DNA of 57,610 nt from assembly GCA_017621795.1 (NCBI GenBank), contig JAGASJ010000009.1, positions 1 to 57,610 of the forward strand. The letters run 5' to 3'. The translations under genes were made by a program, and so were the position numbers. This DNA comes from Oscillospiraceae bacterium (lineage in GTDB: Bacteria; Bacillota; Clostridia; Oscillospirales; Oscillospiraceae). Below, in pieces: positions 1 to 57,610 of the stretch. Under the pieces are notes generated by a model. It searched no databases. It was not told where the DNA came from and worked only from the letters and a program-made list of their open reading frames with translations. Each line of letters opens with the position of its first letter. The first letter of the stretch is position 1.

Positions 1-1
1 C

Positions 2-3000
2 CAGTCCTTGCGGTTTGTATTCCCTACAAGCACTGTCTCAGCAGGTACATTCATTCCGGTAAGCGGCACGCTGACCTTGGGTTCTGCTGTGCCGGCGGTG
101 TCTTATTTGCCTGTGAAATTCGTGCAGTCGGGAAAGCAAATCACTGTGGGGAAATTGCAGCTTGCTGATGGCACAACCACAGAGCAATGGCCGGTTGGCA
201 TCAGCTTTACGGCTAATTTCCAACTGAATATTCCCCGGATTTTGCCTGCGGGCAGCTATACAGTTGTGTTGGAGGATACCAATTCCACCATCGGACTGAT
301 TAAGGTAGCGGGGATAACACAGCCGGTCACAACCACATCTTCTATTGAAAATATAGGCGGTAAAGCCACACTTCTTGTCAATGGCCAGCCCCAGGTGCCG
401 CTATGGTATGCCCGCCCGGAAAACACGGATTTATATGAGGCGCATACCGTAACGAAATTTGCCGATGCCGGTGTGGATACGGTGGTCAGCTATGTATTCC
501 TGAACAACAATTATGGCGACGTTTGGACGGAAAATGGCTTCGTTTCCGATGGCATCGACGATATGATGTGGGCTACCTTGGCAGGAAATCCCGACGCTAA
601 AATGATCGTCGCATTGGATTTTAATGCCCCCCAGTGGTGGCTGGAGCAAAATCCCGGAGAATTGGTATCCCTTTCCGGCGGTACACCGGAAAGAACCGGA
701 GCCAGCTTTGCATCGGAAAAGTGGAAGCAGGAATCCGGTGCCATTATGGTGGAAGTAATTGATTATTTAATGCGCCAACCCTACGCCAACAATATCATTG
801 GTTTCAAGATCACTGGCGGCGATACGCTGGAATGGAACTGGTGGGCGCTATCCGGAACCTATGACGATGTGGGCGACTTCTCAGAATGCGGAGTCAGTGC
901 ATTCCGCAGTTGGCTGAAAGAAAAATATCAGACGGACAGTGCTTTGCAACAAGCCTATGGTGACAATGCAATCACCCTGGCAAATGCTATGCCACCATCT
1001 GCCCAAAACCGCAGGGATGATAATTTGGATTCTGTGATTACCGTTCAGGATCATCCCCAAATGCTGGACTATGAGCTGTATATGGCGGAAATTAAGGCGG
1101 AAACCATAGAATATTTCGCAAAGCTTGTAAAGGAAACCATCCAGGATCGACTGGTAGTTGGTACTTACGGCGGCTATTTCTATATGGGCGGCGGCTATGA
1201 GTTTACCGCGGCATACACGAATGTATATTTCCAAAAAATGCTCCAGTCGGAGCATATTGATTTCATCAAAAGTCCCTGGATGTACGGGCTGCGGGAGATC
1301 GGCGATTCGGCAGAATTTATGGGGCCGGCAGACTCCCTTGACCTATATGGAAAACTGTGGATCGTGGAAGAGAATTCCCGGCTGAATCTACAGGAAATGC
1401 TGGAAAATCAGGATGAAAAGGCTGCCGTCGGCTGGACACGGAATTATCAGCAATCCGTAGAACAGTTGAAACGGGACTATGCTTATGTGCTCAGTAAGGG
1501 CATGGGAATGTCCTTTTACAATCTGATGTGGAATTTCACCGATGACGATCAGTATTATGATGTTATCGGGCAGATGTACAGCGAAATGGCGCAGACGCTA
1601 TCCGCTACAGAACAAAGCACTGCTGAGATAGCGGTATTTGTGGATGGGCAGTCCAATATGTTGATTCCTTACGAGGAGGAGATTGCCAATTCTGTTTTGT
1701 ATACCTCCGTATTCAAAGAGCAGCTCAAAGAGCTGGGACATATTGGCGCGCCTTATGATATGTATTTGCTGGATGACCTAAAGGATGGACTGGTGCCGGA
1801 GCATAAGATCAATATTTTCCTGGGAACGACCCTGATGACGGCAGAAGAACGGATGGCGATCCAGTCCCAATTGCAGAAAAACGGAAACATTCTTGTGTGG
1901 GTGTTTACCGATGGCATCAGTAATGGGACAACCACAGATATTGCACAAATGGAAGCGCTGACCGGTATGGAGCTTTCGATCATCAGCACGCAGCGCAGAT
2001 CGGTGGGCGTGGCAAAAATCACAGATACCGCTCATTGGTTGACGGATGGCTTGCAGGCAGGTACGTACTATGGCGTAGAACACTATGACAAGCTTTCTCC
2101 GGTGATTGCCGTTACGGACGACAGTGCCGCAAAGCTGGCATATCACATTGCCGGCGCAGATGTTCCGGCAAATCAGGCAGCACTGGCAGTCAAAGAGATG
2201 GAAAATTGGATCAGCGTGTATTCTGCCGTGCCGAACCTTCCTCAGAGCCTCATACGCAATATGCTTACCTATACAGACAGTCACATTTATACCCATAGCG
2301 GCTCCGATGTGATCTATGCAAGTAAAGACCATATTGCCCTGCATTCGATTTTTGCGGGAACACGCACGATTCAGGTGCCGGAGGGATATGGGGTATACGA
2401 TGTGTTTCGGGATGAAGCGGTTTCTACCCAAAATGGAGCGTTTACGGTAACGCTTGACGGAAAGCAAACCCGTTTGTTCCGGCTGACAGAGCTATCCAGG
2501 GAAAAGGTTTACCTGGATGATAGCCTTGTGACCAGTTCCTATGCGGCATATCCCGGGCAGTGGGTTCCTATGCTGCCTACAGGTCAGCCGGACGGTAATA
2601 CCTGGCTTTTATGGGATCGGGATACCCATTATGCCTGCATTGTGGACGAAGGTTGTAAAGACCTGGGTGCACTGTATATGAAAAGCAGTCCCTACCGAAA
2701 TACCGGCGTTGCCATCGATGCAGGTATGATTCCGGGGCAGAGCTATACGCTGGGCCTGTGGGCAAAGGGCAGCTCCAATTCCGGCAGAGTCCTGGCCCTG
2801 TACGCCAACGGGGATCCGGTGGTGATTGCTGCCGGTACCGAGCTGACAGCAGACTGGAGCTATTATGAGATCACATTTACTGCCGAATTAAGTCAGCTGA
2901 ATTTGGTTGCCGCCGACTGGGGAAATACAGAGCTTTATGTAGATCATATTACCCTGAAAAATTCTGCTGGGGTGGATATCCTCTCCGGCTACGGCGATTT

Positions 3001-4033
3001 TTGGAAGAGGGGACATACCTGGAAGGATGCCAGCTGTGCCGCGCCCCGAACCTGTATGGGCTGCGGAGTAACTGAAGGAGAGCCATTGCCCCACACGCCC
3101 GCCGAAGATTGGACAGAAACAAAGCAACCCACCTTTACGGAAAGCGGCGAAACTGTGCAGTACTGCACAGTCTGCGGTCAAATTGCAAATCAGGCAGAGA
3201 TACCGGCATATCAAGTCAGCGTGCAGCAATGGAATGTGACGCTGGGTGGAGATCTTAGGGTGACATTCCATGTGAATCCGGATTCCCGCCTGTTGCCTGA
3301 TAATACAATGATTCGGATTGCGGCAGGAGAAAACACGGCTACTTTCCCGGTGACAGAGCTGACAAAGACGGAAGATGGCTGCTATGTTGCGTATGTACAT
3401 CTGGCGGCGGCACAAATGACGGATGCTATTGCGGTTACAGTGGTGCAGGGTGAGCAGGAAAGCTTGCCTATGGTTTATTCTGTCCGCGGCTATGCCGATC
3501 AGGTGCTGCAAGATGACAGTATGACGGCATATCACCAACTGGTGAAAGATATGCTCCATTACGGCGCAGCGGCACAGAGCTACTTTGACGATCATTGTGA
3601 CAACTTAGCGGATAGCGGAGTCAGCGGTTGGGGCGATCAGGACATTCCGGATACGGCAGAACCGGAAATTACCGGTAAGCTGGAGGGAATTCGTTTCTAC
3701 GGTGCATCGTTGCTGTTTCAGAGTAATGTAGGTGTTCGTTTCTATTTCGATGTTTCCGGCGATGTGGATTCCTACAGCTTTACTGTGGATGGGAAAGCCT
3801 ACACACCGAAAGCAAAGGACGGGCTTTCCTACATAGAGGTTTCTGATATCAATCCCCAGGATTGGGATGAGACCATTACCGTGACAGTGAATGATGCCTT
3901 GGTTGTATCCTACAGTCCTATGCATTATATGGTTCGTATGAACAAAAAAGGAACGGAAAGCCTGAAGACCTTGGTAAAGACAATGTACAATTACTATTTG
4001 GCAGCAGAAGCTTTCTGCCTGAATGGAAACTAA
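2..4033 (+). CDS. GH42-like secreted glycoside hydrolase, 5' end outside window
   Basis: The frame is open to the left edge, and the TTG at 8 has no ribosome binding site, so the true start lies upstream. Residue numbers below count from position 8. The order is a beta-sandwich-like stretch (1-110), a TIM-barrel region resembling GH42 beta-galactosidases (about 120-520), a trimer-like and C-terminal sandwich region, one histidine/C-x-x-C segment (about 1000-1065, HTWK...C..P.TC..CG), and a module of about 260 residues to the end. Candidate acid/base is E275 (GDTLEWNWW), and candidate nucleophile is E454 or E455 (WIVEENS). The final module recurs at the N-terminus of the 2021-residue protein at 31066. 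GH42 enzymes usually release beta-galactose, but this is a distant member and the substrate is unknown. It is probably secreted; the signal peptide would lie outside the window. Confidence 0.75.
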   Translation, partial: QSLRFVFPTSTVSAGTFIPVSGTLTLGSAVPAVSYLPVKFVQSGKQITVGKLQLADGTTTEQWPVGISFTANFQLNIPRILPAGSYTVVLEDTNSTIGLIKVAGITQPVTTTSSIENIGGKATLLVNGQPQVPLWYARPENTDLYEAHTVTKFADAGVDTVVSYVFLNNNYGDVWTENGFVSDGIDDMMWATLAGNPDAKMIVALDFNAPQWWLEQNPGELVSLSGGTPERTGASFASEKWKQESGAIMVEVIDYLMRQPYANNIIGFKITGGDTLEWNWWALSGTYDDVGDFSECGVSAFRSWLKEKYQTDSALQQAYGDNAITLANAMPPSAQNRRDDNLDSVITVQDHPQMLDYELYMAEIKAETIEYFAKLVKETIQDRLVVGTYGGYFYMGGGYEFTAAYTNVYFQKMLQSEHIDFIKSPWMYGLREIGDSAEFMGPADSLDLYGKLWIVEENSRLNLQEMLENQDEKAAVGWTRNYQQSVEQLKRDYAYVLSKGMGMSFYNLMWNFTDDDQYYDVIGQMYSEMAQTLSATEQSTAEIAVFVDGQSNMLIPYEEEIANSVLYTSVFKEQLKELGHIGAPYDMYLLDDLKDGLVPEHKINIFLGTTLMTAEERMAIQSQLQKNGNILVWVFTDGISNGTTTDIAQMEALTGMELSIISTQRRSVGVAKITDTAHWLTDGLQAGTYYGVEHYDKLSPVIAVTDDSAAKLAYHIAGADVPANQAALAVKEMENWISVYSAVPNLPQSLIRNMLTYTDSHIYTHSGSDVIYASKDHIALHSIFAGTRTIQVPEGYGVYDVFRDEAVSTQNGAFTVTLDGKQTRLFRLTELSREKVYLDDSLVTSSYAAYPGQWVPMLPTGQPDGNTWLLWDRDTHYACIVDEGCKDLGALYMKSSPYRNTGVAIDAGMIPGQSYTLGLWAKGSSNSGRVLALYANGDPVVIAAGTELTADWSYYEITFTAELSQLNLVAADWGNTELYVDHITLKNSAGVDILSGYGDFWKRGHTWKDASCAAPRTCMGCGVTEGEPLPHTPAEDWTETKQPTFTESGETVQYCTVCGQIANQAEIPAYQVSVQQWNVTLGGDLRVTFHVNPDSRLLPDNTMIRIAAGENTATFPVTELTKTEDGCYVAYVHLAAAQMTDAIAVTVVQGEQESLPMVYSVRGYADQVLQDDSMTAYHQLVKDMLHYGAAAQSYFDDHCDNLADSGVSGWGDQDIPDTAEPEITGKLEGIRFYGASLLFQSNVGVRFYFDVSGDVDSYSFTVDGKAYTPKAKDGLSYIEVSDINPQDWDETITVTVNDALVVSYSPMHYMVRMNKKGTESLKTLVKTMYNYYLAAEAFCLNGN

Positions 4034-4048
4034 ATGACCCAAAACAGA

Positions 4049-4096
4049 AACCCAGTTATGCTGAGTATTTTTCAGCATAACTGGGTTTGACTTTTT
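4049..4096 (+). terminator. Rho-independent terminator after the GH42-like gene
   Basis: A perfect 16-bp stem (4049-4064 with 4072-4087) has a 7-nt loop and is followed by a T-rich tract (GACTTTTTAT). It lies 16 nt after the stop codon. Confidence 0.85.
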
Positions 4097-4536
4097 ATAT
4101 CATATCGGAACGCTTGATCGTTCATAAAAAGTAGTAAATTGGTAGCAAATGAGAATTACAGCGTGGTTTATCGTGGAATATCAAGGCTTTTCGGCATCTG
4201 TTCAGGTAGTCCCGTGGCAGATAAATAAAATCTTTGTCATAATGCGATCTCCTCGTAGGGAACGGCCTGGGTGCCACTGCTTGCCGTTATGTGATTTCTG
4301 CGGAACGACACATCGGTCGTTCCCTACATTTCATATACATTATAACACGCATTGCGTGCAGTCGTCTTCGCCAGCGGGACGATGCCCACATCCTCTCGCA
4401 GGCGGAGACGACTGCCTCTCAGAAGGCGAAAAAATGGCTTTTGAGCAGCGGAACAAATACCCAACAGCACAGGCATAAAAAAGCCCGCTACCTCTATTTT
4501 AGCAGCATTTGCAGATAAGGGCGGGTAGCGGAAAAC
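4097..4536. other. Intergenic stretch without a convincing gene
   Basis: Short open frames exist here but have no ribosome binding site or recognisable protein. A 10-bp inverted repeat, GTAGGGAACG at 4255-4264 with its complement at 4318-4327, resembles dispersed intergenic repeats of gut clostridia. A second pair (CCGCTACC about 4488, GGTAGCGG about 4524) lies just before the next promoter. Nothing else is seen. Confidence 0.4.
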
Positions 4537-4565
4537 TTGACTTCTGTGTGCTGTGGGAGTATAAT
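4537..4565 (+). promoter_or_regulatory. Sigma-A promoter of the 4603 gene
   Basis: The -35 is TTGACT (4537-4542) and the -10 is TATAAT (4560-4565), 17 bp apart. The start codon is 38 nt beyond the -10. Confidence 0.75.
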
Positions 4566-4602
4566 TTAATTCGGATCATGTGAAATGAAGGAGGTTTTAC
4601 AA

Positions 4603-4944
4603 ATGGTAAAATTCCAAGACAGATTAATTGCTGAAGGCTATTGTGACAATCGCGGTGCCGGTTTCTGCGCATCGGCAGCTAAATTGCCTAATGGCGAATA
4701 CGGATTAGTGCTGCTCTGCGTAAACGGGAATAATCTAAATCTGTTTGATATAGATATTAAAAGCAACATTGGCGAACTGTTGTATGTGGTGGAATTAAAG
4801 AAAATTGAAAATTTAAAGATTCGTGCAGGAATTCTTAGCCCGGTGTTGAGATTTGACTATAACGGTTATACATATTCTTTTAAAAACTTTGTTGGCGTAA
4901 AGCCTGCTTTGAAAGTGATTGAAGAAGAAGCGGGCAATCGATAA
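4603..4944 (+). CDS. Hypothetical protein, 113 residues
   Basis: The start is the ATG at 4603, because AAGGAGGT (4588-4595) sits 7 nt before it. The in-frame ATG at 4585 overlaps that site and is too early. The protein is small, soluble and mixed alpha/beta with no signal peptide or membrane segment. Two alternating hydrophobic stretches (YGLVLLCVNG; ELLYVVELKKI) look like beta strands of a small PH-like or barrel fold. It has its own consensus promoter and no operon partner. It may be related in role to the toxin-antitoxin locus downstream, but no sequence feature shows that. I do not recognise the family. Confidence 0.6.
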   Translation: MVKFQDRLIAEGYCDNRGAGFCASAAKLPNGEYGLVLLCVNGNNLNLFDIDIKSNIGELLYVVELKKIENLKIRAGILSPVLRFDYNGYTYSFKNFVGVKPALKVIEEEAGNR

Positions 4945-5023
4945 ACTCTGAAACTTGGTGAGCAGATAAAAGCAGCCGCCGACCTGATGGAGGCAACTGC
5001 AATATGTTTCCATATTTAAAGAG

Positions 5024-5052
5024 TTGACATTTTTGAGATATTCGCATATAAT
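5024..5052 (+). promoter_or_regulatory. Perfect consensus promoter of the type III antitoxin RNA
   Basis: TTGACA (5024-5029) and TATAAT (5047-5052) are both perfect and separated by the ideal 17 bp. Transcription would begin near 5059, just before the first repeat. Such a strong promoter ahead of a repeat RNA is typical of type III antitoxins. Confidence 0.85.
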
Positions 5053-5059
5053 ACTAATG

Positions 5060-5212
5060 AACCACCTCGCAATGCGTGGTAAATAAGCATTGCTTATTCA
5101 ATGTGTTTCGCAATGTACACCAAGTCACATTGCTTACACAAATACGCTTCACAATGTGCGGCGCAGAAACATTGTTTAACAACAGCCTTCGGTGAAGCCG
5201 AAGGCTGTTGTT
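5060..5212 (+). ncRNA. Putative type III antitoxin RNA, about three 41-nt repeats
   Basis: Three imperfect units start at 5068, 5109 and 5150, exactly 41 nt apart. Each opens with CRCAATG and carries CATTG(C/T)TTA about 12 nt later. The two words pair inside each unit: GCAATGC with GCATTGC in unit 1, and CAATGT with ACATTG in units 2 and 3. The change of the C-G pair to T-A between units is a compensatory change that supports RNA pairing. The period is not a multiple of three, so the repeats are not coding. A terminator follows and the toxin gene starts 27 nt after it. Known type III antitoxins (ToxI, CptI, TenpI) have this layout, and CptI units are about this long. They neutralise the toxin by binding it as RNA. 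Confidence 0.75.
5178..5212 (+). terminator. Attenuating terminator between antitoxin RNA and toxin gene
   Basis: A perfect 15-bp stem (5178-5192 with 5198-5212) closes a 5-nt loop. The T tract behind it is poor (ACATAGAG), which fits partial read-through into the toxin gene. A leaky terminator at this point is a defining part of type III systems and keeps antitoxin in excess. Confidence 0.75.
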
Positions 5213-5238
5213 ACATAGAGAAAGAAAGTAGATATATT

Positions 5239-5727
5239 ATGATTGAACGAGGCTTATACTATGCCAACGCTGCTTTTTCAAAAATGATTCGTAGTGTGGG
5301 CGGTGAATGGAACGACACAAAACATAGACCTGTTGTATGCTTAATTAAATCTACGGAACATGATGGGCTATATTGGGCAATTCCGATGGGCAAGCTGAAT
5401 CATCGGGATGAAGCACAGCAGAATCGGCTAAGTTTTTACCTTAACTTGCCAGAAAAAGATATTCGCTCTTGTTATTATCATGTCGGACGAACTACAACCA
5501 GGTCCATTTTCTTTATCAGTGATGCGATCCCTATTACGGATAAATATATTGAATCCGTCCATACGGGTGCAGACAACAAACACTATATCATTAAAAATCC
5601 CAATTTAATAGCAGAGTTGGAGCGAAAACTGAAACGAGTTTTGTCCGTTGAAAACTCCAATAAAAATCACTTCCGCCAGCACATTACTGATGTGAAGGAA
5701 TACCTATTACAAGAACTTTCAGAATGA
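5239..5727 (+). CDS. CptN/TenpN-like type III toxin (endoribonuclease), 162 residues
   Basis: The start chosen is the ATG at 5239. The frame extends upstream to 5101 only by running through the antitoxin repeats and terminator, which cannot be coding. The length matches type III toxins (about 150-180). The visible pattern HRPVVCLI...LYWAIPMG near residues 28-51 matches the small-barrel core of the ToxN/CptN/TenpN fold, in which an RP motif is followed by a W-x-(I/V)-P strand. The C-terminal third is helical (LIAELERKLKRVL). Known members cut cellular and phage mRNA and process their own antitoxin. The ribosome binding site is weak (AAAGAAAG), which would also limit toxin. The family call rests on context plus motif resemblance; the exact subfamily is uncertain. 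Confidence 0.65.
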   Translation: MIERGLYYANAAFSKMIRSVGGEWNDTKHRPVVCLIKSTEHDGLYWAIPMGKLNHRDEAQQNRLSFYLNLPEKDIRSCYYHVGRTTTRSIFFISDAIPITDKYIESVHTGADNKHYIIKNPNLIAELERKLKRVLSVENSNKNHFRQHITDVKEYLLQELSE

Positions 5728-5771
5728 AGCAGGACAGCCGCCGACCTGATGGAGGCGGCTGTTTTTGTGGT

Positions 5772-6524
5772 TTACATCGAGCAGGACTCCTCGTCCTTGG
5801 GGCGCTTATACCGTCCCCGGGGGGCCCATTCCGGCAGAGGCAATCTCTGCATTGCGCCGAAAATACGCTCCTTCAGATCCGGGTAGGTGGCGCTCAGGTT
5901 ATAAAGCAGCTCCTTGATCTCCGCCCGTTTGGTGACCTTGTCCACAGGACAGCGGTTTTCGATCACCGGAAGATGCATCCGGGACACAAAGCCGTCAATG
6001 GTCTTTTCGTGGATGTACAGCATCGGGCGAATTTGGATAATGCCTGTGCGGTCCAAATCGGTCACCGGCTGAAAGCAGTTGATCCGTCCTTCAAAAAGCA
6101 GGCTCATCATAAAGGTCTCCACCGCGTCGTCGTAGTGATGCCCCAGCGCCAGCTTGTTGAGATTGCGGTCCAAAAGCGCCTGATTCAGCGCGCCGCGGCG
6201 CATTTTGGCGCACATAGAGCAGGGATTTTTCTCCTTGCGGTGGTCGAAAATAATGGGCGCGATCTCTGTGCGGATCAGGGAGAAGGGGACGTTCAGCCGG
6301 TGGCACAGCTCCGCGATCTCGCTGTAATCCATGGAAAGCCCCATATCTACGGTAATGGCCTCCAGATGGAAAAAATGGGGGTAATATTTTCTCAGCTCCG
6401 CCAAAAACACCAGCAGTGCCACCGAATCCTTGCCCCCGGATACGCCCACACCGATGCGGTCGCCTTCCCGGATCATATTATAGTCGTCGGTGCATCGCCG
6501 CACCAGGCCAATCATTCTTTGCAT
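5772..6524 (-). CDS. ttcA: TtcA-like PP-loop tRNA thiolation enzyme, 250 residues
   Basis: The start is the ATG at 6524, 7 nt after GGAG; the TTG at 6536 overlaps that site. The PP-loop SGGKDS (residues 29-34) binds ATP. C102 and C105 (PCSMC) plus a later Cys in NRCPVD match the three cysteines of TtcA that hold a 4Fe-4S cluster. HHYDDAVETF follows at about 133. TtcA makes 2-thiocytidine at position 32 of some tRNAs, activating C32 with ATP and inserting sulfur. The nearby paralogue family, TilS and CTU1, lacks this cysteine arrangement. The gene is convergent with the toxin gene and divergent from rplM. Function is inferred from family; the exact tRNA targets are not visible. Confidence 0.85.
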   Translation of the reverse strand: MQRMIGLVRRCTDDYNMIREGDRIGVGVSGGKDSVALLVFLAELRKYYPHFFHLEAITVDMGLSMDYSEIAELCHRLNVPFSLIRTEIAPIIFDHRKEKNPCSMCAKMRRGALNQALLDRNLNKLALGHHYDDAVETFMMSLLFEGRINCFQPVTDLDRTGIIQIRPMLYIHEKTIDGFVSRMHLPVIENRCPVDKVTKRAEIKELLYNLSATYPDLKERIFGAMQRLPLPEWAPRGRYKRPKDEESCSM

Positions 6525-6636
6525 AAAAAGCTCCAAATTTTATTAAAATAGAAAGTGAGCATTAAAGAGGATTCAAGAGAAAACAGGAGAAAAACGGAGT
6601 TTAGTTCTGTTTTCACAAAAATTCTCAAAAAAGCGG

Positions 6637-6665
6637 TTGACAACACATTTTGCTTGTGTTATAAA
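6637..6665 (+). promoter_or_regulatory. Promoter of rplM-rpsI
   Basis: TTGACA (6637-6642) and TATAAA (6660-6665) are 17 bp apart and lie about 80 nt upstream of rplM. Confidence 0.8.
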
Positions 6666-6668
6666 TAT

Positions 6669-6703
6669 CAGGCGCGTTGAGGTTATTGTACCTCCTGCGC
6701 CTG
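6669..6703 (+). promoter_or_regulatory. Ribosomal protein L13 leader hairpin
   Basis: At the start of the transcript CAGGCGC (6669-6675) pairs with GCGCCTG (6697-6703), and GAGGT (6679-6683) pairs with ACCTC (6690-6694), forming one interrupted stem. Firmicute rplM transcripts carry a short L13 leader of this position and shape thought to bind L13 for feedback control. The match is by position and structure, not by a covariance search. Confidence 0.6.
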
Positions 6704-6743
6704 AAAAAGTCAAAAATTATTTAATATATTGGAGGAAGCAACA

Positions 6744-7175
6744 ATGTCCACTACTCTGGCTAAAACCGAGACCGTAGTGCGCAACTGGTACGTTGTTGAC
6801 GCCGCCGGTAAGCCCCTGGGCCGTACCGCTGTGACCGTCGCCAACCTGCTGCGTGGCAAGCACAAGGTCGATTTTACTCCCAACGTTGACTGCGGCGACA
6901 ATGTGATCGTTATCAACACCGACAAGGCAATCCTGACCGGCAACAAGCTGAATCAGAAGACCTACTACCGCGTATCCGGCTGGATCGGCGGCCTGAAGGA
7001 AACCAAGGCACGCGATATGATGGAAAAGCGCTCCGACTATGCAATGGAGCTGGCCGTTAAGGGTATGCTGCCCAAGAACAGCCTGGGCCGTCACTGCCTG
7101 GAGCGTGTACACCTGTACAAGGGTGCTGAGCATCCCCATGCTGCCCAGAAGCCCGTCGCTTGGACTCTGGACTAA
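6744..7175 (+). CDS. rplM: Ribosomal protein uL13
   Basis: The start is the ATG at 6744 after TTGGAGGAAG. The upstream in-frame codons from 6729 overlap this site. At 143 residues it has the normal family length. Family signatures are WYVVDAAGKPLGR near the start, the GD-(N/D)-V-(I/V)-V-(I/V)-N stretch (CGDNVIVINTDKA), and KGMLPKNSLGR followed by LYKGAEHPH near the C-terminus. It binds 23S rRNA early in large-subunit assembly. It is co-transcribed with rpsI 17 nt downstream, as in most bacteria. Confidence 0.98.
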   Translation: MSTTLAKTETVVRNWYVVDAAGKPLGRTAVTVANLLRGKHKVDFTPNVDCGDNVIVINTDKAILTGNKLNQKTYYRVSGWIGGLKETKARDMMEKRSDYAMELAVKGMLPKNSLGRHCLERVHLYKGAEHPHAAQKPVAWTLD

Positions 7176-7192
7176 TTTGGAGGTAGAAGATT

Positions 7193-7597
7193 ATGTACGA
7201 AAGCGCTAAGAAGTATAACTACGGCACCGGCCGCCGTAAGGCATCCGTTGCCCGTGTTCGTGTTTACGAGAACGGCACCGGCTCCATCATCATCAATGGC
7301 CGCGATATTGACGATTACTTCGGTCTGGAGACCCTGAAGCTGGTCGTTCGTCAGCCCCTGGTTGCCACCGATCTGGTTGGCAAGGTGGACGTTGTTGTCA
7401 CCGTTTGCGGTGGCGGTGTTTCCGGTCAGGCCGGTGCGATCCGTCACGGCATCTCCCGTGCTCTGCTGACCCTGAACCCCGAGGTTCGCCCCACTCTGAA
7501 GGCTGCAGGCTTCCTGACCCGCGATCCCAGAATGAAGGAAAGAAAGAAGTACGGCTTGAAGGCCGCTCGTCGCGCACCTCAGTTCTCCAAGAGATAA
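7193..7597 (+). CDS. rpsI: Ribosomal protein uS9
   Basis: The 134-residue protein contains [14 protein letters not shown] near the start, [19 protein letters not shown] in the middle and the basic tail ending QFSKR, whose final residues reach the P-site tRNA in the small subunit. GGAGGTAGA lies before the ATG at 7193. It is the second gene of the rplM operon and is followed by a strong terminator. Confidence 0.98.
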
Positions 7598-7624
7598 TTT
7601 GTTATTTCAAAGAGTATTCAAAAA

Positions 7625-7657
7625 CCCCGAAACCATTTTTGGTTTCGGGGGTTTTAT
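7625..7657 (+). terminator. Terminator of rplM-rpsI
   Basis: A 10-bp stem (7625-7634 with 7641-7650) has a 6-nt loop, preceded by AAAA and followed by GTTTTATTT. The A and T tracts allow it to work from both sides. Confidence 0.9.
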
Positions 7658-7774
7658 TTATATTTCTCTTCTTGTTCTCAGAATTCTCTAATAACCGAAC
7701 ATAGATCCCCACAGCTTACCGACCCTAATTTTCAGAATCCTGCCCTCATCAGTCAATTCTGAAAGGATCCGGTT

Positions 7775-8641
7775 TTATTGGTTAGGGGGTTGATGCAGGC
7801 CTTTTCCGATGAGCTGGGGGCTGACTAAGGGGTTCAGGTGTCGGTCGAAGCAGTTATAGCAAAACAGTGTCCAGCCCAACAGCACGAAGGGGGTTAAGAG
7901 CACGCCGAAGATGCTTCCAAAGATGTGGAAGTAAAAATTGGGGATCATTGCGGGGATCCAGGCAGCGAAACAGCACAGCATTCCCGGCAGCACCTTTAAA
8001 AGACAGCGGGTGTAGATGAAAAAGGCGTTTTTCAGGGTCGCCCACAGGCGGTTGCTGTAAACCGGGACCATCACAAGGGCGATCATCAGAATGGGCAGAA
8101 TGACCAGGACGGAAATGCCGATGGGCAGCATGGAAATAATTGCCGCCATGGAAGAACCGTAAGAGGGTGCGGTATAGTAGACCATCAGGCACAGGGCGTA
8201 GATCAGCCCGGCCAAAGCACCGATGGCGGCGGTTTGCAGGTAATTGTCCTTGATGCCCCTGCCCAGGTCGGTGTGCAGATGCACATTTTCCTCCCAGGCG
8301 TACTGCCGCACCGCCCGTAAAACGCCGGAAAAGCCCACCGCAAAGATCAAAATAAACAGGATATTTACAAGACTGCGCAGAAGGTCCAAAATCGCCAGTG
8401 TCTGCCCTGCCGCCAGCTTTTGGCTGTCGTCCGCATCGGCAAGAGAGGCGTAGAGATTGGAAATGTAGATATCCTTCACGGCGGTGGAAAGAAGCAGCGG
8501 CAGGTAGCATAAAAGCAGAAGAAAGCCCATAAGCAAAAGCTTTTTCCACTGCAGCTGGAGCACATCAAAAAAGACCTGCCTGCGGGTTTGGGGCAGTAAA
8601 TTTTTGGTGTAGTCGTTTTTGGCGGGTTTTAGTTTTTTCAT
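7775..8641 (-). CDS. Six-helix membrane protein of ABC cluster
   Basis: The protein has 288 residues and a basic N-terminus (MKKLKPAKND) followed by about six strongly hydrophobic segments: around 33-53, 90-112, 134-154, 165-195, 213-235 and 240-262. It has no signal peptide or known catalytic motif. The organisation is loosely reminiscent of YesL/DUF624 membrane proteins found next to sugar-response genes. Its start codon overlaps the stop of the upstream gene (8638), so it is translationally coupled as the last gene of a five-gene minus-strand operon led by a GntR-type regulator and an ABC ATPase. A role as the permease or an accessory of that transporter is an inference. Confidence 0.6.
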   Translation of the reverse strand: MKKLKPAKNDYTKNLLPQTRRQVFFDVLQLQWKKLLLMGFLLLLCYLPLLLSTAVKDIYISNLYASLADADDSQKLAAGQTLAILDLLRSLVNILFILIFAVGFSGVLRAVRQYAWEENVHLHTDLGRGIKDNYLQTAAIGALAGLIYALCLMVYYTAPSYGSSMAAIISMLPIGISVLVILPILMIALVMVPVYSNRLWATLKNAFFIYTRCLLKVLPGMLCCFAAWIPAMIPNFYFHIFGSIFGVLLTPFVLLGWTLFCYNCFDRHLNPLVSPQLIGKGLHQPPNQ

Positions 8642-9237
8642 TCTGTGATCTCCAATAAATATTGGGCAAGCCGCAGTGCGGCGTCATTGCCGGCGCGACC
8701 GTTTTCGTTCAGGGTATCAAAATTTTCGGACCGGGGGCTGACGAACAGATAGCAGGGCTCGCTGCCTGTATAATACGCCCCAAAACGGGCGCTTTTTTCG
8801 ATGGCGAAGCCGTAGGTCAGAATGCCTGCATCCGCCACATCCTCCTGATAAAGCACCGCTTCGGGGAACTGGGCGATGAGTGCATCTGTCAGCCGCACAA
8901 ATACCGCTTGCCCCACATTTTCCGGCATACTGCTCTGCTCAAAGATCAGAATGTCGTAATCAAAGCACCGTACCTCCAATGTGACGTAAGAGCGTTCCTC
9001 GGGGGAGGCGACCGTCACAGTTACGGCTTTAAGCGGTTGGTCAGTCAGGTCGGGAAGCGCGGTTTTTACCTGCGCTTGCAATGCCTCCGCATCCAGGTTA
9101 GAGCCGATGTAGAGAATATGCACCCGCTGATCGGGGTTGGGTTTTTTTATTGCGCCGAATACGGTGCACCAAAAAATAATGGGGATCAGAAGAAGCAGCA
9201 GATACTTCCACCAGTTAAATTGCAGATGATGCTTCAT
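8638..9237 (-). CDS. Membrane-anchored protein of ABC cluster, 199 residues
   Basis: The start is the ATG at 9237, which overlaps the TGA of the preceding gene (ATGA). The longer frame up to 9429 would overlap that gene for no reason. One N-terminal membrane segment (YLLLLLIPIIFWCTVFGAI, about 11-29) is followed by an extracytoplasmic domain of about 165 residues with alternating strands and helices. The domain pattern (HILYIGSNLDAEALQAQ, then DYDILIF) recalls a small Rossmann-like or substrate-binding-like fold of the kind found in unrecognised ABC accessory proteins. It has no lipobox. By context it may be the extracytoplasmic partner of the ATPase at 9674. I do not recognise the family. 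Confidence 0.6.
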   Translation of the reverse strand: MKHHLQFNWWKYLLLLLIPIIFWCTVFGAIKKPNPDQRVHILYIGSNLDAEALQAQVKTALPDLTDQPLKAVTVTVASPEERSYVTLEVRCFDYDILIFEQSSMPENVGQAVFVRLTDALIAQFPEAVLYQEDVADAGILTYGFAIEKSARFGAYYTGSEPCYLFVSPRSENFDTLNENGRAGNDAALRLAQYLLEITE

Positions 9238-9677
9238 TGCACTGCCTCCACGATAATATTCGACACCAAAAACAGGGTATATTCTGCATTCTGAAGGCGC
9301 ATGGTGCCGGCAGGCAGAAACACCCGTCGACCGTTTACTGTAACACTGTGGCAGTCCATATCCATATACCGCTGGGTGCTTTGGGAGATGGCCGTCACGG
9401 TGCCGGCAAGCTGCTCCCGATTGCGGCAAAACAGCCGATACAGCCGCAGTTCGGGGAAAATGTGCATTTGCAGGAAGTATAAAAGAAGAAAGCCGCAGAG
9501 CACATCGGTGACGATGTTCAAAAACAGCATCAGGTCGTGATTGCGGTCAGTCCGCAGGGCGGTGAACAGAATATTCAGCCCGACGGTCAGGAACAGACCG
9601 GCAATGCAAAGCCCAATACGCAGCTGCAGCCTTTTCTTATAAGAACGGGCACTTTGCCCCAAAACAGATAGAGTCAT
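9234..9677 (-). CDS. Two-helix membrane protein of ABC cluster, 147 residues
   Basis: The start is the ATG at 9677, overlapping the TGA of the ATPase gene. Two adjacent hydrophobic segments (about 20-45 and 50-72) form a hairpin. A small beta-rich C-terminal domain (about 85-147, GTVTAISQSTQRY ... VTVNGRRVFLP) follows, possibly cytoplasmic. It is conserved in spacing with its neighbours: four junctions in this operon are overlaps or gaps of under 10 nt, implying a fixed-ratio complex. No known family was recognised. Confidence 0.55.
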   Translation of the reverse strand: MTLSVLGQSARSYKKRLQLRIGLCIAGLFLTVGLNILFTALRTDRNHDLMLFLNIVTDVLCGFLLLYFLQMHIFPELRLYRLFCRNREQLAGTVTAISQSTQRYMDMDCHSVTVNGRRVFLPAGTMRLQNAEYTLFLVSNIIVEAVQ

Positions 9678-10372
9678 AATAAGTATCCTTTTTGCATCAG
9701 TTCCCGGGGGGTGCCCACAGCTTCGATCTTGCCTTCCTCCAAAATCACCACCCGCTGTGCCAGGTTGAGGGCATCGGTCAGGTCGTGGGTAACAAAGAGA
9801 ATGGTACATCCAAAGGTTTGATGGATCTTTTTCACAAGCTGCCGCAGTTCTGTCCGCAAAGTGGGATCGATCGCGGAAAAGGGCTCGTCAAAAAGCACAG
9901 TCACCGGGTTTTTGATCAGCGCCCGGGCAATAGCCACCCGTTGAAGCTGGCCGCCGGAGAGCTGCTTGGGCTTACGGGTCAGAAGCCAATCGATTTCCAA
10001 AAGGGCAGCAAGCTCCTTTACCCGACGGTCCACCTCTGCTTGCGGGGTATGGATCATACGCAGAGGAAAGGCGATATTTTCGTAAATCGTCAGATGGGGG
10101 TATAGATTCAGCTCTTGTCGGATGTAACCGATGTTGCTGTTTTGAAGGCGAAAGTCATCAATGGAGGTGCCATCAATATAAAGCTGGCCGGAAATATAGT
10201 CACACAGCCCCAAAATACATTTCAGCAGTGTGGTTTTGCCGCTTCCGGATTGCCCCAGGATCACCAAAAGCTCCCCGCTTTCCACGGAAAGATTGATGTG
10301 ATCCAAGGCGGTAATATACTCTTTTTTATACTTGTAGAAGCAGGAAAAGTCCTGAAATTCAATGGTGCTCAT
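9674..10372 (-). CDS. ABC transporter ATP-binding protein
   Basis: The 232-residue ATPase has Walker A GQSGSGKTT (about 39-47), a Q-loop (YIRQELNLYP, about 84-93), signature LSGGQLQRVAIARAL (about 138-152), Walker B VLFDEP (about 159-164) and the H-loop (FVTHDL, about 194). It lacks the C-terminal TOBE-like extension of about 130 residues found in sugar-importer ATPases such as MsmK or UgpC, so it is not an obvious energiser for the sugar permeases at 14299-16135. It belongs with the three small membrane genes that follow it, to which it is coupled by ATGA overlap. Direction of transport cannot be told. Confidence 0.9.
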   Translation of the reverse strand: MSTIEFQDFSCFYKYKKEYITALDHINLSVESGELLVILGQSGSGKTTLLKCILGLCDYISGQLYIDGTSIDDFRLQNSNIGYIRQELNLYPHLTIYENIAFPLRMIHTPQAEVDRRVKELAALLEIDWLLTRKPKQLSGGQLQRVAIARALIKNPVTVLFDEPFSAIDPTLRTELRQLVKKIHQTFGCTILFVTHDLTDALNLAQRVVILEEGKIEAVGTPRELMQKGYLL

Positions 10373-10381
10373 AATCTGCTC

Positions 10382-11461
10382 CTAATCCTGGTCGTTGCTG
10401 GTGTCGATGATGGTGACGGGCAGCATTTTGACCACCATGCGGGAATCACCGTAGAGCTGGTTATACAGGGCTTCGGCGGCAAGATAGCCGATCTGATAGC
10501 CGTCCTGCTGTAATATATACGGTTTGAGGGTGTTGCGTTCGGCGGGAGACAGCTCGTCATCGAAAAGCATCAGCTTCATATCCTCGGGGATCCGAATGTT
10601 CAGATCCTGGGCGGCCATCAGCACCGGAAACCGCTGGGAGCCGCCGACGATGATGACCTCCGTGTCCGGGTGCTCCCGCAAATAGCGGAGAATGGTATTT
10701 TGGCGTTGCCGGGGGCTGCCGTCCACGATGAGGAGGTTTTTGGGGGTTGCGATCTCGTAGGAGCGAAGCAGACCGTGGGTAAAGCCGTTAATACGGGCAT
10801 CCGTGGTGGAGTCGATCGAGGAAGGAGGGGTCATATACACCAGGTTTTTAAAATGCTTCTTCTTCAAAAAATCTACCGCATTGACCATTGCCTGATGGTT
10901 TTCCGAGGAGATAAAAGAGGCGCGGATGTTGGGAAGCATACGGTCGACCAGCACCAGGGGGTATTTGCGCAGAGAAAGCTTCAAAATTTCGGAGTGATAG
11001 GAATTATCGTTATCCACAGGGAACAAAATGATGCCCTTTACACCGGAAAGAGGCAGAGAACGGATCAGATAAGCCTCTTTTTCTGTGGAAGCATCGCTCA
11101 GCTGTATGGAAAGCTCCATTTTGTGGTTGCTGCAAAAATCGCTGACACCTGCAAGGATGTCGTGGGAAAACTGGGTTTGAATGGAGGGGATGACCAGGGA
11201 TATTTTGGGGTGATCCAGCCCGATGGAAGAAAGGGATTCCGGCTGCACACGTTCACTGATGAAGTAGCCCTTGCCGTGAATGTTGACAACGTAGCCTTTT
11301 TCGATCAGGTTGGAATAGGCGTGGCGAATGGGCTTGCGGCTGGCGTTGAAGGTGATGGACAGCGCGCGCTCACTGGGTAGCTTGTAATCAGGGGTGCCTG
11401 CGTTTTGCGTAATAATCTCCAACAGATAGTTTTCAATTTTTTTGTAAACAGTTGAATACAT
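10382..11461 (-). CDS. GntR-type HTH / LacI-type sensor regulator (AraR-like)
   Basis: The start is the ATG at 11461, preceded by GGAGGGTGAT; the frame upstream of it is not needed. Residues 1-70 form a GntR winged helix-turn-helix (YKLPSERALSITFNASRKPI), and residues about 80-355 form a periplasmic-binding-protein-like sensor of the LacI/AraR type (ISLVIPSIQTQF ... DMKLMLFDDEL). AraR-type regulators repress sugar genes and are released by a sugar ligand. The gene is divergent from the glycan locus across 432 bp that hold GGTAC-N5-GTACC palindromes, and it heads the ABC-protein operon, so it could control both sides. The ligand is not known. Confidence 0.85.
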   Translation of the reverse strand: MYSTVYKKIENYLLEIITQNAGTPDYKLPSERALSITFNASRKPIRHAYSNLIEKGYVVNIHGKGYFISERVQPESLSSIGLDHPKISLVIPSIQTQFSHDILAGVSDFCSNHKMELSIQLSDASTEKEAYLIRSLPLSGVKGIILFPVDNDNSYHSEILKLSLRKYPLVLVDRMLPNIRASFISSENHQAMVNAVDFLKKKHFKNLVYMTPPSSIDSTTDARINGFTHGLLRSYEIATPKNLLIVDGSPRQRQNTILRYLREHPDTEVIIVGGSQRFPVLMAAQDLNIRIPEDMKLMLFDDELSPAERNTLKPYILQQDGYQIGYLAAEALYNQLYGDSRMVVKMLPVTIIDTSNDQD

Positions 11462-11893
11462 AAATATCACCCTCCGTTTGCAAAAGTATAGCATATCAAA
11501 AAACGTTTTTCAACACAAAATCCGGATCCGTTTTTAAACTGGCACCATAACAAACCACTAAAACCGTTAAAAAGCAGCGGAAATTCAATATTCTTGGCTG
11601 TTGGAAAAATATTCAAAGGTGCCGGCGACTTTTTCGCAGAACAAAAATTTTTCATAAAAAAGGTACCAGTAGTACCAGTTTGTGCGATTTTGCTATTTAC
11701 ACAGGGGTGGAAAAGCGATAATATATAGTAAATTACATAACTATGGCCGCTTTGCTGCCCAAATGGAAAAAGGTGGTACCCTCTGTCTGCATTTTGAAGC
11801 AGATGCTTTTTGAGGGCGCGGCGGCACACTTCAATGCGTTTATAGATGTACGGCGTACGTTTATAATAATACAACTTTAGGAGGAAATCCAAA
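11462..11893. promoter_or_regulatory. Divergent control region with operator-like palindromes
   Basis: The region separates the regulator gene from the glycan locus. An inverted repeat GGTAC-N5-GTACC lies at 11662-11676, another GGTACC is at about 11774-11779, and GTACGGCGTAC is at about 11847-11857. These are the size and symmetry of GntR/AraR operators. A possible promoter for the plus side is TTTACA (11696-11701) with TAATAT (11719-11724), leaving a leader of about 160 nt. A small hairpin TCTGC/GCAGA followed by TGCTTTTTG (11786-11812) could attenuate. AGGAGG at 11879-11884 serves the lipoprotein gene. Confidence 0.5.
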
Positions 11894-12493
11894 ATGAAAA
11901 GACTGATTACATTACTTCTCGCAATCTTAATGGTTGTCGGCGTTTTCGCAGCCTGCGGCAAAGCTGACCCCACAGATCCCCCCGCAACCAACCCCCCTGC
12001 AACCAACCCCCCTGCAACGACCGCACCTGCCGCAACCAATCCTGTAGAGCCCGATTCTAAAGTGATTGTCGCCGGCAGCCTGAGCAATCACGAGAACGGC
12101 TGGGAAGTTGAAGCCTGGAATCCCAATGCTTCCGGCGTTTACTTCAATCTGTGGGCCAATGACCTGCCCTACAACTCCGACTGGTCTGTGCGGTATCAGC
12201 CCCACAACGGCGATAGCGTAAAGCTGATCCGTGACGGTGAAGTATACCCCCTGGGCGGCCCCGGTGTTGATATGCTGGTAAAGTTTAGTGCTAACGGTTA
12301 CCAAGTGGTTTGCGACAAGTGGATCACCCAGGAGCTGTTCCCCTTGCAGGAAGGCGACGTGCTGATCATTGAGGGCGATTTCACCAACCCCGAAAATGGC
12401 TACACCATCCACTTCGACAAGACCTATGCACAGCTGAAGGTCGGCGGCATCACCAAGTTTACCACCACCGCTCCCGAGGGCATTACTGAGTAA
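11894..12493 (+). CDS. Lipoprotein with a single copy of the locus-specific repeat
   Basis: A signal peptide with lipobox VFAAC (Cys20) is followed by a Pro/Thr linker of PPATN tetrads (about 25-50), and then one domain of about 135 residues. The domain carries the marks of the repeat found ten times each in the proteins at 26600 and 31066: a G-x-(M/L)-x-x-H-x-N-G-W opening, YF then (N/D)-D-(L/V)-P-Y, a W-x-(V/M)-R-Y strand, KLIRDGE, and GDVLIIEGDFTN followed by a KTY strand. This is the first gene after the control region, with AGGAGG at 11879. It is likely a surface protein, possibly binding glycan; that role is inferred only from context. Confidence 0.8.
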   Translation: MKRLITLLLAILMVVGVFAACGKADPTDPPATNPPATNPPATTAPAATNPVEPDSKVIVAGSLSNHENGWEVEAWNPNASGVYFNLWANDLPYNSDWSVRYQPHNGDSVKLIRDGEVYPLGGPGVDMLVKFSANGYQVVCDKWITQELFPLQEGDVLIIEGDFTNPENGYTIHFDKTYAQLKVGGITKFTTTAPEGITE

Positions 12494-12516
12494 TTTATAC
12501 GGTACATCATCGTTTA

Positions 12517-12543
12517 CCGGAGTCGGGGATACCCCGACTCCGG
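12517..12543 (+). terminator. GC-rich hairpin between repeat lipoprotein and transporter genes
   Basis: A perfect 12-bp stem (12517-12528 with 12532-12543) has a 3-nt loop. TCTTTTTCTC follows only 7 nt later, so it may terminate partly and set a higher level of the first gene. Confidence 0.55.
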
Positions 12544-12557
12544 AAAGACATCTTTTT

Positions 12558-12620
12558 CTCTGAAAGCTGATTTTTGGGCGAAAACGCCCACGGCATTCGC
12601 CCGAATGTGAGCTTTTAGAG
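12558..12620 (+). ncRNA. Three-way-junction leader of the sugar-binding protein gene
   Basis: An outer stem of 11 pairs with one G-U (12558-12568 with 12610-12620) encloses two hairpins: GGGCG-AAAA-CGCCC (12576-12589) and CATTC-GCCC-GAATG (12594-12607). It lies 34 nt before the start codon of the solute-binding protein. The fold was found by eye; it could be a stabilising element, a processing site or a regulatory RNA. No known riboswitch was recognised. Confidence 0.4.
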
Positions 12621-12654
12621 AACTCAACTTACATTTATGAGGAGGAAATCAAAA

Positions 12655-14274
12655 ATGAAAAAGACCCTTGCGCTTTTGCTTTCTATGGTGATGATGCTCA
12701 CCTTGTTTGCCGGCTGTGGCGTTGGCGTTGAAAAGGGCGGCGAGAACGTCGTCGAAGCCGATCCCAGCAAGGCTTCCATCACCGTTGCTACTTGGGACGG
12801 CGGTTTGGGCAGCCAGTGGCTGGAAAATGCCGCAGAGCTGTTTGAAGAACAGTATAAGGACGCCACCAACTTTGAAGAAGGCAAGGTAGGCGTTGAAATC
12901 AACATTGTAGCAAGCCGCAGCTTTGACGGCTCTGCGATGGCCTTCACCCCGCTGACCCACGATATTTATTTCGTAGAGGCTGTGGACTATTTCGCAATGA
13001 TCAACAACCGTCAGCTGGCCGACATTTCCGATGTAATGACTGCCCCCCTGACCGCCTACGGTGAGGATGGCACCATTGCCGATAAGCTGGATCCCACACT
13101 GGATGCATACCTGACTAACATCGACGGCAACTATTATGCAGTTCCCTTCTACGAGACTTATTACAGCTTTGCTTACGACCTGGATCTGTGGGACGCAAAG
13201 TCCTTCTATGTTGCGGCAAACGGCGGCTGGACCGATGCATCCGGCGACCTGTCTGCCGGTCCTGACGGCGTGGCCGGCACCGAGGATGACGGTATGCCTG
13301 CCACCTATGCAGAGTTTGCAAAGCTGATCACCCGTATTTCCGATGCGGATGTTACCCCCTTTGTGACCGCGGGCAATGCCCAGGATTACGTGGCAAACTA
13401 TCTGTATCAGCTGTGGGCCGATTATGAGGGCGCAGAGCAGATGCTGCTCAACTACACCTTTGACGGCACTGCTACCGACCTGATCGATGTGGATGGGAGC
13501 GGCAACGTTACCAAGCTGCCCGCCACCGAGATCACCATCGACAACGGCTATATGCTGCAGAAGCAGGCAGGCCGTTATGCAGTATTGCAGTTCTGCGAGG
13601 ACATTCTGCTCAGCAGCGACAGTAACTATAAGATCATTGATACCCACGTGAACGCACAGAAGAGCTTTGTCAGAGGCGGTATTGCCAACGATCAGCCCAT
13701 TGCCATGATCGTGGAAGGCTCCTGGTGGGAAAATGAGGCCAAGCAAGCCCTGAAGGACCTGGAAAGCGGCGGCTACGAGCGTCACAACTACGCGGTTATG
13801 CCTCTGCCCCATGCCACCGAGGAGCAGATCGGTCAGACACCTACCTGGCTGGCCATGAGTAACTCCTACGGCTTTGTTGCAAGCAACTGCGACAATATGG
13901 ACCTGGCAAAGGAATTTATGAAGTTCCTGCACACCGATGCAAACCTCCGCGCCTTTACCCAGGAGGTCAATATGACCAGAGCACTGCAGTATGAGCTGTC
14001 TGAGGAGCAGATCGACGGCCTGAGCACCTACTGTAAGTCCATCCTGAATCTGAAGAAAAACAGCAATGTGATCTACCCGGTGTCCCTGGTAGACGAGGTC
14101 AACAACAATAACATTATGTTCGCGGCTTACACCTGGGCCTGGCAGACCAACATCAACGGCTACGATTTCAAGAACCCCTGGCTGTATTTCAAGGATGAAA
14201 AGGATACCTCTGCGGAAAGCTACTTTAACGGTCAGTACCAGAACTTCGAGACCAAGTGGAGCGCAATTTTCTAA
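12655..14274 (+). CDS. Carbohydrate ABC transporter solute-binding lipoprotein
   Basis: The start is the ATG at 12655 after GAGGAGGAAATC. The 539-residue protein has a signal peptide with lipobox LFAGC (Cys20). The mature part follows the family-1 pattern: SITVATWDGG at the first strand, then FEEQYKD, VEGSWWENEAKQAL and GFVASNCDNMDLAKEFMKFL in the second lobe. It is longer than typical maltose-type binders (about 400-450) and carries inserts around residues 190-260 rich in Asp and Gly (DGVAGTEDDG), a possible calcium loop. It is encoded directly before the two permeases, so it is the capture subunit of the importer. By context the ligand is an oligosaccharide; the sequence does not show which. 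Confidence 0.9.
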   Translation: MKKTLALLLSMVMMLTLFAGCGVGVEKGGENVVEADPSKASITVATWDGGLGSQWLENAAELFEEQYKDATNFEEGKVGVEINIVASRSFDGSAMAFTPLTHDIYFVEAVDYFAMINNRQLADISDVMTAPLTAYGEDGTIADKLDPTLDAYLTNIDGNYYAVPFYETYYSFAYDLDLWDAKSFYVAANGGWTDASGDLSAGPDGVAGTEDDGMPATYAEFAKLITRISDADVTPFVTAGNAQDYVANYLYQLWADYEGAEQMLLNYTFDGTATDLIDVDGSGNVTKLPATEITIDNGYMLQKQAGRYAVLQFCEDILLSSDSNYKIIDTHVNAQKSFVRGGIANDQPIAMIVEGSWWENEAKQALKDLESGGYERHNYAVMPLPHATEEQIGQTPTWLAMSNSYGFVASNCDNMDLAKEFMKFLHTDANLRAFTQEVNMTRALQYELSEEQIDGLSTYCKSILNLKKNSNVIYPVSLVDEVNNNNIMFAAYTWAWQTNINGYDFKNPWLYFKDEKDTSAESYFNGQYQNFETKWSAIF

Positions 14275-14298
14275 TAATATACGGAAAGAAGTCATATT

Positions 14299-15237
14299 AT
14301 GAAACGAATTGATCAGATCAACGCACCTGGCGGTATCCGAAGACGGCACCGCGACAGGGCGGACAGAACCTTTTATACCATTATGATGATCCTGCCGGTG
14401 GTGCAGCTTCTGATCTTCTATTTTGGTGTCAATTTTCAGTCCATTTGTATGGCGTTCCAAAAATATGACGCAAAAAACAACGTATTTATTTGGGATACAT
14501 CCAAGAATCTGACCCTGTTTAAAATTGACATCCAAATGGCGGGCTTTTGGAAGATGGTTTCAAATTCCCTGTCGGTATGGCTGTTTACCAGCCTGTCCGG
14601 CACGGTTTTGGCGGTGACCTTTGCGTATTACATATACCGCAGAAATCTGATGAGCAACTTTTTTAAGTTTGTGCTGTTTCTGCCTTCCGTGCTGCCCGGC
14701 ATTTTGCTGGCGGTCATGTACAAGAAATTTGTGGGACTGGGCGTTCCGGCCTTTATGAATTATCTGTTCGATACCACCGTCAGCGATGTGTTTAACGCCG
14801 GTGCCGCAGGCGGCAGAGTCAATCTGATCACGCTGTTTACCGTTTGGGTCAGCTTTGGCCCGCAGGTGCTGGTGTATACCGGTGCTATGGACCGGGTCGA
14901 TCCGGCAATGTTGGAAGCGGGGCGGCTGGACGGTGCATCTCCGCTGCAGGAGTTCTTTAAGATCATTTTCCCGAACATCTCCTCCACGGTCAGCACCTTC
15001 CTGATCATTGGTGTGTCGTCCATCTTCACAAATCAGAACAACCTGGTCAGCTTCCTGGGCTTTGATACCACCACCGCTGAAAGTACCATCGGTTACTACC
15101 TGTACAAAAAGGTGTATGAGGACTTCCAGCGCAAGTCCGGCTTCTGCTACGCCGCCTTCCTGGGCCTGATCTGCACCATGATCGTCATTCCGCTGGCCTT
15201 TGGCGCAAGAAAACTGTTTGACAAGGGGGATGACTGA
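14299..15237 (+). CDS. Sugar ABC transporter permease (first)
   Basis: The 312-residue protein has about six membrane segments. The cytoplasmic coupling motif EAGRLDGASPLQEFFKIIFP near residue 215 is the EAA loop that contacts the ATPase (EAA-x3-G-x9-I-x-LP in the MalF/UgpA family). GGAAAGAAG is the ribosome binding site. The stop at 15237 is one nt before the start of the second permease, so the two are co-translated as a heterodimer. Confidence 0.93.
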   Translation: MKRIDQINAPGGIRRRHRDRADRTFYTIMMILPVVQLLIFYFGVNFQSICMAFQKYDAKNNVFIWDTSKNLTLFKIDIQMAGFWKMVSNSLSVWLFTSLSGTVLAVTFAYYIYRRNLMSNFFKFVLFLPSVLPGILLAVMYKKFVGLGVPAFMNYLFDTTVSDVFNAGAAGGRVNLITLFTVWVSFGPQVLVYTGAMDRVDPAMLEAGRLDGASPLQEFFKIIFPNISSTVSTFLIIGVSSIFTNQNNLVSFLGFDTTTAESTIGYYLYKKVYEDFQRKSGFCYAAFLGLICTMIVIPLAFGARKLFDKGDD

Positions 15238-15238
15238 T

Positions 15239-16135
15239 ATGCGACTGAAGCCACAAAAAAGAAAAAAGCCGGATGCGCTGAGCATCGGCATCGGTATTTT
15301 GCTGTGTGTATATGTGATCGGCCTGTTTGCGCCGATGATCTGGACCGTCATCATCTCCCTGATGGACCCGGATGCGTACTACAGCTTCTATCAGGAAGGC
15401 ACGGCCGTTCCCTTTGCCTTCACCACAGAAAACTTTAAAAATGCCATCCCCCATATCAAGGTGACCTCGGAGACCACCAGCCTTACCTACAATATGGTGG
15501 GCCTGTACATCAACTCCCTGAAGTTCGCTGTATTCAGCGCACTGGCATTCACCGTCTGTTCCACCATCGTCAGCTATCTGACCGCACGGTTTGATTTTAA
15601 GTTTTCCAAAATCGTCTACGGCTTTGTGATCGTGGCCATGAGCCTGCCCATCGTGGGCAGTATGCCCTCGGAAATTCAAATGCTGCAGAATTTGGGCATT
15701 TACGGGCAGTGGATCAGCGTACCGATTTTGCGTTTTAACTTCTTGAGTGTTTATTTTTTGGTGTTCCACGCCACCTTCCGGGGAATCTCAAAGGAGTATT
15801 CCGAAGCGGCGAAGATCGACGGTGCATCCAACCTGCGGATCATGCTGCGGGTGGTCGTTCCCCAGGCAATGAACATTATCGTGACGGTTTTTGTCATTAT
15901 GTTTATCACCTATTGGAACGATTATCAGGTACCCATGCTGTATCTGAAGGACTATCCGGTGGCCGCATACGCGGTATATCAGTTTGTGAACACCACCCGC
16001 AACGCCGCTTTCAACAGCTCCGTGCCTCTGCAAATGGCAGGCACGCTGCTGATGACCCTGCCGGTGCTGCTTACAGTAATTATTTTCAACAAGCGACTGA
16101 GAGTATCTGTTTCGATTGGAGGAATTAAAGGCTAA
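15239..16135 (+). CDS. Sugar ABC transporter permease (second)
   Basis: The start is the ATG at 15239, 8 nt after AGGGGGA; earlier in-frame starts lie inside the first permease gene. The 298-residue protein has about six membrane segments and an EAA loop, EAAKIDGASNLRIMLRVVVP, at about residue 191. This is the MalG/UgpE-type partner. Its stop overlaps the next start codon (TAATG). No ATPase gene occurs in this operon, so a shared MsmK/UgpC-type ATPase encoded elsewhere is expected. Confidence 0.93.
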   Translation: MRLKPQKRKKPDALSIGIGILLCVYVIGLFAPMIWTVIISLMDPDAYYSFYQEGTAVPFAFTTENFKNAIPHIKVTSETTSLTYNMVGLYINSLKFAVFSALAFTVCSTIVSYLTARFDFKFSKIVYGFVIVAMSLPIVGSMPSEIQMLQNLGIYGQWISVPILRFNFLSVYFLVFHATFRGISKEYSEAAKIDGASNLRIMLRVVVPQAMNIIVTVFVIMFITYWNDYQVPMLYLKDYPVAAYAVYQFVNTTRNAAFNSSVPLQMAGTLLMTLPVLLTVIIFNKRLRVSVSIGGIKG

Positions 16136-17544
16136 TGAAAAAGAGTTTTTCGTTACTGCTTGCCTGCCTGCTGATTTTCGGCCTGTGTCTGCCGTCTGTA
16201 GTCCGTGCTGAAAAGGATGTGGAAAAAACCATCAGCCTGCCTGCCGCTTTGATGAAAGGCCATACCTATGACCTGCAGATCGCAGACGGCAAGCTCAGCG
16301 TTAACGGCGAAAGCTGTGAGGGCACCTTCGTGGCAGAAGGGGCGCAGGCAGTGCTCGCATACACCGATGGGGAAGGGAATGCCATCGCTTCCTACACCCT
16401 GCCGGTAATCGATACCAAGGAATCTGCCGACCACTGTGCCTATTTCTATGATCCCTCCGGGGCAGTGGCCAAGGCAGAAAATGAAAACGATATTACACTT
16501 TCCTTCTCCAAGGATTGCACGGTTTTTTTCCTGACAAAGCTGAATCCGGAGGACCTGGCAATGTATTTTGCTGTGGTGGAGGAAAAGGGCAGTTTTGATG
16601 AAGTCCACTTCACCCTGACCGATGCGGAAAACGCCACCAGAAGCCTGACCTTTACCGTGAATATGGCGGCAAAGACGGTTTATATGGGCAATGAAAAGGC
16701 ACAGCTGGAGGACCTGTTCGATATCGTGCAGCTGCGCTATAAGGATGCAAGCCGAAAGCTGATGCTGGGCAACGACAAGGAGCTGTTTTCCTGTCAAAAG
16801 GACGCAAACGGAGAAGACTTTTCCGGCTTCCCCGGCGGTGTATACCTGACGGTGCAGGTGAAAGGGGTCAAGGGTGCAAGCGCTCTGCGGATGACCAGAC
16901 TGGGTAACCACCCCTTAGGGCACAAGGGCAGCGACAGCCCGGATATGGTGGAGCCGACCGTGGCAATTACTTCTTCCATTTCCGGCACCATGCACATGGA
17001 TGATGTTTTTCAGTTCCCCTCCTATGAGGTATACGATGTGTACAGCCCTGTGGCACAGAGTAGTATAACGGTGGAAGCCCCGGACGGCACGGTTTATACC
17101 GAGGACTTTACGGCTTCCCAGTATGGCCAGTACAAGCTGACGATCAAAGCAAGCGACAGCTTTGGCAACCAGTGTAAAAACATCAAGATGCTCTTTGTCA
17201 ATGATGATATCGTGCCGGAGCTGACTGTTTCTCAGATGGAAAAAACATCCTACAAGGTGGGCGACAAGGTAAAGATCCCCACCTATACCGCCAGTGACAA
17301 CTTAGGCGTGTGCAATGTGGATGTCATTTTGTTCCTGCCCAATGCGGAGATCCGCTTGCTGACCCACGATGCTTCCGGTGAGGTGACCTACTGCCTGACG
17401 GATTCGTCCCTCTATAGCGCAAGCTTTATAGCGGATAACAGCTCCTTTAAGGCAGAGCAGACCGGCAAGTATATCATCCGCTATGTAGCTTATGACGACC
17501 AGTACAACCGGGTCGTTCAGGAGCTTGCCTTTTCTGTGCAGTAA
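16135..17544 (+). CDS. Secreted Ig-like protein of the glycan locus
   Basis: The start overlaps the permease stop, so it is translationally coupled. A signal peptide (about 1-25, ending VRA) is followed by beta-rich domains. Residues about 85-265 may be one carbohydrate-binding-like sandwich. Residues about 270-469 hold two Ig/Bacterial-Ig-like units (VEPTVAITSSISGTM ... DFTASQYGQYKLTIKASDS; VPELTVSQMEKTSYKVGDKV ... TGKYIIRYVAYDD). There is no lipobox, sortase motif or C-terminal anchor, so it is released or held non-covalently. No catalytic family was recognised. Its place between permeases and the DUF4838 enzyme suggests glycan capture or support at the surface. Confidence 0.65.
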   Translation: MKKSFSLLLACLLIFGLCLPSVVRAEKDVEKTISLPAALMKGHTYDLQIADGKLSVNGESCEGTFVAEGAQAVLAYTDGEGNAIASYTLPVIDTKESADHCAYFYDPSGAVAKAENENDITLSFSKDCTVFFLTKLNPEDLAMYFAVVEEKGSFDEVHFTLTDAENATRSLTFTVNMAAKTVYMGNEKAQLEDLFDIVQLRYKDASRKLMLGNDKELFSCQKDANGEDFSGFPGGVYLTVQVKGVKGASALRMTRLGNHPLGHKGSDSPDMVEPTVAITSSISGTMHMDDVFQFPSYEVYDVYSPVAQSSITVEAPDGTVYTEDFTASQYGQYKLTIKASDSFGNQCKNIKMLFVNDDIVPELTVSQMEKTSYKVGDKVKIPTYTASDNLGVCNVDVILFLPNAEIRLLTHDASGEVTYCLTDSSLYSASFIADNSSFKAEQTGKYIIRYVAYDDQYNRVVQELAFSVQ

Positions 17545-17558
17545 GGAGGTAAGATGAT

Positions 17559-19505
17559 ATGAAGAAAAAGCTTTCTTTTGTCCTTGCGGCGGTGATGCTC
17601 CTGAGCCTTCTGCTGTGCGCCTGCGGTTCCGGGTCGGATACCAAGGCTATGAAAACAAAGCTGACCGATCAATATTTGGTACAGCAGGGCGTTTCCAACT
17701 ATGTATTGGTGCTGCCCAACAGCGCAATGATGTACGAGACCTATGCCGCCCAGGAGTTTGCTTATTTTATAGAGCAGGCTACCGGCTGTAAGATCGAGAC
17801 CGTGACGGAAACCACGGTGCCTGAGGGGAAAAAGTACATCTCCCTGGGCAAGACCAACCAGTTTATGGCGGCCTTCCCCAAGGAGACACTGGAAGAGGTC
17901 GCGGGGACCATGTCCTCTTACCTGATCGCCTCCAAGGACGACAATATTTATATTGCCGGCAGCAAGGACCACCGCGGTCAGGCTGTGCTGTGGGGCGTTT
18001 ACGATGTTTTAAACGACCTGATCGGCTATACCTACTATCATAACACCGAAATATTCTATACAAAATCCGCGGATGTAAATCTGTGGAAGTACGACAGAAA
18101 TGTGGTTGTGCCTTCCTTCGATATGCGCACCCACTCTACCAACTACATCTACGCCTTCCCCAACGATACCCACGGTATTCGCCTGCGTTACATCAATTTC
18201 TCCCGCGGTCTGGAATGGGATCCCATGACCGTCGGTCACAGCCAGGTCTACATTTTCCTGGCGCCCAGAGATGAGGATGAAAACGGTGTCTGTTACGGAC
18301 AAAGCCATCCGGAGTGGTTCCTGGATCCCACGGCGCCCGGCGTTGCAAAGAATGAAAATCAGCTCTGCTGGACTGCCGGCGGTGATCCGGAGAGCCTGGA
18401 TCTGATGCAGACGGTGATCGCGGAGAAAATGCTGCATTTCGTGCAGATGGACTCTGACGCTACCTTCTTTATGCTGGGTCAGCAGGATACCGAGTATGTC
18501 TGCCAGTGTGCAGGCTGTACCAAGGCACTGAGTGAATGGGGCGGCTCTGCCTGCGGATTGCAGATCGACTTTGTCAACGGCGTGATCGAAAAGACTGAAG
18601 AGCTGATCCAGCAGAATTGCCCCGGGCGGGATGTGCTGTACGCCATCTATGCCTATAAGCCCACGGAAACGCCCCCGGTGAAGACCGATGCAAACGGCGA
18701 TTACGTCCCCTACAGCGATCGGATCATTCCCCATGAGAAGCTGCGTGTATTTTTCGCCCCCGTGCGTCTGAACTTCGGCTTCCCCTACGATTCCCCCTAT
18801 AATGCCGATGCCTACAAGAATCTGCAGGGCTGGGACGCAGTCTGTACCGATGAGCAGCTGATGGTTTATACATACGACCTGAATATCCATCAGTATTTTG
18901 TCAACTTCTTCAACCTGGGAACCATCGCAAGCCACATGCAGGATTATGAAAAGGCCGGCGTTTCCTATTTGCTGAGCCAGGGCATCTCTGATGCCAACGC
19001 CACCTGCTTCGATGAGCTGCGTGCCTACTGTATTTCCCGCCTGATGTGGGATACGAGCCTGAACACCCAGGAGCTGGCGGCAGACTTTATCGACCATTAT
19101 TATAAGGATGCATCTGACGCGATGCAGACCCTGTTCGATATGATCGTAGAGCAGAACGCCTGGTATTTGGCGGTGGAGGATCCCGGCAGCGGTGTTGCCA
19201 CCGGCCTGACCTACAACACCACCTGCTATCCCCGTGCCTTTGTGGAAAAGATGGATGCGCAGATTTTTGCGGCAATGGATGCCATTGCCCATTTGGAAAG
19301 CAGCGATCCGGAGCAGTACGAGCTGCTGAAGGCAAGAATTATGAAGGAGTACCTTTCCAATATCTATCTGAAAATGGTGCTCTACAGAGATTTCTATACA
19401 GAATCCGAGATCAGTGCGATGAAGGAGATCTGGAACGAGTACATCTCCTACTGGAATATCAAAAAGGGCGGCGAGGGTGCTGACCTGCCCGACATTTTTG
19501 CGTAA
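17559..19505 (+). CDS. DUF4838/GH163-like lipoprotein, candidate endo-acting glycosidase
   Basis: The 648-residue protein has a signal peptide with lipobox LLCAC (Cys22). An N-terminal domain similar to the small alpha/beta domain of GH20 enzymes (about 35-160; AAQEFAYFIEQATG) is followed by a DUF4838 barrel (about 180-500). The family's cysteine-rich signature is present as TEYVCQCAGC (about 310). A helical C-terminal region follows (about 500-640). Some DUF4838 proteins form GH163, endo-beta-N-acetylglucosaminidases that release N-glycans; many others are untested. A lipid anchor puts it outside, ahead of the importer. With beta- and alpha-mannosidases next door, an N-glycan-cleaving role is a reasonable inference but is not proven by the sequence. 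Confidence 0.75.
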   Translation: MKKKLSFVLAAVMLLSLLLCACGSGSDTKAMKTKLTDQYLVQQGVSNYVLVLPNSAMMYETYAAQEFAYFIEQATGCKIETVTETTVPEGKKYISLGKTNQFMAAFPKETLEEVAGTMSSYLIASKDDNIYIAGSKDHRGQAVLWGVYDVLNDLIGYTYYHNTEIFYTKSADVNLWKYDRNVVVPSFDMRTHSTNYIYAFPNDTHGIRLRYINFSRGLEWDPMTVGHSQVYIFLAPRDEDENGVCYGQSHPEWFLDPTAPGVAKNENQLCWTAGGDPESLDLMQTVIAEKMLHFVQMDSDATFFMLGQQDTEYVCQCAGCTKALSEWGGSACGLQIDFVNGVIEKTEELIQQNCPGRDVLYAIYAYKPTETPPVKTDANGDYVPYSDRIIPHEKLRVFFAPVRLNFGFPYDSPYNADAYKNLQGWDAVCTDEQLMVYTYDLNIHQYFVNFFNLGTIASHMQDYEKAGVSYLLSQGISDANATCFDELRAYCISRLMWDTSLNTQELAADFIDHYYKDASDAMQTLFDMIVEQNAWYLAVEDPGSGVATGLTYNTTCYPRAFVEKMDAQIFAAMDAIAHLESSDPEQYELLKARIMKEYLSNIYLKMVLYRDFYTESEISAMKEIWNEYISYWNIKKGGEGADLPDIFA

Positions 19506-19515
19506 CATAAGATCT

Positions 19516-19540
19516 GCCGGGGCAGAAACCCTGCCCCGGC
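19516..19540 (+). terminator. Intercistronic hairpin after the DUF4838 gene
   Basis: A 10-bp stem (19516-19525 with 19531-19540) closes AAACC. No T tract follows, so full termination is unlikely; it may protect the upstream mRNA end or cause partial termination. Confidence 0.5.
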
Positions 19541-19625
19541 GCATTATAAAACCCATACATTTTTACGTTGCATATTCAGGGCCTGCGCCCTTAAGATATA
19601 GACCGCCATCCAAGGAGGGTGTTAT

Positions 19626-22034
19626 ATGAAAATAGATCTGAACGGAAAATGGAGTCTGTGTTCATCCAAATTTACAAATTTGGAAGCCACGGTGCCCGGC
19701 TCTGTGCTGAGTACCCTGCTGGAGCACAAACTGATCGAGGATCCGTTTTATCGGGATAACGAGGAAAAGGTACGGCAGTATTTGAAGGAGGACTATACCT
19801 TCACAAGAGCGTTCTGCTTAACCAAATCCCAGCTAAAAAAGCATAACTACCTGTTTATGGATGGCGTGGATACCCTTGCCAAGGTGTATATCAACGGCAA
19901 TCTGATCGCGGAGCTTTACGATATGCACACCCGCAAGCGGATCTTGCTGGATAATACCATTTTGAAAGAGGAAAACGAGATCCGCATTGACTTTTCCAAC
20001 GTCTATGACTACATCGAAAACTATCCCGGCAAGGAGCGCTTCCGCACCTTTGCCGTGACCCATCCCAACGGCCCGGTGATCCGCAAGGCCCACTATATGC
20101 TGGGCTGGGACTGGGGTCCCGATTTGGCGGATATGGGCATTTATCGGGATATTTATATTTTATCTACCGATCTGGGCTATATGGATTCTTTCCGCCATCA
20201 ATGCACCTTTATGCAAGATGGCAGTGTGCGGGTGGATGTACAGGTGCAGATGGTTTGCCACACCCAGGGCAAGCTGAAAATATCCCTTTCTATGGATTCT
20301 GACGGTACTTTTCTGCAGGCGAAGCTGCCCTTGATGGAAAATGGCAAGGTGTCGTTTGTGCTGAACGATCCCAAGCGCTGGTATCCCATTGGCTTCGGAA
20401 AGCCCAACCTGTATGACCTGTCCTTTGTGATCGAGGCCAATAACGGCGAAACACAGCAGTACAATTACCGCATTGGCATTCGGGAAGTGGAGATCGACAA
20501 TTCTCCCGATGAATACGGCACCAATTTCTGCGTGCGTATCAACGGAGAAAAGGTATTTTTGAAGGGCTCCAATTACATCCCCGAGGACAATATTTTGGCC
20601 CGCTGCGATGAAGCGCACAACCGCCGCCTGCTGGAGATGGTCAAGAATTTTAACCACAATGTTATTCGTGTGTGGGGCGGCGGCTATTACCCCGACGATT
20701 ATTTCTACGATTATTGTGATGAAAACGGCATTTTGGTATGGCAGGATCTGATGTTTGCCTGCGCCTCCTACAATATAAACGATGAGCACTTCAAAAGCCT
20801 GATCGTAGAGGAGACGGTGGATGCGGTGAGACGGTTCCGCCATCACGCCAGCGTGTTTTATATTGCAGGCGACAACGAGTGTGAGGACGGTGTAAACGGT
20901 CATGAACCGGAGCTGATGGAGCAGTACCGGGTGATGAGTCAGGAGATCCTGGTCCCCCTGATGAAGACCCTGACCGATACCTTCTATGCCTATACCTCTC
21001 CCCATTCCAAGGTGATGTTCTGTATGCAGAACGACCACGACCATTTTGATACCCACTACTGGGGGATTCGGGATGCCAAGCTGCCTCTGGAGCAGTTCAG
21101 GAAGGTGTATCCCCGGATGCTCTCCGAGGTGGGCTGGGAGTCCTTCCCCATGATGGATACCAACCGCGGCTATGCCCTGGAAGAGGAGCTGACAATGGAT
21201 TCAAAGGTGATGCGCTCCCACGAAAAGCGTCCCGGCGGCAACAAGACCGTGGAAAGTTATGTAAACTCCCGCTATGGAAAACCTACAACCTTCGAGGAAT
21301 TTATATACCTGCAGAATTTGGTACAGGGCGATGCCATCAAGATGGTAACAGAGCATTTGCGCACCAGTAAATTCCGTTGCAACGGCATCATGTACTGGCA
21401 GCTGAATGACTGCTGGCCGGGTCTGTCCTGCAGCTCCGTAGACTACAACTTCGGACTAAAGGCACTGCATTATTTCTCCAAAAAATTCTTTGCCCCCCAT
21501 CTGATCACAGTCTGTGAAAAAGAGGACAAGCTGATCGTCAGCATCGCAAACGATACACCCTGCTCGAAAAGCTATCAGGTGCTCTACCGCTTTATGGACT
21601 TTGACGGTCAGATCTTGGATGAGCAGACCGTCTGTGCCGAAGTGGGAAAAACCGATGATGCAGATGTGTTGGAGATCCCCACACCCTTTACCCAAAATGA
21701 TGTCCATAAGCTGGTGCATGTAAAGCTGATGGATCATCGCGGAGCGTTCCTTTCGGAGAACTTCTATCAGCACTGCAGTGACAGGGATATTTCTTATCCC
21801 AAACCTACGATTACTGTAAAAGCGATAGATGATCACACGGTAGAGCTTACTGCCGATACCTTTACAAGAAATGTATTTTTGCAGTGCGGCAGTACAGACC
21901 GTGTCTTTTCCGACAACTTCTTTAATCTAATCAAAAATGAACCGAAAATTGTCACCTCCTCTGACCCGATCCAAGCAGATGAGCTGAAAGTGATGTCACT
22001 GAATCAGGTAATGTTTCAAAAGGAGGAGCCCTGA
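19626..22034 (+). CDS. GH2 beta-mannosidase-like enzyme, cytoplasmic
   Basis: The start is the ATG at 19626 after AAGGAGGGTG. The 802-residue protein has no signal peptide. Domains in order are a jelly roll (1-180, with LNGKWSL and the conserved MLGWDWGPDLADMGIYRDI), an Ig-like domain (180-285), a TIM barrel (about 290-610, RINGEKVFLKGSNYIPEDN, then RVWGGGYYPDDYFYDYCDE) and C-terminal domains. The acid/base is E418 (GDNECED) and the nucleophile is E501 (LSEVGWES). The GWDWGP stretch and the NxVIRVWGGG block are typical of GH2 beta-mannosidases rather than beta-galactosidases. Such enzymes remove the Man-beta-1,4-GlcNAc unit of N-glycan cores or mannan ends. It is followed two nt later by the GH38 gene. 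Confidence 0.9.
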   Translation: MKIDLNGKWSLCSSKFTNLEATVPGSVLSTLLEHKLIEDPFYRDNEEKVRQYLKEDYTFTRAFCLTKSQLKKHNYLFMDGVDTLAKVYINGNLIAELYDMHTRKRILLDNTILKEENEIRIDFSNVYDYIENYPGKERFRTFAVTHPNGPVIRKAHYMLGWDWGPDLADMGIYRDIYILSTDLGYMDSFRHQCTFMQDGSVRVDVQVQMVCHTQGKLKISLSMDSDGTFLQAKLPLMENGKVSFVLNDPKRWYPIGFGKPNLYDLSFVIEANNGETQQYNYRIGIREVEIDNSPDEYGTNFCVRINGEKVFLKGSNYIPEDNILARCDEAHNRRLLEMVKNFNHNVIRVWGGGYYPDDYFYDYCDENGILVWQDLMFACASYNINDEHFKSLIVEETVDAVRRFRHHASVFYIAGDNECEDGVNGHEPELMEQYRVMSQEILVPLMKTLTDTFYAYTSPHSKVMFCMQNDHDHFDTHYWGIRDAKLPLEQFRKVYPRMLSEVGWESFPMMDTNRGYALEEELTMDSKVMRSHEKRPGGNKTVESYVNSRYGKPTTFEEFIYLQNLVQGDAIKMVTEHLRTSKFRCNGIMYWQLNDCWPGLSCSSVDYNFGLKALHYFSKKFFAPHLITVCEKEDKLIVSIANDTPCSKSYQVLYRFMDFDGQILDEQTVCAEVGKTDDADVLEIPTPFTQNDVHKLVHVKLMDHRGAFLSENFYQHCSDRDISYPKPTITVKAIDDHTVELTADTFTRNVFLQCGSTDRVFSDNFFNLIKNEPKIVTSSDPIQADELKVMSLNQVMFQKEEP

Positions 22035-22036
22035 AA

Positions 22037-24964
22037 ATGAACAACACACAATTTGTCCCCTGTAATAAGTATGAGGAAGATCTGGTGATCTACACAGGGA
22101 GATTTCTGAACGGTCAAATGAAGGACAGCTGCTTTGAGAAGGTTATGGATTTCTCTGTAAGCTTTGCATACTCGGAGGAGCCGGTCCCCTTTGCGGAGAT
22201 CCGTTCGCTGGATTTTGCACCTATTTCTGTGGGCGACGTGTGGGCAACGAAGAATTTTGCCTGCGCCTGGTTTCACCTGACCGCGGTCCTGCCTGCAGGT
22301 ATGGATACAGCGGAGCTGTATTTAGATTTCCAAAATGAGGGTGAGGCATTGCTGGTGGATGAGACCGGCTCTGCCCTGAAGGGCTTTACCTTTGGCTCTC
22401 CCAGCTTCGGCGTGGTAGATCCCTCTGTGGAAAAGCGTTACTATCCCTTAAAGGATCTGATCGACGACCAGGGAAAGATCGACCTGTATATCGACGGCGC
22501 CTCCAACAGCATTTTGGGCGAGTATAATAACGGCTGCTCCCGTTTAAAATCTGCTGCCGTGGTACGCCGTGACCCCCGAATGCAGGATCTTTATTGGGAT
22601 TTTGATGTACTGATGGACTATGTGGGTGCGGTGACTGCCGAAGACCCCAAGAAATATGAGATTTTAAATGGCCTGCGCTCTGTGCGCAACCTGATCGTAT
22701 ACAAAGACCCGCAGTGGTACGAAAAGGGCAAAAAAATCACGTCTGAGCTGCTTGCACTGAACGGCAGTGATGAAACAAAGGTCACCGCGGTGGGACACGC
22801 CCATTTGGACCTTGCCTGGCTTTGGCCCATTCGGGAGAGCTACCGCAAGGCAAAGCGCACCCTTTCCAATATGATTTACCTTTTGGAGCTGTATCCTGAT
22901 TTTCAGTTTGTGATCCCCCAGCCCCAACAGCTGGCCTGGGTGAAGGAGCAGGACCCCAAGCTCTATGAGAAGATCAAAAAGTACGAAAAAGAGGGTCGTA
23001 TTGAGCTCGTCGGCGGTGGCTGGGTGGAAAACGACACCAACGTGCCCTGCGGCGAATCCTTAGCCCGTCAGGAGCTGTACGGTCAGAAATTCTGGCAAGA
23101 GGAATTTGGGCACTATGTGCGCTTGCGCTGGCTGCCGGATACCTTCGGCTACAGTGCCTGCCTGCCGCAGGTCTTGAAGCTGTCCGGTCAGGACAACTTT
23201 ATGACCATTAAGATCTCCTGGTCCAATCGGACACTGTTCCCCTATAATACCTTCCGCTGGGCGGGTATTGACGGCAGCGAGGTAACGGTACACATGCCTC
23301 CCGAGGGCAACTATAATTCCGTTGCCGGACCCAAGGCACTGCTTGCTGCCAAAAAGGGCATTAAGCATACCGATCCGCAGGATAAAATGATGATCGTCTA
23401 CGGCGTGGGCGATGGCGGCGGCGGTCCTTCCGAGACACTGGTGGAGCGCAATATCCGCACAGCGGATGTGCCCTATCTTCCCAAGGTGCAGTTTGGCTCT
23501 GCCCAAGGCTACTACGACAAGCTGGACCCGGCAAAGCTGCCCCTGTACAGCGGCGAAATGTACCTTGAAAAGCACCGTGGTACGTATACTTCCCAGTCCA
23601 ACAATAAGAACTTTAACCGTGAATTTGAGGAAAAGATGCTCTGCCTTGAAATGCTCCTTGCCAGCCGCGGCCTGCAGGGAGAAAAGAAAGAGATGGATGA
23701 TTTGTGGAAGGAAGCACTGCTTTATCAGTTCCACGATATTCTTCCCGGTTCCTCGATTGCCCGTGTTTATGAGGAAACCGATGCGGCCTACGGGAAAATG
23801 TTTGAAAAGCTGGACCTGCTTGCCCAAAATCAGGGCGTCAGCTTCGTCCCCGGTAAGGATAAGAAGCTGCTGAACCTGCGGGGGGGAAAGGTCAATAAGC
23901 TGGCAACAGACGGCGAGCGTTATTTCCTGTATCAGGGAAGCGAGGCTGCCATTGCGCCTGTATGCTATGAAAACGGCACTGTGACGGACGGTTGTAAAAC
24001 CGTGGAGACGGATTATTACACCGTTACAATGGCGCAAGACGGCTCGTTCCAAAACATTCTCCTGAAAAACGGACAGGTCATCGTGGAAAATGCCAACCGC
24101 CTGCAGGTGTTTATGGACGTGGTGGATGCCTGGGACTTTGAAGACGATTATCGGGATCAGCCGGAGGTATTTATGCAGCTGGACAGCACCAAGGTGCGTC
24201 AGTTTGGTGATCTGACGGAGATCGTGCAAAGCTACAGCTTCCAAAATTCCCGCCTGGTGCAGACCATTTTGCTCCACAAGGAGCTGCCGTACATCCAAAT
24301 CGACCACGACGTGGATTGGAAGGACACCTGGTATATGATCCGTGCAGAATTTAAACCCCGGGTGTGGAGCGATGTGGTGCACAGCGATATCCAGTTCGGC
24401 TACTTGGACCGCCCCACCACCGACAACGATGCCCACGAAAAGGCACAGTTTGAGATCTGCTGTCAGAAGTGGTTTGATCTCTCTGACGAAAACAGGGGCT
24501 TTGCAATTCTCAATAACGCAAAGCACGGCTTTATGTGCAAAAACGGCATTATTTCTCTGAATCTGCTCCGTTCTACCGGTTATCCCTGTGTGGACGGGGA
24601 TCAGCGTCCCAGTCACTACAGCTATGCCCTCTATCCCCATAGCGGCGGCTTTGACCCGGTGCAGGTGGATGCGCTGGCCAACGAGTACTGCGCCCGGGAT
24701 CTGTACGGCACAGAGTCGGCACAGATGCCTGCTTTTGACTCTGATCAGATCCAGATCACGGCCTTTAAGCCTGCCTATGACGGCAACGGCTTTATTCTCC
24801 GTGCCTTTGAGCGCGCGGGCAAAGCGGCTTGCGCCAAGCTGAATGTGCCCGAGGGCTACCGTATTGCAGGTGAAGTCAACCTGCTGGAGGACCATACAGG
24901 TGAGGTGGGGGAGAGCATCTGCTTTAAGCCCTTCCAGATCCGATCCTTCCGACTGGTGAAATAA
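22037..24964 (+). CDS. GH38 alpha-mannosidase, long form, cytoplasmic
   Basis: The ATG at 22037 follows AAGGAGGAG and is separated from the GH2 stop by two nt. The 975-residue protein has no signal peptide. The N-terminal region (1-245) is a beta domain, as in long GH38 members. The catalytic barrel starts with GHAHLDLAWLW, giving zinc ligands H256 and D258. The nucleophile is D368 (WLPDTFGYS). The helical three-bundle and the large C-terminal beta domains follow (about 600-975; YQFHDILPGSSI at about 568 is conserved). It hydrolyses alpha-mannose from non-reducing ends, retaining the anomeric configuration. Linkage preference is not visible. It pairs with the GH2 enzyme to degrade imported manno-oligosaccharides. 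Confidence 0.93.
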   Translation: MNNTQFVPCNKYEEDLVIYTGRFLNGQMKDSCFEKVMDFSVSFAYSEEPVPFAEIRSLDFAPISVGDVWATKNFACAWFHLTAVLPAGMDTAELYLDFQNEGEALLVDETGSALKGFTFGSPSFGVVDPSVEKRYYPLKDLIDDQGKIDLYIDGASNSILGEYNNGCSRLKSAAVVRRDPRMQDLYWDFDVLMDYVGAVTAEDPKKYEILNGLRSVRNLIVYKDPQWYEKGKKITSELLALNGSDETKVTAVGHAHLDLAWLWPIRESYRKAKRTLSNMIYLLELYPDFQFVIPQPQQLAWVKEQDPKLYEKIKKYEKEGRIELVGGGWVENDTNVPCGESLARQELYGQKFWQEEFGHYVRLRWLPDTFGYSACLPQVLKLSGQDNFMTIKISWSNRTLFPYNTFRWAGIDGSEVTVHMPPEGNYNSVAGPKALLAAKKGIKHTDPQDKMMIVYGVGDGGGGPSETLVERNIRTADVPYLPKVQFGSAQGYYDKLDPAKLPLYSGEMYLEKHRGTYTSQSNNKNFNREFEEKMLCLEMLLASRGLQGEKKEMDDLWKEALLYQFHDILPGSSIARVYEETDAAYGKMFEKLDLLAQNQGVSFVPGKDKKLLNLRGGKVNKLATDGERYFLYQGSEAAIAPVCYENGTVTDGCKTVETDYYTVTMAQDGSFQNILLKNGQVIVENANRLQVFMDVVDAWDFEDDYRDQPEVFMQLDSTKVRQFGDLTEIVQSYSFQNSRLVQTILLHKELPYIQIDHDVDWKDTWYMIRAEFKPRVWSDVVHSDIQFGYLDRPTTDNDAHEKAQFEICCQKWFDLSDENRGFAILNNAKHGFMCKNGIISLNLLRSTGYPCVDGDQRPSHYSYALYPHSGGFDPVQVDALANEYCARDLYGTESAQMPAFDSDQIQITAFKPAYDGNGFILRAFERAGKAACAKLNVPEGYRIAGEVNLLEDHTGEVGESICFKPFQIRSFRLVK

Positions 24965-24976
24965 AGGGAGATTTGA

Positions 24977-26584
24977 ATGAAAAAAAGACTAAGTATATTT
25001 TTTGCGGTGCTTCTGCTGCTTTCTATGGCCGGCTGTGGCGGGGGAAAGCAGGAGACCACAGCTTCCGTACCTGCGCCCACAGACCCAAAGCCGGTAATCG
25101 AAAACCAATTTGAAGGAACCGGTATGCTGGCACAGGGACAGTCGGTGACCCTGACGGCAGATCAGCTGTCCGGTCAGATTCTGTGGAGCAGCAGCGATCC
25201 TGACCGTGCCACCGTAGACGAAGACGGCAATGTGACGGCGCTGGCAAGTCGAGGTACTGTCACGATTACCGCTGCCGTGGGGGATCAAAGCCAAAGCTGG
25301 GAAATTCCCTTGTGTGAGCAGACGGCTTTCGGCAGTGTCAGTTTGGCTTCGTCCGATGAAAGACTGACGATCGGCGTATGGAGCGGCTCGTTCCAGTGGT
25401 TTGATGAGGCCTACACAAAGCTGATGTATGAGGCCGGTATCAACCTGATCATTGGCGTGAAGAATAAGTGGATCTGGGAAGGCGATGGCGCACCCATGCT
25501 GGATTTGGCCGCGCAATACGGCATTTCCTATATCCCGGATCTGCGGGACTGGGATGGTGAGACCATTCCCGAATATGCCGACCATCCGGCACTGAAGGGC
25601 TTTTTGCTGTACGATGAGCCCAGTTCCCCCCGATTCGAGCATTTAGCCAATCTGAAGCAGCAGTTTGAAGCGGTGATGCCGGAGGGAACGATGTTCTTTA
25701 TCAATCTCTTCCCGGAATCCTGCGGCTATGAGTCCCTGTTTGGCGACAATTATGAACCGCTGTTTGTGGATTATGAAAAGTACTATCTGAATTACTTTAT
25801 GGATACGGTAAAGCCGGCGTGCCTTTCCTATGACGGCTATCCCTTGCAGGAGGGTGGCACGATTCGCTCTACTTATTTCCACAATTTTGACATTGCATCT
25901 AAAAGAGCAAAGCAGGACGGTGTGCCTTTTTGGTATACCCTGTGTTCCTCCGGTCACTGGACCACCGACGGTCGTTACGTGACACCTACCGAACAGGAGC
26001 TGCGCTGGCAGATGCTTTTGGGTATGACCTATGGCTCCAATACCCTGACCCATTATGTGCTTGCGTCTACGGATGAGAGCGATGACAATATGCTGGAGCA
26101 TATGACGTGGCAACCCACCCAGGTCTACGAGAATGTAAAAACCGTGGATCAGGAATTTTTGGCGTGGGACGATGTTTATATGGGCTATGAGTGGGTCGGC
26201 ACAGCCGCATTTGACGCATCTGAAGCAAAGGGTGCGGCCAATGCCATGCTGGCATCTCTGGAATATAACCTGTCCTTTGAGGAAACCGGGATTTTGACCG
26301 ATGTAAGATCCAGTGAGAGCTTGCTGATCGGCACTTTCCAAAAAGATGGGGAAAATGCCTATCTGATCACCAGCGCAGGCTTTGTCACACCCTGTGAAAA
26401 ATATCGGCAGTATTCCATCGCAATGCAGGATGCTTCTGTGACATTGCAATTTATTGAGGGGGATTACCGCTGTGCAGCGGTGATCAACCGTGGAATCGTA
26501 AGCTATGTTCCCGTCAATGAAGACCATACCGTCAATATTACAGTGCCCGCCTATGACGGTGTATTTGTAATTCCTGTAGCATAA
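24977..26584 (+). CDS. Lipoprotein with Ig-like domain and TIM-barrel glycosidase-like domain
   Basis: The 535-residue protein has a signal peptide and lipobox SMAGC (Cys20). A Big2-type Ig-like domain (about 45-110; LWSSSDPDRATVDEDGNV, then GTVTITAAV) precedes a domain of about 410 residues that starts ERLTIGVWSGSFQ and ends GVFVIPVA. The motif GFLLYDEP at about residue 210 resembles the strand-4 acid/base site of clan GH-A enzymes. No clear Glu nucleophile is seen at the expected strand 7. The same domain forms the C-terminus of the 2021-residue protein (31066). It is placed between the mannosidase genes and the giant repeat genes. It is a candidate surface glycosidase or binding protein of unknown specificity. 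Confidence 0.7.
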   Translation: MKKRLSIFFAVLLLLSMAGCGGGKQETTASVPAPTDPKPVIENQFEGTGMLAQGQSVTLTADQLSGQILWSSSDPDRATVDEDGNVTALASRGTVTITAAVGDQSQSWEIPLCEQTAFGSVSLASSDERLTIGVWSGSFQWFDEAYTKLMYEAGINLIIGVKNKWIWEGDGAPMLDLAAQYGISYIPDLRDWDGETIPEYADHPALKGFLLYDEPSSPRFEHLANLKQQFEAVMPEGTMFFINLFPESCGYESLFGDNYEPLFVDYEKYYLNYFMDTVKPACLSYDGYPLQEGGTIRSTYFHNFDIASKRAKQDGVPFWYTLCSSGHWTTDGRYVTPTEQELRWQMLLGMTYGSNTLTHYVLASTDESDDNMLEHMTWQPTQVYENVKTVDQEFLAWDDVYMGYEWVGTAAFDASEAKGAANAMLASLEYNLSFEETGILTDVRSSESLLIGTFQKDGENAYLITSAGFVTPCEKYRQYSIAMQDASVTLQFIEGDYRCAAVINRGIVSYVPVNEDHTVNITVPAYDGVFVIPVA

Positions 26585-26599
26585 GGAAAGGAGCGCAAA

Positions 26600-29500
26600 A
26601 TGAAGAAAAATAGTATTTGGAAGATCCTCGTACTGGCAACCTTGGTGCTTTCTATGTGCTTGCCCTTTGCCGGGTGCAGAAAAACACCGTCCGGCGATGG
26701 AGAGCAGATCACCACAGGTCCGGCAACCGATACGCAGCCGGATCAGACCGAGCCGGGTCCCAGCCAGCCCACTGAGCCGGATGAAGAGCCTGTGATTCTG
26801 CAGGCAGGTGCGATGAAAAAGCACATGAAGGGTAAAAACGGCGATATGGGCATCTATTTTATGATGGATCCCAACGACGTGCCGGTGGATACCTCCTGGG
26901 CAACGGAATTCCGGCCCACCAGCAAAAGCGCCATTCAGCTGATTCGTGGCGGTGAAACCTATGATATCGGCAAAACCGCTGCCGGTATGATCATCAAGTA
27001 TTCCGAAACGGAGTACTACCTGAAGCTGGAAGAATACCTGATTCGGGAGTACTTCCCTGTCCGAAACGGAGATATTCTGAAAATAGAGGGTATTTTCCGC
27101 AATGCGGCGGTGGATACCATGTTCCAGATCGATACCAGCTACATACAGATCTCTGAGGGACTGGTGTTCTTCTCCACAGAGTATCCCGAGGGTGGCGGCG
27201 TCAGTGTAAAATACGTGGGCCATCCCACCAGCCATCCCAACGGCAAGACGGCAGACGGCATCTATTTCAAGCTGGATAAAAACAGCGTACCGTATAACAA
27301 TTGGACAGTAGAATACAACCCTGCTTCCGAGAGCTCTGTGCAGCTGATCCGCAATGGCAACACCTACAATATCGGCAACAAGGCCGCCGGTACGATTGTC
27401 AAGTATAACGATACGGATTACTACCTGAAGCTTGAAAAGTGGATCATCAAGGATTTCTATCCCATCCGGGATGGGGACGTGATCGTGCTGAATGGCAAAT
27501 TCGTCAATTCCGGCGTGTCCACTGTGTTTAGCATCAGCAAGACCTATATTTCCATCAACGAAGGTCTTTTGACCTTCTCCACCGAGTATCCCACGGAAAA
27601 TGAGGTAGAGGCACAGGTGATTCCCACCATGCTGCCCCATCCCAACGGCTTTATCGGCACCGGTGTGTATTTTATGGCGGCAGAGGAAAACACCCTGCCC
27701 TATGACGGCTGGACGGTGGAATACTTCCCCAGAGAAGCAGGTTGCATCAAGCTGATCCGCAACGGTGAAACCTATGATATTGCCAATGTGAATGCCGGCA
27801 GTATTGTGAAGTTCTCCGATAAGGAATACTACTTTAAGCTGGATCAATGGATGTACCAAAAATATTTTCCTTTTGGTGACGGTGATATTCTCATTGTAGA
27901 GGGTAAATTTGTCAATGCAGGTCTGGCAGGCCTGATGGAGATCGGCAAGACCTATATCGCCATCAGTAGCGGCATGGCGTATTTCTCCACAGAATACCCC
28001 GACGGTCCTGTTGGCCCCACAAAGATTCAGGGCGGCGCAATGCTCAGCCATCCCGACGGCTGGAAAGCAGACACGAACGGCGGTCTGTACTTCAAGCTGG
28101 AAGCCGGTCAGGATGCGCCCTTTGCCACCGACTGGAGCATGCGTTATGTGCCCACTTCTGCTGATGCGATCAAGCTGATCCGTGACGGTGTGACCACCAA
28201 TGTGGCCAATACCGCCGCAGAAATGATCGCCAAGTACCGGGAAGACAGCTATTACTTAGAATTCTGGCCCATCAGTATGAAGCCTATCGTAGAGGGTGAT
28301 ACCCTGGTCATCGAGGGCAGCTTTGTGAACGCCGCCAACAATGTGGTGCTGGTGATCGATAAGACCTATGTGACCATTGAAAACGGTCAGCCTGTCTTCA
28401 CCACCGATAAAGAGTTGGTGATCGAGGCCGGCCATATGCAGCCTCACGATAAGGGCTTTAACACAGATTCCAATGACGGGCTGTACTTTAAGCTGGATGC
28501 AAATGATGTGCCTTATGACGGTTGGAATGTGGAATACGAGCCCGTTTCCGCAGCCTCCATCCAACTGGTCCGAAACGGCGAAACCGTCAATATCGGTATT
28601 CCCGGCAGAGGCACGATCGTCAAGTATTCGGATACAGAGTATTATCTGAAGCTTGCGGCCTGGACGATCGGAGATCATGCGCCCATCGTGCCCGGTGACA
28701 AGCTGATCGTTGAGGGTCAGTTCAAAAATGCTGAAAACGGCGTGATCTTTAACATCAGCAGAACGGCCATTACCGTAGGCGAAGACTACAGCCTGACCTT
28801 TACTTCTGAGGAAGCGGTGGATCCCACCATTCAGGCAGGTATGATGGTTAGTCACCCCAACGGCTGGAACACCGCCAATAACAAGGGCCTGTATTTCACA
28901 ATGGCATCCAACGATGTGCCCTTCAGTGACGATTGGCAGACCTTCTACTATCCCACAGAAGCAGGCTGCATCAAGCTGATCCGTGGCGGCGAGACGGTAG
29001 ATATTGCCCAGACAGACAGAGAATTTATTGTCAAGTACGGCGATACCGACTATTACCTGAAGCTGGAAAAATGGACCATTGGGGATTACTTCCCCTTAGT
29101 GCCCGGCGACACGCTGATCGTAGAGGGCAAGTTTAATGATCCCATTGCCGGTGTCGTATTCAGCGTCACAAAAACCTACATTACCATCGGTGAAAACTAC
29201 AGCCTGACCTTCTCGGAGAATGCCCCCGAGACAGAGCAGCCGGACGATCCTGTGGCAGAGACAGACGGCCCGCTGAAGCCCCACCACGAAAAGGGTATTC
29301 AGATTAACGGTGCAGAGCACTTGATTTACGCTGAAATGGACGCCAACAGTGGCGTGCAGAACGGCTGGGAGACCGAGTATACGCCTGTTGCGGCAGGGGG
29401 CCTAAAGCTGGTACGTGGCGGCGCAACCTACGATATCGGTAATCCCGGTCAGGGCACTTTGGTGAAATACACCGATACGGAATACTGCCTGAAGATCGCA

Positions 29501-30946
29501 CCCTGGACGGCTACCGGAAACCATCTGCCCATGGTAGCAGGCGATCAGATCATCGTGGAGGGCGCATATATCGGCAGAGCCGGCACCTCCTGCGAGGGCA
29601 GTACCATCACCATCCAAAAGACCACCATCACCTATAACACCGACGGCACATTGACCTTTGCATCGGATGCGACCACCGAGCCCGAAGATCCTGAAGTGCC
29701 TGCTGATCACGGTCCGATGGCGGCCCACGGCACAAACGGCTGGACAGCTACCGGTGGCTTGTATTTCACGATGGCGAAAAACGATGTACCTTATAACGGC
29801 TGGAATACCCGGTATACTCCGGTGGCAGCTTCCTGTGTGAAGCTGATTCGCGGTGGCACGACCTACGATCTGGGTCACACAGCCCGGGAAACCATCGTCA
29901 AGTATTCCGATACAGAGTATTACTACGAATTCTGGACTTTGGATACCTACAAGCCGGTGGTTGCCGGTGATGTGCTGATCGTAGAGGGTGACTTTGTCAA
30001 TAAGGCAAACGGTGCAACGCTGAGCATTGCCAAGACCACCATTACCTTTAATGCTGATGGCACAGCCACCTTCCAAAGCGAAGTGACTGAGCCGGAGCAG
30101 CCCGCCGATCCCGAGCTGCCGGATCCGGAGCAGGACGGTCTCGTTCTGAAGGCCTGGGAGGAAAAGGCGTGGAATACAAGCTCCAACGACGGCTTTTGGT
30201 TCACAATGGACCCGAATGATATTCCTGCAGACAGCACCTGGGTGCTGGAATACACCCCGGTCAGCGAGGATGTGCTGAAGCTGGTGCGGGGCGGCGAAAC
30301 GGTGAACATTGCCATTCCCGGCAGAGGAACACTGGTGAAGGCCAGCGAAGCAGAGTACTATCTGAAGCTGGACTGGAACATCGGCGACTATTCCAAGACC
30401 ATTACAGTGGGCGATCAGATCATCGTAGAGGGTGATTTTACCAACGCATCCAACGGTGTAACCTTCACCGTGAAGAAAACCACGGTTACCGTTGGCGAAA
30501 ACTATGTTTTGACCTTTGAAAGCGAAGAGGATGCACCGGAGGACGGTGCCATTGCGGTGGGCCCAATGACTGAAAACGCCAGCGGCATCACAGACGGCAT
30601 CATCTACTTCACCTTGGCAGACAATGATCTGCCCAGCAGCCTGACAAAGTCGGATTTCCGTCCTGTGGACAGCAGTGTGATCAAGCTGATCCGTGGCGGC
30701 GTAACCTATGATGTGGCTGATAAGCTAGCCAAAACCATGGTCAAACAAACAGCCTCCAAGTATCGACTGCTGCGCAGTGCACTGACCATGCAGCTGCAAA
30801 GCGGGGACATTTTGGTGGTGGACGGCAAATTCATCGGCGGCAATACCGACAAAGAGGAAGTATATACCATCTCCATTGATAAAACCTACATCTTCATTGG
30901 AGACGGTGTGGTGAGCTTCTCCACAGAGCTTCCCGCCGAGGAATAA
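26600..30946 (+). CDS. Giant lipoprotein of ten 130-residue repeats
   Basis: The ATG at 26600 follows AAGGAAAGGAG. The 1448-residue protein has lipobox PFAGC (Cys26) and a Pro/Thr/Gln linker to about 62. Then come ten tandem repeats of about 130-145 residues to the C-terminus. The consensus is G-x-M-x-x-H-x-N-G-W, (L/I)YF-x-M, NDVPYDGW, Y-x-P-x-(S/A), IKLIRGGETYDIG, TIVKYSDTEYYLKL, W-x-I, GD-x-LIVEG-x-F-x-N, and (I/V)-x-KT-(Y/T)-I, ending FSTE. Pro/Glu linkers part the last units. Strand-rich units and aromatic residues suggest a beta-sandwich, possibly binding sugars. The last unit is most diverged. No catalytic domain was found. It is a surface-anchored repeat protein of no family known to me. 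Confidence 0.85.
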   Translation: MKKNSIWKILVLATLVLSMCLPFAGCRKTPSGDGEQITTGPATDTQPDQTEPGPSQPTEPDEEPVILQAGAMKKHMKGKNGDMGIYFMMDPNDVPVDTSWATEFRPTSKSAIQLIRGGETYDIGKTAAGMIIKYSETEYYLKLEEYLIREYFPVRNGDILKIEGIFRNAAVDTMFQIDTSYIQISEGLVFFSTEYPEGGGVSVKYVGHPTSHPNGKTADGIYFKLDKNSVPYNNWTVEYNPASESSVQLIRNGNTYNIGNKAAGTIVKYNDTDYYLKLEKWIIKDFYPIRDGDVIVLNGKFVNSGVSTVFSISKTYISINEGLLTFSTEYPTENEVEAQVIPTMLPHPNGFIGTGVYFMAAEENTLPYDGWTVEYFPREAGCIKLIRNGETYDIANVNAGSIVKFSDKEYYFKLDQWMYQKYFPFGDGDILIVEGKFVNAGLAGLMEIGKTYIAISSGMAYFSTEYPDGPVGPTKIQGGAMLSHPDGWKADTNGGLYFKLEAGQDAPFATDWSMRYVPTSADAIKLIRDGVTTNVANTAAEMIAKYREDSYYLEFWPISMKPIVEGDTLVIEGSFVNAANNVVLVIDKTYVTIENGQPVFTTDKELVIEAGHMQPHDKGFNTDSNDGLYFKLDANDVPYDGWNVEYEPVSAASIQLVRNGETVNIGIPGRGTIVKYSDTEYYLKLAAWTIGDHAPIVPGDKLIVEGQFKNAENGVIFNISRTAITVGEDYSLTFTSEEAVDPTIQAGMMVSHPNGWNTANNKGLYFTMASNDVPFSDDWQTFYYPTEAGCIKLIRGGETVDIAQTDREFIVKYGDTDYYLKLEKWTIGDYFPLVPGDTLIVEGKFNDPIAGVVFSVTKTYITIGENYSLTFSENAPETEQPDDPVAETDGPLKPHHEKGIQINGAEHLIYAEMDANSGVQNGWETEYTPVAAGGLKLVRGGATYDIGNPGQGTLVKYTDTEYCLKIAPWTATGNHLPMVAGDQIIVEGAYIGRAGTSCEGSTITIQKTTITYNTDGTLTFASDATTEPEDPEVPADHGPMAAHGTNGWTATGGLYFTMAKNDVPYNGWNTRYTPVAASCVKLIRGGTTYDLGHTARETIVKYSDTEYYYEFWTLDTYKPVVAGDVLIVEGDFVNKANGATLSIAKTTITFNADGTATFQSEVTEPEQPADPELPDPEQDGLVLKAWEEKAWNTSSNDGFWFTMDPNDIPADSTWVLEYTPVSEDVLKLVRGGETVNIAIPGRGTLVKASEAEYYLKLDWNIGDYSKTITVGDQIIVEGDFTNASNGVTFTVKKTTVTVGENYVLTFESEEDAPEDGAIAVGPMTENASGITDGIIYFTLADNDLPSSLTKSDFRPVDSSVIKLIRGGVTYDVADKLAKTMVKQTASKYRLLRSALTMQLQSGDILVVDGKFIGGNTDKEEVYTISIDKTYIFIGDGVVSFSTELPAEE

Positions 30947-30956
30947 AAGACGGTCC

Positions 30957-30992
30957 TTCCGGGGTCTGAATTTTGATCCGCAGACCCCGGAA
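30957..30992 (+). terminator. Hairpin between the two giant repeat genes
   Basis: A 12-bp stem (30957-30968 with 30981-30992) has a 12-nt loop. It has no T tract downstream, so it is more likely a mRNA-end stabiliser or partial terminator than a full stop. Confidence 0.5.
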
Positions 30993-31065
30993 AACCGAAA
31001 ACAATCAGTGGATCTCAGATGCATAGTCTGTAAATCATATTTTTACGAAAGGAAGCGATCCAATT

Positions 31066-34000
31066 ATGCAAAAACTTGCAAATCGAATCCTTGGCGCGCT
31101 GTTAGTATTGGTAATGATCATTACCATGCTGCCGGCAACCGTATTCGCAACCAGCGAAACGGACGTCTTCGCGGGCTGGAGCTTGACGCTGGGTGAGGAC
31201 ATCGGCGTAAACTTCTACCTGTCGCAGACAGCAGCGGATTATACTGTGGACATTACTGTCGCAGGAAATGAAGCTGCATACACCACAGCCACAAAAGACG
31301 GTTACTATGTGGTAAGCGTCAATGTTGCGGCTGCACAGATGACCGATTTGATCACCCTGACGGTGACAAACGGTGAACAAGTGATGCATACCGGCGAATA
31401 CTCTGTCCGTCAGTATGCGGAAATCATCCTTACAGGCGCGTACGACGATGAGGTAAAGCAAATGGCAAAGCAAATGCTGAACTTAGGTGCAGCAGCGCAG
31501 ACCTACTTTGCCTACAACACAGGTATGCTTGCCAACAAGGATTACGAGATCGATACCCCTGCGGCAGTTCCCACAGAGGTACCTGCCATTGCGCTGGAAG
31601 ACAATCTGGACGGCGTCAGCCTGTACGGTATGTCTTTGCTCTTCCAGTCCAAGACGGCAGTACGTTTCTACTTTGTCGTTGACGGCAATGTGGCAGACTA
31701 CACCTTCAAGGTAAAGGAAACGGAATATACCCCTGTAAAAAAGGACGATCTGTACTATGTGGAGGTTGGCAACATCAACCCCCAGGATCTGGGCAGTGAA
31801 ATGACCGTTACGGTCAATGATGCCCTGACTGTTTCTTACAATCCTTTAACCTACATTGTAAGAAAGTACAACAGCGACAGCACATCTGCTGCCCTGAAGA
31901 ATTTGGTGCAGGCGCTGTACGGCTACCACCTGGAAGCCCTGGAGTATCAGGAATATCAGAAGATCATTCAGGTTGGCGCGCTGCAGCAGCACAGCAACAA
32001 TACGCCCTGGGTCAAGAGCGACAGCGAGACCTTTATCTACTTCAACACAGATGCGTATACTGCAACCACCGGCGAGTACACCTCCCTCACTGCCGATGCC
32101 ATTAAGCTGGTTCGGGGCGGGGAAGTTTACAGTGTGGCAAATCCCGGCCAGGGTCTGCTGGTGAAGGATACCGACACCCAGCATCTGCTGAAGATCACGC
32201 CCTGGGGTATGACCGGCGGTCATTTGCCCATCCAGGCTCATGATTACTTCATTATTGAAGGCCGCTTTGAAAGCACCAGCGGCGACGGCACCACCATTCA
32301 GATCGCCAAGAGCTATGTTTACTTTGATGGCACAAACGTGGAAATTTCCACAACAGAGCCCATCCTGCCCACCGTGATCGATGCAGGTACAATGAGTGCC
32401 CACAGCACAACCGGTTGGAAATCCAGCGCAGAAGCGGCTGGCAATCTGCTGTTCGCAATGGCGGATAATGATGCGCCCACCGGTTACTACAGACCCACAG
32501 ATGCAAGCAACGTGCAGTTGATCCGTGGCGGCAATACCTACGTGGTAGGTCATAACCTGAGAGATACCATTTCCAAGGAAAACAATGCACAGTATGTCTT
32601 TGAGTTCTGGACCATTGCAGACCACAAGCCCATGGTTGCCAACGATATTCTGGTGGTTGAGGGCGATTTCTATCAGGAAAGCACCAAGACGACGCTGAAT
32701 ATCAGCAAAACCTATATTTTGCTGAATGCAGACGGCACAGCAACCTTCTCTACCGAGATGCCCACGCTGGCAACTGTGATTGATGCAGGTGTGATGAGCA
32801 GCCACTCTAATGGCTGGAGTGCAGACGCACTGTACTTCTCTATGGCGGAAAATGAAGCACCCATTGACGATGCTATCCGCTATAAGCCCGAAGCAGCATC
32901 CAACCTAAAACTGATTCGTGACGGCGTAACCTATGATGTAGGGCACACCGCAAGAGAGACCATTGTAAAATCCAGCGATACAGGATATTACATTGCGCTT
33001 TGGGTATTGGGTGATTACAAGCCTCTGGTAGCAAATGATATTTTGGTGGTAGAGGGCGGCTTTACCAATGCTGCAAACAATACCACGCTGAATATCAGCA
33101 AGTCTTACGTTTTGATCAATGCAGACGGCACAGCAACCTTCTCTACCGAGATGCCCACGCTGGCAACTGTGATTGATGCAGGTGTGATGGGCAGCCACTC
33201 TAATGGCTGGAATGCAGATGCACTGTACTTCTCTATGGCGGAAAATGAAGCACCCATTGGCGATGCTATCCGCTATAAGCCCGAAGCAGCATCCAACCTG
33301 AAACTGATTCGTGACGGCGTAACCTATGATGTAGGTCACACTGAAAGAGAGACCATTGTAAAATCCAGCGATACAGGATATTACATTGCGCTTTGGGTAT
33401 TGGGTGATTACAAGCCTCTGGTAGCAAATGATATTTTGGTAGTAGAGGGCAACTTCACCAATGCTGCAAACAATACCACGCTGAATATCAGCAAGTCTTA
33501 CGTTTTGATCAATGCAGACGGCACGGCATCCTTCTCCACCGAAATGCCTGCTTTGAAAACCGTTGTGGACGCAGGCGCAATGAGCGCGCATGCAGACGGC
33601 TCTGCATCGGAGATCTACTTCTCCCTGAGCGAGAACGCTGTTCCTGTGGATGAAAATGCAGAAACTGCTTATGCCGGCAGTGTACAGCTGGTCAGAAGCG
33701 GTGCTGTATCCACTGTGAGCGCCAACATTTACAAGCTGGATGAAGGCTATTACTACTTAGAGCTGGACGGCGTGGAGCTGGCTGACGGCGACTATCTGGT
33801 CGTGGAAGGCGCATTCTCCAATGCCAATAACGGCTACACGATGAACATCACCAAGACCTATGTTTTGGTTGACGGCGAGACCTTGGTCTACTCCGCAACA
33901 GAGCCGGTCTTTGAGACGGAATTTGCCCTTACCGGCCTGACCAACCACTCCAACGGCTGGTCTGCTGACGGCATCTACATTGCCCACGATGCCCACGAAG

Positions 34001-37000
34001 CAACCGTCGGTACGGATTGGAGTGTCCGTTACAGACCCGTTTCTGCGGATGTGATCAAATTGGTGCGTGATGGCGAGACCTTTAATATTGGTCAGCCTGC
34101 AGGCGACACACTGGTCGTTTACGGCAACACCAATCTGTACTTTGAGACAAAGGCCTGGACGACCCAAGGCGGCAAGCTGCCCTTCGTAGACGGTGATCTG
34201 ATCATCATCGAGGGCAAGTTTAAGCACGAAGCCAGCGGTAGTATTTTGGCAGTGGAGAAGACGGAGATCTATGTAAGCAACGGCAGCCTGATCTTCAACC
34301 CCATCCTTGCCGGCAGCCTGAGCAATCACCCTGTCAATGGCGTTTATAACGAGGGCATCTATGCCTCTATGGCAGAAAATGCAGCACCCTATGACGGCTG
34401 GAACATCGAATATACCCCTGTGACTGCCGATTCCTACTATGTGATCCGCAACGGCGAGCAGATCAACATTGGTATCCCCGGCCGCGGCACATTGGTAAAA
34501 TACAGCGAAACAGAGTATACCCTGAAGATCAACGCCTGGTGTACCAACAACTTTGCCTACACCACGGACGATATCATTGTTGTTGACGGTTTCTGGAGAC
34601 AGAATACCCAGGGCGATGCGATCATGAAGATCGAAAAGACCTATCTGTACTATAACGGCTCTGCCTGGACCTTTGCCACCAAGCTGCCCAGCGTGATCAG
34701 CGGCGGTACGATGCAGACCCATACAAAGGGTATGTGGGGCAATGGCATCTCCTTTACAATGGCGGCAAACGATGCGCCCTTCAACAGCGACTGGACTCTG
34801 GAATACAAGCAGACCAGCACCGATAATATTAAGATCATCCGTGGCGGCGAGACCATCAGCATTGGTATCGTTGACAGACCTCTGATCATCAAGATCAGCA
34901 ATGATGAGTATTATCTGAAGCTGGAAGGCTGGACCATTGGAAACTACGGTCTGAACAGCACAAGCCCCATCACCACCGATGATGTGATCATCGTGGAAGG
35001 TAACTTTGTGTATGAAAATGTGACCTTGAATGTCACCAAGTCCTATGTCTACTATAACGGCTCTGCCTGGGTCTGCTCTGCGGAAGCGCCCGTGCAGAAG
35101 AATATAGTCGATGTAGTGGAATTGGGCAGCCACAGCAATGGCTGGAAAAGCGGCGGCTTCTACTTCACCGCTGCTGCAAATGATGCGCCCTATGATACCA
35201 CATGGGCACTGCGTTATAAGCCCGTTTCTGCCGATGTGATCAAGTGCATCAGCGGCGATACCACCACCAATGTGGGCAACACCGGCGGCGAGACCATCGT
35301 GAAGTATTCTGAAACAGAATACTACGTCGAGGGTTGGGCAGTTGGCTCTGCAAACCTGGCAGCAGGCAATACATTTGTGATTGAAGGTCAGTTCTACAAT
35401 GCTGCCAACGATGTCTACATGGATGTAGAAAAGACCTATATTATCCTCAATGCAGACGGCACTACTACTGTGCTGACTGATGCCGACAAGTACATCAATG
35501 CCGGTGCAATGAGTGCCTACAGCGAGAAAAACTGGTTCAATAACAACTATACCGCCCTCTATTTCGTGCTGGAAAGCAACAATGCACCCGCTGATGAGGG
35601 CTGGAGTGTGCGGTATAAGCCTGCATCTGCCAACAATGTAAAGCTGGTACGCGACGGCACGACCTACACCATCGGCAACACCGGCGCAGAGACCATTGTC
35701 AAGATTGCAGACGGAATCTATGCCCTGGCGCTGGATAGCTGGTGGTGGAGCGCATACGCACCCATCCGGGACGGCGATCAGCTGATCATCGAGGGTGAAT
35801 TCAGCAATGCTTCCAACGGCTACATCCTGAATATCACGAAAACCTACATCACCTTCGTTTCCAATGCGGAGGACAATGTGATCTTCAATGCCGCGGCAGA
35901 TACTGAGTTTGGCGATGTGCTGCTGCCCAGCACCAACGATACCCTGACCATTGGTGTATGGAACGGTTCTTATCACGTATTTGAAGATCAGCAGCTGAAG
36001 GAACTGAAGGCTGCCGGTATCACCAAGATTATGGGCATTGATACCCAGTGGATTGGCACCACCGATGTGAATGCATGGCTGGATCGTGTATACAGCTACG
36101 GCATCTCCGTGATTATGGATCTGCGCAGCTGGGACGGCGAAACCGTACCTGCCTATGCAAGCCATCCCGGTGTTCTGGGCTTCCTGATGTACGACGAGCC
36201 TTGCGCAACCGAGTTTGACAACCTGGCTGATCTGAAAGCTAAGTTTGATGCAGTTATGCCTGCTGATAAGCTGTTCTATGTGAACCTGTTCCCGTCCTGT
36301 GCTGCCAAGAGTTCCTTGTATGGCGGCTGGACCATTGGAAAGAATTATGAAACCCATTATGTCCAGCAGTTCCTGGATAAGCTGGGTGTTGAGGTTCTGT
36401 CCTGGGATAACTACTCCCTGCTGGATGGCAACGGTATCCGTACCGATTACTTCTACAACTTTGAGGTTATGGCATCCAAGACCGCAGAGAAGTGGTACAC
36501 GATGCTGTCCTCCGGCCACAGCACAACCACTACCTCCTACGCAACACCCACCGCGGACGAGCTGCGTTGGCAGATGGCGGTTGCCATGACTTACGGTGTG
36601 CAGAACATTGACCACTACACCTATGTCTCTCACGAAGATGACTACAGCTGTATGGTTGAGTACGACACCTGGAAGCCCACAGCTCTGTACTACGATATCC
36701 TGCAGGTCGATAACGAATATCTGGCTTGGGACAACATCTATATGGCATACAACTGGATCGGCGTTGGCACATACAGTGCAAACTCCAACAACTCTATGCT
36801 GACCCAGCTGGAGAACAGCCTGAATTTGGCCAACCATGGCATTACCGCAACCTCTGCAAGTGAGAACCTGCTGATCGGTGTATTCGAGAACAATGGCAAC
36901 AAGGCTTATATGGTCACCAATGCAGGCTCTGCCGGCTCCACCACCGTAGGCGACGGCAAGAACTTCTCTATGGCAGACACCTCTGTGACATTGACCCTTG

Positions 37001-37131
37001 CAGATGGCGACTACAAGTGCGCCGCCGTCATCGACAACGGTGAGATCACATTCGTTGCTGTGAACAACAACCAGGTCACCCTGAATGTGGAAGCATACGA
37101 AGGCGTCTTTGTCATTCCCGTTCTGAACTGA
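31066..37131 (+). CDS. Giant secreted protein: N-terminal module, ten repeats, TIM-barrel domain
   Basis: The ATG at 31066 follows AAAGGAAGCG. The 2021-residue protein has a signal peptide (about 1-29, ending VFA) and no lipobox. Residues about 33-300 form the module shared with the C-terminus of the first protein in the window (GWSLTLGEDIGVNFY ... NLGAAAQTYF ... VTVNDAL). Residues about 305-1610 are ten repeats of about 130 residues of the same kind as in the 26600 protein. Units three and four are nearly identical in DNA as well. Residues about 1620-2021 are a TIM-barrel domain paralogous to the 24977 lipoprotein (LTIGVWNGSY, GFLMYDEP, ending GVFVIPV). No sortase signal or S-layer domain is seen, so how it stays at the cell is unclear. 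Confidence 0.85.
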   Translation: MQKLANRILGALLVLVMIITMLPATVFATSETDVFAGWSLTLGEDIGVNFYLSQTAADYTVDITVAGNEAAYTTATKDGYYVVSVNVAAAQMTDLITLTVTNGEQVMHTGEYSVRQYAEIILTGAYDDEVKQMAKQMLNLGAAAQTYFAYNTGMLANKDYEIDTPAAVPTEVPAIALEDNLDGVSLYGMSLLFQSKTAVRFYFVVDGNVADYTFKVKETEYTPVKKDDLYYVEVGNINPQDLGSEMTVTVNDALTVSYNPLTYIVRKYNSDSTSAALKNLVQALYGYHLEALEYQEYQKIIQVGALQQHSNNTPWVKSDSETFIYFNTDAYTATTGEYTSLTADAIKLVRGGEVYSVANPGQGLLVKDTDTQHLLKITPWGMTGGHLPIQAHDYFIIEGRFESTSGDGTTIQIAKSYVYFDGTNVEISTTEPILPTVIDAGTMSAHSTTGWKSSAEAAGNLLFAMADNDAPTGYYRPTDASNVQLIRGGNTYVVGHNLRDTISKENNAQYVFEFWTIADHKPMVANDILVVEGDFYQESTKTTLNISKTYILLNADGTATFSTEMPTLATVIDAGVMSSHSNGWSADALYFSMAENEAPIDDAIRYKPEAASNLKLIRDGVTYDVGHTARETIVKSSDTGYYIALWVLGDYKPLVANDILVVEGGFTNAANNTTLNISKSYVLINADGTATFSTEMPTLATVIDAGVMGSHSNGWNADALYFSMAENEAPIGDAIRYKPEAASNLKLIRDGVTYDVGHTERETIVKSSDTGYYIALWVLGDYKPLVANDILVVEGNFTNAANNTTLNISKSYVLINADGTASFSTEMPALKTVVDAGAMSAHADGSASEIYFSLSENAVPVDENAETAYAGSVQLVRSGAVSTVSANIYKLDEGYYYLELDGVELADGDYLVVEGAFSNANNGYTMNITKTYVLVDGETLVYSATEPVFETEFALTGLTNHSNGWSADGIYIAHDAHEATVGTDWSVRYRPVSADVIKLVRDGETFNIGQPAGDTLVVYGNTNLYFETKAWTTQGGKLPFVDGDLIIIEGKFKHEASGSILAVEKTEIYVSNGSLIFNPILAGSLSNHPVNGVYNEGIYASMAENAAPYDGWNIEYTPVTADSYYVIRNGEQINIGIPGRGTLVKYSETEYTLKINAWCTNNFAYTTDDIIVVDGFWRQNTQGDAIMKIEKTYLYYNGSAWTFATKLPSVISGGTMQTHTKGMWGNGISFTMAANDAPFNSDWTLEYKQTSTDNIKIIRGGETISIGIVDRPLIIKISNDEYYLKLEGWTIGNYGLNSTSPITTDDVIIVEGNFVYENVTLNVTKSYVYYNGSAWVCSAEAPVQKNIVDVVELGSHSNGWKSGGFYFTAAANDAPYDTTWALRYKPVSADVIKCISGDTTTNVGNTGGETIVKYSETEYYVEGWAVGSANLAAGNTFVIEGQFYNAANDVYMDVEKTYIILNADGTTTVLTDADKYINAGAMSAYSEKNWFNNNYTALYFVLESNNAPADEGWSVRYKPASANNVKLVRDGTTYTIGNTGAETIVKIADGIYALALDSWWWSAYAPIRDGDQLIIEGEFSNASNGYILNITKTYITFVSNAEDNVIFNAAADTEFGDVLLPSTNDTLTIGVWNGSYHVFEDQQLKELKAAGITKIMGIDTQWIGTTDVNAWLDRVYSYGISVIMDLRSWDGETVPAYASHPGVLGFLMYDEPCATEFDNLADLKAKFDAVMPADKLFYVNLFPSCAAKSSLYGGWTIGKNYETHYVQQFLDKLGVEVLSWDNYSLLDGNGIRTDYFYNFEVMASKTAEKWYTMLSSGHSTTTTSYATPTADELRWQMAVAMTYGVQNIDHYTYVSHEDDYSCMVEYDTWKPTALYYDILQVDNEYLAWDNIYMAYNWIGVGTYSANSNNSMLTQLENSLNLANHGITATSASENLLIGVFENNGNKAYMVTNAGSAGSTTVGDGKNFSMADTSVTLTLADGDYKCAAVIDNGEITFVAVNNNQVTLNVEAYEGVFVIPVLN
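32761..33546 (+). repeat. Two near-identical 393-bp tandem units inside the 2021-residue protein gene
   Basis: The unit starting CCCACGCTGGCAACTGTG at 32761 starts again at 33154, 393 bp (131 codons) later. The two units differ at only a small number of bases, whereas other repeats in the same gene share only the amino acid consensus. This is a recent in-frame duplication or gene conversion. Part of the boundary sequence also occurs at the end of the preceding unit. Confidence 0.9.
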
Positions 37132-37140
37132 TCCCCTCTG

Positions 37141-37170
37141 GAGGTTTGTGGGCATTCGCCCACAAACCTC
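37141..37170 (+). terminator. Terminator-like hairpin after the giant protein gene
   Basis: A perfect 13-bp stem (37141-37153 with 37158-37170) closes ATTC, 9 nt after the stop codon. The tract after it is not T-rich, but CAAAAAACC follows. Confidence 0.65.
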
Positions 37171-37219
37171 TCAGAGCGTCAAAAAACCTTCAAACTGTCA
37201 AATGTTTTGAATGAACTGC

Positions 37220-37268
37220 GCAACGCGACCCCACCATAGTATCTATATACACATCGGGGTCGCGTTGC
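37220..37268 (+). terminator. Second long-stem hairpin before the GH38 gene
   Basis: A 13-bp GC-rich stem (37220-37232 with 37256-37268) has a 23-nt loop. It lies between the end of the main operon and the promoter of the next one and probably insulates them; no T run follows it. Confidence 0.5.
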
Positions 37269-37329
37269 ATATCCTTGATCCTTCTTATGCCTGTCCTATG
37301 ACAGTGATCAATGAAATCTCTTGCAATTA

Positions 37330-37358
37330 TTGATTTTTTCATTATTTGCTGTTATAGT
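37330..37358 (+). promoter_or_regulatory. Promoter of the second GH38 gene
   Basis: TTGATT (37330-37335) and TATAGT (37353-37358) are 17 bp apart, 60 nt before the start codon. Confidence 0.65.
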
Positions 37359-37418
37359 AGAGGCATAAATATATGTGCCGAATGCGATCCAAAATGCGGC
37401 AAAAAAGGAGTTTTTAAT

Positions 37419-39806
37419 ATGTCCGATGTGTATATGATTGGCAATGCCCATTTGGATCCGGTATGGCTGTGGCGCTGGCAGGATGGTTTTTCTGAAATCC
37501 TGGCTACATACAGAAGTGCCCTGGATCGGCTTTATGAGTTCCCGGAAACCAAGTTTACCTCTGCCTGTGCGGTCTACTATCAGTGGATCGAAAAAATGGC
37601 GCCGGAGATGTTTGCGGAAATTCAGGAAATGGTCAGGCAGGGTCGTTGGGAAATCGTGGGCGGCTGGTTTTTACAGCCGGATTGCAACATCCCCAGCGGC
37701 GAGAGCTTTATGCGCCATACCTTGATCTCCCAAAGATATTTTAAAGAGAAGTTTGGCGTGACCGCCACCACCGGCTACAATGTGGATTCCTTCGGTCACA
37801 ATGGGGGCATCCCCAAGATCCTCCGTGCCGGCGGAATGGATAGCTATGTTTTTATGCGCCCGTCCAAGGAAGAACAGGGAAGAAATGAACGCCTGTTTTG
37901 GTGGGAAAGTGATGACGGCAGCCGCGTGGCAACTTTTCGGATCCCCATTCGTTACAACCTGAACGGCTCTGAAATAGGGATCTCACAGCTTCAGAGCATT
38001 CTGGATGAGGCCAATACCACCGGTCAGAATTTGATGGCATTTTACGGCGTGGGCAACCACGGCGGCGGCCCCACCATCCGTATGCTGCATAACTTTCACC
38101 AATTAAACCGCAAGGAATTGCGGTATGACACTGTGGGCGCGTATTTTGACAAGGTCAGAAGCGAGGCGCTTCCCACCATTGCAGGGGAATTACAGCACCA
38201 CGCCCGCGGCTGCTACAGTGCGGAAACCTCCATCAAGAAGGGCAATCGGAAGTGTGAAGAGAACCTGATTGCCGCTGAACGGCTGTGCCTGATGGCCGGC
38301 AAGCTGACAGGGGCCAAATACCCGGCAAAAAAATTAAACAAGGCATGGAAAAACGTGCTGTTTAACCAGTTCCACGATATTATGGGTGGCTGCTGTGTAA
38401 AAACCGCTTATGAAGATGCGTCCTATTTACACGGCGAGGCAATGAGCATCACCGAGCAGGAGATCAATGCGGCAATGCAGCGCATTGCGTGGAATATAGA
38501 TACTCTGCAGGGGGAAACCCTGCCTGCCTACAAGTATGACCTGCACGATAAGGGTCAGTGGGCGATTTGGGAGCATGAGGTTTTGGGCACACCGGTGGTG
38601 GTGTTCAACATTCACCCGTGGCCGGTGCGGCAGGTGGTTTCTGTTTATGCCTATGCAAGCAAAATGACCGATGCCGACGGCAATCAGATCCCGTTCCAGC
38701 TGGTTCGGGGCGAGCATACCGACGGCACAGACAAAATGAATACGGCCTTTGTGGCAGAAGTGCCGGCAATGGGCTATGCGGTCTATCGGCTGTTTACAGA
38801 AAAGGAAAGCACCTGCGCTTTTCAATCAGAGCTGCGCGCCACCCAATACACACTGGAAAACGATCTGCTTTCCCTGGAGCTGGACAAGACCACCGGCGAT
38901 ATCTGCAGACTGTATGACAAGAAAACCGGGAAGACCCTGATCGATCAGCCCTGCAAGGCCATCCTTTTGGATGAATCGGCCTGTGATACCTGGGCCCACG
39001 ATAAGAAGTATTTGGGAGAGCAGTGCGGGGTGTTTACCGCTACCAAATTTGAGCTGACAGAGCTGGGCGATGTCCGTGCCTCTATTCGGGTCACTGCCGC
39101 GTGTGAACATTCTACAATCCAAAGAACCTACACCGTCACTGCCGGCAGTGATCAGGTTTTGGTGTCTGCGAAGGTGGACTTCCGGGAGCACCACAAAACG
39201 CTAAAGTTCACTTTCCCCATGGCAGAGGAAACCGTAACGGCTCAAATTCCCTTCGGTACGGTGATCCGTCAGGGCTACACCGGTGAAGAGCCCTGCCAAA
39301 AATGGATCGCCAGCGGCAATTTGTGCGTTGCAAACGACTGTAAATACGGCTATGATACCTGTGACGGACAGATGCGCCTGACGGTGCTGCGCGGTGCCCT
39401 TTACGCCGACCATTTTGCCCAGCGGGATGAGCACAATGTGTTTATGGATCAGGGCATCCACGAATTTACCTATAGTCTGTATCCCAGCGTCAGCAACAGC
39501 GAAAACGAACGCAAAGCTGCGGAGCTGAACTTTGGTCTGCGCAGAGTGCTGGGCAGCTTCCATAAGGGTTCGTTGCCGGAAAGCCAAAGCTGTGTTTCCT
39601 GCCATAGCGGGGATGTGATCATCTCTGCCGTCAAACAGAAGGAGGACGGCGAGGGAATGATCCTTCGTATGTACGAAATGAACGGCACGGACTGCACGGC
39701 ACAGGTTACATTGTTTGACCAAAAAATTTCTGTTTCTGTTCCCCACAACAGCCTTGTGACTGTGGATGAGCAGGCAAATGCGCTGGATGCAATGGAGTGG
39801 AAATAA
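37419..39806 (+). CDS. GH38 alpha-mannosidase, short form, cytoplasmic
   Basis: The start is the ATG at 37419 after AAAAGGAG; the upstream frame crosses the promoter and is not coding. The 795-residue protein has no signal peptide and begins directly with the catalytic barrel. Zinc ligands are H11 and D13 (GNAHLDPVWLW), and the nucleophile is D123 (YNVDSFGHN). FYGVGNHGGGPT (about 208-219) and LFNQFHDIMGG (about 315) are further conserved blocks. It lacks the N-terminal beta domain of the 22037 enzyme, so the two belong to different GH38 branches and probably differ in linkage. It forms a two-gene unit with the FAD oxidoreductase that follows. Confidence 0.92.
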   Translation: MSDVYMIGNAHLDPVWLWRWQDGFSEILATYRSALDRLYEFPETKFTSACAVYYQWIEKMAPEMFAEIQEMVRQGRWEIVGGWFLQPDCNIPSGESFMRHTLISQRYFKEKFGVTATTGYNVDSFGHNGGIPKILRAGGMDSYVFMRPSKEEQGRNERLFWWESDDGSRVATFRIPIRYNLNGSEIGISQLQSILDEANTTGQNLMAFYGVGNHGGGPTIRMLHNFHQLNRKELRYDTVGAYFDKVRSEALPTIAGELQHHARGCYSAETSIKKGNRKCEENLIAAERLCLMAGKLTGAKYPAKKLNKAWKNVLFNQFHDIMGGCCVKTAYEDASYLHGEAMSITEQEINAAMQRIAWNIDTLQGETLPAYKYDLHDKGQWAIWEHEVLGTPVVVFNIHPWPVRQVVSVYAYASKMTDADGNQIPFQLVRGEHTDGTDKMNTAFVAEVPAMGYAVYRLFTEKESTCAFQSELRATQYTLENDLLSLELDKTTGDICRLYDKKTGKTLIDQPCKAILLDESACDTWAHDKKYLGEQCGVFTATKFELTELGDVRASIRVTAACEHSTIQRTYTVTAGSDQVLVSAKVDFREHHKTLKFTFPMAEETVTAQIPFGTVIRQGYTGEEPCQKWIASGNLCVANDCKYGYDTCDGQMRLTVLRGALYADHFAQRDEHNVFMDQGIHEFTYSLYPSVSNSENERKAAELNFGLRRVLGSFHKGSLPESQSCVSCHSGDVIISAVKQKEDGEGMILRMYEMNGTDCTAQVTLFDQKISVSVPHNSLVTVDEQANALDAMEWK

Positions 39807-39823
39807 ACAAAGGAGAGGATCAT

Positions 39824-41041
39824 GTGTCAATCCTTGAGTCGTTTACAACGCCCATAAGTGAGCAGTGTGATGTTCTCGTTTGCGGTGGAGGTGTCGCAGG
39901 TATCAGCGCGGCACTAGCCGCCGCACGGGCAGGCAAGCGGGTGATTCTGCTGGAAAAGCAGTTTATGCTGGGCGGTCTTGCCACGGCGGGCCTGATCACC
40001 ATATATCTGCCCCTGTGCGACGGCTACGGTAGACAGGTGTCCTTTGGTATTGCGGAGGAGCTGCTCCGCCTGTCTGTTTCTATGGGTGCGGAAGACAAGT
40101 ATCCCGCAAACTGGCTGGATGCAGATAGCACACCGGCACAGAGGACCGTAGACGACCCCCGTTTTGAAGTGCAGTTCAATCCCCAGCTTTTTGCCATTTT
40201 GGCGGAGCAGGAGCTTTTAAAGGCAGGGGCAGAGATCCTCTACGGCACCTATGCCGTGGCGGTGAGCACAAAAAAGGACCGTATTGAGTCTGTGATCGTT
40301 GAAAACAAAAGCGGCAGGCAGGCTATCTGCGCCGGCGCTGTGGTGGATGCCACGGGAGACTGCGATATTGCCGCGTTTGCCCAGGCGCCTACGGAAAACT
40401 TCCGACAGGGCAATGTTTTGGCGGCGTGGTACTACGGCGTGGATGATCGGGGCTATAACCTGAATATGCTGGGCTTTTGCGATATTCCCGAAAGCGAGAA
40501 GAAAAACAGGAACGGCCCCCCGCTGCTGGCTAACAAACGCTTTAGCGGACTGGACGGAAAAGAACTCTCCCAAATGGTGCAGAGCGCACACGCGTCTACC
40601 CTGCAGGATATCATTAAAAAGCGGCAGAAGCATCCCACGCTGATGCCCACCACCATTGCCACCATTCCCCAGATTCGTATGACCCGCCGCATTGTAGGCG
40701 AGTATACGATGTGCACGGGGGATGATCATAAATATATCGCCGATTCTGTGGGAATGGTATCCGACTGGCGGAAGCGGGGCCCGGTTTATGAGGTGCCCTT
40801 TACCTCGTTGTATTCCGCGCAGGTGAAGAACCTGATTTGTGCCGGCCGATGTACCGCCGCCACAGAGGATATGTGGGATTTGATGCGGGTGATCCCCTGC
40901 TGTGCCGTTACAGGACAGGCGGCAGGCACAGCGGCGGCGCTGGGTACGGATTTTACCAAGACGGATATTTTGCAGCTGCAAAAAGTCCTGCAGAAAAACG
41001 GTGTCGTGCTTCACGAAAAGGATCTGCCTGTGCAGCTATAA
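39824..41041 (+). CDS. FAD-dependent oxidoreductase (FAD_oxidored family)
   Basis: The start chosen is the GTG at 39824, because AAAGGAGAGG lies just before it; an earlier GTG at 39797 falls inside the GH38 gene. The 405-residue protein opens with a dinucleotide-binding fold, DVLVCGGGVAGISAALAAARAG, broken here as GGGVAG at about 17-22, followed by VILLEK and MLGGLATAG. AVVDATGDCDIA (about 177) is the second FAD contact, and the final NLICAGRC...CCAVTGQAAGTAAAL is typical of the family. These enzymes are common in glycan-degrading loci, but their substrates are mostly unknown. Sugar oxidation prior to cleavage, or use of a modified sugar, would fit the location. It is co-transcribed with GH38. 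Confidence 0.8.
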   Translation: MSILESFTTPISEQCDVLVCGGGVAGISAALAAARAGKRVILLEKQFMLGGLATAGLITIYLPLCDGYGRQVSFGIAEELLRLSVSMGAEDKYPANWLDADSTPAQRTVDDPRFEVQFNPQLFAILAEQELLKAGAEILYGTYAVAVSTKKDRIESVIVENKSGRQAICAGAVVDATGDCDIAAFAQAPTENFRQGNVLAAWYYGVDDRGYNLNMLGFCDIPESEKKNRNGPPLLANKRFSGLDGKELSQMVQSAHASTLQDIIKKRQKHPTLMPTTIATIPQIRMTRRIVGEYTMCTGDDHKYIADSVGMVSDWRKRGPVYEVPFTSLYSAQVKNLICAGRCTAATEDMWDLMRVIPCCAVTGQAAGTAAALGTDFTKTDILQLQKVLQKNGVVLHEKDLPVQL

Positions 41042-41050
41042 TTGAAAAAA

Positions 41051-41084
41051 TTTGGGGTCAGGCATATCATTGCCTGACCCCAAA
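41051..41084. terminator. Bidirectional terminator between convergent genes
   Basis: A 14-bp stem (41051-41064 with 41071-41084) closes TATCAT. It is flanked by AAAAAA on the left and TCGTTTTA on the right. It serves the oxidoreductase gene on the plus strand and the transferase gene on the minus strand. Confidence 0.85.
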
Positions 41085-41090
41085 ATCGTT

Positions 41091-42584
41091 TTAATAGAAG
41101 CGCTCGTAGTATACGGAATACTTTTGGATCTCCTGCTGCAGATCGCTAAGACCCAATTCTTCCGCAAGGGTTTCTGCCCCGGAGAACATATTGGTGCCCA
41201 AGCCGATGCGGTCGCCCTCCATAGAGTAATTGAGGGCCGCCAGCACGGTGGGGAAGATGTCCATCGGGGTAAAGGTGCGATTGGCGGTTGCCCCTTGCGG
41301 GACAATATCCGTATTCATAAAGCAGTTGTAGACCGGGCGCTGCTCGTAGGTCAGGCCTGCGGTCAGGTTGTTGTCCATACGGGGGTGGTCGCCGATGATC
41401 ACGATCACCGTGTCCTCATAAAAGGGCTGCTGCTGACACCAGCTGATAAACTCCTCCAGCAGACGGTCGGCACAAGAGATCACGTTGGCGGTCTGATTTT
41501 CGTAATCGTTTCCGCATTTGGGGCAGATGTAGCCGCCGATGTGGTGGGGGTCGACAGTCAGCATCGTCAGGTTAAAGGGCTGATCCTTTTGAGAAAGCTC
41601 AGTCAGCTCCTTTTTAGCGATATCGTAGAGGATATAGTCCTCATAGCCCCAAAATACAAAATAATCCTCTGCAATGACACCCTCCTGACGGGCTGTATGC
41701 AGGTCGTATATTTCGTAGCCGCCGTGGTCCCGATAGTATTTATCCCGCCCGGCAAAGGCGATGTCGGAGCCGCACAGAAATTGATTGTAGTAGCCGTCCC
41801 GCTGCAAGACATCCCCCAACGCGGTGACGCCGGAGGCAAACAGATCATATTTGCCCATACTGTTTTCACCCACCGGGAAGGAGAAGGGAATACCGCTGGA
41901 GGTGGCAAAAAGCGCGCCCATGGTCCAGGTGGTGCCGGGTACACTGATAAAGCCGCCCAAGCCCTCCTTGTCGGAAAAGGACACGTTGTTCTGTGCAAGT
42001 TCGGTCATAAAGGGCATATAGTTTACCGGCTGATTGCCGCCTGCTTCCCGGGATGCGTAGGTGGTCTCCATACTCTCCAGGTAGATCATCAGAAGATTCT
42101 TCTTTTCCGTGGGGGCGGTGGGGTTTGCATCCTGCACCGGTACAAAATGTTCTTCATATACGGTGCTCCGGGCGTTTCGCGCCTCAAAATAATCGGTGAT
42201 CTTCAGCAGTCTGTCTGCGCAAAGAAAGGCGCAGATGCAGGTGATCAGGGCAGCGGCACCCATGATGGCGGGGACAATGCGCCGTAAAAGGGGCTTTTGC
42301 GCCTTTTTGGGCAGATAAAATCCGAAAAACCATACTGCCGCCCCATAGCCCAGCGCAATGGGCAGCGCCGGAAGCAGGCAGTTGCGCATGGTGACCCCGA
42401 ACATATTGCCTCCGGTGCCATCCAGAGAGTTTGCCAGGGTATAAAGAAGCTCTGTGAAGGTGACACAGAAGGTGCGGTTTACCCACAGCGCCGAAATGGC
42501 CAATATGCAGCCCAAAAGAAAGAAAATGCCGATGCATACATAAAGCAAAATGAAGGGCCAATTTTTACTGTTCGTTCTTTCCAT
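41091..42584 (-). CDS. LTA synthase / MdoB-like phosphoglycerol transferase
   Basis: The ATG at 42584 has AAGGA 10 nt upstream; the ATG at 42593 is only one nt from that site. Three membrane segments lie in the first 125 residues. An extracytoplasmic alkaline-phosphatase-fold domain follows from about 160. LLMIYLESMETT provides the first metal ligand (E), PGTTWTMGALFATSSGIP carries the Thr nucleophile as in MdoB (PGTGWT), and IIGDHPRMDN provides the Asp-His metal ligands near the C-terminus. A zinc-ribbon-like ICPKCGNDY stretch (about 345) is odd for the family. Such enzymes move phosphoglycerol from phosphatidylglycerol to surface polymers. With three membrane segments rather than five, it is nearer MdoB than LtaS. 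Confidence 0.85.
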   Translation of the reverse strand: MERTNSKNWPFILLYVCIGIFFLLGCILAISALWVNRTFCVTFTELLYTLANSLDGTGGNMFGVTMRNCLLPALPIALGYGAAVWFFGFYLPKKAQKPLLRRIVPAIMGAAALITCICAFLCADRLLKITDYFEARNARSTVYEEHFVPVQDANPTAPTEKKNLLMIYLESMETTYASREAGGNQPVNYMPFMTELAQNNVSFSDKEGLGGFISVPGTTWTMGALFATSSGIPFSFPVGENSMGKYDLFASGVTALGDVLQRDGYYNQFLCGSDIAFAGRDKYYRDHGGYEIYDLHTARQEGVIAEDYFVFWGYEDYILYDIAKKELTELSQKDQPFNLTMLTVDPHHIGGYICPKCGNDYENQTANVISCADRLLEEFISWCQQQPFYEDTVIVIIGDHPRMDNNLTAGLTYEQRPVYNCFMNTDIVPQGATANRTFTPMDIFPTVLAALNYSMEGDRIGLGTNMFSGAETLAEELGLSDLQQEIQKYSVYYERFY

Positions 42585-42607
42585 TTCCAACATTCCTTAA
42601 AAACTGG

Positions 42608-42632
42608 GGGCGTGTTGCTCGGCAACACGCCC
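42608..42632 (-). terminator. Terminator of the RNase Y gene
   Basis: An 11-bp stem (42608-42618 with 42622-42632) has a 3-nt loop. Read on the minus strand it is followed by CCAGTTTTTAAG, whose T tract overlaps the ribosome binding site of the transferase gene. Confidence 0.8.
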
Positions 42633-42653
42633 GTAAGCTTTATATGCTTGTGC

Positions 42654-44204
42654 TTATTTTGCGTACTCCACAGCCTTGGTCTCGCGGATCACATTGACCT
42701 TGATCTGACCGGGATATTCCAGCTCAGATTCGATCTTCTTGGCAATGTCTCTGGCCAGGAGGATCATATTATCCTCTGTGACCTCTTCGGGCTTTACCAT
42801 AATGCGCACTTCGCGGCCTGCCTGGATGGCGAATGCCTTTTCAACGCCGGGGTAAGAGCCGGTCAGCTCTTCCAGCTTTTGCAGACGGCGGATATAGTTC
42901 TCCACATTCTCACGGCGGGCGCCGGGACGTGCGGCAGAAACAGCATCGGCGGCCTGGACCAGCACGGCGATCACCGTCTTGGGTTCTACATCACCGTGGT
43001 GGGCCTCGATGGCGTTGACCACCACTGCGTTTTCCTTGTACTTCCGGGCCAAATCAGCACCCAGCTGTACGTGGCTGCCTTCCACCTCGTGGTCGATGGA
43101 TTTGCCCAGATCGTGCAGAAGACCGGCACGCTTTGCCAGGGCGACATCTACGCCCAGCTCTGCGGCCATCAAGCCTGCAATGTGAGCCACCTCGATGGAG
43201 TGATTCAATACGTTCTGACCGTAGGAAGTGCGGTACTTCTGACGGCCCAGGATCTTCACAAGCTCCGTGGGCAGATTGTGCACGCCGGTCTCGTAACAGG
43301 CGCGTTCGCCTTCCTCTGCAATGGTGCGTTCTACTTCCTTGCGGGCCTTTTCCACCATATCCTCAATACGGGTGGGGTGGATACGGCCGTCTACGATCAG
43401 TTTCTCCAGTGCCAGACGTGCGATCTCACGACGGACAGGGTCAAAGGAGCTGACGGTAATGGCTTCGGGGGTATCGTCGATGATCAGGTCCACGCCGGTG
43501 ATGGTCTCCAGGGTGCGGATGTTGCGACCCTCACGGCCAATAATGCGGCCCTTCATCTCGTCGTTAGGCAGAGGCACAACGGAAACAGTTGCTTCTGCGG
43601 CGTGATCTGCGGCACAGCGCTGAATGGCGATGGAGAGGATCTCCCGGGCCTTTTCGTCGGCTTCGTCCTTCATACGCTGCTCGATCTCCTTGATCTTCAG
43701 CGCGGTCTCGTGGCGGACCTCTTCCTCCACGGAGGACAGCAGCTCAGCCTTTGCCTGCTCCTGGGTCAAGCCGGAAAGCTGCTCCAGTGTGGCAATGTGC
43801 TGACGGCGGACAGCCTCCGCCTCCTGCTTGATCTCGGCCACTTCTGCCATACGGCGGGCCAGTTCCTCTTCCTTGTGCTCAAAGGCATCGGTTTTCTTGT
43901 CTAAGGTTTCTTCTTTTTGCTGTAATCTGCGCTCCTGCTTGCTCAGCTCAGCGCGGCGCTCTTTGACTTCTTTTTCGTATTCCGTGCGGGATTTATGGAT
44001 TTCGTCCTTTGCTTCCAAAAGCATTTCCTTCTTGCGGCTTTCACCGCTGCGGATCGCTTCGTTAATCAAACGCGTAGCTTCCTGCTCTGCAGAGCCGATC
44101 TCGCGCTCAGCAAACTTTTTGCGGTAAGCAGTGCCAAGTGCGAAGCCTAAGCCAAGACCTACGGCGGCGGCAACGACGATTAAAATAATTGCAATCGGTT
44201 CCAT
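42654..44204 (-). CDS. rny: Ribonuclease Y
   Basis: The 516-residue protein has the normal family length. It has an N-terminal membrane anchor (about 5-25), a long coiled coil rich in Glu, Lys and Arg (about 30-170), a KH domain with [15 protein letters not shown] (about 222), and an HD domain with [12 protein letters not shown] (about 356), where H and D bind the metal. RNase Y is the membrane-bound endonuclease that begins decay of most Firmicute mRNAs. AAAGGAGGTG precedes the ATG. It is expressed from its own promoter with a leader of about 200 nt. Confidence 0.97.
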
Positions 44205-44414
44205 AATTCAAGCACACCTCCTTTGTATAATTGGCATAGCCGGAGGGTGGATGTCAGAACCCCTGGTATGAAATTGAGCCGGGAAACTGCCTTCGTCGGC
44301 AGAAAATATGCACAATTTAACGCCATGAGGCGACAATCGCAAATCTGCGGCATTTGCCGGATAAAAATGAAACGCGTGGGAGCACACTCCCTCAGCGTAC
44401 ACTATTCCGTATCT

Positions 44415-44443
44415 ATTTTAACGGTAAAGCGCAAGCTTGTCAA
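44415..44443 (-). promoter_or_regulatory. Promoter of rny, with long untranslated leader
   Basis: On the minus strand TTGACA (44443-44438) and TAAAAT (44420-44415) are 17 bp apart. The start codon is about 210 nt further on. The leader (44205-44408) holds small hairpins such as GGGAG-TGTG-CTCCC and CTGCC-GACGA-GGCAG but matches no RNA family I know. Confidence 0.75.
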
Positions 44444-44488
44444 GAAAAAAGTAAACGAATAGGGGCAAAAGAAAAGCCGCTGCTGCGG

Positions 44489-44517
44489 TTGACAGAAAAT
44501 AGCCTCTGTGGTAAAAT
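44489..44517 (+). promoter_or_regulatory. Promoter of the 44559 lipoprotein gene
   Basis: TTGACA (44489-44494) and TAAAAT (44512-44517) are 17 bp apart, 41 nt before the start codon. It faces away from the rny promoter, 45 bp off. Confidence 0.8.
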
Positions 44518-44558
44518 ACCAGGTATACAAACAGGAATCTTTCCGGAAAGGACAGAAG

Positions 44559-45005
44559 ATGAAAAAAGCTGTTGCAGCGGTGCTGCTTGTTTTAATGGTC
44601 TGTGGGCTTTGCGCCTGTAAGAAGGCAGATAAAAAGCCGCCGCTGGACTTGAATGGACAGAATCAAAGTCAGACGGATGATGAAAAGGTCAAGGGCGTGA
44701 CGGTGGAGGTTCAAGACTGCAGCGATTATACTGCCCAGCAGAAGCAAGAGGTATATAATTGGTGGCAGTGCCCCATAGACCAGGATCTGTATATGCTGCT
44801 TTATGAGGATACCGATATTGCGGCCCTCTACGAGCTTCCGGAGGTGCTGGACGGATACTGGATCGTTGACGATTACCACAACGACAGTGACGGAATCCGG
44901 AATGTCGCGGCCATAACAGAGCGGGATACCTATAACTTTGTCCTTTTTATCTACGATAATCCGCAGCAAAAGCTTTACAGGCTCCAATACAACAACGAAG
45001 ACTAA
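44559..45005 (+). CDS. Small lipoprotein of unknown function
   Basis: The start is the ATG at 44559 after GGAAAGGACAG. The 148-residue protein has a signal peptide with lipobox GLCAC (Cys21). The mature part is acidic (KPPLDLNGQNQSQTDDEK linker) with a small alpha/beta domain (about 45-148) of alternating strands such as IDQDLYMLLYEDTDI and YNFVLFIYD. No known family or catalytic motif was recognised. It has its own strong promoter and no partner genes. Confidence 0.75.
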   Translation: MKKAVAAVLLVLMVCGLCACKKADKKPPLDLNGQNQSQTDDEKVKGVTVEVQDCSDYTAQQKQEVYNWWQCPIDQDLYMLLYEDTDIAALYELPEVLDGYWIVDDYHNDSDGIRNVAAITERDTYNFVLFIYDNPQQKLYRLQYNNED

Positions 45006-45023
45006 ACACAGATGACAGATAAT

Positions 45024-45055
45024 AGTGGAAAGTTGAAAGTGGAAAATTGAAAATT
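45024..45055 (+). repeat. Left arm of inverted repeat around the four-helix-bundle gene
   Basis: A purine-rich stretch of GTTGAAAGTGGAAA-type words ends at the start codon. The opposite-strand copy is at 45398-45433, directly at the stop codon. Confidence 0.7.
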
Positions 45056-45403
45056 ATGGATAGCATCTTAGAACAAAAAAGCTTTCAATTTGCAATACGA
45101 ATCGTAAATCTGTGCAAACACCTTCGCAGCACGAAAAAGGAATATACGCTTTCCAAGCAGCTTCTGCGTTCCGGAACAAGCATAGGCGCAAATGTTGCCG
45201 AAGCGCAACAGGCACAGAGCAAAGCAGATTTTATATCTAAACTGAGTATCGCATTGAAGGAAACTACAGAATCGAAGTATTGGATCAAATTGATATGGGC
45301 AACGGGTTACCTGTCAGAGAAGGAGTATAGTTCCATTGTTTCTGACTGTATTGAACTGGAGAAAATATTAGTTACAAGCGTAAAAACTTCAAAGGATAAT
45401 TAA
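45056..45403 (+). CDS. Four-helix-bundle protein (S23 / 23S rRNA IVS family)
   Basis: The 115-residue protein starts at ATG 45056 (the TTG at 45047 is in the repeat arm). The family marks are LSKQLLRSGTSIGANVAEA (about 35-53), then the helix with ALKETTESKYWIKLI (about 74-88) and a final helix (ELEKILVTSVK). S23-type proteins are small antiparallel four-helix bundles, first seen inside intervening sequences of 23S rRNA genes and often standing alone in genomes. Their role is largely unknown; relatives serve diversity-generating retroelements. No reverse transcriptase is visible nearby. The gene has no normal ribosome binding site and is bounded tightly by inverted purine-rich repeats, which suggests it moves as a unit. 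Confidence 0.88.
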   Translation: MDSILEQKSFQFAIRIVNLCKHLRSTKKEYTLSKQLLRSGTSIGANVAEAQQAQSKADFISKLSIALKETTESKYWIKLIWATGYLSEKEYSSIVSDCIELEKILVTSVKTSKDN

Positions 45404-45433
45404 CTTTCCACTTTCAACTTTCAACTTTCAACT
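45398..45433 (+). repeat. Right arm of inverted repeat around the four-helix-bundle gene
   Basis: Reverse-complemented, it reads AGTTGAAAG three times and then GTGGAAAGTTAATT, matching the left arm over at least 14 contiguous bases. It ends 7 nt before the tRNA gene. Confidence 0.7.
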
Positions 45434-45439
45434 AAATAT

Positions 45440-45522
45440 GCGGGCGTGGTGGAATTGGCAGACACGTTGGATTTAGGTTCCAATGGATTTCCGTGCAGGT
45501 TCAAGTCCTGTCGCCCGTACCA
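45440..45522 (+). tRNA. tRNA-Leu(UAG), CCA encoded
   Basis: The acceptor GCGGGCG pairs with CGCCCGT, with one G-U. The D arm is GTGGAATTGGCAGACAC, the anticodon stem TTGGA/TCCAA holds loop TTTAGGT, so the anticodon is TAG, and the T arm contains GGTTCAAGTCC. The 83-nt length with a long variable arm is class II, as for leucine. The 3' CCA is in the gene. It reads CUA and related leucine codons. Its 3' side begins the accessory region. Confidence 0.95.
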
Positions 45523-45561
45523 GAAAAAGACTCTGATTGTATCACAATCAGAGTCTTTTTC
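45523..45561 (+). terminator. Terminator of tRNA-Leu
   Basis: An 18-bp perfect stem (45523-45540 with 45544-45561) closes a 3-nt loop and includes an AAAAA tract on one side and a TTTTT tract on the other. It starts directly after the CCA end. Confidence 0.9.
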
Positions 45562-45565
45562 AACT

Positions 45566-45726
45566 AAATCCACCCTTGCGGGTGGAATAAATCGTCTTCG
45601 ACGATGAAATCCCCTGCGGGGATGAAATCTGGCTCGTCGCCGGATGGGTGGATTTAATTTCATCCGCGTTAGCGGATTTCATCTGCATAGCAGATTTCAT
45701 CCTTGCGACAGCAAGGATTTCATTTC
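45566..45726 (+). repeat. Hairpin array A
   Basis: At least seven short hairpins (5-8 bp stems, 3-5 nt loops) stand in series. Left-half units (45591-45640) are written AT-stem-AT and parted by GAA. Right-half units (45660-45720) are parted by TTC, its complement. The 5' arm AAATCCACCC (45566-45575) can pair locally with the next arm or with GGGTGGATTT (45646-45655), enclosing the left half. The centre CGGATGGGTGG (45641-45651) recurs exactly in array C. It is non-coding and lies between two terminators. Confidence 0.8.
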
Positions 45727-45727
45727 A

Positions 45728-45766
45728 AAAAGGCTCTGTGGTCACTGATAATCCACAGAGCCTTTT
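45728..45766 (+). terminator. Terminator-like hairpin after array A
   Basis: A 14-bp stem (45728-45741 with 45753-45766) has an 11-nt loop. It is flanked by AAAAA and TTTTCTTTA, so it could end transcription in either direction. Confidence 0.8.
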
Positions 45767-45787
45767 CTTTATAAAATTCCAATACAA

Positions 45788-45900
45788 TTTAACGAAAGGT
45801 CACAACTGTGTGCATGTTTACTGGTAGGGATGTGCAGTTTTTGTGAGGGGGTGTGCATTCTTCACTATAGGGTGTGCATTTCACCCAAAAGGGGTGTGCA
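45788..45900 (+). repeat. Short direct repeats with 21-22 nt spacing
   Basis: TTTAACGAAAGG starts at 45788. TGTGCA then starts at 45809, 45831, 45852, 45873 and 45895, usually inside GGTGTGCATT. Intervals are 21, 22, 21, 21 and 22 nt, two helical turns. The sequence between is not conserved. The same TTTAACGAAAGG occurs in the cluster at 49488 on the far side of the R-M gene. Confidence 0.75.
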
Positions 45901-45910
45901 AATCAAGTTA

Positions 45911-45940
45911 ACACACAGAACCGTCCCCCTGTGCTACAAA
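45911..45940 (+). repeat. Left inverted repeat of the R-M cassette
   Basis: ACACACAGAACCGTCCCC followed by CTGTGCTACAAA. The reverse complement occurs at 49431-49474. It lies 19 nt beyond the R-M stop codon. Confidence 0.85.
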
Positions 45941-45958
45941 GCACAAGTCCTCTGCTCT

Positions 45959-48900
45959 TTATAATACAATTTTCATTGCATTTCGGATTATTTCTGCTAC
46001 ATCGGCAGGGATACGATAAATAGAGAACACCAAAGAATCCAAATCAGTTTGTACTTTTGTTATTTGATTAGAAATTGCAGCTATGGCAGCTTTCTGATCC
46101 TCGAACAACGGTAGCAATTCCATCTGTTGTGATGCGCCCAGTTTAACTTTTTGCTTTTTCAGTTCGCCTATAAACTCCTTAAAAGAGAGCACAAAAAAAT
46201 CTTCCAGTTTCTCATTTTCTCGCTCCAGTTCATACATTGACTTAATGTATTTAAGGAATTTCATTTTTTGCTCATGGCGGGTTTGACATAGAGCTAATAA
46301 GGTATCAACCAAATTTTCAACATCACGCACCCGTTCCTGATCCGCAACAACAAGGGGGAGTTCTTCTACGTATGCCTTTTTGACCTGTGCCATAGGTTTC
46401 CCAACTTCTGTTGGATGCTGTGCTTGATAGAACCAAGAAATTAGCAAAGAATTAAGCAATCCAAGCAGATATTTATTAGATACTTGAGAATCTTCCCGTG
46501 GATAAATGATATGTAATGTATCGTTGCTTACATTTCCTGTATCCAAAGTTGCAATTATACTATCGCCCGTTTGCCGAACGAATATCTTTTCTCGGAAAAA
46601 TATATCCGCTGAGCGTGGAGCAGCCAAGTTTTTACCGTACTTAATATACTCGCCATCCCACATTGTTGTATAACGGTTTATGCGCTTTCCTCTCATATAA
46701 GGCAGCCATGTTTCATCTATTTTTGTATATCCGTTATATATCTTATTCTTTGTGATTTCCTTTGTTTGTGGGGGCGTTCCTTTGCCTACCTCATACGGTT
46801 TGGCACCATTAAAAACATAGTATTGACTTGTTATGGGTTGTGAAATCGCAATAATTCCATCAACTATGCTTTCAATGCTTACATCTGTCTTGTAGTTGAA
46901 TGTTAAATCTTCATTCTTCCGCAAAGCGCTCTGCTTTTTTATTCTCCGCACACCATCAGCTATAAAAGTAGATGTGAGCTTGGTGTTTCGTGGAACAAGA
47001 ATAATCTCCAACTCAGCATTCTCGTTTTGTTTCTTTTGGTAAATTGAAATTACAGGCTCAACAACTGCATCGGGAAATACATTATACACCTCAACAATTT
47101 TCAAAAGAGAATTAGCAAACAGGAATTGTCTTAATTTCGTGCCGCTTCTTTTTAAGTCAAAATAAGTATTAGGTGTAATATAGCCCAAATAACCATTTGA
47201 TTTCAAAATATCAAAACCTAATTCAAAGAAAATGCGGTAAGTATCAAAATTTCCTTCTGCTGTAGTATATTTACTGTTGATATATTCTTTTTGCTTGTTT
47301 TCTACAGTTGCACCATAGGGCGGGTTGCCAACAATTACATCGAAGCCACCGCTGGCAAAAACGGTTGGGAACTGCTCATGCCAGTTAAATGCCAATGCTC
47401 CAGCCACAGCAGGATCATCAACAATCGAATTACCGCATTTAATATTATCATCCAAGGAAGCAAGTGTTTGATTTTGTTTTGCTGTTTTCAGCCACAAAGA
47501 CAGCTTTGTGATCTCAACACTTTCGGGGTTAATATCGACACCAAAAAGATTGTTCTGCAAAATCTGCTTATCAATATCAAACAGGCTATAACTTGCCTTG
47601 TCTGCATCAAACTGATGCTTCATATCCAAAACAAAGTTCATTTCCTCATGGAGAAAATCGAAACATTGATTTAGGAATGCACCACTACCACAAGCAGGAT
47701 CGCAGATTTTTACATCACGCAAAATATCTTCGTAAGCTGTCCAATATGCATTGTGCAGCAGAATAACTGCATCACGGTGCAATTCCTCTGCTTCGGTCAT
47801 ATCGGGGGTCAGATCGGGAATCTCAACCCAGGACCTTAATTCGATTGTAACCTTACGCTTGGTGCTGGCTTTATATACTTCTGCTTTAAACGGTCCTTGC
47901 GCAAACATTGTTCTTTTAAGAGCTTCCTTTTTTTCATTAAGGTATGCTCCAACTGTTTGCTCAACTATGTATCGTGTTACATAATAGGGCGTATAGAAGA
48001 TGCCATCGTCCTTTTGCTTACCCTTGCTGTCCGATGCAATATCTTCCCCAGCGATTTCTCGCTTGATCTGCTCAACATCGGAAATGCTTTGCTCAAAAAT
48101 CTGTCCTAAAATATTGACATTCAGATCCGAGCCAAAATCATAAGTGGCAAGCTCCGAAAAAGCAATTAGCACATCATCCTGGATAATTAAGCGATCTAAT
48201 TCAGGATCTGCTTTAAACAGTCCACCATTATAGCGATTGATCTGCATGGGAGGGCTACCAATATCTATTGCTCTAAACAGACCCCGCAATTCATCCCACA
48301 GCTTTGTAGGTGAAAAGCTGAAACTATTTTGAGAAGAATCAATCAACCTTTGGAAGATCTTTGGTGGAAGCAAGCCGCAATCTTCACAGAAACAGATAAA
48401 AGTAAATCTGTCCATGATTTTTTGAGACTTGGTAAACAACAGGAGTTCGTCTTTATCGGGGTTGTTATCTTTAAGGCTGACATACAGATTATTTCTGATC
48501 CGCTTATATGTCTTATAAAAGTCGTTGGAAATAGCAATGCCCATTTCCTCATTCTCTTGATACAGATCATCAATTTTGGATTTTCCTATTTGGCTGATTA
48601 AATGATCCTTACATAAGAAGAAATAGAACCGCAAAAACTCAGCTTCACTATCCATGTTGCGAATATCGAAAACCTCATATTCCAACATGCTATTGCTCTT
48701 ATACAATCTTGTTTCAATAAAGTTAGAAACAATAACCCAGCCACATTTACTACCATTCTTATTTGCATAGAAAAATGCTTGCTCCACGGGGGTCAAATGG
48801 CTACTTCTATTTTGCTTTTTATCTAAACTTGTAGTTGCATCTTTCAGTTCAACAACAGCGCGAACATCCCGAACCTTATGTACTGCAGAGAAAAAGCCCA

Positions 48901-49198
48901 GGCCGCCATCTGCTTCGCTTGCATCCAAGGCGCTATTAAATTCCTGCTTTTGATGATAGTAGTCTGTATCTGTGCTTGTTACAGAGGAATAACCCAAAAT
49001 CTGATCAAATATCTGCATCATAAATGCACCTTGGATTTCGGTTTCCTTTGTTTGGTTCAGATCGCCTTGCAGACAGGACTTACGCCATCTGCAAATGATT
49101 TGCCACTTCTTATCAAAATTGGGAATATCATCCCGCGTAAATTTTGATAAATAATTTGCTATTAGCTTATCCTTGAAAATCTTAGCTATGCTTCCCAT
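45959..49198 (-). CDS. Type IIG (Eco57I-like) restriction-modification enzyme
   Basis: The start is the ATG at 49198 after AAGAGGTG; the GTG at 49207 overlaps that site. The 1079-residue protein joins all functions in one chain. The N-terminal nuclease has D-x-x-AVVELK at about 110-118, a PD-(D/E)XK pattern. The helical linker is followed by DDGIFYTPYYVTRYIVE (about 400), the methyltransferase motif I DPACGSGAFL (about 503) and the catalytic motif IV GNPPYG (about 624), as in N6-adenine methyltransferases. The C-terminal third (about 790-1079) looks like a TaqI-type target recognition domain (YMRGKRINRYT ... LLNSLLISWFYQ). It protects against foreign DNA and marks its own. The gene stands alone between inverted repeats. 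Confidence 0.88.
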   Translation of the reverse strand: MGSIAKIFKDKLIANYLSKFTRDDIPNFDKKWQIICRWRKSCLQGDLNQTKETEIQGAFMMQIFDQILGYSSVTSTDTDYYHQKQEFNSALDASEADGGLGFFSAVHKVRDVRAVVELKDATTSLDKKQNRSSHLTPVEQAFFYANKNGSKCGWVIVSNFIETRLYKSNSMLEYEVFDIRNMDSEAEFLRFYFFLCKDHLISQIGKSKIDDLYQENEEMGIAISNDFYKTYKRIRNNLYVSLKDNNPDKDELLLFTKSQKIMDRFTFICFCEDCGLLPPKIFQRLIDSSQNSFSFSPTKLWDELRGLFRAIDIGSPPMQINRYNGGLFKADPELDRLIIQDDVLIAFSELATYDFGSDLNVNILGQIFEQSISDVEQIKREIAGEDIASDSKGKQKDDGIFYTPYYVTRYIVEQTVGAYLNEKKEALKRTMFAQGPFKAEVYKASTKRKVTIELRSWVEIPDLTPDMTEAEELHRDAVILLHNAYWTAYEDILRDVKICDPACGSGAFLNQCFDFLHEEMNFVLDMKHQFDADKASYSLFDIDKQILQNNLFGVDINPESVEITKLSLWLKTAKQNQTLASLDDNIKCGNSIVDDPAVAGALAFNWHEQFPTVFASGGFDVIVGNPPYGATVENKQKEYINSKYTTAEGNFDTYRIFFELGFDILKSNGYLGYITPNTYFDLKRSGTKLRQFLFANSLLKIVEVYNVFPDAVVEPVISIYQKKQNENAELEIILVPRNTKLTSTFIADGVRRIKKQSALRKNEDLTFNYKTDVSIESIVDGIIAISQPITSQYYVFNGAKPYEVGKGTPPQTKEITKNKIYNGYTKIDETWLPYMRGKRINRYTTMWDGEYIKYGKNLAAPRSADIFFREKIFVRQTGDSIIATLDTGNVSNDTLHIIYPREDSQVSNKYLLGLLNSLLISWFYQAQHPTEVGKPMAQVKKAYVEELPLVVADQERVRDVENLVDTLLALCQTRHEQKMKFLKYIKSMYELERENEKLEDFFVLSFKEFIGELKKQKVKLGASQQMELLPLFEDQKAAIAAISNQITKVQTDLDSLVFSIYRIPADVAEIIRNAMKIVL

Positions 49199-49238
49199 AA
49201 TACGCACCTCTTGGCAACTGGTTTTGCATGTTTGAATA

Positions 49239-49267
49239 ATTATAGCACATTTCTATTTGCTAAACAA
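49239..49267 (-). promoter_or_regulatory. Promoter of the R-M gene
   Basis: On the minus strand TTGTTT (49267-49262) and TATAAT (49244-49239) are 17 bp apart. The start codon is 41 nt beyond. A further TATAAT on the plus strand (49306-49311) has only a poor -35. Confidence 0.65.
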
Positions 49268-49430
49268 GATTTTTGAAAACACTTTTCAAAAGACGAATCT
49301 ACCTGTATAATATAGGAAAGATGCTTTGTTCCTACAAAGGGGGGGTAAGATTAAGAAACAGGCTGGAATGGCAAACACACCGATTCCGCTTTTAACGAAG
49401 GATCTACTAACCGTTTGCTTGCAGATTTCC

Positions 49431-49474
49431 TTTGTAGCACAGGGGACGTAGCACAGGGGACGGTTCTGTGTGTT
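49431..49474 (+). repeat. Right inverted repeat of the R-M cassette
   Basis: It is the reverse complement of the left arm at 45911-45940, enlarged by a tandem copy of GTAGCACAGGGGAC. With the left arm it frames 3.56 kb holding only the R-M gene and its promoter. Confidence 0.85.
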
Positions 49475-49487
49475 CCTTCGTAAACCT

Positions 49488-49555
49488 TTTAACGAAAGGG
49501 TATACCATTTAACGATCCTCCGAACCTTTTAACGAAACATCCCGAGGGGTGTTCA
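49488..49555 (+). repeat. Short direct repeats with 20 nt spacing
   Basis: TTTAACGA starts at 49488, 49508 and 49528, exactly 20 nt apart. GGTGTTCATT follows at 49548, again 20 nt on, resembling the GGTGTGCATT word left of the cassette. A further TTTAACGA lies at 49391 inside the cassette. Confidence 0.7.
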
Positions 49556-49585
49556 TTTGGTATCAAAATAGGTCACTTATTTCAT

Positions 49586-49633
49586 AATACCTACCCTTAT
49601 TTGATACAATTGTATCAAATAAGGGTAGGTATT
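49586..49633. repeat. Perfect 48-bp palindrome
   Basis: The 24 bases 49586-49609 (AATACCTACCC ... GATACAA) are followed directly by their exact reverse complement (49610-49633). There is no loop except that forced by the central AATT. TATCAAA also occurs just before it (49561). It could be a terminator, a transposon end or a cruciform site. Confidence 0.85.
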
Positions 49634-49639
49634 TATATT

Positions 49640-50283
49640 CCGCTTGTCTTTTGAACAATTAGGGATTATAATGATTGTGAACATTGTGGCATAAAAGAAG
49701 CAGCGAAATATATGAGGTGCCGCAATTTTTCAATTGAATATGGTATTTTAAAAGAGAAGAATGTCCCTATTTCCTCAACCGCAACACCACCGGTACGCAG
49801 CTTTCTTCCTTGGACTGGTACGATAAGATATCCGGCAGTTTTTGGGGAAAGTACCGATCATTTTGTAGAAAGTTATGTCTACGAACTTCATCTGTGAGTG
49901 GAGGTCAAAGACGCTTATGATTTCCGTACAAACAGCGCATTTACCGATGCTGGTATTGCATACATAGGCAAAAACATGATCCCGTACTCGTCGAATGGTG
50001 AATATGCTGGGGGTTTTTACTGCATTCTCCCAGTTATGTGATCACAACAATCTTCGTTACCAATTTTAAGATAGAAACCAAAAACCGTGGAACGCAGAGC
50101 ACAGGCAGATGCTTATGTGTCTCATAGCAGCTTGCAACAGACCAATTTTTGGAACCTGTTCCTGTACATCCAAGTAAACAAGACGGAGAATCCCAAATCC
50201 TCATCAGGATTCCCTACGCACAGCATCCTCCGTCACCACCTGCGGCGGTGATGGAGGAAAATTCTAAGAAAGGGCTGTAAACT
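49640..50283. other. Degenerate intergenic region before the surface protein gene
   Basis: No convincing gene is seen. Two short open stretches (49712-49897 and about 49898-50040, the latter reading VEVKDAYDFRTNSAFTDAG) lack start signals and match nothing I know; they may be remnants of one decayed gene. TATAAT-like and hairpin sequences (CCTCC/GGAGG, about 50227-50256) precede the next gene, which has AGAAAGGG before its ATG. Confidence 0.4.
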
Positions 50284-52455
50284 ATGAAAAAAATCATTTC
50301 TCTTTTGTTGTGTATCCTTATGCTCAGCGGTATCCTGGCCATCCCGGTTTCCGCCCTCAGTTACTATGTATCCCATTATGAAGAGGCTATTTATGCGGGC
50401 GGTGTGGTAGATCTGTATGCCTACCCCAGTGTGGGGGATACGGAAGACTACTCCTATCAGTGGCAGTACGATGCCGGAATCGGTGATGGACATTGGTATG
50501 ACGTCGAGGAAAATGGCAGCTACGCCGGCACCAAAACCAACCATTTGCGTCTGTATACCTCCACCGGCAATTATGATGGTTGGGAGGAGATCCCCTTCCA
50601 GTGTGTGGTCACCGCCTCTGATGGTACAGTGCGCCATACCGACAACATCTATATGAACATCTATCCCACAGATAAGCTGATCCCCAATATGAAAAACTGG
50701 GGCTACGGACTGTATACCCCCAGCATCACGAATGCTACCGATCTGTACACAAAGGATGATGTGAACTATACCGCCTCTACCTGCGCCGGCACAAACTTAA
50801 CAATCTTCTGCGGCAGCAAACCCGTAGACGATAAACCGATTCTGAGCAAGTCTGAGGTGGCACTGACGACGGAGATTCATATCACAGAAAACGGAAAAAC
50901 CACCGTCAGCGGCAATTATACATCCTATATTCCCTATACTGTGGGAAAAACTCAGGTGCAGATCAAGGAAAAACTGACCATTGGTGGGCATGACCTTGGA
51001 TATTTCGACACAAAGACCATTGACATCACGGTAGTCAAACCCCAGGTGATCGGTACCGGTACAGCCAAATCTGATTGCTCGCTGCTGCGTTACACCTACA
51101 ATGAATCGCAAAAACTTACCTCTATTCCTAAGGGCACATCTTTGGAAATTGTGGGAGAAGAAGGCGGCTATTACCAGGTGTATTATAACGGCTATGTGGG
51201 TTATGTGGGAAAAACGCTGTTGAACTTCGGTGCTATAGCTACCGGTAAACTGATCACCAATGTGGATGTGACCATACCCAAACCCGTAGCAGGTCAAACG
51301 CCTGCCGGCACCTGCACCATCCATACGACTGGCTGTGAACTCTACAAGACAGACCCCGTCACCTGGACAGATGCATCCGGAAAGTTTATGAAGTCTACAG
51401 ACAAATTCCAGGAAGGTCAAAAATATACTGTATCTATTTGGGTGGCAGCCAAATCCGGTTATGAATTTCAGACGGATGCGTACGGTAAACCAAAACTCAC
51501 CGGCGCGATCAATGGTGATCTGCCACCGTTTATCAACAAGGCTTATGAACAAGACCCCAAAGAGGTAATTGCACTTACCTACACCTTTGCCGGTGCGCAA
51601 AAAGCACCGGAAACCACAGAAACACCCCCGACAGAGCCTGCCCACACCCACACCCCCTCCGGCTGGCGCACCACAGGCGCTTATCACTATAAGGCCTGTA
51701 CCACCTGCGGTGACTTCCTGGAGCAGGAAGACCACAAGGGTGGCATTGCTACCTGCAGTGCAAAGGGAAAATGCACTGTTTGCGGCTACGCGTACATAGA
51801 AGAAAACGAGAACCATAATCCTGACACCTCCAAGTGGACGGCTTGCGGCAATCTGTACCACGCCCATTTGTGTAAGGCTTGCGGCGCACACTGCGATCCC
51901 CAGGATCACGTAGCCGGACCTGCGGGTACACCTGACGCTGCAGTGGTATGTAAGGACTGCGGCTATATCATCACACCTGCAAAGAATCATACGCACAATT
52001 TAACAAAGGTTGCCAAGAAGGACGCAACATGTATAGATCCGGGAAATACGGAGTATTACATCTGTGATGGCTGCTCTGATTTCTTCGCAGACAGCGATGG
52101 CAAGACCAAAATCACCGATACAGTTATTGCTCCGCTGGGACACAAGGTGTCCGAGAATTGGAATTTTGATGAAACGAACCACTGGCGTACCTGCACTGTG
52201 TGTAATACGGTTCTTACAGAAACACAGATGGGTCATGATATCACCGGTGAAAAATGTACTACCTGTGGCTATGACAACACGACTCCCGTAACGGATCCCG
52301 GCAAAGAACCCGGAACCCAGCCTCAGACGCAGATACCCGCTGCTCCCAAAGAAGAAGCGTTCCCTTGGTGGCGTTACGCGGTCATCATTCTGGGCGGTAT
52401 AACTGCCGGAATTGGCATTGCATTCATACTGATCAAACGAAAGAAAAACTCATAA
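50284..52455 (+). CDS. Membrane-anchored surface protein with SH3-like domain and C-x-x-C repeats
   Basis: The 723-residue protein has a signal peptide (about 1-25, ending VSA). An Ig-like domain (about 28-125) follows, then a beta-rich region (to 250), and a bacterial SH3-like domain (about 258-320; KGTSLEIVGEEGGYYQVYY). A further beta domain precedes a Pro/Thr linker (about 440). From about 450 to 680 lie six or more histidine/C-x-x-C segments (CTTCG, CTVCG, CKACG, CKDCG, CDGCS, CTVC, CTTCG), as in many Clostridia exoproteins. A C-terminal membrane helix (about 698-718) and KRKKNS tail anchor it. There is no LPXTG. Function is unknown; ligand binding at the wall is likely. Confidence 0.8.
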   Translation: MKKIISLLLCILMLSGILAIPVSALSYYVSHYEEAIYAGGVVDLYAYPSVGDTEDYSYQWQYDAGIGDGHWYDVEENGSYAGTKTNHLRLYTSTGNYDGWEEIPFQCVVTASDGTVRHTDNIYMNIYPTDKLIPNMKNWGYGLYTPSITNATDLYTKDDVNYTASTCAGTNLTIFCGSKPVDDKPILSKSEVALTTEIHITENGKTTVSGNYTSYIPYTVGKTQVQIKEKLTIGGHDLGYFDTKTIDITVVKPQVIGTGTAKSDCSLLRYTYNESQKLTSIPKGTSLEIVGEEGGYYQVYYNGYVGYVGKTLLNFGAIATGKLITNVDVTIPKPVAGQTPAGTCTIHTTGCELYKTDPVTWTDASGKFMKSTDKFQEGQKYTVSIWVAAKSGYEFQTDAYGKPKLTGAINGDLPPFINKAYEQDPKEVIALTYTFAGAQKAPETTETPPTEPAHTHTPSGWRTTGAYHYKACTTCGDFLEQEDHKGGIATCSAKGKCTVCGYAYIEENENHNPDTSKWTACGNLYHAHLCKACGAHCDPQDHVAGPAGTPDAAVVCKDCGYIITPAKNHTHNLTKVAKKDATCIDPGNTEYYICDGCSDFFADSDGKTKITDTVIAPLGHKVSENWNFDETNHWRTCTVCNTVLTETQMGHDITGEKCTTCGYDNTTPVTDPGKEPGTQPQTQIPAAPKEEAFPWWRYAVIILGGITAGIGIAFILIKRKKNS

Positions 52456-52574
52456 CAGAGAAAGTGGAACCATCCACAAAAGTGCTTATTTAGCGAATGC
52501 AACGCTTCGCCAATATGCGTTGCATTGTATCAAATTGTGTAGCTTTCGCATAAATCTTTATCCCAAGAAAAAGT

Positions 52575-52698
52575 ATATCACCAAAAACCCCTCCATTGGT
52601 TTGAGAGAAAATCAATGGAGGGGTATTTTTGAGTAAAGGACAAAAAGTGTTTGTCAGCACTTTTCGTAGCCTATAAGCAGATCGCCTTTTTCGGCGTA
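52575..52698 (-). pseudogene. Duplicated 3' end of a degV gene with its terminator
   Basis: This 124-bp stretch matches 53700-53826 at about 95 percent. On the minus strand it reads YAEKGDLLIGYEKC then TGA at 52656-52654, against YAEKGGLLVGYEKC at the end of the intact gene. The changes (G to D, V to I) and the hairpin beyond are kept, but nothing upstream of about 52700 resembles degV. It is a remnant of a related gene or a partial duplication. Its left edge starts in ATATCACC, the spacer word of hairpin array B. Confidence 0.8.
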
Positions 52699-52864
52699 TA
52701 GAATTGTAAAAATTCTCCGCTTGCCACAAGGTTTTTCGGAACATTCGCAAACGAAATTCGTTTCATTGTATCAAAAATAAACATACAAAAGTCGACGTTG
52801 AGTGACTCAAACCTACCTGTTTTTCACGTACTCAAATCACGATAAAACTTTTCTCAAAAGAATA

Positions 52865-52953
52865 GTTTCATCGTGCCAAAGATTAGTTTCATTGTGGGAG
52901 AAAAGTTTCATTGTAAGGTAGAATAGTTTCATTGTGTTGAAAAATGTTGCATT
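52865..52953 (+). repeat. Short direct repeats leading into the DUF2185 promoter
   Basis: GTTTCAT(T/C)GT starts at 52865, 52886, 52905 and 52926 (spacings 21, 19, 21), and a weaker GTTGCATT at 52946. A further GTTTCATTGT lies at 52760. The fourth copy touches the -35 of the promoter at 52937. Confidence 0.75.
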
Positions 52954-52965
52954 TAATGATATAAT
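52937..52965 (+). promoter_or_regulatory. Promoter of the DUF2185 gene
   Basis: TTGAAA (52937-52942) and TATAAT (52960-52965) are 17 bp apart. Four GTTTCATTGT words lie just upstream in helical phase, so it is likely controlled by a factor binding them. Confidence 0.75.
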
Positions 52966-53014
52966 ATACTGAAAATTGTGCAAACAACTCAAATTTATAG
53001 GAGAAAATAATTCT

Positions 53015-53410
53015 ATGGGATTATTCGATATGTTTAAGAAAAAGGATGAGTTTATTAAAGTAGAAATCCAAAAGTTAATTGAATGGGATGAACCTAATGG
53101 GGAAGGATGTTTCGCATCGGATAGAATAACAAAAAACGGTTTCAAGGTTGGATATATGTATAGAGAAGAACCTGACGAGGGAAAGCCTGATAGCGGTTGG
53201 CGATTTTTAGCAGGAGACGAAGATGATGCATATATCAATAACCCAAACAATTTGCATCTGTTTGCCATTAACACAATCTGCAATTATGATAAAGACATTA
53301 TCCCATATTTGAAATCCGAAGTTGGAAGTGCGTTCATTAGAACTGGTAGCCATAAATTCGAAATTGATGATGGAACTAAAGAGATATTTGTGGAGAAACA
53401 AAATAGATAA
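53015..53410 (+). CDS. DUF2185 (Imm33-like) protein, 131 residues
   Basis: The start is the ATG at 53015, 9 nt after AGGAGAA; the frame upstream to 52976 is shortened on this ground. The sequence has the DUF2185 pattern: ITKNGFKVGYMYREEPD at about 43, SGWRFLAGDEDDAY at about 62, then the NLHLFAINTICN stretch and DIIPYLKSEVGSAF at about 98. A basic N-terminal tail (MGLFDMFKKKDE) precedes it. Some DUF2185 proteins act as immunity proteins of polymorphic toxins, others have no known role. No toxin gene is adjacent here. It stands alone between the duplicated degV segments. Confidence 0.8.
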   Translation: MGLFDMFKKKDEFIKVEIQKLIEWDEPNGEGCFASDRITKNGFKVGYMYREEPDEGKPDSGWRFLAGDEDDAYINNPNNLHLFAINTICNYDKDIIPYLKSEVGSAFIRTGSHKFEIDDGTKEIFVEKQNR

Positions 53411-53512
53411 ATTCTTGTTTTGTCGGTCGGTTGCATGCCCCTTTTCGGTTTCTTTACAATGCAACTTTGCAACCGCTTACAACCCGTATCAAAAATTGCG
53501 TTATAATTCAGA

Positions 53513-53709
53513 AAAAGCACGCTTCGGTGTGCTTTTACAGCTATATTCGCCTTCGGCGAGTTATATTGGCTGCGCCAGTTATATTTGTTTCACAAGTGAT
53601 ATGCCTGCGGGCGTGAGTGGCGAATATAATATCACTGAAACCGCAGGCTTCAATATCGCATTTTGCGCAAGCAAAATATATCACTCCGTCGTAGACGGAA
53701 TATCACCAA
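53513..53709 (+). repeat. Hairpin array B
   Basis: Hairpins in series: AAAAGCAC/GTGCTTTT (53513-53536), TCGCC-TTC-GGCGA (53547-53559), TGGC-TGC-GCCA (about 53567-53577), ATTTTGC-GCAA-GCAAAAT (about 53660) and TCCGTC-GTA-GACGGA (about 53684). Left units are parted by GTTATAT or GTGATAT and right units by ATATCAC, its complement. TATATTCGCC (53542-53551) can pair with GGCGAATATA (53619-53628), just behind the core GCGTGAGTGG. GCCTGCGG (53603-53610) pairs with CCGCAGGC (53641-53648). The architecture is that of arrays A and C. Confidence 0.75.
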
Positions 53710-53716
53710 AAATATA

Positions 53717-53752
53717 CCCCTCCATTGGTTTGAGAGAAAATCAATGGAGGGG
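53717..53752. terminator. Bidirectional terminator of degV
   Basis: An 11-bp stem (53717-53727 with 53742-53752) has a 14-nt loop. TTTTTTGA follows on the plus strand and TATATTTTT on the minus strand. An almost identical copy lies at about 52588-52623. Confidence 0.85.
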
Positions 53753-53781
53753 TTTTTTGAGTAAAGGACAAAAAGTGTTTG

Positions 53782-54618
53782 TCAGCACTTTTCGTAGCCT
53801 ACAAGCAGACCGCCTTTTTCGGCGTAGAAGCTGCATAGGCCGAGGTTTTTGCAGATCTTTACCACCACGCCGGGCAGGTCCTTTTCGATCAGATTCTTTA
53901 GGATATTGGCGGCGTTCTCGTTCAGGCTGTGCGCCAAAATGACTTTTCCGGTTTTCAGACCTGCATCCTTCAGATACTTCAAAATGGTGTTCAGAGATTT
54001 CATTTCGCTCCGACATTTATCGGTAGGCTCCAAAGTCCCTGCATCGCTGGCCCTGCCCACGATGCGTATGCCCAAAACGCCGGCGATTCGGGCAACAGCC
54101 GGGGAAACTCTGCCGTTGGCGGCAAAGTTATGGAGGGATTCTAGCATGAAAAGCAGGCCGGTCTGCTTCTGATACTCGGGCATATAGGCGCAGATTTCTT
54201 CAAAAGATGTTCCTGCACAGATCAGCTCTTCCAGCTTTTCCGCAAGCAGGGTCAGCTCCGGACCTGCGGACAGGGAGTCAATGACGAAGACCCGTCTGCC
54301 GGGGTGCTCTGCTTCGTACATCTGTTTGGCAATACAGGCGGCGTTGTAGCTGCCGGATAAGCCGCTGGTGATGGCAATGCAGAAAACGTCCTCTGCGTCG
54401 CCGAATGTGGTCAGCCAGTCTTCGGGATTGGGACAGGAGCTTTGGGATCTGCCCTTGTAGGATTTGAAAAATCCCAGCATTTCATCTAAATTCAAATTCC
54501 GGTCGTCCACAAATTCCCGCTGGGTGGTAATGATCTTCATTGGGGCCGCGTCAAATGCGACGGTTTTCAGCTCCGTTAAATTTGCGGAGGAATCCGCAAC
54601 GATTTTTACAGTTCTCAT
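53782..54618 (-). CDS. DegV family fatty-acid-binding protein (FakB-like)
   Basis: The 278-residue protein has the family length. Its opening VKIVADSSANLTEL carries the D-S-(S/T) motif, AITSGLSGSYNAA (about 84-96) is the fatty-acid-contact loop, and FVIDSLSAGPELTLLAEK (about 110-127) and GRVSPAVARIAGVLGI (about 168-183) follow as in the family. DegV/FakB proteins hold a free fatty acid and present it to FakA kinase to make acyl-phosphate for phospholipids. The kinase gene is not in the window. The gene ends in YEKC and a strong terminator, both duplicated at 52575. Confidence 0.92.
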   Translation of the reverse strand: MRTVKIVADSSANLTELKTVAFDAAPMKIITTQREFVDDRNLNLDEMLGFFKSYKGRSQSSCPNPEDWLTTFGDAEDVFCIAITSGLSGSYNAACIAKQMYEAEHPGRRVFVIDSLSAGPELTLLAEKLEELICAGTSFEEICAYMPEYQKQTGLLFMLESLHNFAANGRVSPAVARIAGVLGIRIVGRASDAGTLEPTDKCRSEMKSLNTILKYLKDAGLKTGKVILAHSLNENAANILKNLIEKDLPGVVVKICKNLGLCSFYAEKGGLLVGYEKC

Positions 54619-54880
54619 AGGTATTATGCCTGCCTTTCAATTTCGTGCCAAAAGCACGGCTTTAAAATATCATTTTGGCAGGCAATTTTCCACCTACTTC
54701 GGCGTTTCGGGCTCTACAGTGGGTAGAGGTGCCTCTCTACCCCCGGTTTATATGCCTTTTGCGCCTGAAAAAGATTCTTGCATATAGTTCACAAGGTGCA
54801 AACTCGACTGCAAATTATGTGCAGTTACACATCCCAAAGTGCCTGCACACAACCATCTGTAACAATGTGATTCAGCTTGG
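54619..54880. other. Intergenic stretch upstream of degV
   Basis: No gene is seen. An 8-bp hairpin GGGTAGAG/CTCTACCC (54721-54742) lies in it, and sequence before degV contains no consensus promoter I could fix with confidence. Confidence 0.4.
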
Positions 54881-54990
54881 AATGTCATTGCGAGCACCGA
54901 AGGTGCGTGGCAATCCGTAATGCCTCTTAGAAAACGGATTCCCACATCGGACACCTTGGAATGGCAAGGGCTTCTCAACTTAATGACATT
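54881..54990. repeat. Intergenic repeat of the TGTCATTGCGAG type
   Basis: AATGTCATT (54881-54889) opens and AATGACATT (54982-54990) closes the element as inverted ends. Inside, GTGGCAATCCGT (54907-54918) pairs with ACGGATTCCCAC (54934-54945) with one mismatch. TGTCATTGCGAGCACCGAAGG is the opening of a dispersed repeat seen between genes in many bacteria. It is non-coding. Confidence 0.65.
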
Positions 54991-55065
54991 GTCATCCGCA
55001 GATGTCCCTACGAGAATTTAATGTTAGCATTTATCCTGCGCAGTACATAAAAGAGGGAAATTATG

Positions 55066-55094
55066 TTGAAATGAGCCAATTAGTATGGTATATT
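55066..55094 (+). promoter_or_regulatory. Promoter of the GIY-YIG gene
   Basis: TTGAAA (55066-55071) and TATATT (55089-55094) are 17 bp apart, 31 nt before the start codon. Confidence 0.65.
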
Positions 55095-55125
55095 TGCTTC
55101 AAATGCAGATAAGGAAGTGGTACAC

Positions 55126-55794
55126 ATGGCAAAGGGTATTATTTATGTAATGACAACGGTGGTTCCTGGATTAGTAAAGATAGGCAAAACCGGAACGGAC
55201 AATTTTGAAGGTAGGATGTATCAGTTGGAAAGAAACGGATACTTTAATGTTGTTGGACTAAAAAGAAAGTTCGCCATAGAAGTTGAGGATTACGATGAAA
55301 AAGAAAAGCTCCTTGACGAGATTTTTGCCAAGAGTAATGTCCAGGGATCGGAGTTATTCTCGCTTGATGCTGATCTTGTTGTTCAACTGTTATCTTCCTT
55401 TGAAGGGAAGCAGATTTATCCCGAAACAATGTCAAAGGAAGAGGTTTTTATTGCCGCCACTGAGGAGCATAAAATCAAAGAGGATTGGGCACGTATACCT
55501 GATGGCAAGTATTATCTTTCCCAAACGGTAAAGGGGTTTGGGAAGGTCACTGCAACAATGATCGTCTCTGATGGCAAGCTCTCAGTTGAAAAAGGTAGCA
55601 TATGTGCTCCAACTAAGGAGGGGTGGGTGCCTGAGGCGAGAAAGAACGCCCAAATAAAGGACAACACGCTAATTGAAACAGCAGACGCGAATTCCCCCTC
55701 TACTGCCGGTTGGATTGCATTAGGACACTCCAACAATGGATGGTCAGTTTGGAAGGACGCCAATGGGCAACCCATTGATATTTACAGAAAATAA
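55126..55794 (+). CDS. GIY-YIG nuclease domain (T5orf172) with DUF4357 tail
   Basis: The start is the ATG at 55126; AAGGAAG lies 8 nt before it, and the GTG at 55117 overlaps it. The 222-residue protein has a T5orf172-type GIY-YIG domain at 1-95 (GIIYVMTTVVPGLVKIGKTG) with the short form of the motif, and a C-terminal DUF4357 domain at about 125-222. The latter ends SPSTAGWIALGHSNNGWSVW, matching the family pattern. GIY-YIG enzymes cut DNA; this pairing is common near restriction and defence genes, where its role is not settled. It stands alone with its own promoter and terminator, 0.4 kb from the DUF4143 ATPase. Confidence 0.8.
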   Translation: MAKGIIYVMTTVVPGLVKIGKTGTDNFEGRMYQLERNGYFNVVGLKRKFAIEVEDYDEKEKLLDEIFAKSNVQGSELFSLDADLVVQLLSSFEGKQIYPETMSKEEVFIAATEEHKIKEDWARIPDGKYYLSQTVKGFGKVTATMIVSDGKLSVEKGSICAPTKEGWVPEARKNAQIKDNTLIETADANSPSTAGWIALGHSNNGWSVWKDANGQPIDIYRK

Positions 55795-55798
55795 TACT

Positions 55799-55836
55799 AC
55801 AGCGCTCTCTGCCGGTCAATCGACAGAAAGCGCTGT
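55799..55836 (+). terminator. Terminator of the GIY-YIG gene
   Basis: An 8-bp stem, ACAGCGCT with AGCGCTGT, is extended past a mismatch by CTCTG/CAGAA pairs. TCTCGTTAGG follows; the T tract is weak. Confidence 0.6.
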
Positions 55837-55921
55837 TCTCGTTAGGCATACAATATTACAGTTTTTTGATGGGGGAGTTGTAATTTGTTTGCAATAATTA
55901 AAAGTATACTTATAATTATTG

Positions 55922-55950
55922 TTGACTAAAATGAAAATAACGGGTATAAT
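55922..55950 (+). promoter_or_regulatory. Promoter of the DUF4143 ATPase gene
   Basis: TTGACT (55922-55927) and TATAAT (55945-55950) are 17 bp apart, only 24 nt before the start codon. The message therefore has a very short leader carrying GAAAGGAGGC. Confidence 0.8.
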
Positions 55951-55973
55951 ATCATTGAAAGGAGGCAAGATTT

Positions 55974-57422
55974 ATGGCTATTACAAGCAAGGAAAGCATC
56001 TTAAAAGTGCTCACTGCGTTCAATCCATGGTGGAAGACCGGAGCAGTAAACCCAAAGATGACCAAGTCTTATAAGCGGTTTGCCTTTTACGAAGCAATGA
56101 AACGGTTAGATCAAACAGATATTCGCCGTACTGTTGTGCTCACAGGCACAAGGCGAGTAGGGAAAACTACGATCCAATATCAGATGATCCAGACTCTTTT
56201 GGAACGAGGAATAGCGCCGCAAAAGATTGTGTTTATTTCTATGGATCATCCTATGTTGAAACTCAGTGGTGTGAATGATGTTTTAGAGAGTTATCACGAA
56301 AACATTTATGCAGAGCAAGATGTGTACTACTTTTTCGACGAAATACAGTATGCACAGGATTGGGATAAATGGCTCAAGTACATTTACGATAACCAACCTG
56401 ATACAAACGTGATTGCCACAGGCTCAGCAAGTCCTGCGCTGATCAAAGGAAATCAGGAAAGCGGTGCAGAAAGATGGACTGCAATTCAAGTTCCAACAAT
56501 GTCCTTCTATGAGTATTGCGAAATCCTGAATTTAGATCGACCGGAGTTGCCTAAAACCTTTAAGGCAACGCAAATGCTTCAGATGACACAGCAGGATCGC
56601 ACAAAAATTATGATACAGTTATCAAAGGTGCAGAATCACTTTAACAGGTATTTGCAGGTTGGAGGTTTCCCAGAGCTGGCGTTGGCAGATAATGACATTA
56701 TGGCGCAACAAATTATGCGCGAAGATGTCGTAGATAAGGTTCTCAAAAGGGATCTGCCTTCTTTGTACAATATCCGCAACGCCACAGAGTTGGAACGTAT
56801 TTTTCTTTATCTGTGCAATGTGTCCTCTGAAATCGTATCTATCGATGCCGTTGCCAAGGAACTCAGTGGTGTTTCCCGCCCTACCGTAGAAAACTATATC
56901 CAGTATTTAGAAAGTGCCAATCTGATATATCAGAGTTGGCCGGTGGATATGGCTGGTAAGCGCGTGCTGAAGTCTAAGCCAAAAATCTACATCGCAGATG
57001 CCGCTATCCGTAATGCTGTATTGATGGACGACTCGCTACTAACAGATCCTGTGGAGATGGGCAAAATTGTGGAAACAGCGATATATAAGCATGTAGCAGC
57101 TTTTTATTATCAAAAAGCGACATCTGTTGGTTATTTCCGTGGCGGTAAGAAGAATAAAGAAATTGATATTGTAGTGGACTATCATAACGCAGCAAACATC
57201 CTGATTGAAGTCAAGTATCGTGAGGGTGCACCTATTTCCGATGATGATGCAATTTCTGAATTGTGTACAGAAGCATCTGCGGCGATTGTTGTAACGAAAA
57301 CTGCATCTGATTTTGGCGTTCACAACACAAAATCCGGTAAGGATATGCTCCGTATTCCTGCATTTGCATTCCTTTACTTACTGGGTCACGCTGAAAAAAA
57401 CGGCTACAAAGGAATTGACTAG
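55974..57422 (+). CDS. AAA_14 / DUF4143 ATPase, 482 residues
   Basis: The ATG at 55974 follows AAAGGAGGC. Walker A is GTRRVGKTT (about 58-66), and Walker B is YYFFDEIQYAQDW (about 117-129), with sensor ATGSASPAL (about 148). A winged-helix region (about 285-320; ELSGVSRPTVENYIQYLES) precedes the DUF4143 C-terminal domain with EIDIVVDY (about 394) and ILIEVKYR (about 409), a D...E-x-K pattern like that of PD-(D/E)XK nucleases. Such proteins are abundant in gut bacteria, often as multiple copies; no function is established. A DNA-related role is possible from the nuclease-like core. Confidence 0.85.
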   Translation: MAITSKESILKVLTAFNPWWKTGAVNPKMTKSYKRFAFYEAMKRLDQTDIRRTVVLTGTRRVGKTTIQYQMIQTLLERGIAPQKIVFISMDHPMLKLSGVNDVLESYHENIYAEQDVYYFFDEIQYAQDWDKWLKYIYDNQPDTNVIATGSASPALIKGNQESGAERWTAIQVPTMSFYEYCEILNLDRPELPKTFKATQMLQMTQQDRTKIMIQLSKVQNHFNRYLQVGGFPELALADNDIMAQQIMREDVVDKVLKRDLPSLYNIRNATELERIFLYLCNVSSEIVSIDAVAKELSGVSRPTVENYIQYLESANLIYQSWPVDMAGKRVLKSKPKIYIADAAIRNAVLMDDSLLTDPVEMGKIVETAIYKHVAAFYYQKATSVGYFRGGKKNKEIDIVVDYHNAANILIEVKYREGAPISDDDAISELCTEASAAIVVTKTASDFGVHNTKSGKDMLRIPAFAFLYLLGHAEKNGYKGID

Positions 57423-57423
57423 A

Positions 57424-57610
57424 TACAGCATATATCGCACCGCGAAGCGGTATATCGCAAATCCCGCAAGGGATTTATATCGACGCGAACAAAAATCGCT
57501 CGGATGGGTGGCGATTTTGTCGATATGTTGCTTCGCAACTCGATATTTTTGCTGTTGGCAAAATCGATATATGGCTACGCCATTCGATATGATATAAATC
57601 CTCGTTTGCG
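57424..57610 (+). repeat. Hairpin array C, running off the window
   Basis: Hairpins in series: ACCGC-GAA-GCGGT (about 57440), AAATCCC-GCAA-GGGATTT (about 57460), AAAATCGC/GCGATTTT (57492-57499 with 57511-57518), GTTGC-TTC-GCAAC (about 57528) and ATGGC-TAC-GCCAT (about 57573). Left spacers are ATATCG and right spacers CGATAT. The loop of the central hairpin is CGGATGGGTGG (57501-57511), identical to the centre of array A. It begins right behind the ATPase stop codon. Confidence 0.8.

Follow-up and report, generated by a model that had tools for sequence, protein, structure and literature searches.

The window, by which we mean the whole 57,610-nucleotide stretch of Oscillospiraceae DNA analysed here (assembly GCA_017621795.1, contig JAGASJ010000009.1), carries an ordered set of genes that begins with a small lipoprotein gene and continues with genes for an ABC solute-binding protein (SBP), two permeases, an exported protein, a DUF4838 protein, a GH2 enzyme, a GH38 enzyme and a protein that combines a Big_2 domain with a TIM barrel (Table 1). 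Two giant genes, a second GH38 gene and an FAD oxidoreductase gene follow. Genes for alpha-mannosidase, beta-mannosidase and a sugar ABC transporter are thereby found together in one locus, where we take the mannosidase and transporter roles from knowledge of the families. An initial annotation of this DNA had placed a repeat shared by the small lipoprotein and the two giants in a glycan locus, and the GH2 gene, both GH38 genes and the sugar transporter genes do neighbour these proteins.

Signal and lipobox assignments were made by reading N-termini by eye. Read in this way, the 11894 and 26600 proteins have lipoprotein-like starts. The start of the 31066 protein resembles an ordinary signal, and no anchor was recognised in it; the surface location proposed earlier relies on these readings. 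In the GH2 and GH38 proteins a signal peptide was not seen.

Table 1. Genes and domains of the glycan locus, in order of position in the window
Feature	Position	Strand	Evidence or remarks
GntR/LacI-type regulator, divergent from unit lipoprotein	10382..11494	-	PF00392 E 1.4e-11; PF13407 E 2.4e-11
Single-unit lipoprotein	11894..12493	+	unit at about 12065-12484; lipobox-like start; CAI 0.646
Probable sugar ABC solute-binding lipoprotein (SBP)	12637..14274	+	TIGR03851 E 1.6e-14
ABC permease genes, two	14299-15237 and 15200-16135	+	PF00528 E 1.8e-11 and 9.2e-15
Exported 469-aa protein	16135..17544	+	weak Ig-like or OmpL47-type matches
DUF4838 lipoprotein-like enzyme candidate	17559..19505	+	PF16126 E 9.5e-35; GH163-type by literature label; no PDB sequence match
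GH2 beta-mannosidase	19626..22034	+	E 4.2e-118 to solved beta-mannosidases, residues 18-787
GH38 alpha-mannosidase	22037..24964	+	PF01074 E 2.5e-78; Ams1 E 1.1e-122
Big_2 + GH42-like TIM barrel, lipoprotein-like	24977..26584	+	Big_2 E 2.8e-9; Glyco_hydro_42 E 3.7e-5
1448-aa lipoprotein-like giant, ten units	26600..30946	+	array about 26798-30940
2021-aa exported giant	31066..37131	+	N-terminal domain, ten units, hydrolase-like C-terminus
2021-aa giant, N-terminal domain (~270 residues)	about 31150-31960	+	
2021-aa giant, ten-unit array	about 31963-35898	+	
2021-aa giant, hydrolase-like C-terminus (~410 residues)	about 35902-37128	+	
Second GH38 alpha-mannosidase	37311..39806	+	PF01074 E 5.1e-56; Ams1 E 2.6e-60

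The same unit of ~130 residues had been reported once in the 11894 protein and ten times in each giant. A profile built from the units recovers this distribution (1, 10 and 10) and gives zero matches in 300 shuffled sequences (100 for each of the three proteins), and the coordinates and unit counts of the initial annotation are correct. The weakest of the 21 full units scores an i-Evalue of 1.3e-34 and the single unit of the lipoprotein 1.2e-52; residues 198-236 of the 31066 protein, at 0.016, are too weak to be counted as a further unit.

Mean column identity across the 21 units is 44%. Gly100 (numbering follows the unit at 28418) is invariant, and Tyr40, Arg52, Gly54, Lys69, Tyr75, Asp94, Phe102 and a column of Lys or Arg at 115 are nearly so. 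Over 55 units from the window's own genome (G000) and genome G092, Tyr40, Arg52, Asp94 and Gly100 stay at 90% or above. Trp36 and an aromatic residue (W, Y, F or H) at position 82 are both present in 67 of 84 full units, with 10 units lacking Trp36 only, one lacking the aromatic only and six lacking both, counts that provide no independent test because the units share descent. Units without either residue include unit 5 of the 2021-aa protein, its counterpart in genome G1286 and unit 5 of a 2062-aa protein on contig C50 of the own genome. This pattern would suit a ligand platform that was lost in one subtype; alternatively, it may reflect a loop difference, and the two residues may belong to the core or to loops.

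When the 21 units were scanned against Pfam-A (best E 0.02), NCBIfam 20.0 (best E 0.043) and PHROGs 4 (best E 0.0064, in one unit), matches stayed at chance level and no family was identified, in agreement with the earlier statement that the unit fits no recognised domain. None of the known glycan-binding families in these libraries matches the unit. Profile searches of PDB sequences likewise gave chance-level matches only, the best two of which, at E 0.0048 and 0.006, cover ~35 columns of designed TIM barrels. Structure prediction, a step suggested in the initial annotation, yielded a confident fold for the unit but no confident solved relative; the nearest structural neighbours are weak and include S-layer, archaellin and FN3-type domains. 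Bacterial Ig-like and FN3-type tandem repeats of surface proteins share with the unit arrays a tandem arrangement of all-beta domains in large exported proteins as well as this weak structural similarity. The units differ from them in showing no Big or FN3 sequence match in any of the 21 copies (Pfam), in their length and in their conserved Trp/Tyr/Arg/Lys set. No description of such a repeat was found in the titles and abstract openings listed by searches of open-licence papers. That the unit is a lineage-restricted all-beta module forms part of our best overall explanation, to which we assign slightly less than an even chance.

The own genome, a 2.03 Mb draft that is 89% complete, holds 43 unit matches, which lie on the contig of the window (C90) and on contigs C50 and C80. 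The earlier claim that the units occur all in one glycan locus thus applies to the three named proteins but not to the genome. Four of 136 genomes of the same genus match (G000, G1286, G164 and G176, the last at no better than E 5.9e-4), and none of the 40 genus genomes that are at least 90% complete does. In a draw of 150 genomes from the family, matches are confined to the own genome and G092, which belongs to another genus whose other member does not match (1/2). Outside the own genome, none was found in draws from the order (1/394), class (1/391) and phylum (1/299, at E<=0.01), although the draws overlap and the initial screen may miss distant relatives. A record from an Oscillospiraceae MAG of roe deer colon (JAFTVV010000005.1) matches and was taken as the same as G1286. 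Plasmid records gave no match to the 1448-aa protein, and a viral_contigs scan with the G092 giant returned no relative. The unit family is real and rare and has no name in the libraries searched, and its setting is of a known kind.

Divergent units were detected with a wider profile (E about 5e-5) in G176 and on contig C22 of the own genome, one in each, within a large protein made mainly of other repeats. The G176 unit used as sole query finds the C22 unit and, at E 5.9e-5, one C50 unit, with matches in G176 and the own genome only (2/149). Tyr40, Lys69, Asp94 and Gly100 are retained in these divergent units and Trp36 and Arg52 are not; they may represent an older single-copy form. Both genes (L058 1606-6645 and L052 4184-11110) lie beside ABC permease genes. 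A GH123 gene is also near the one on C22, and, judged by eye, the C-terminus of the G176 protein is likely to be a membrane anchor.

The single-unit lipoprotein is present in all four genomes with strong matches (G000, G1286, G164 and G092) and directly precedes the SBP in the three whose contig covers that side. G092 retains the lipoprotein, SBP, two permeases, DUF4838, GH2, GH38 and a giant at 37-63% identity, and its giant comprises 13 units together with a Big_2 and a TIM domain; upstream of this locus, no homolog of the window regulator was found. In G1286, the genes from the lipoprotein to the 1448-aa giant and, on another contig, the 2021-aa giant and second GH38 are 82-97% identical to those of the window. 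An ABC ATPase gene and two uncharacterised genes (7775-10372, minus strand) adjoin the regulator, in a neighbourhood that is kept in G164 and G1286, and perhaps constitute a second, linked exporter. On contig C50, an SBP gene is followed by genes for a 1550-aa unit protein, two TIM proteins, a protein scoring just under the GH127 cut-off, the 2062-aa unit protein and a GH2 enzyme. The unit protein on C80, by contrast, adjoins alaS and a peptidase gene and not a sugar locus, and its G1286 counterpart is also beside alaS; in the stretch read around each, no sugar gene was seen. This C80 protein of 1776 residues (L037 4177-9507) also carries Listeria-Bacteroides repeats and, near its C-terminus, a Hint-like stretch (Hom_end_hint E 0.0011, below cut-off) from which self-cleavage might follow; a sortase gene is located ~5 kb away.

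Unit arrays are joined to a hydrolase-like domain in two proteins of the own genome and in proteins of G092, G164 and G1286. The C-terminus of the 31066 protein is 45% identical to the product of the 24977 gene over 420 aligned columns. With the TIM-domain fusions, and with GH2, GH38 and DUF4838 neighbours in two genera, the unit is an independent module that is joined to carbohydrate-active enzymes or encoded close to them, as would be expected of a carbohydrate-binding module, contig C80 being the exception. An Asp-Glu-Pro (DEP) motif is present in seven of eight aligned copies of the TIM domain. In the G092 giant (L039 216-7052) the motif reads Asp-Ala-Pro, and the fused domain there may have lost catalysis; because of this Glu-to-Ala change, we regard the fused TIM domains only as candidate active enzymes. 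The N-terminal domain of the 2021-aa protein is common to the C80 unit protein and to a truncated gene at the window start (2-4033). An alignment of 291 columns (32%) pairs the C-terminal part of the truncated gene product with the N-terminal domain of the C80 protein, and the alignment between the G1286 counterpart of the C80 protein and the 2021-aa protein starts at residue 1. This domain has no PDB sequence match.

Codon adaptation (CAI) was scored with 24 ribosomal genes as reference (leave-one-out mean 0.723) and compared with 36 mechanically chosen background ORFs (median 0.396, maximum 0.698), of which possible non-genes would lower the median. The unit lipoprotein and the SBP score 0.646 and 0.647, the giants 0.527 and 0.573, and the unit proteins on C50 and C80 0.632, 0.573 and 0.529. 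DUF4838 scores 0.565 and the other locus genes 0.386-0.501, with 0.422 for the Big_2/TIM gene. The unit genes are predicted from this codon usage to be well expressed.

Between the own genome and G1286, dS is 0.158, 0.295 and 0.261 for the unit genes (the giants being compared in part only), 0.205 for the Big_2/TIM gene and 0.449-0.880 for the other seven genes, while dN is similar in all of them. Across 11894-37131, dS of the unit and Big_2/TIM genes is thus about half or less of that of the other genes. Codon bias alone was rejected as the cause, because CAI is equally high in the SBP gene, where dS is 0.449, and only middling in the Big_2/TIM gene, where dS is low. The unit and Big_2/TIM genes may have been exchanged between lineages. 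Values of dN/dS are 0.17-0.32 for the unit genes and 0.06-0.19 for the other eight genes; selection on the unit genes is purifying and weaker than on the other eight.

In the 2021-aa protein, units 3 and 4 share 95% identity and also show up as a 393-base tandem repeat. In one C50 protein, units 2-4 are 80, 86 and 92% identical, in order, to units 6-8; in the other, units 4 and 5 are 96% identical, and one C50 unit is 89% identical to a C80 unit. These tandem and segmental copies suggest that unit number and order change by duplication. In the G1286 fragment, nothing corresponds to unit 7, and a second, partial unit-8-like copy stands at the contig end, a difference that may alternatively result from assembly collapse.

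Published accounts point to a possible substrate. N-glycan mannoses are substrates of GH38 and GH2 enzymes, a Bacteroides thetaiotaomicron GH163 cleaves GlcNAc-beta-1,2-Man (PMC10154615), a DUF4838 protein is labelled GH163 in a table (PMC9870897), and Streptococcus pneumoniae imports Man5GlcNAc through an SBP and two permeases (PMC5215778). On these grounds, a mannose-containing, N-glycan-like sugar would be the likeliest substrate. The best NCBIfam model for both GH38 proteins is mannosylglycerate hydrolase, far below cut-off, and for this reason another mannoside is possible. It also counts against an N-glycan that the Pfam scan of 29 window proteins detected no glycan-releasing enzyme (GH18, GH85 or PNGase).

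The S. pneumoniae uptake system (NgtS-NgtP1-NgtP2, EndoD, GH38, GH92 and GH125) shares an SBP, two permeases and GH38 with the window, and in that Gram-positive system import precedes demannosylation, the order that we propose here; repeat-unit proteins are not named in the part of the account consulted (PMC5215778). In place of GH85, GH92 and GH125, none of which occurs among the 29 scanned proteins, the window has DUF4838 and GH2.

The explanation that we favour, with a confidence that falls just short of even, is that uncultured gut Oscillospiraceae use the units to capture carbohydrate at their surface. The single-unit lipoprotein, predicted to be well expressed, would sit by the transporter's SBP, and the ten-unit giants would serve as long multivalent arms that keep a mannose-containing, N-glycan-like substrate close to the cell. 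Exported DUF4838 and TIM-barrel proteins, the latter including one with a fused array, would cut the substrate, the ABC transporter would take in the fragments, and GH38 and GH2 enzymes in the cytoplasm would strip their mannoses. The repeat and its restriction, the kept gene order, the TIM fusions, the codon adaptation and the duplications are observed. Within this scheme we infer the export of each part, the binding of glycan by the units and the identity of the glycan. Glycan capture is supported by the order lipoprotein-SBP-permeases-DUF4838-GH2-GH38-giant kept in a second genus, by the C50 giant that again follows an SBP in the company of TIM genes and GH2, and by the fused arrays and the single-unit lipoprotein of all four genomes with strong matches. 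The high CAI of lipoprotein and SBP and the frequent aromatic pair point the same way. The strongest point against it is the unit protein adjoining alaS on C80 and in G1286. It is further weakened by the lack of a match to any known glycan-binding family in the libraries searched, by the 17 of 84 units without Trp36, the aromatic or both, by the altered DEP motif in G092 and by the SBP, which is only distantly NgcE-like (TIGR03851 53.7 bits against a cut-off of 399.65) and has no PDB sequence match.

The units might instead be Ig-like beads of a passive stalk, with no ligand of their own and no role beyond holding out a terminal enzyme or bridging the wall. The 0-7 residues between adjacent units of the 31066 protein, the nature of the weak structural neighbours and the freedom with which duplication alters copy number would all be expected of such a stalk, which we nevertheless consider rather unlikely. 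Most telling against it is the one-unit lipoprotein, which forms no stalk and yet keeps its place beside the transporter in two genera, and whose codon adaptation is high; in addition, the array of the 26600 protein runs to its C-terminus and leaves no enzyme to project.

It is improbable that the units dock surface or host proteins and assemble enzymes as cohesins do, even though many similar units stand in giant chains near enzymes and the C80 protein lies away from sugar genes. Cohesin scaffoldins similarly repeat a beta domain many times along one exported chain in the vicinity of hydrolases. A scaffold of the cohesin type is unlikely here, given a single dockerin match against 43 units in the 89% complete genome and no cohesin family among the Pfam matches of the 21 units at E up to 1. 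Finally, an OB-fold repeat that binds oligosaccharide or nucleic acid is very improbable: PF01336 matches the GD-x-LIxEG stretch of the 11894 protein at E 0.0017, but with 18.7 of the 27 bits required for its gathering cut-off and with one of 21 units matching (E 0.02), and none of the fold-search matches listed carries an OB-fold description, an absence that has no weight of its own.

A bolder reading, which we regard as doubtful, is that a new glycan-binding family has been amplified in one gut lineage. Its members would form 'glycan antennae', multivalent and ten to thirteen modules long, with a one-module lipoprotein that passes N-glycans to the ABC SBP. They would be a functional counterpart, in a Gram-positive lineage, of the surface glycan-binding proteins of Bacteroidota, and modules gained and lost rapidly would tune them. 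The likeness to the proteins of Bacteroidota polysaccharide loci lies in the proposed holding of glycan at the surface next to a transporter. The differences are that no SusC/SusD-type match is present in the scanned proteins, that the cell envelope is of another kind and that the units are unrelated by the searches made. For gut bacteria that lack an outer membrane, the gathering of large glycans before import has been described less fully than for Bacteroidota. Should the units bind glycans, they would offer a testable set of parts that ranges from the one-module lipoprotein up to arms of thirteen modules, as well as a new family of binding domains. Should they not, they would still be a repeat family that is young and duplicates fast, and its possible origin can be followed back to the single divergent unit of related proteins.

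Elsewhere in the window, the segment 45440-57422 contains a tRNA-Leu gene, then a type IIG restriction-methyltransferase gene (45959-49207) and, at a greater distance, the candidate defence genes PDC-S57 (at 55117) and PDC-S01 (at 55974). The restriction-methyltransferase and PDC genes all have low GC3 (0.37-0.44), and the segment is perhaps a defence island at a tRNA.
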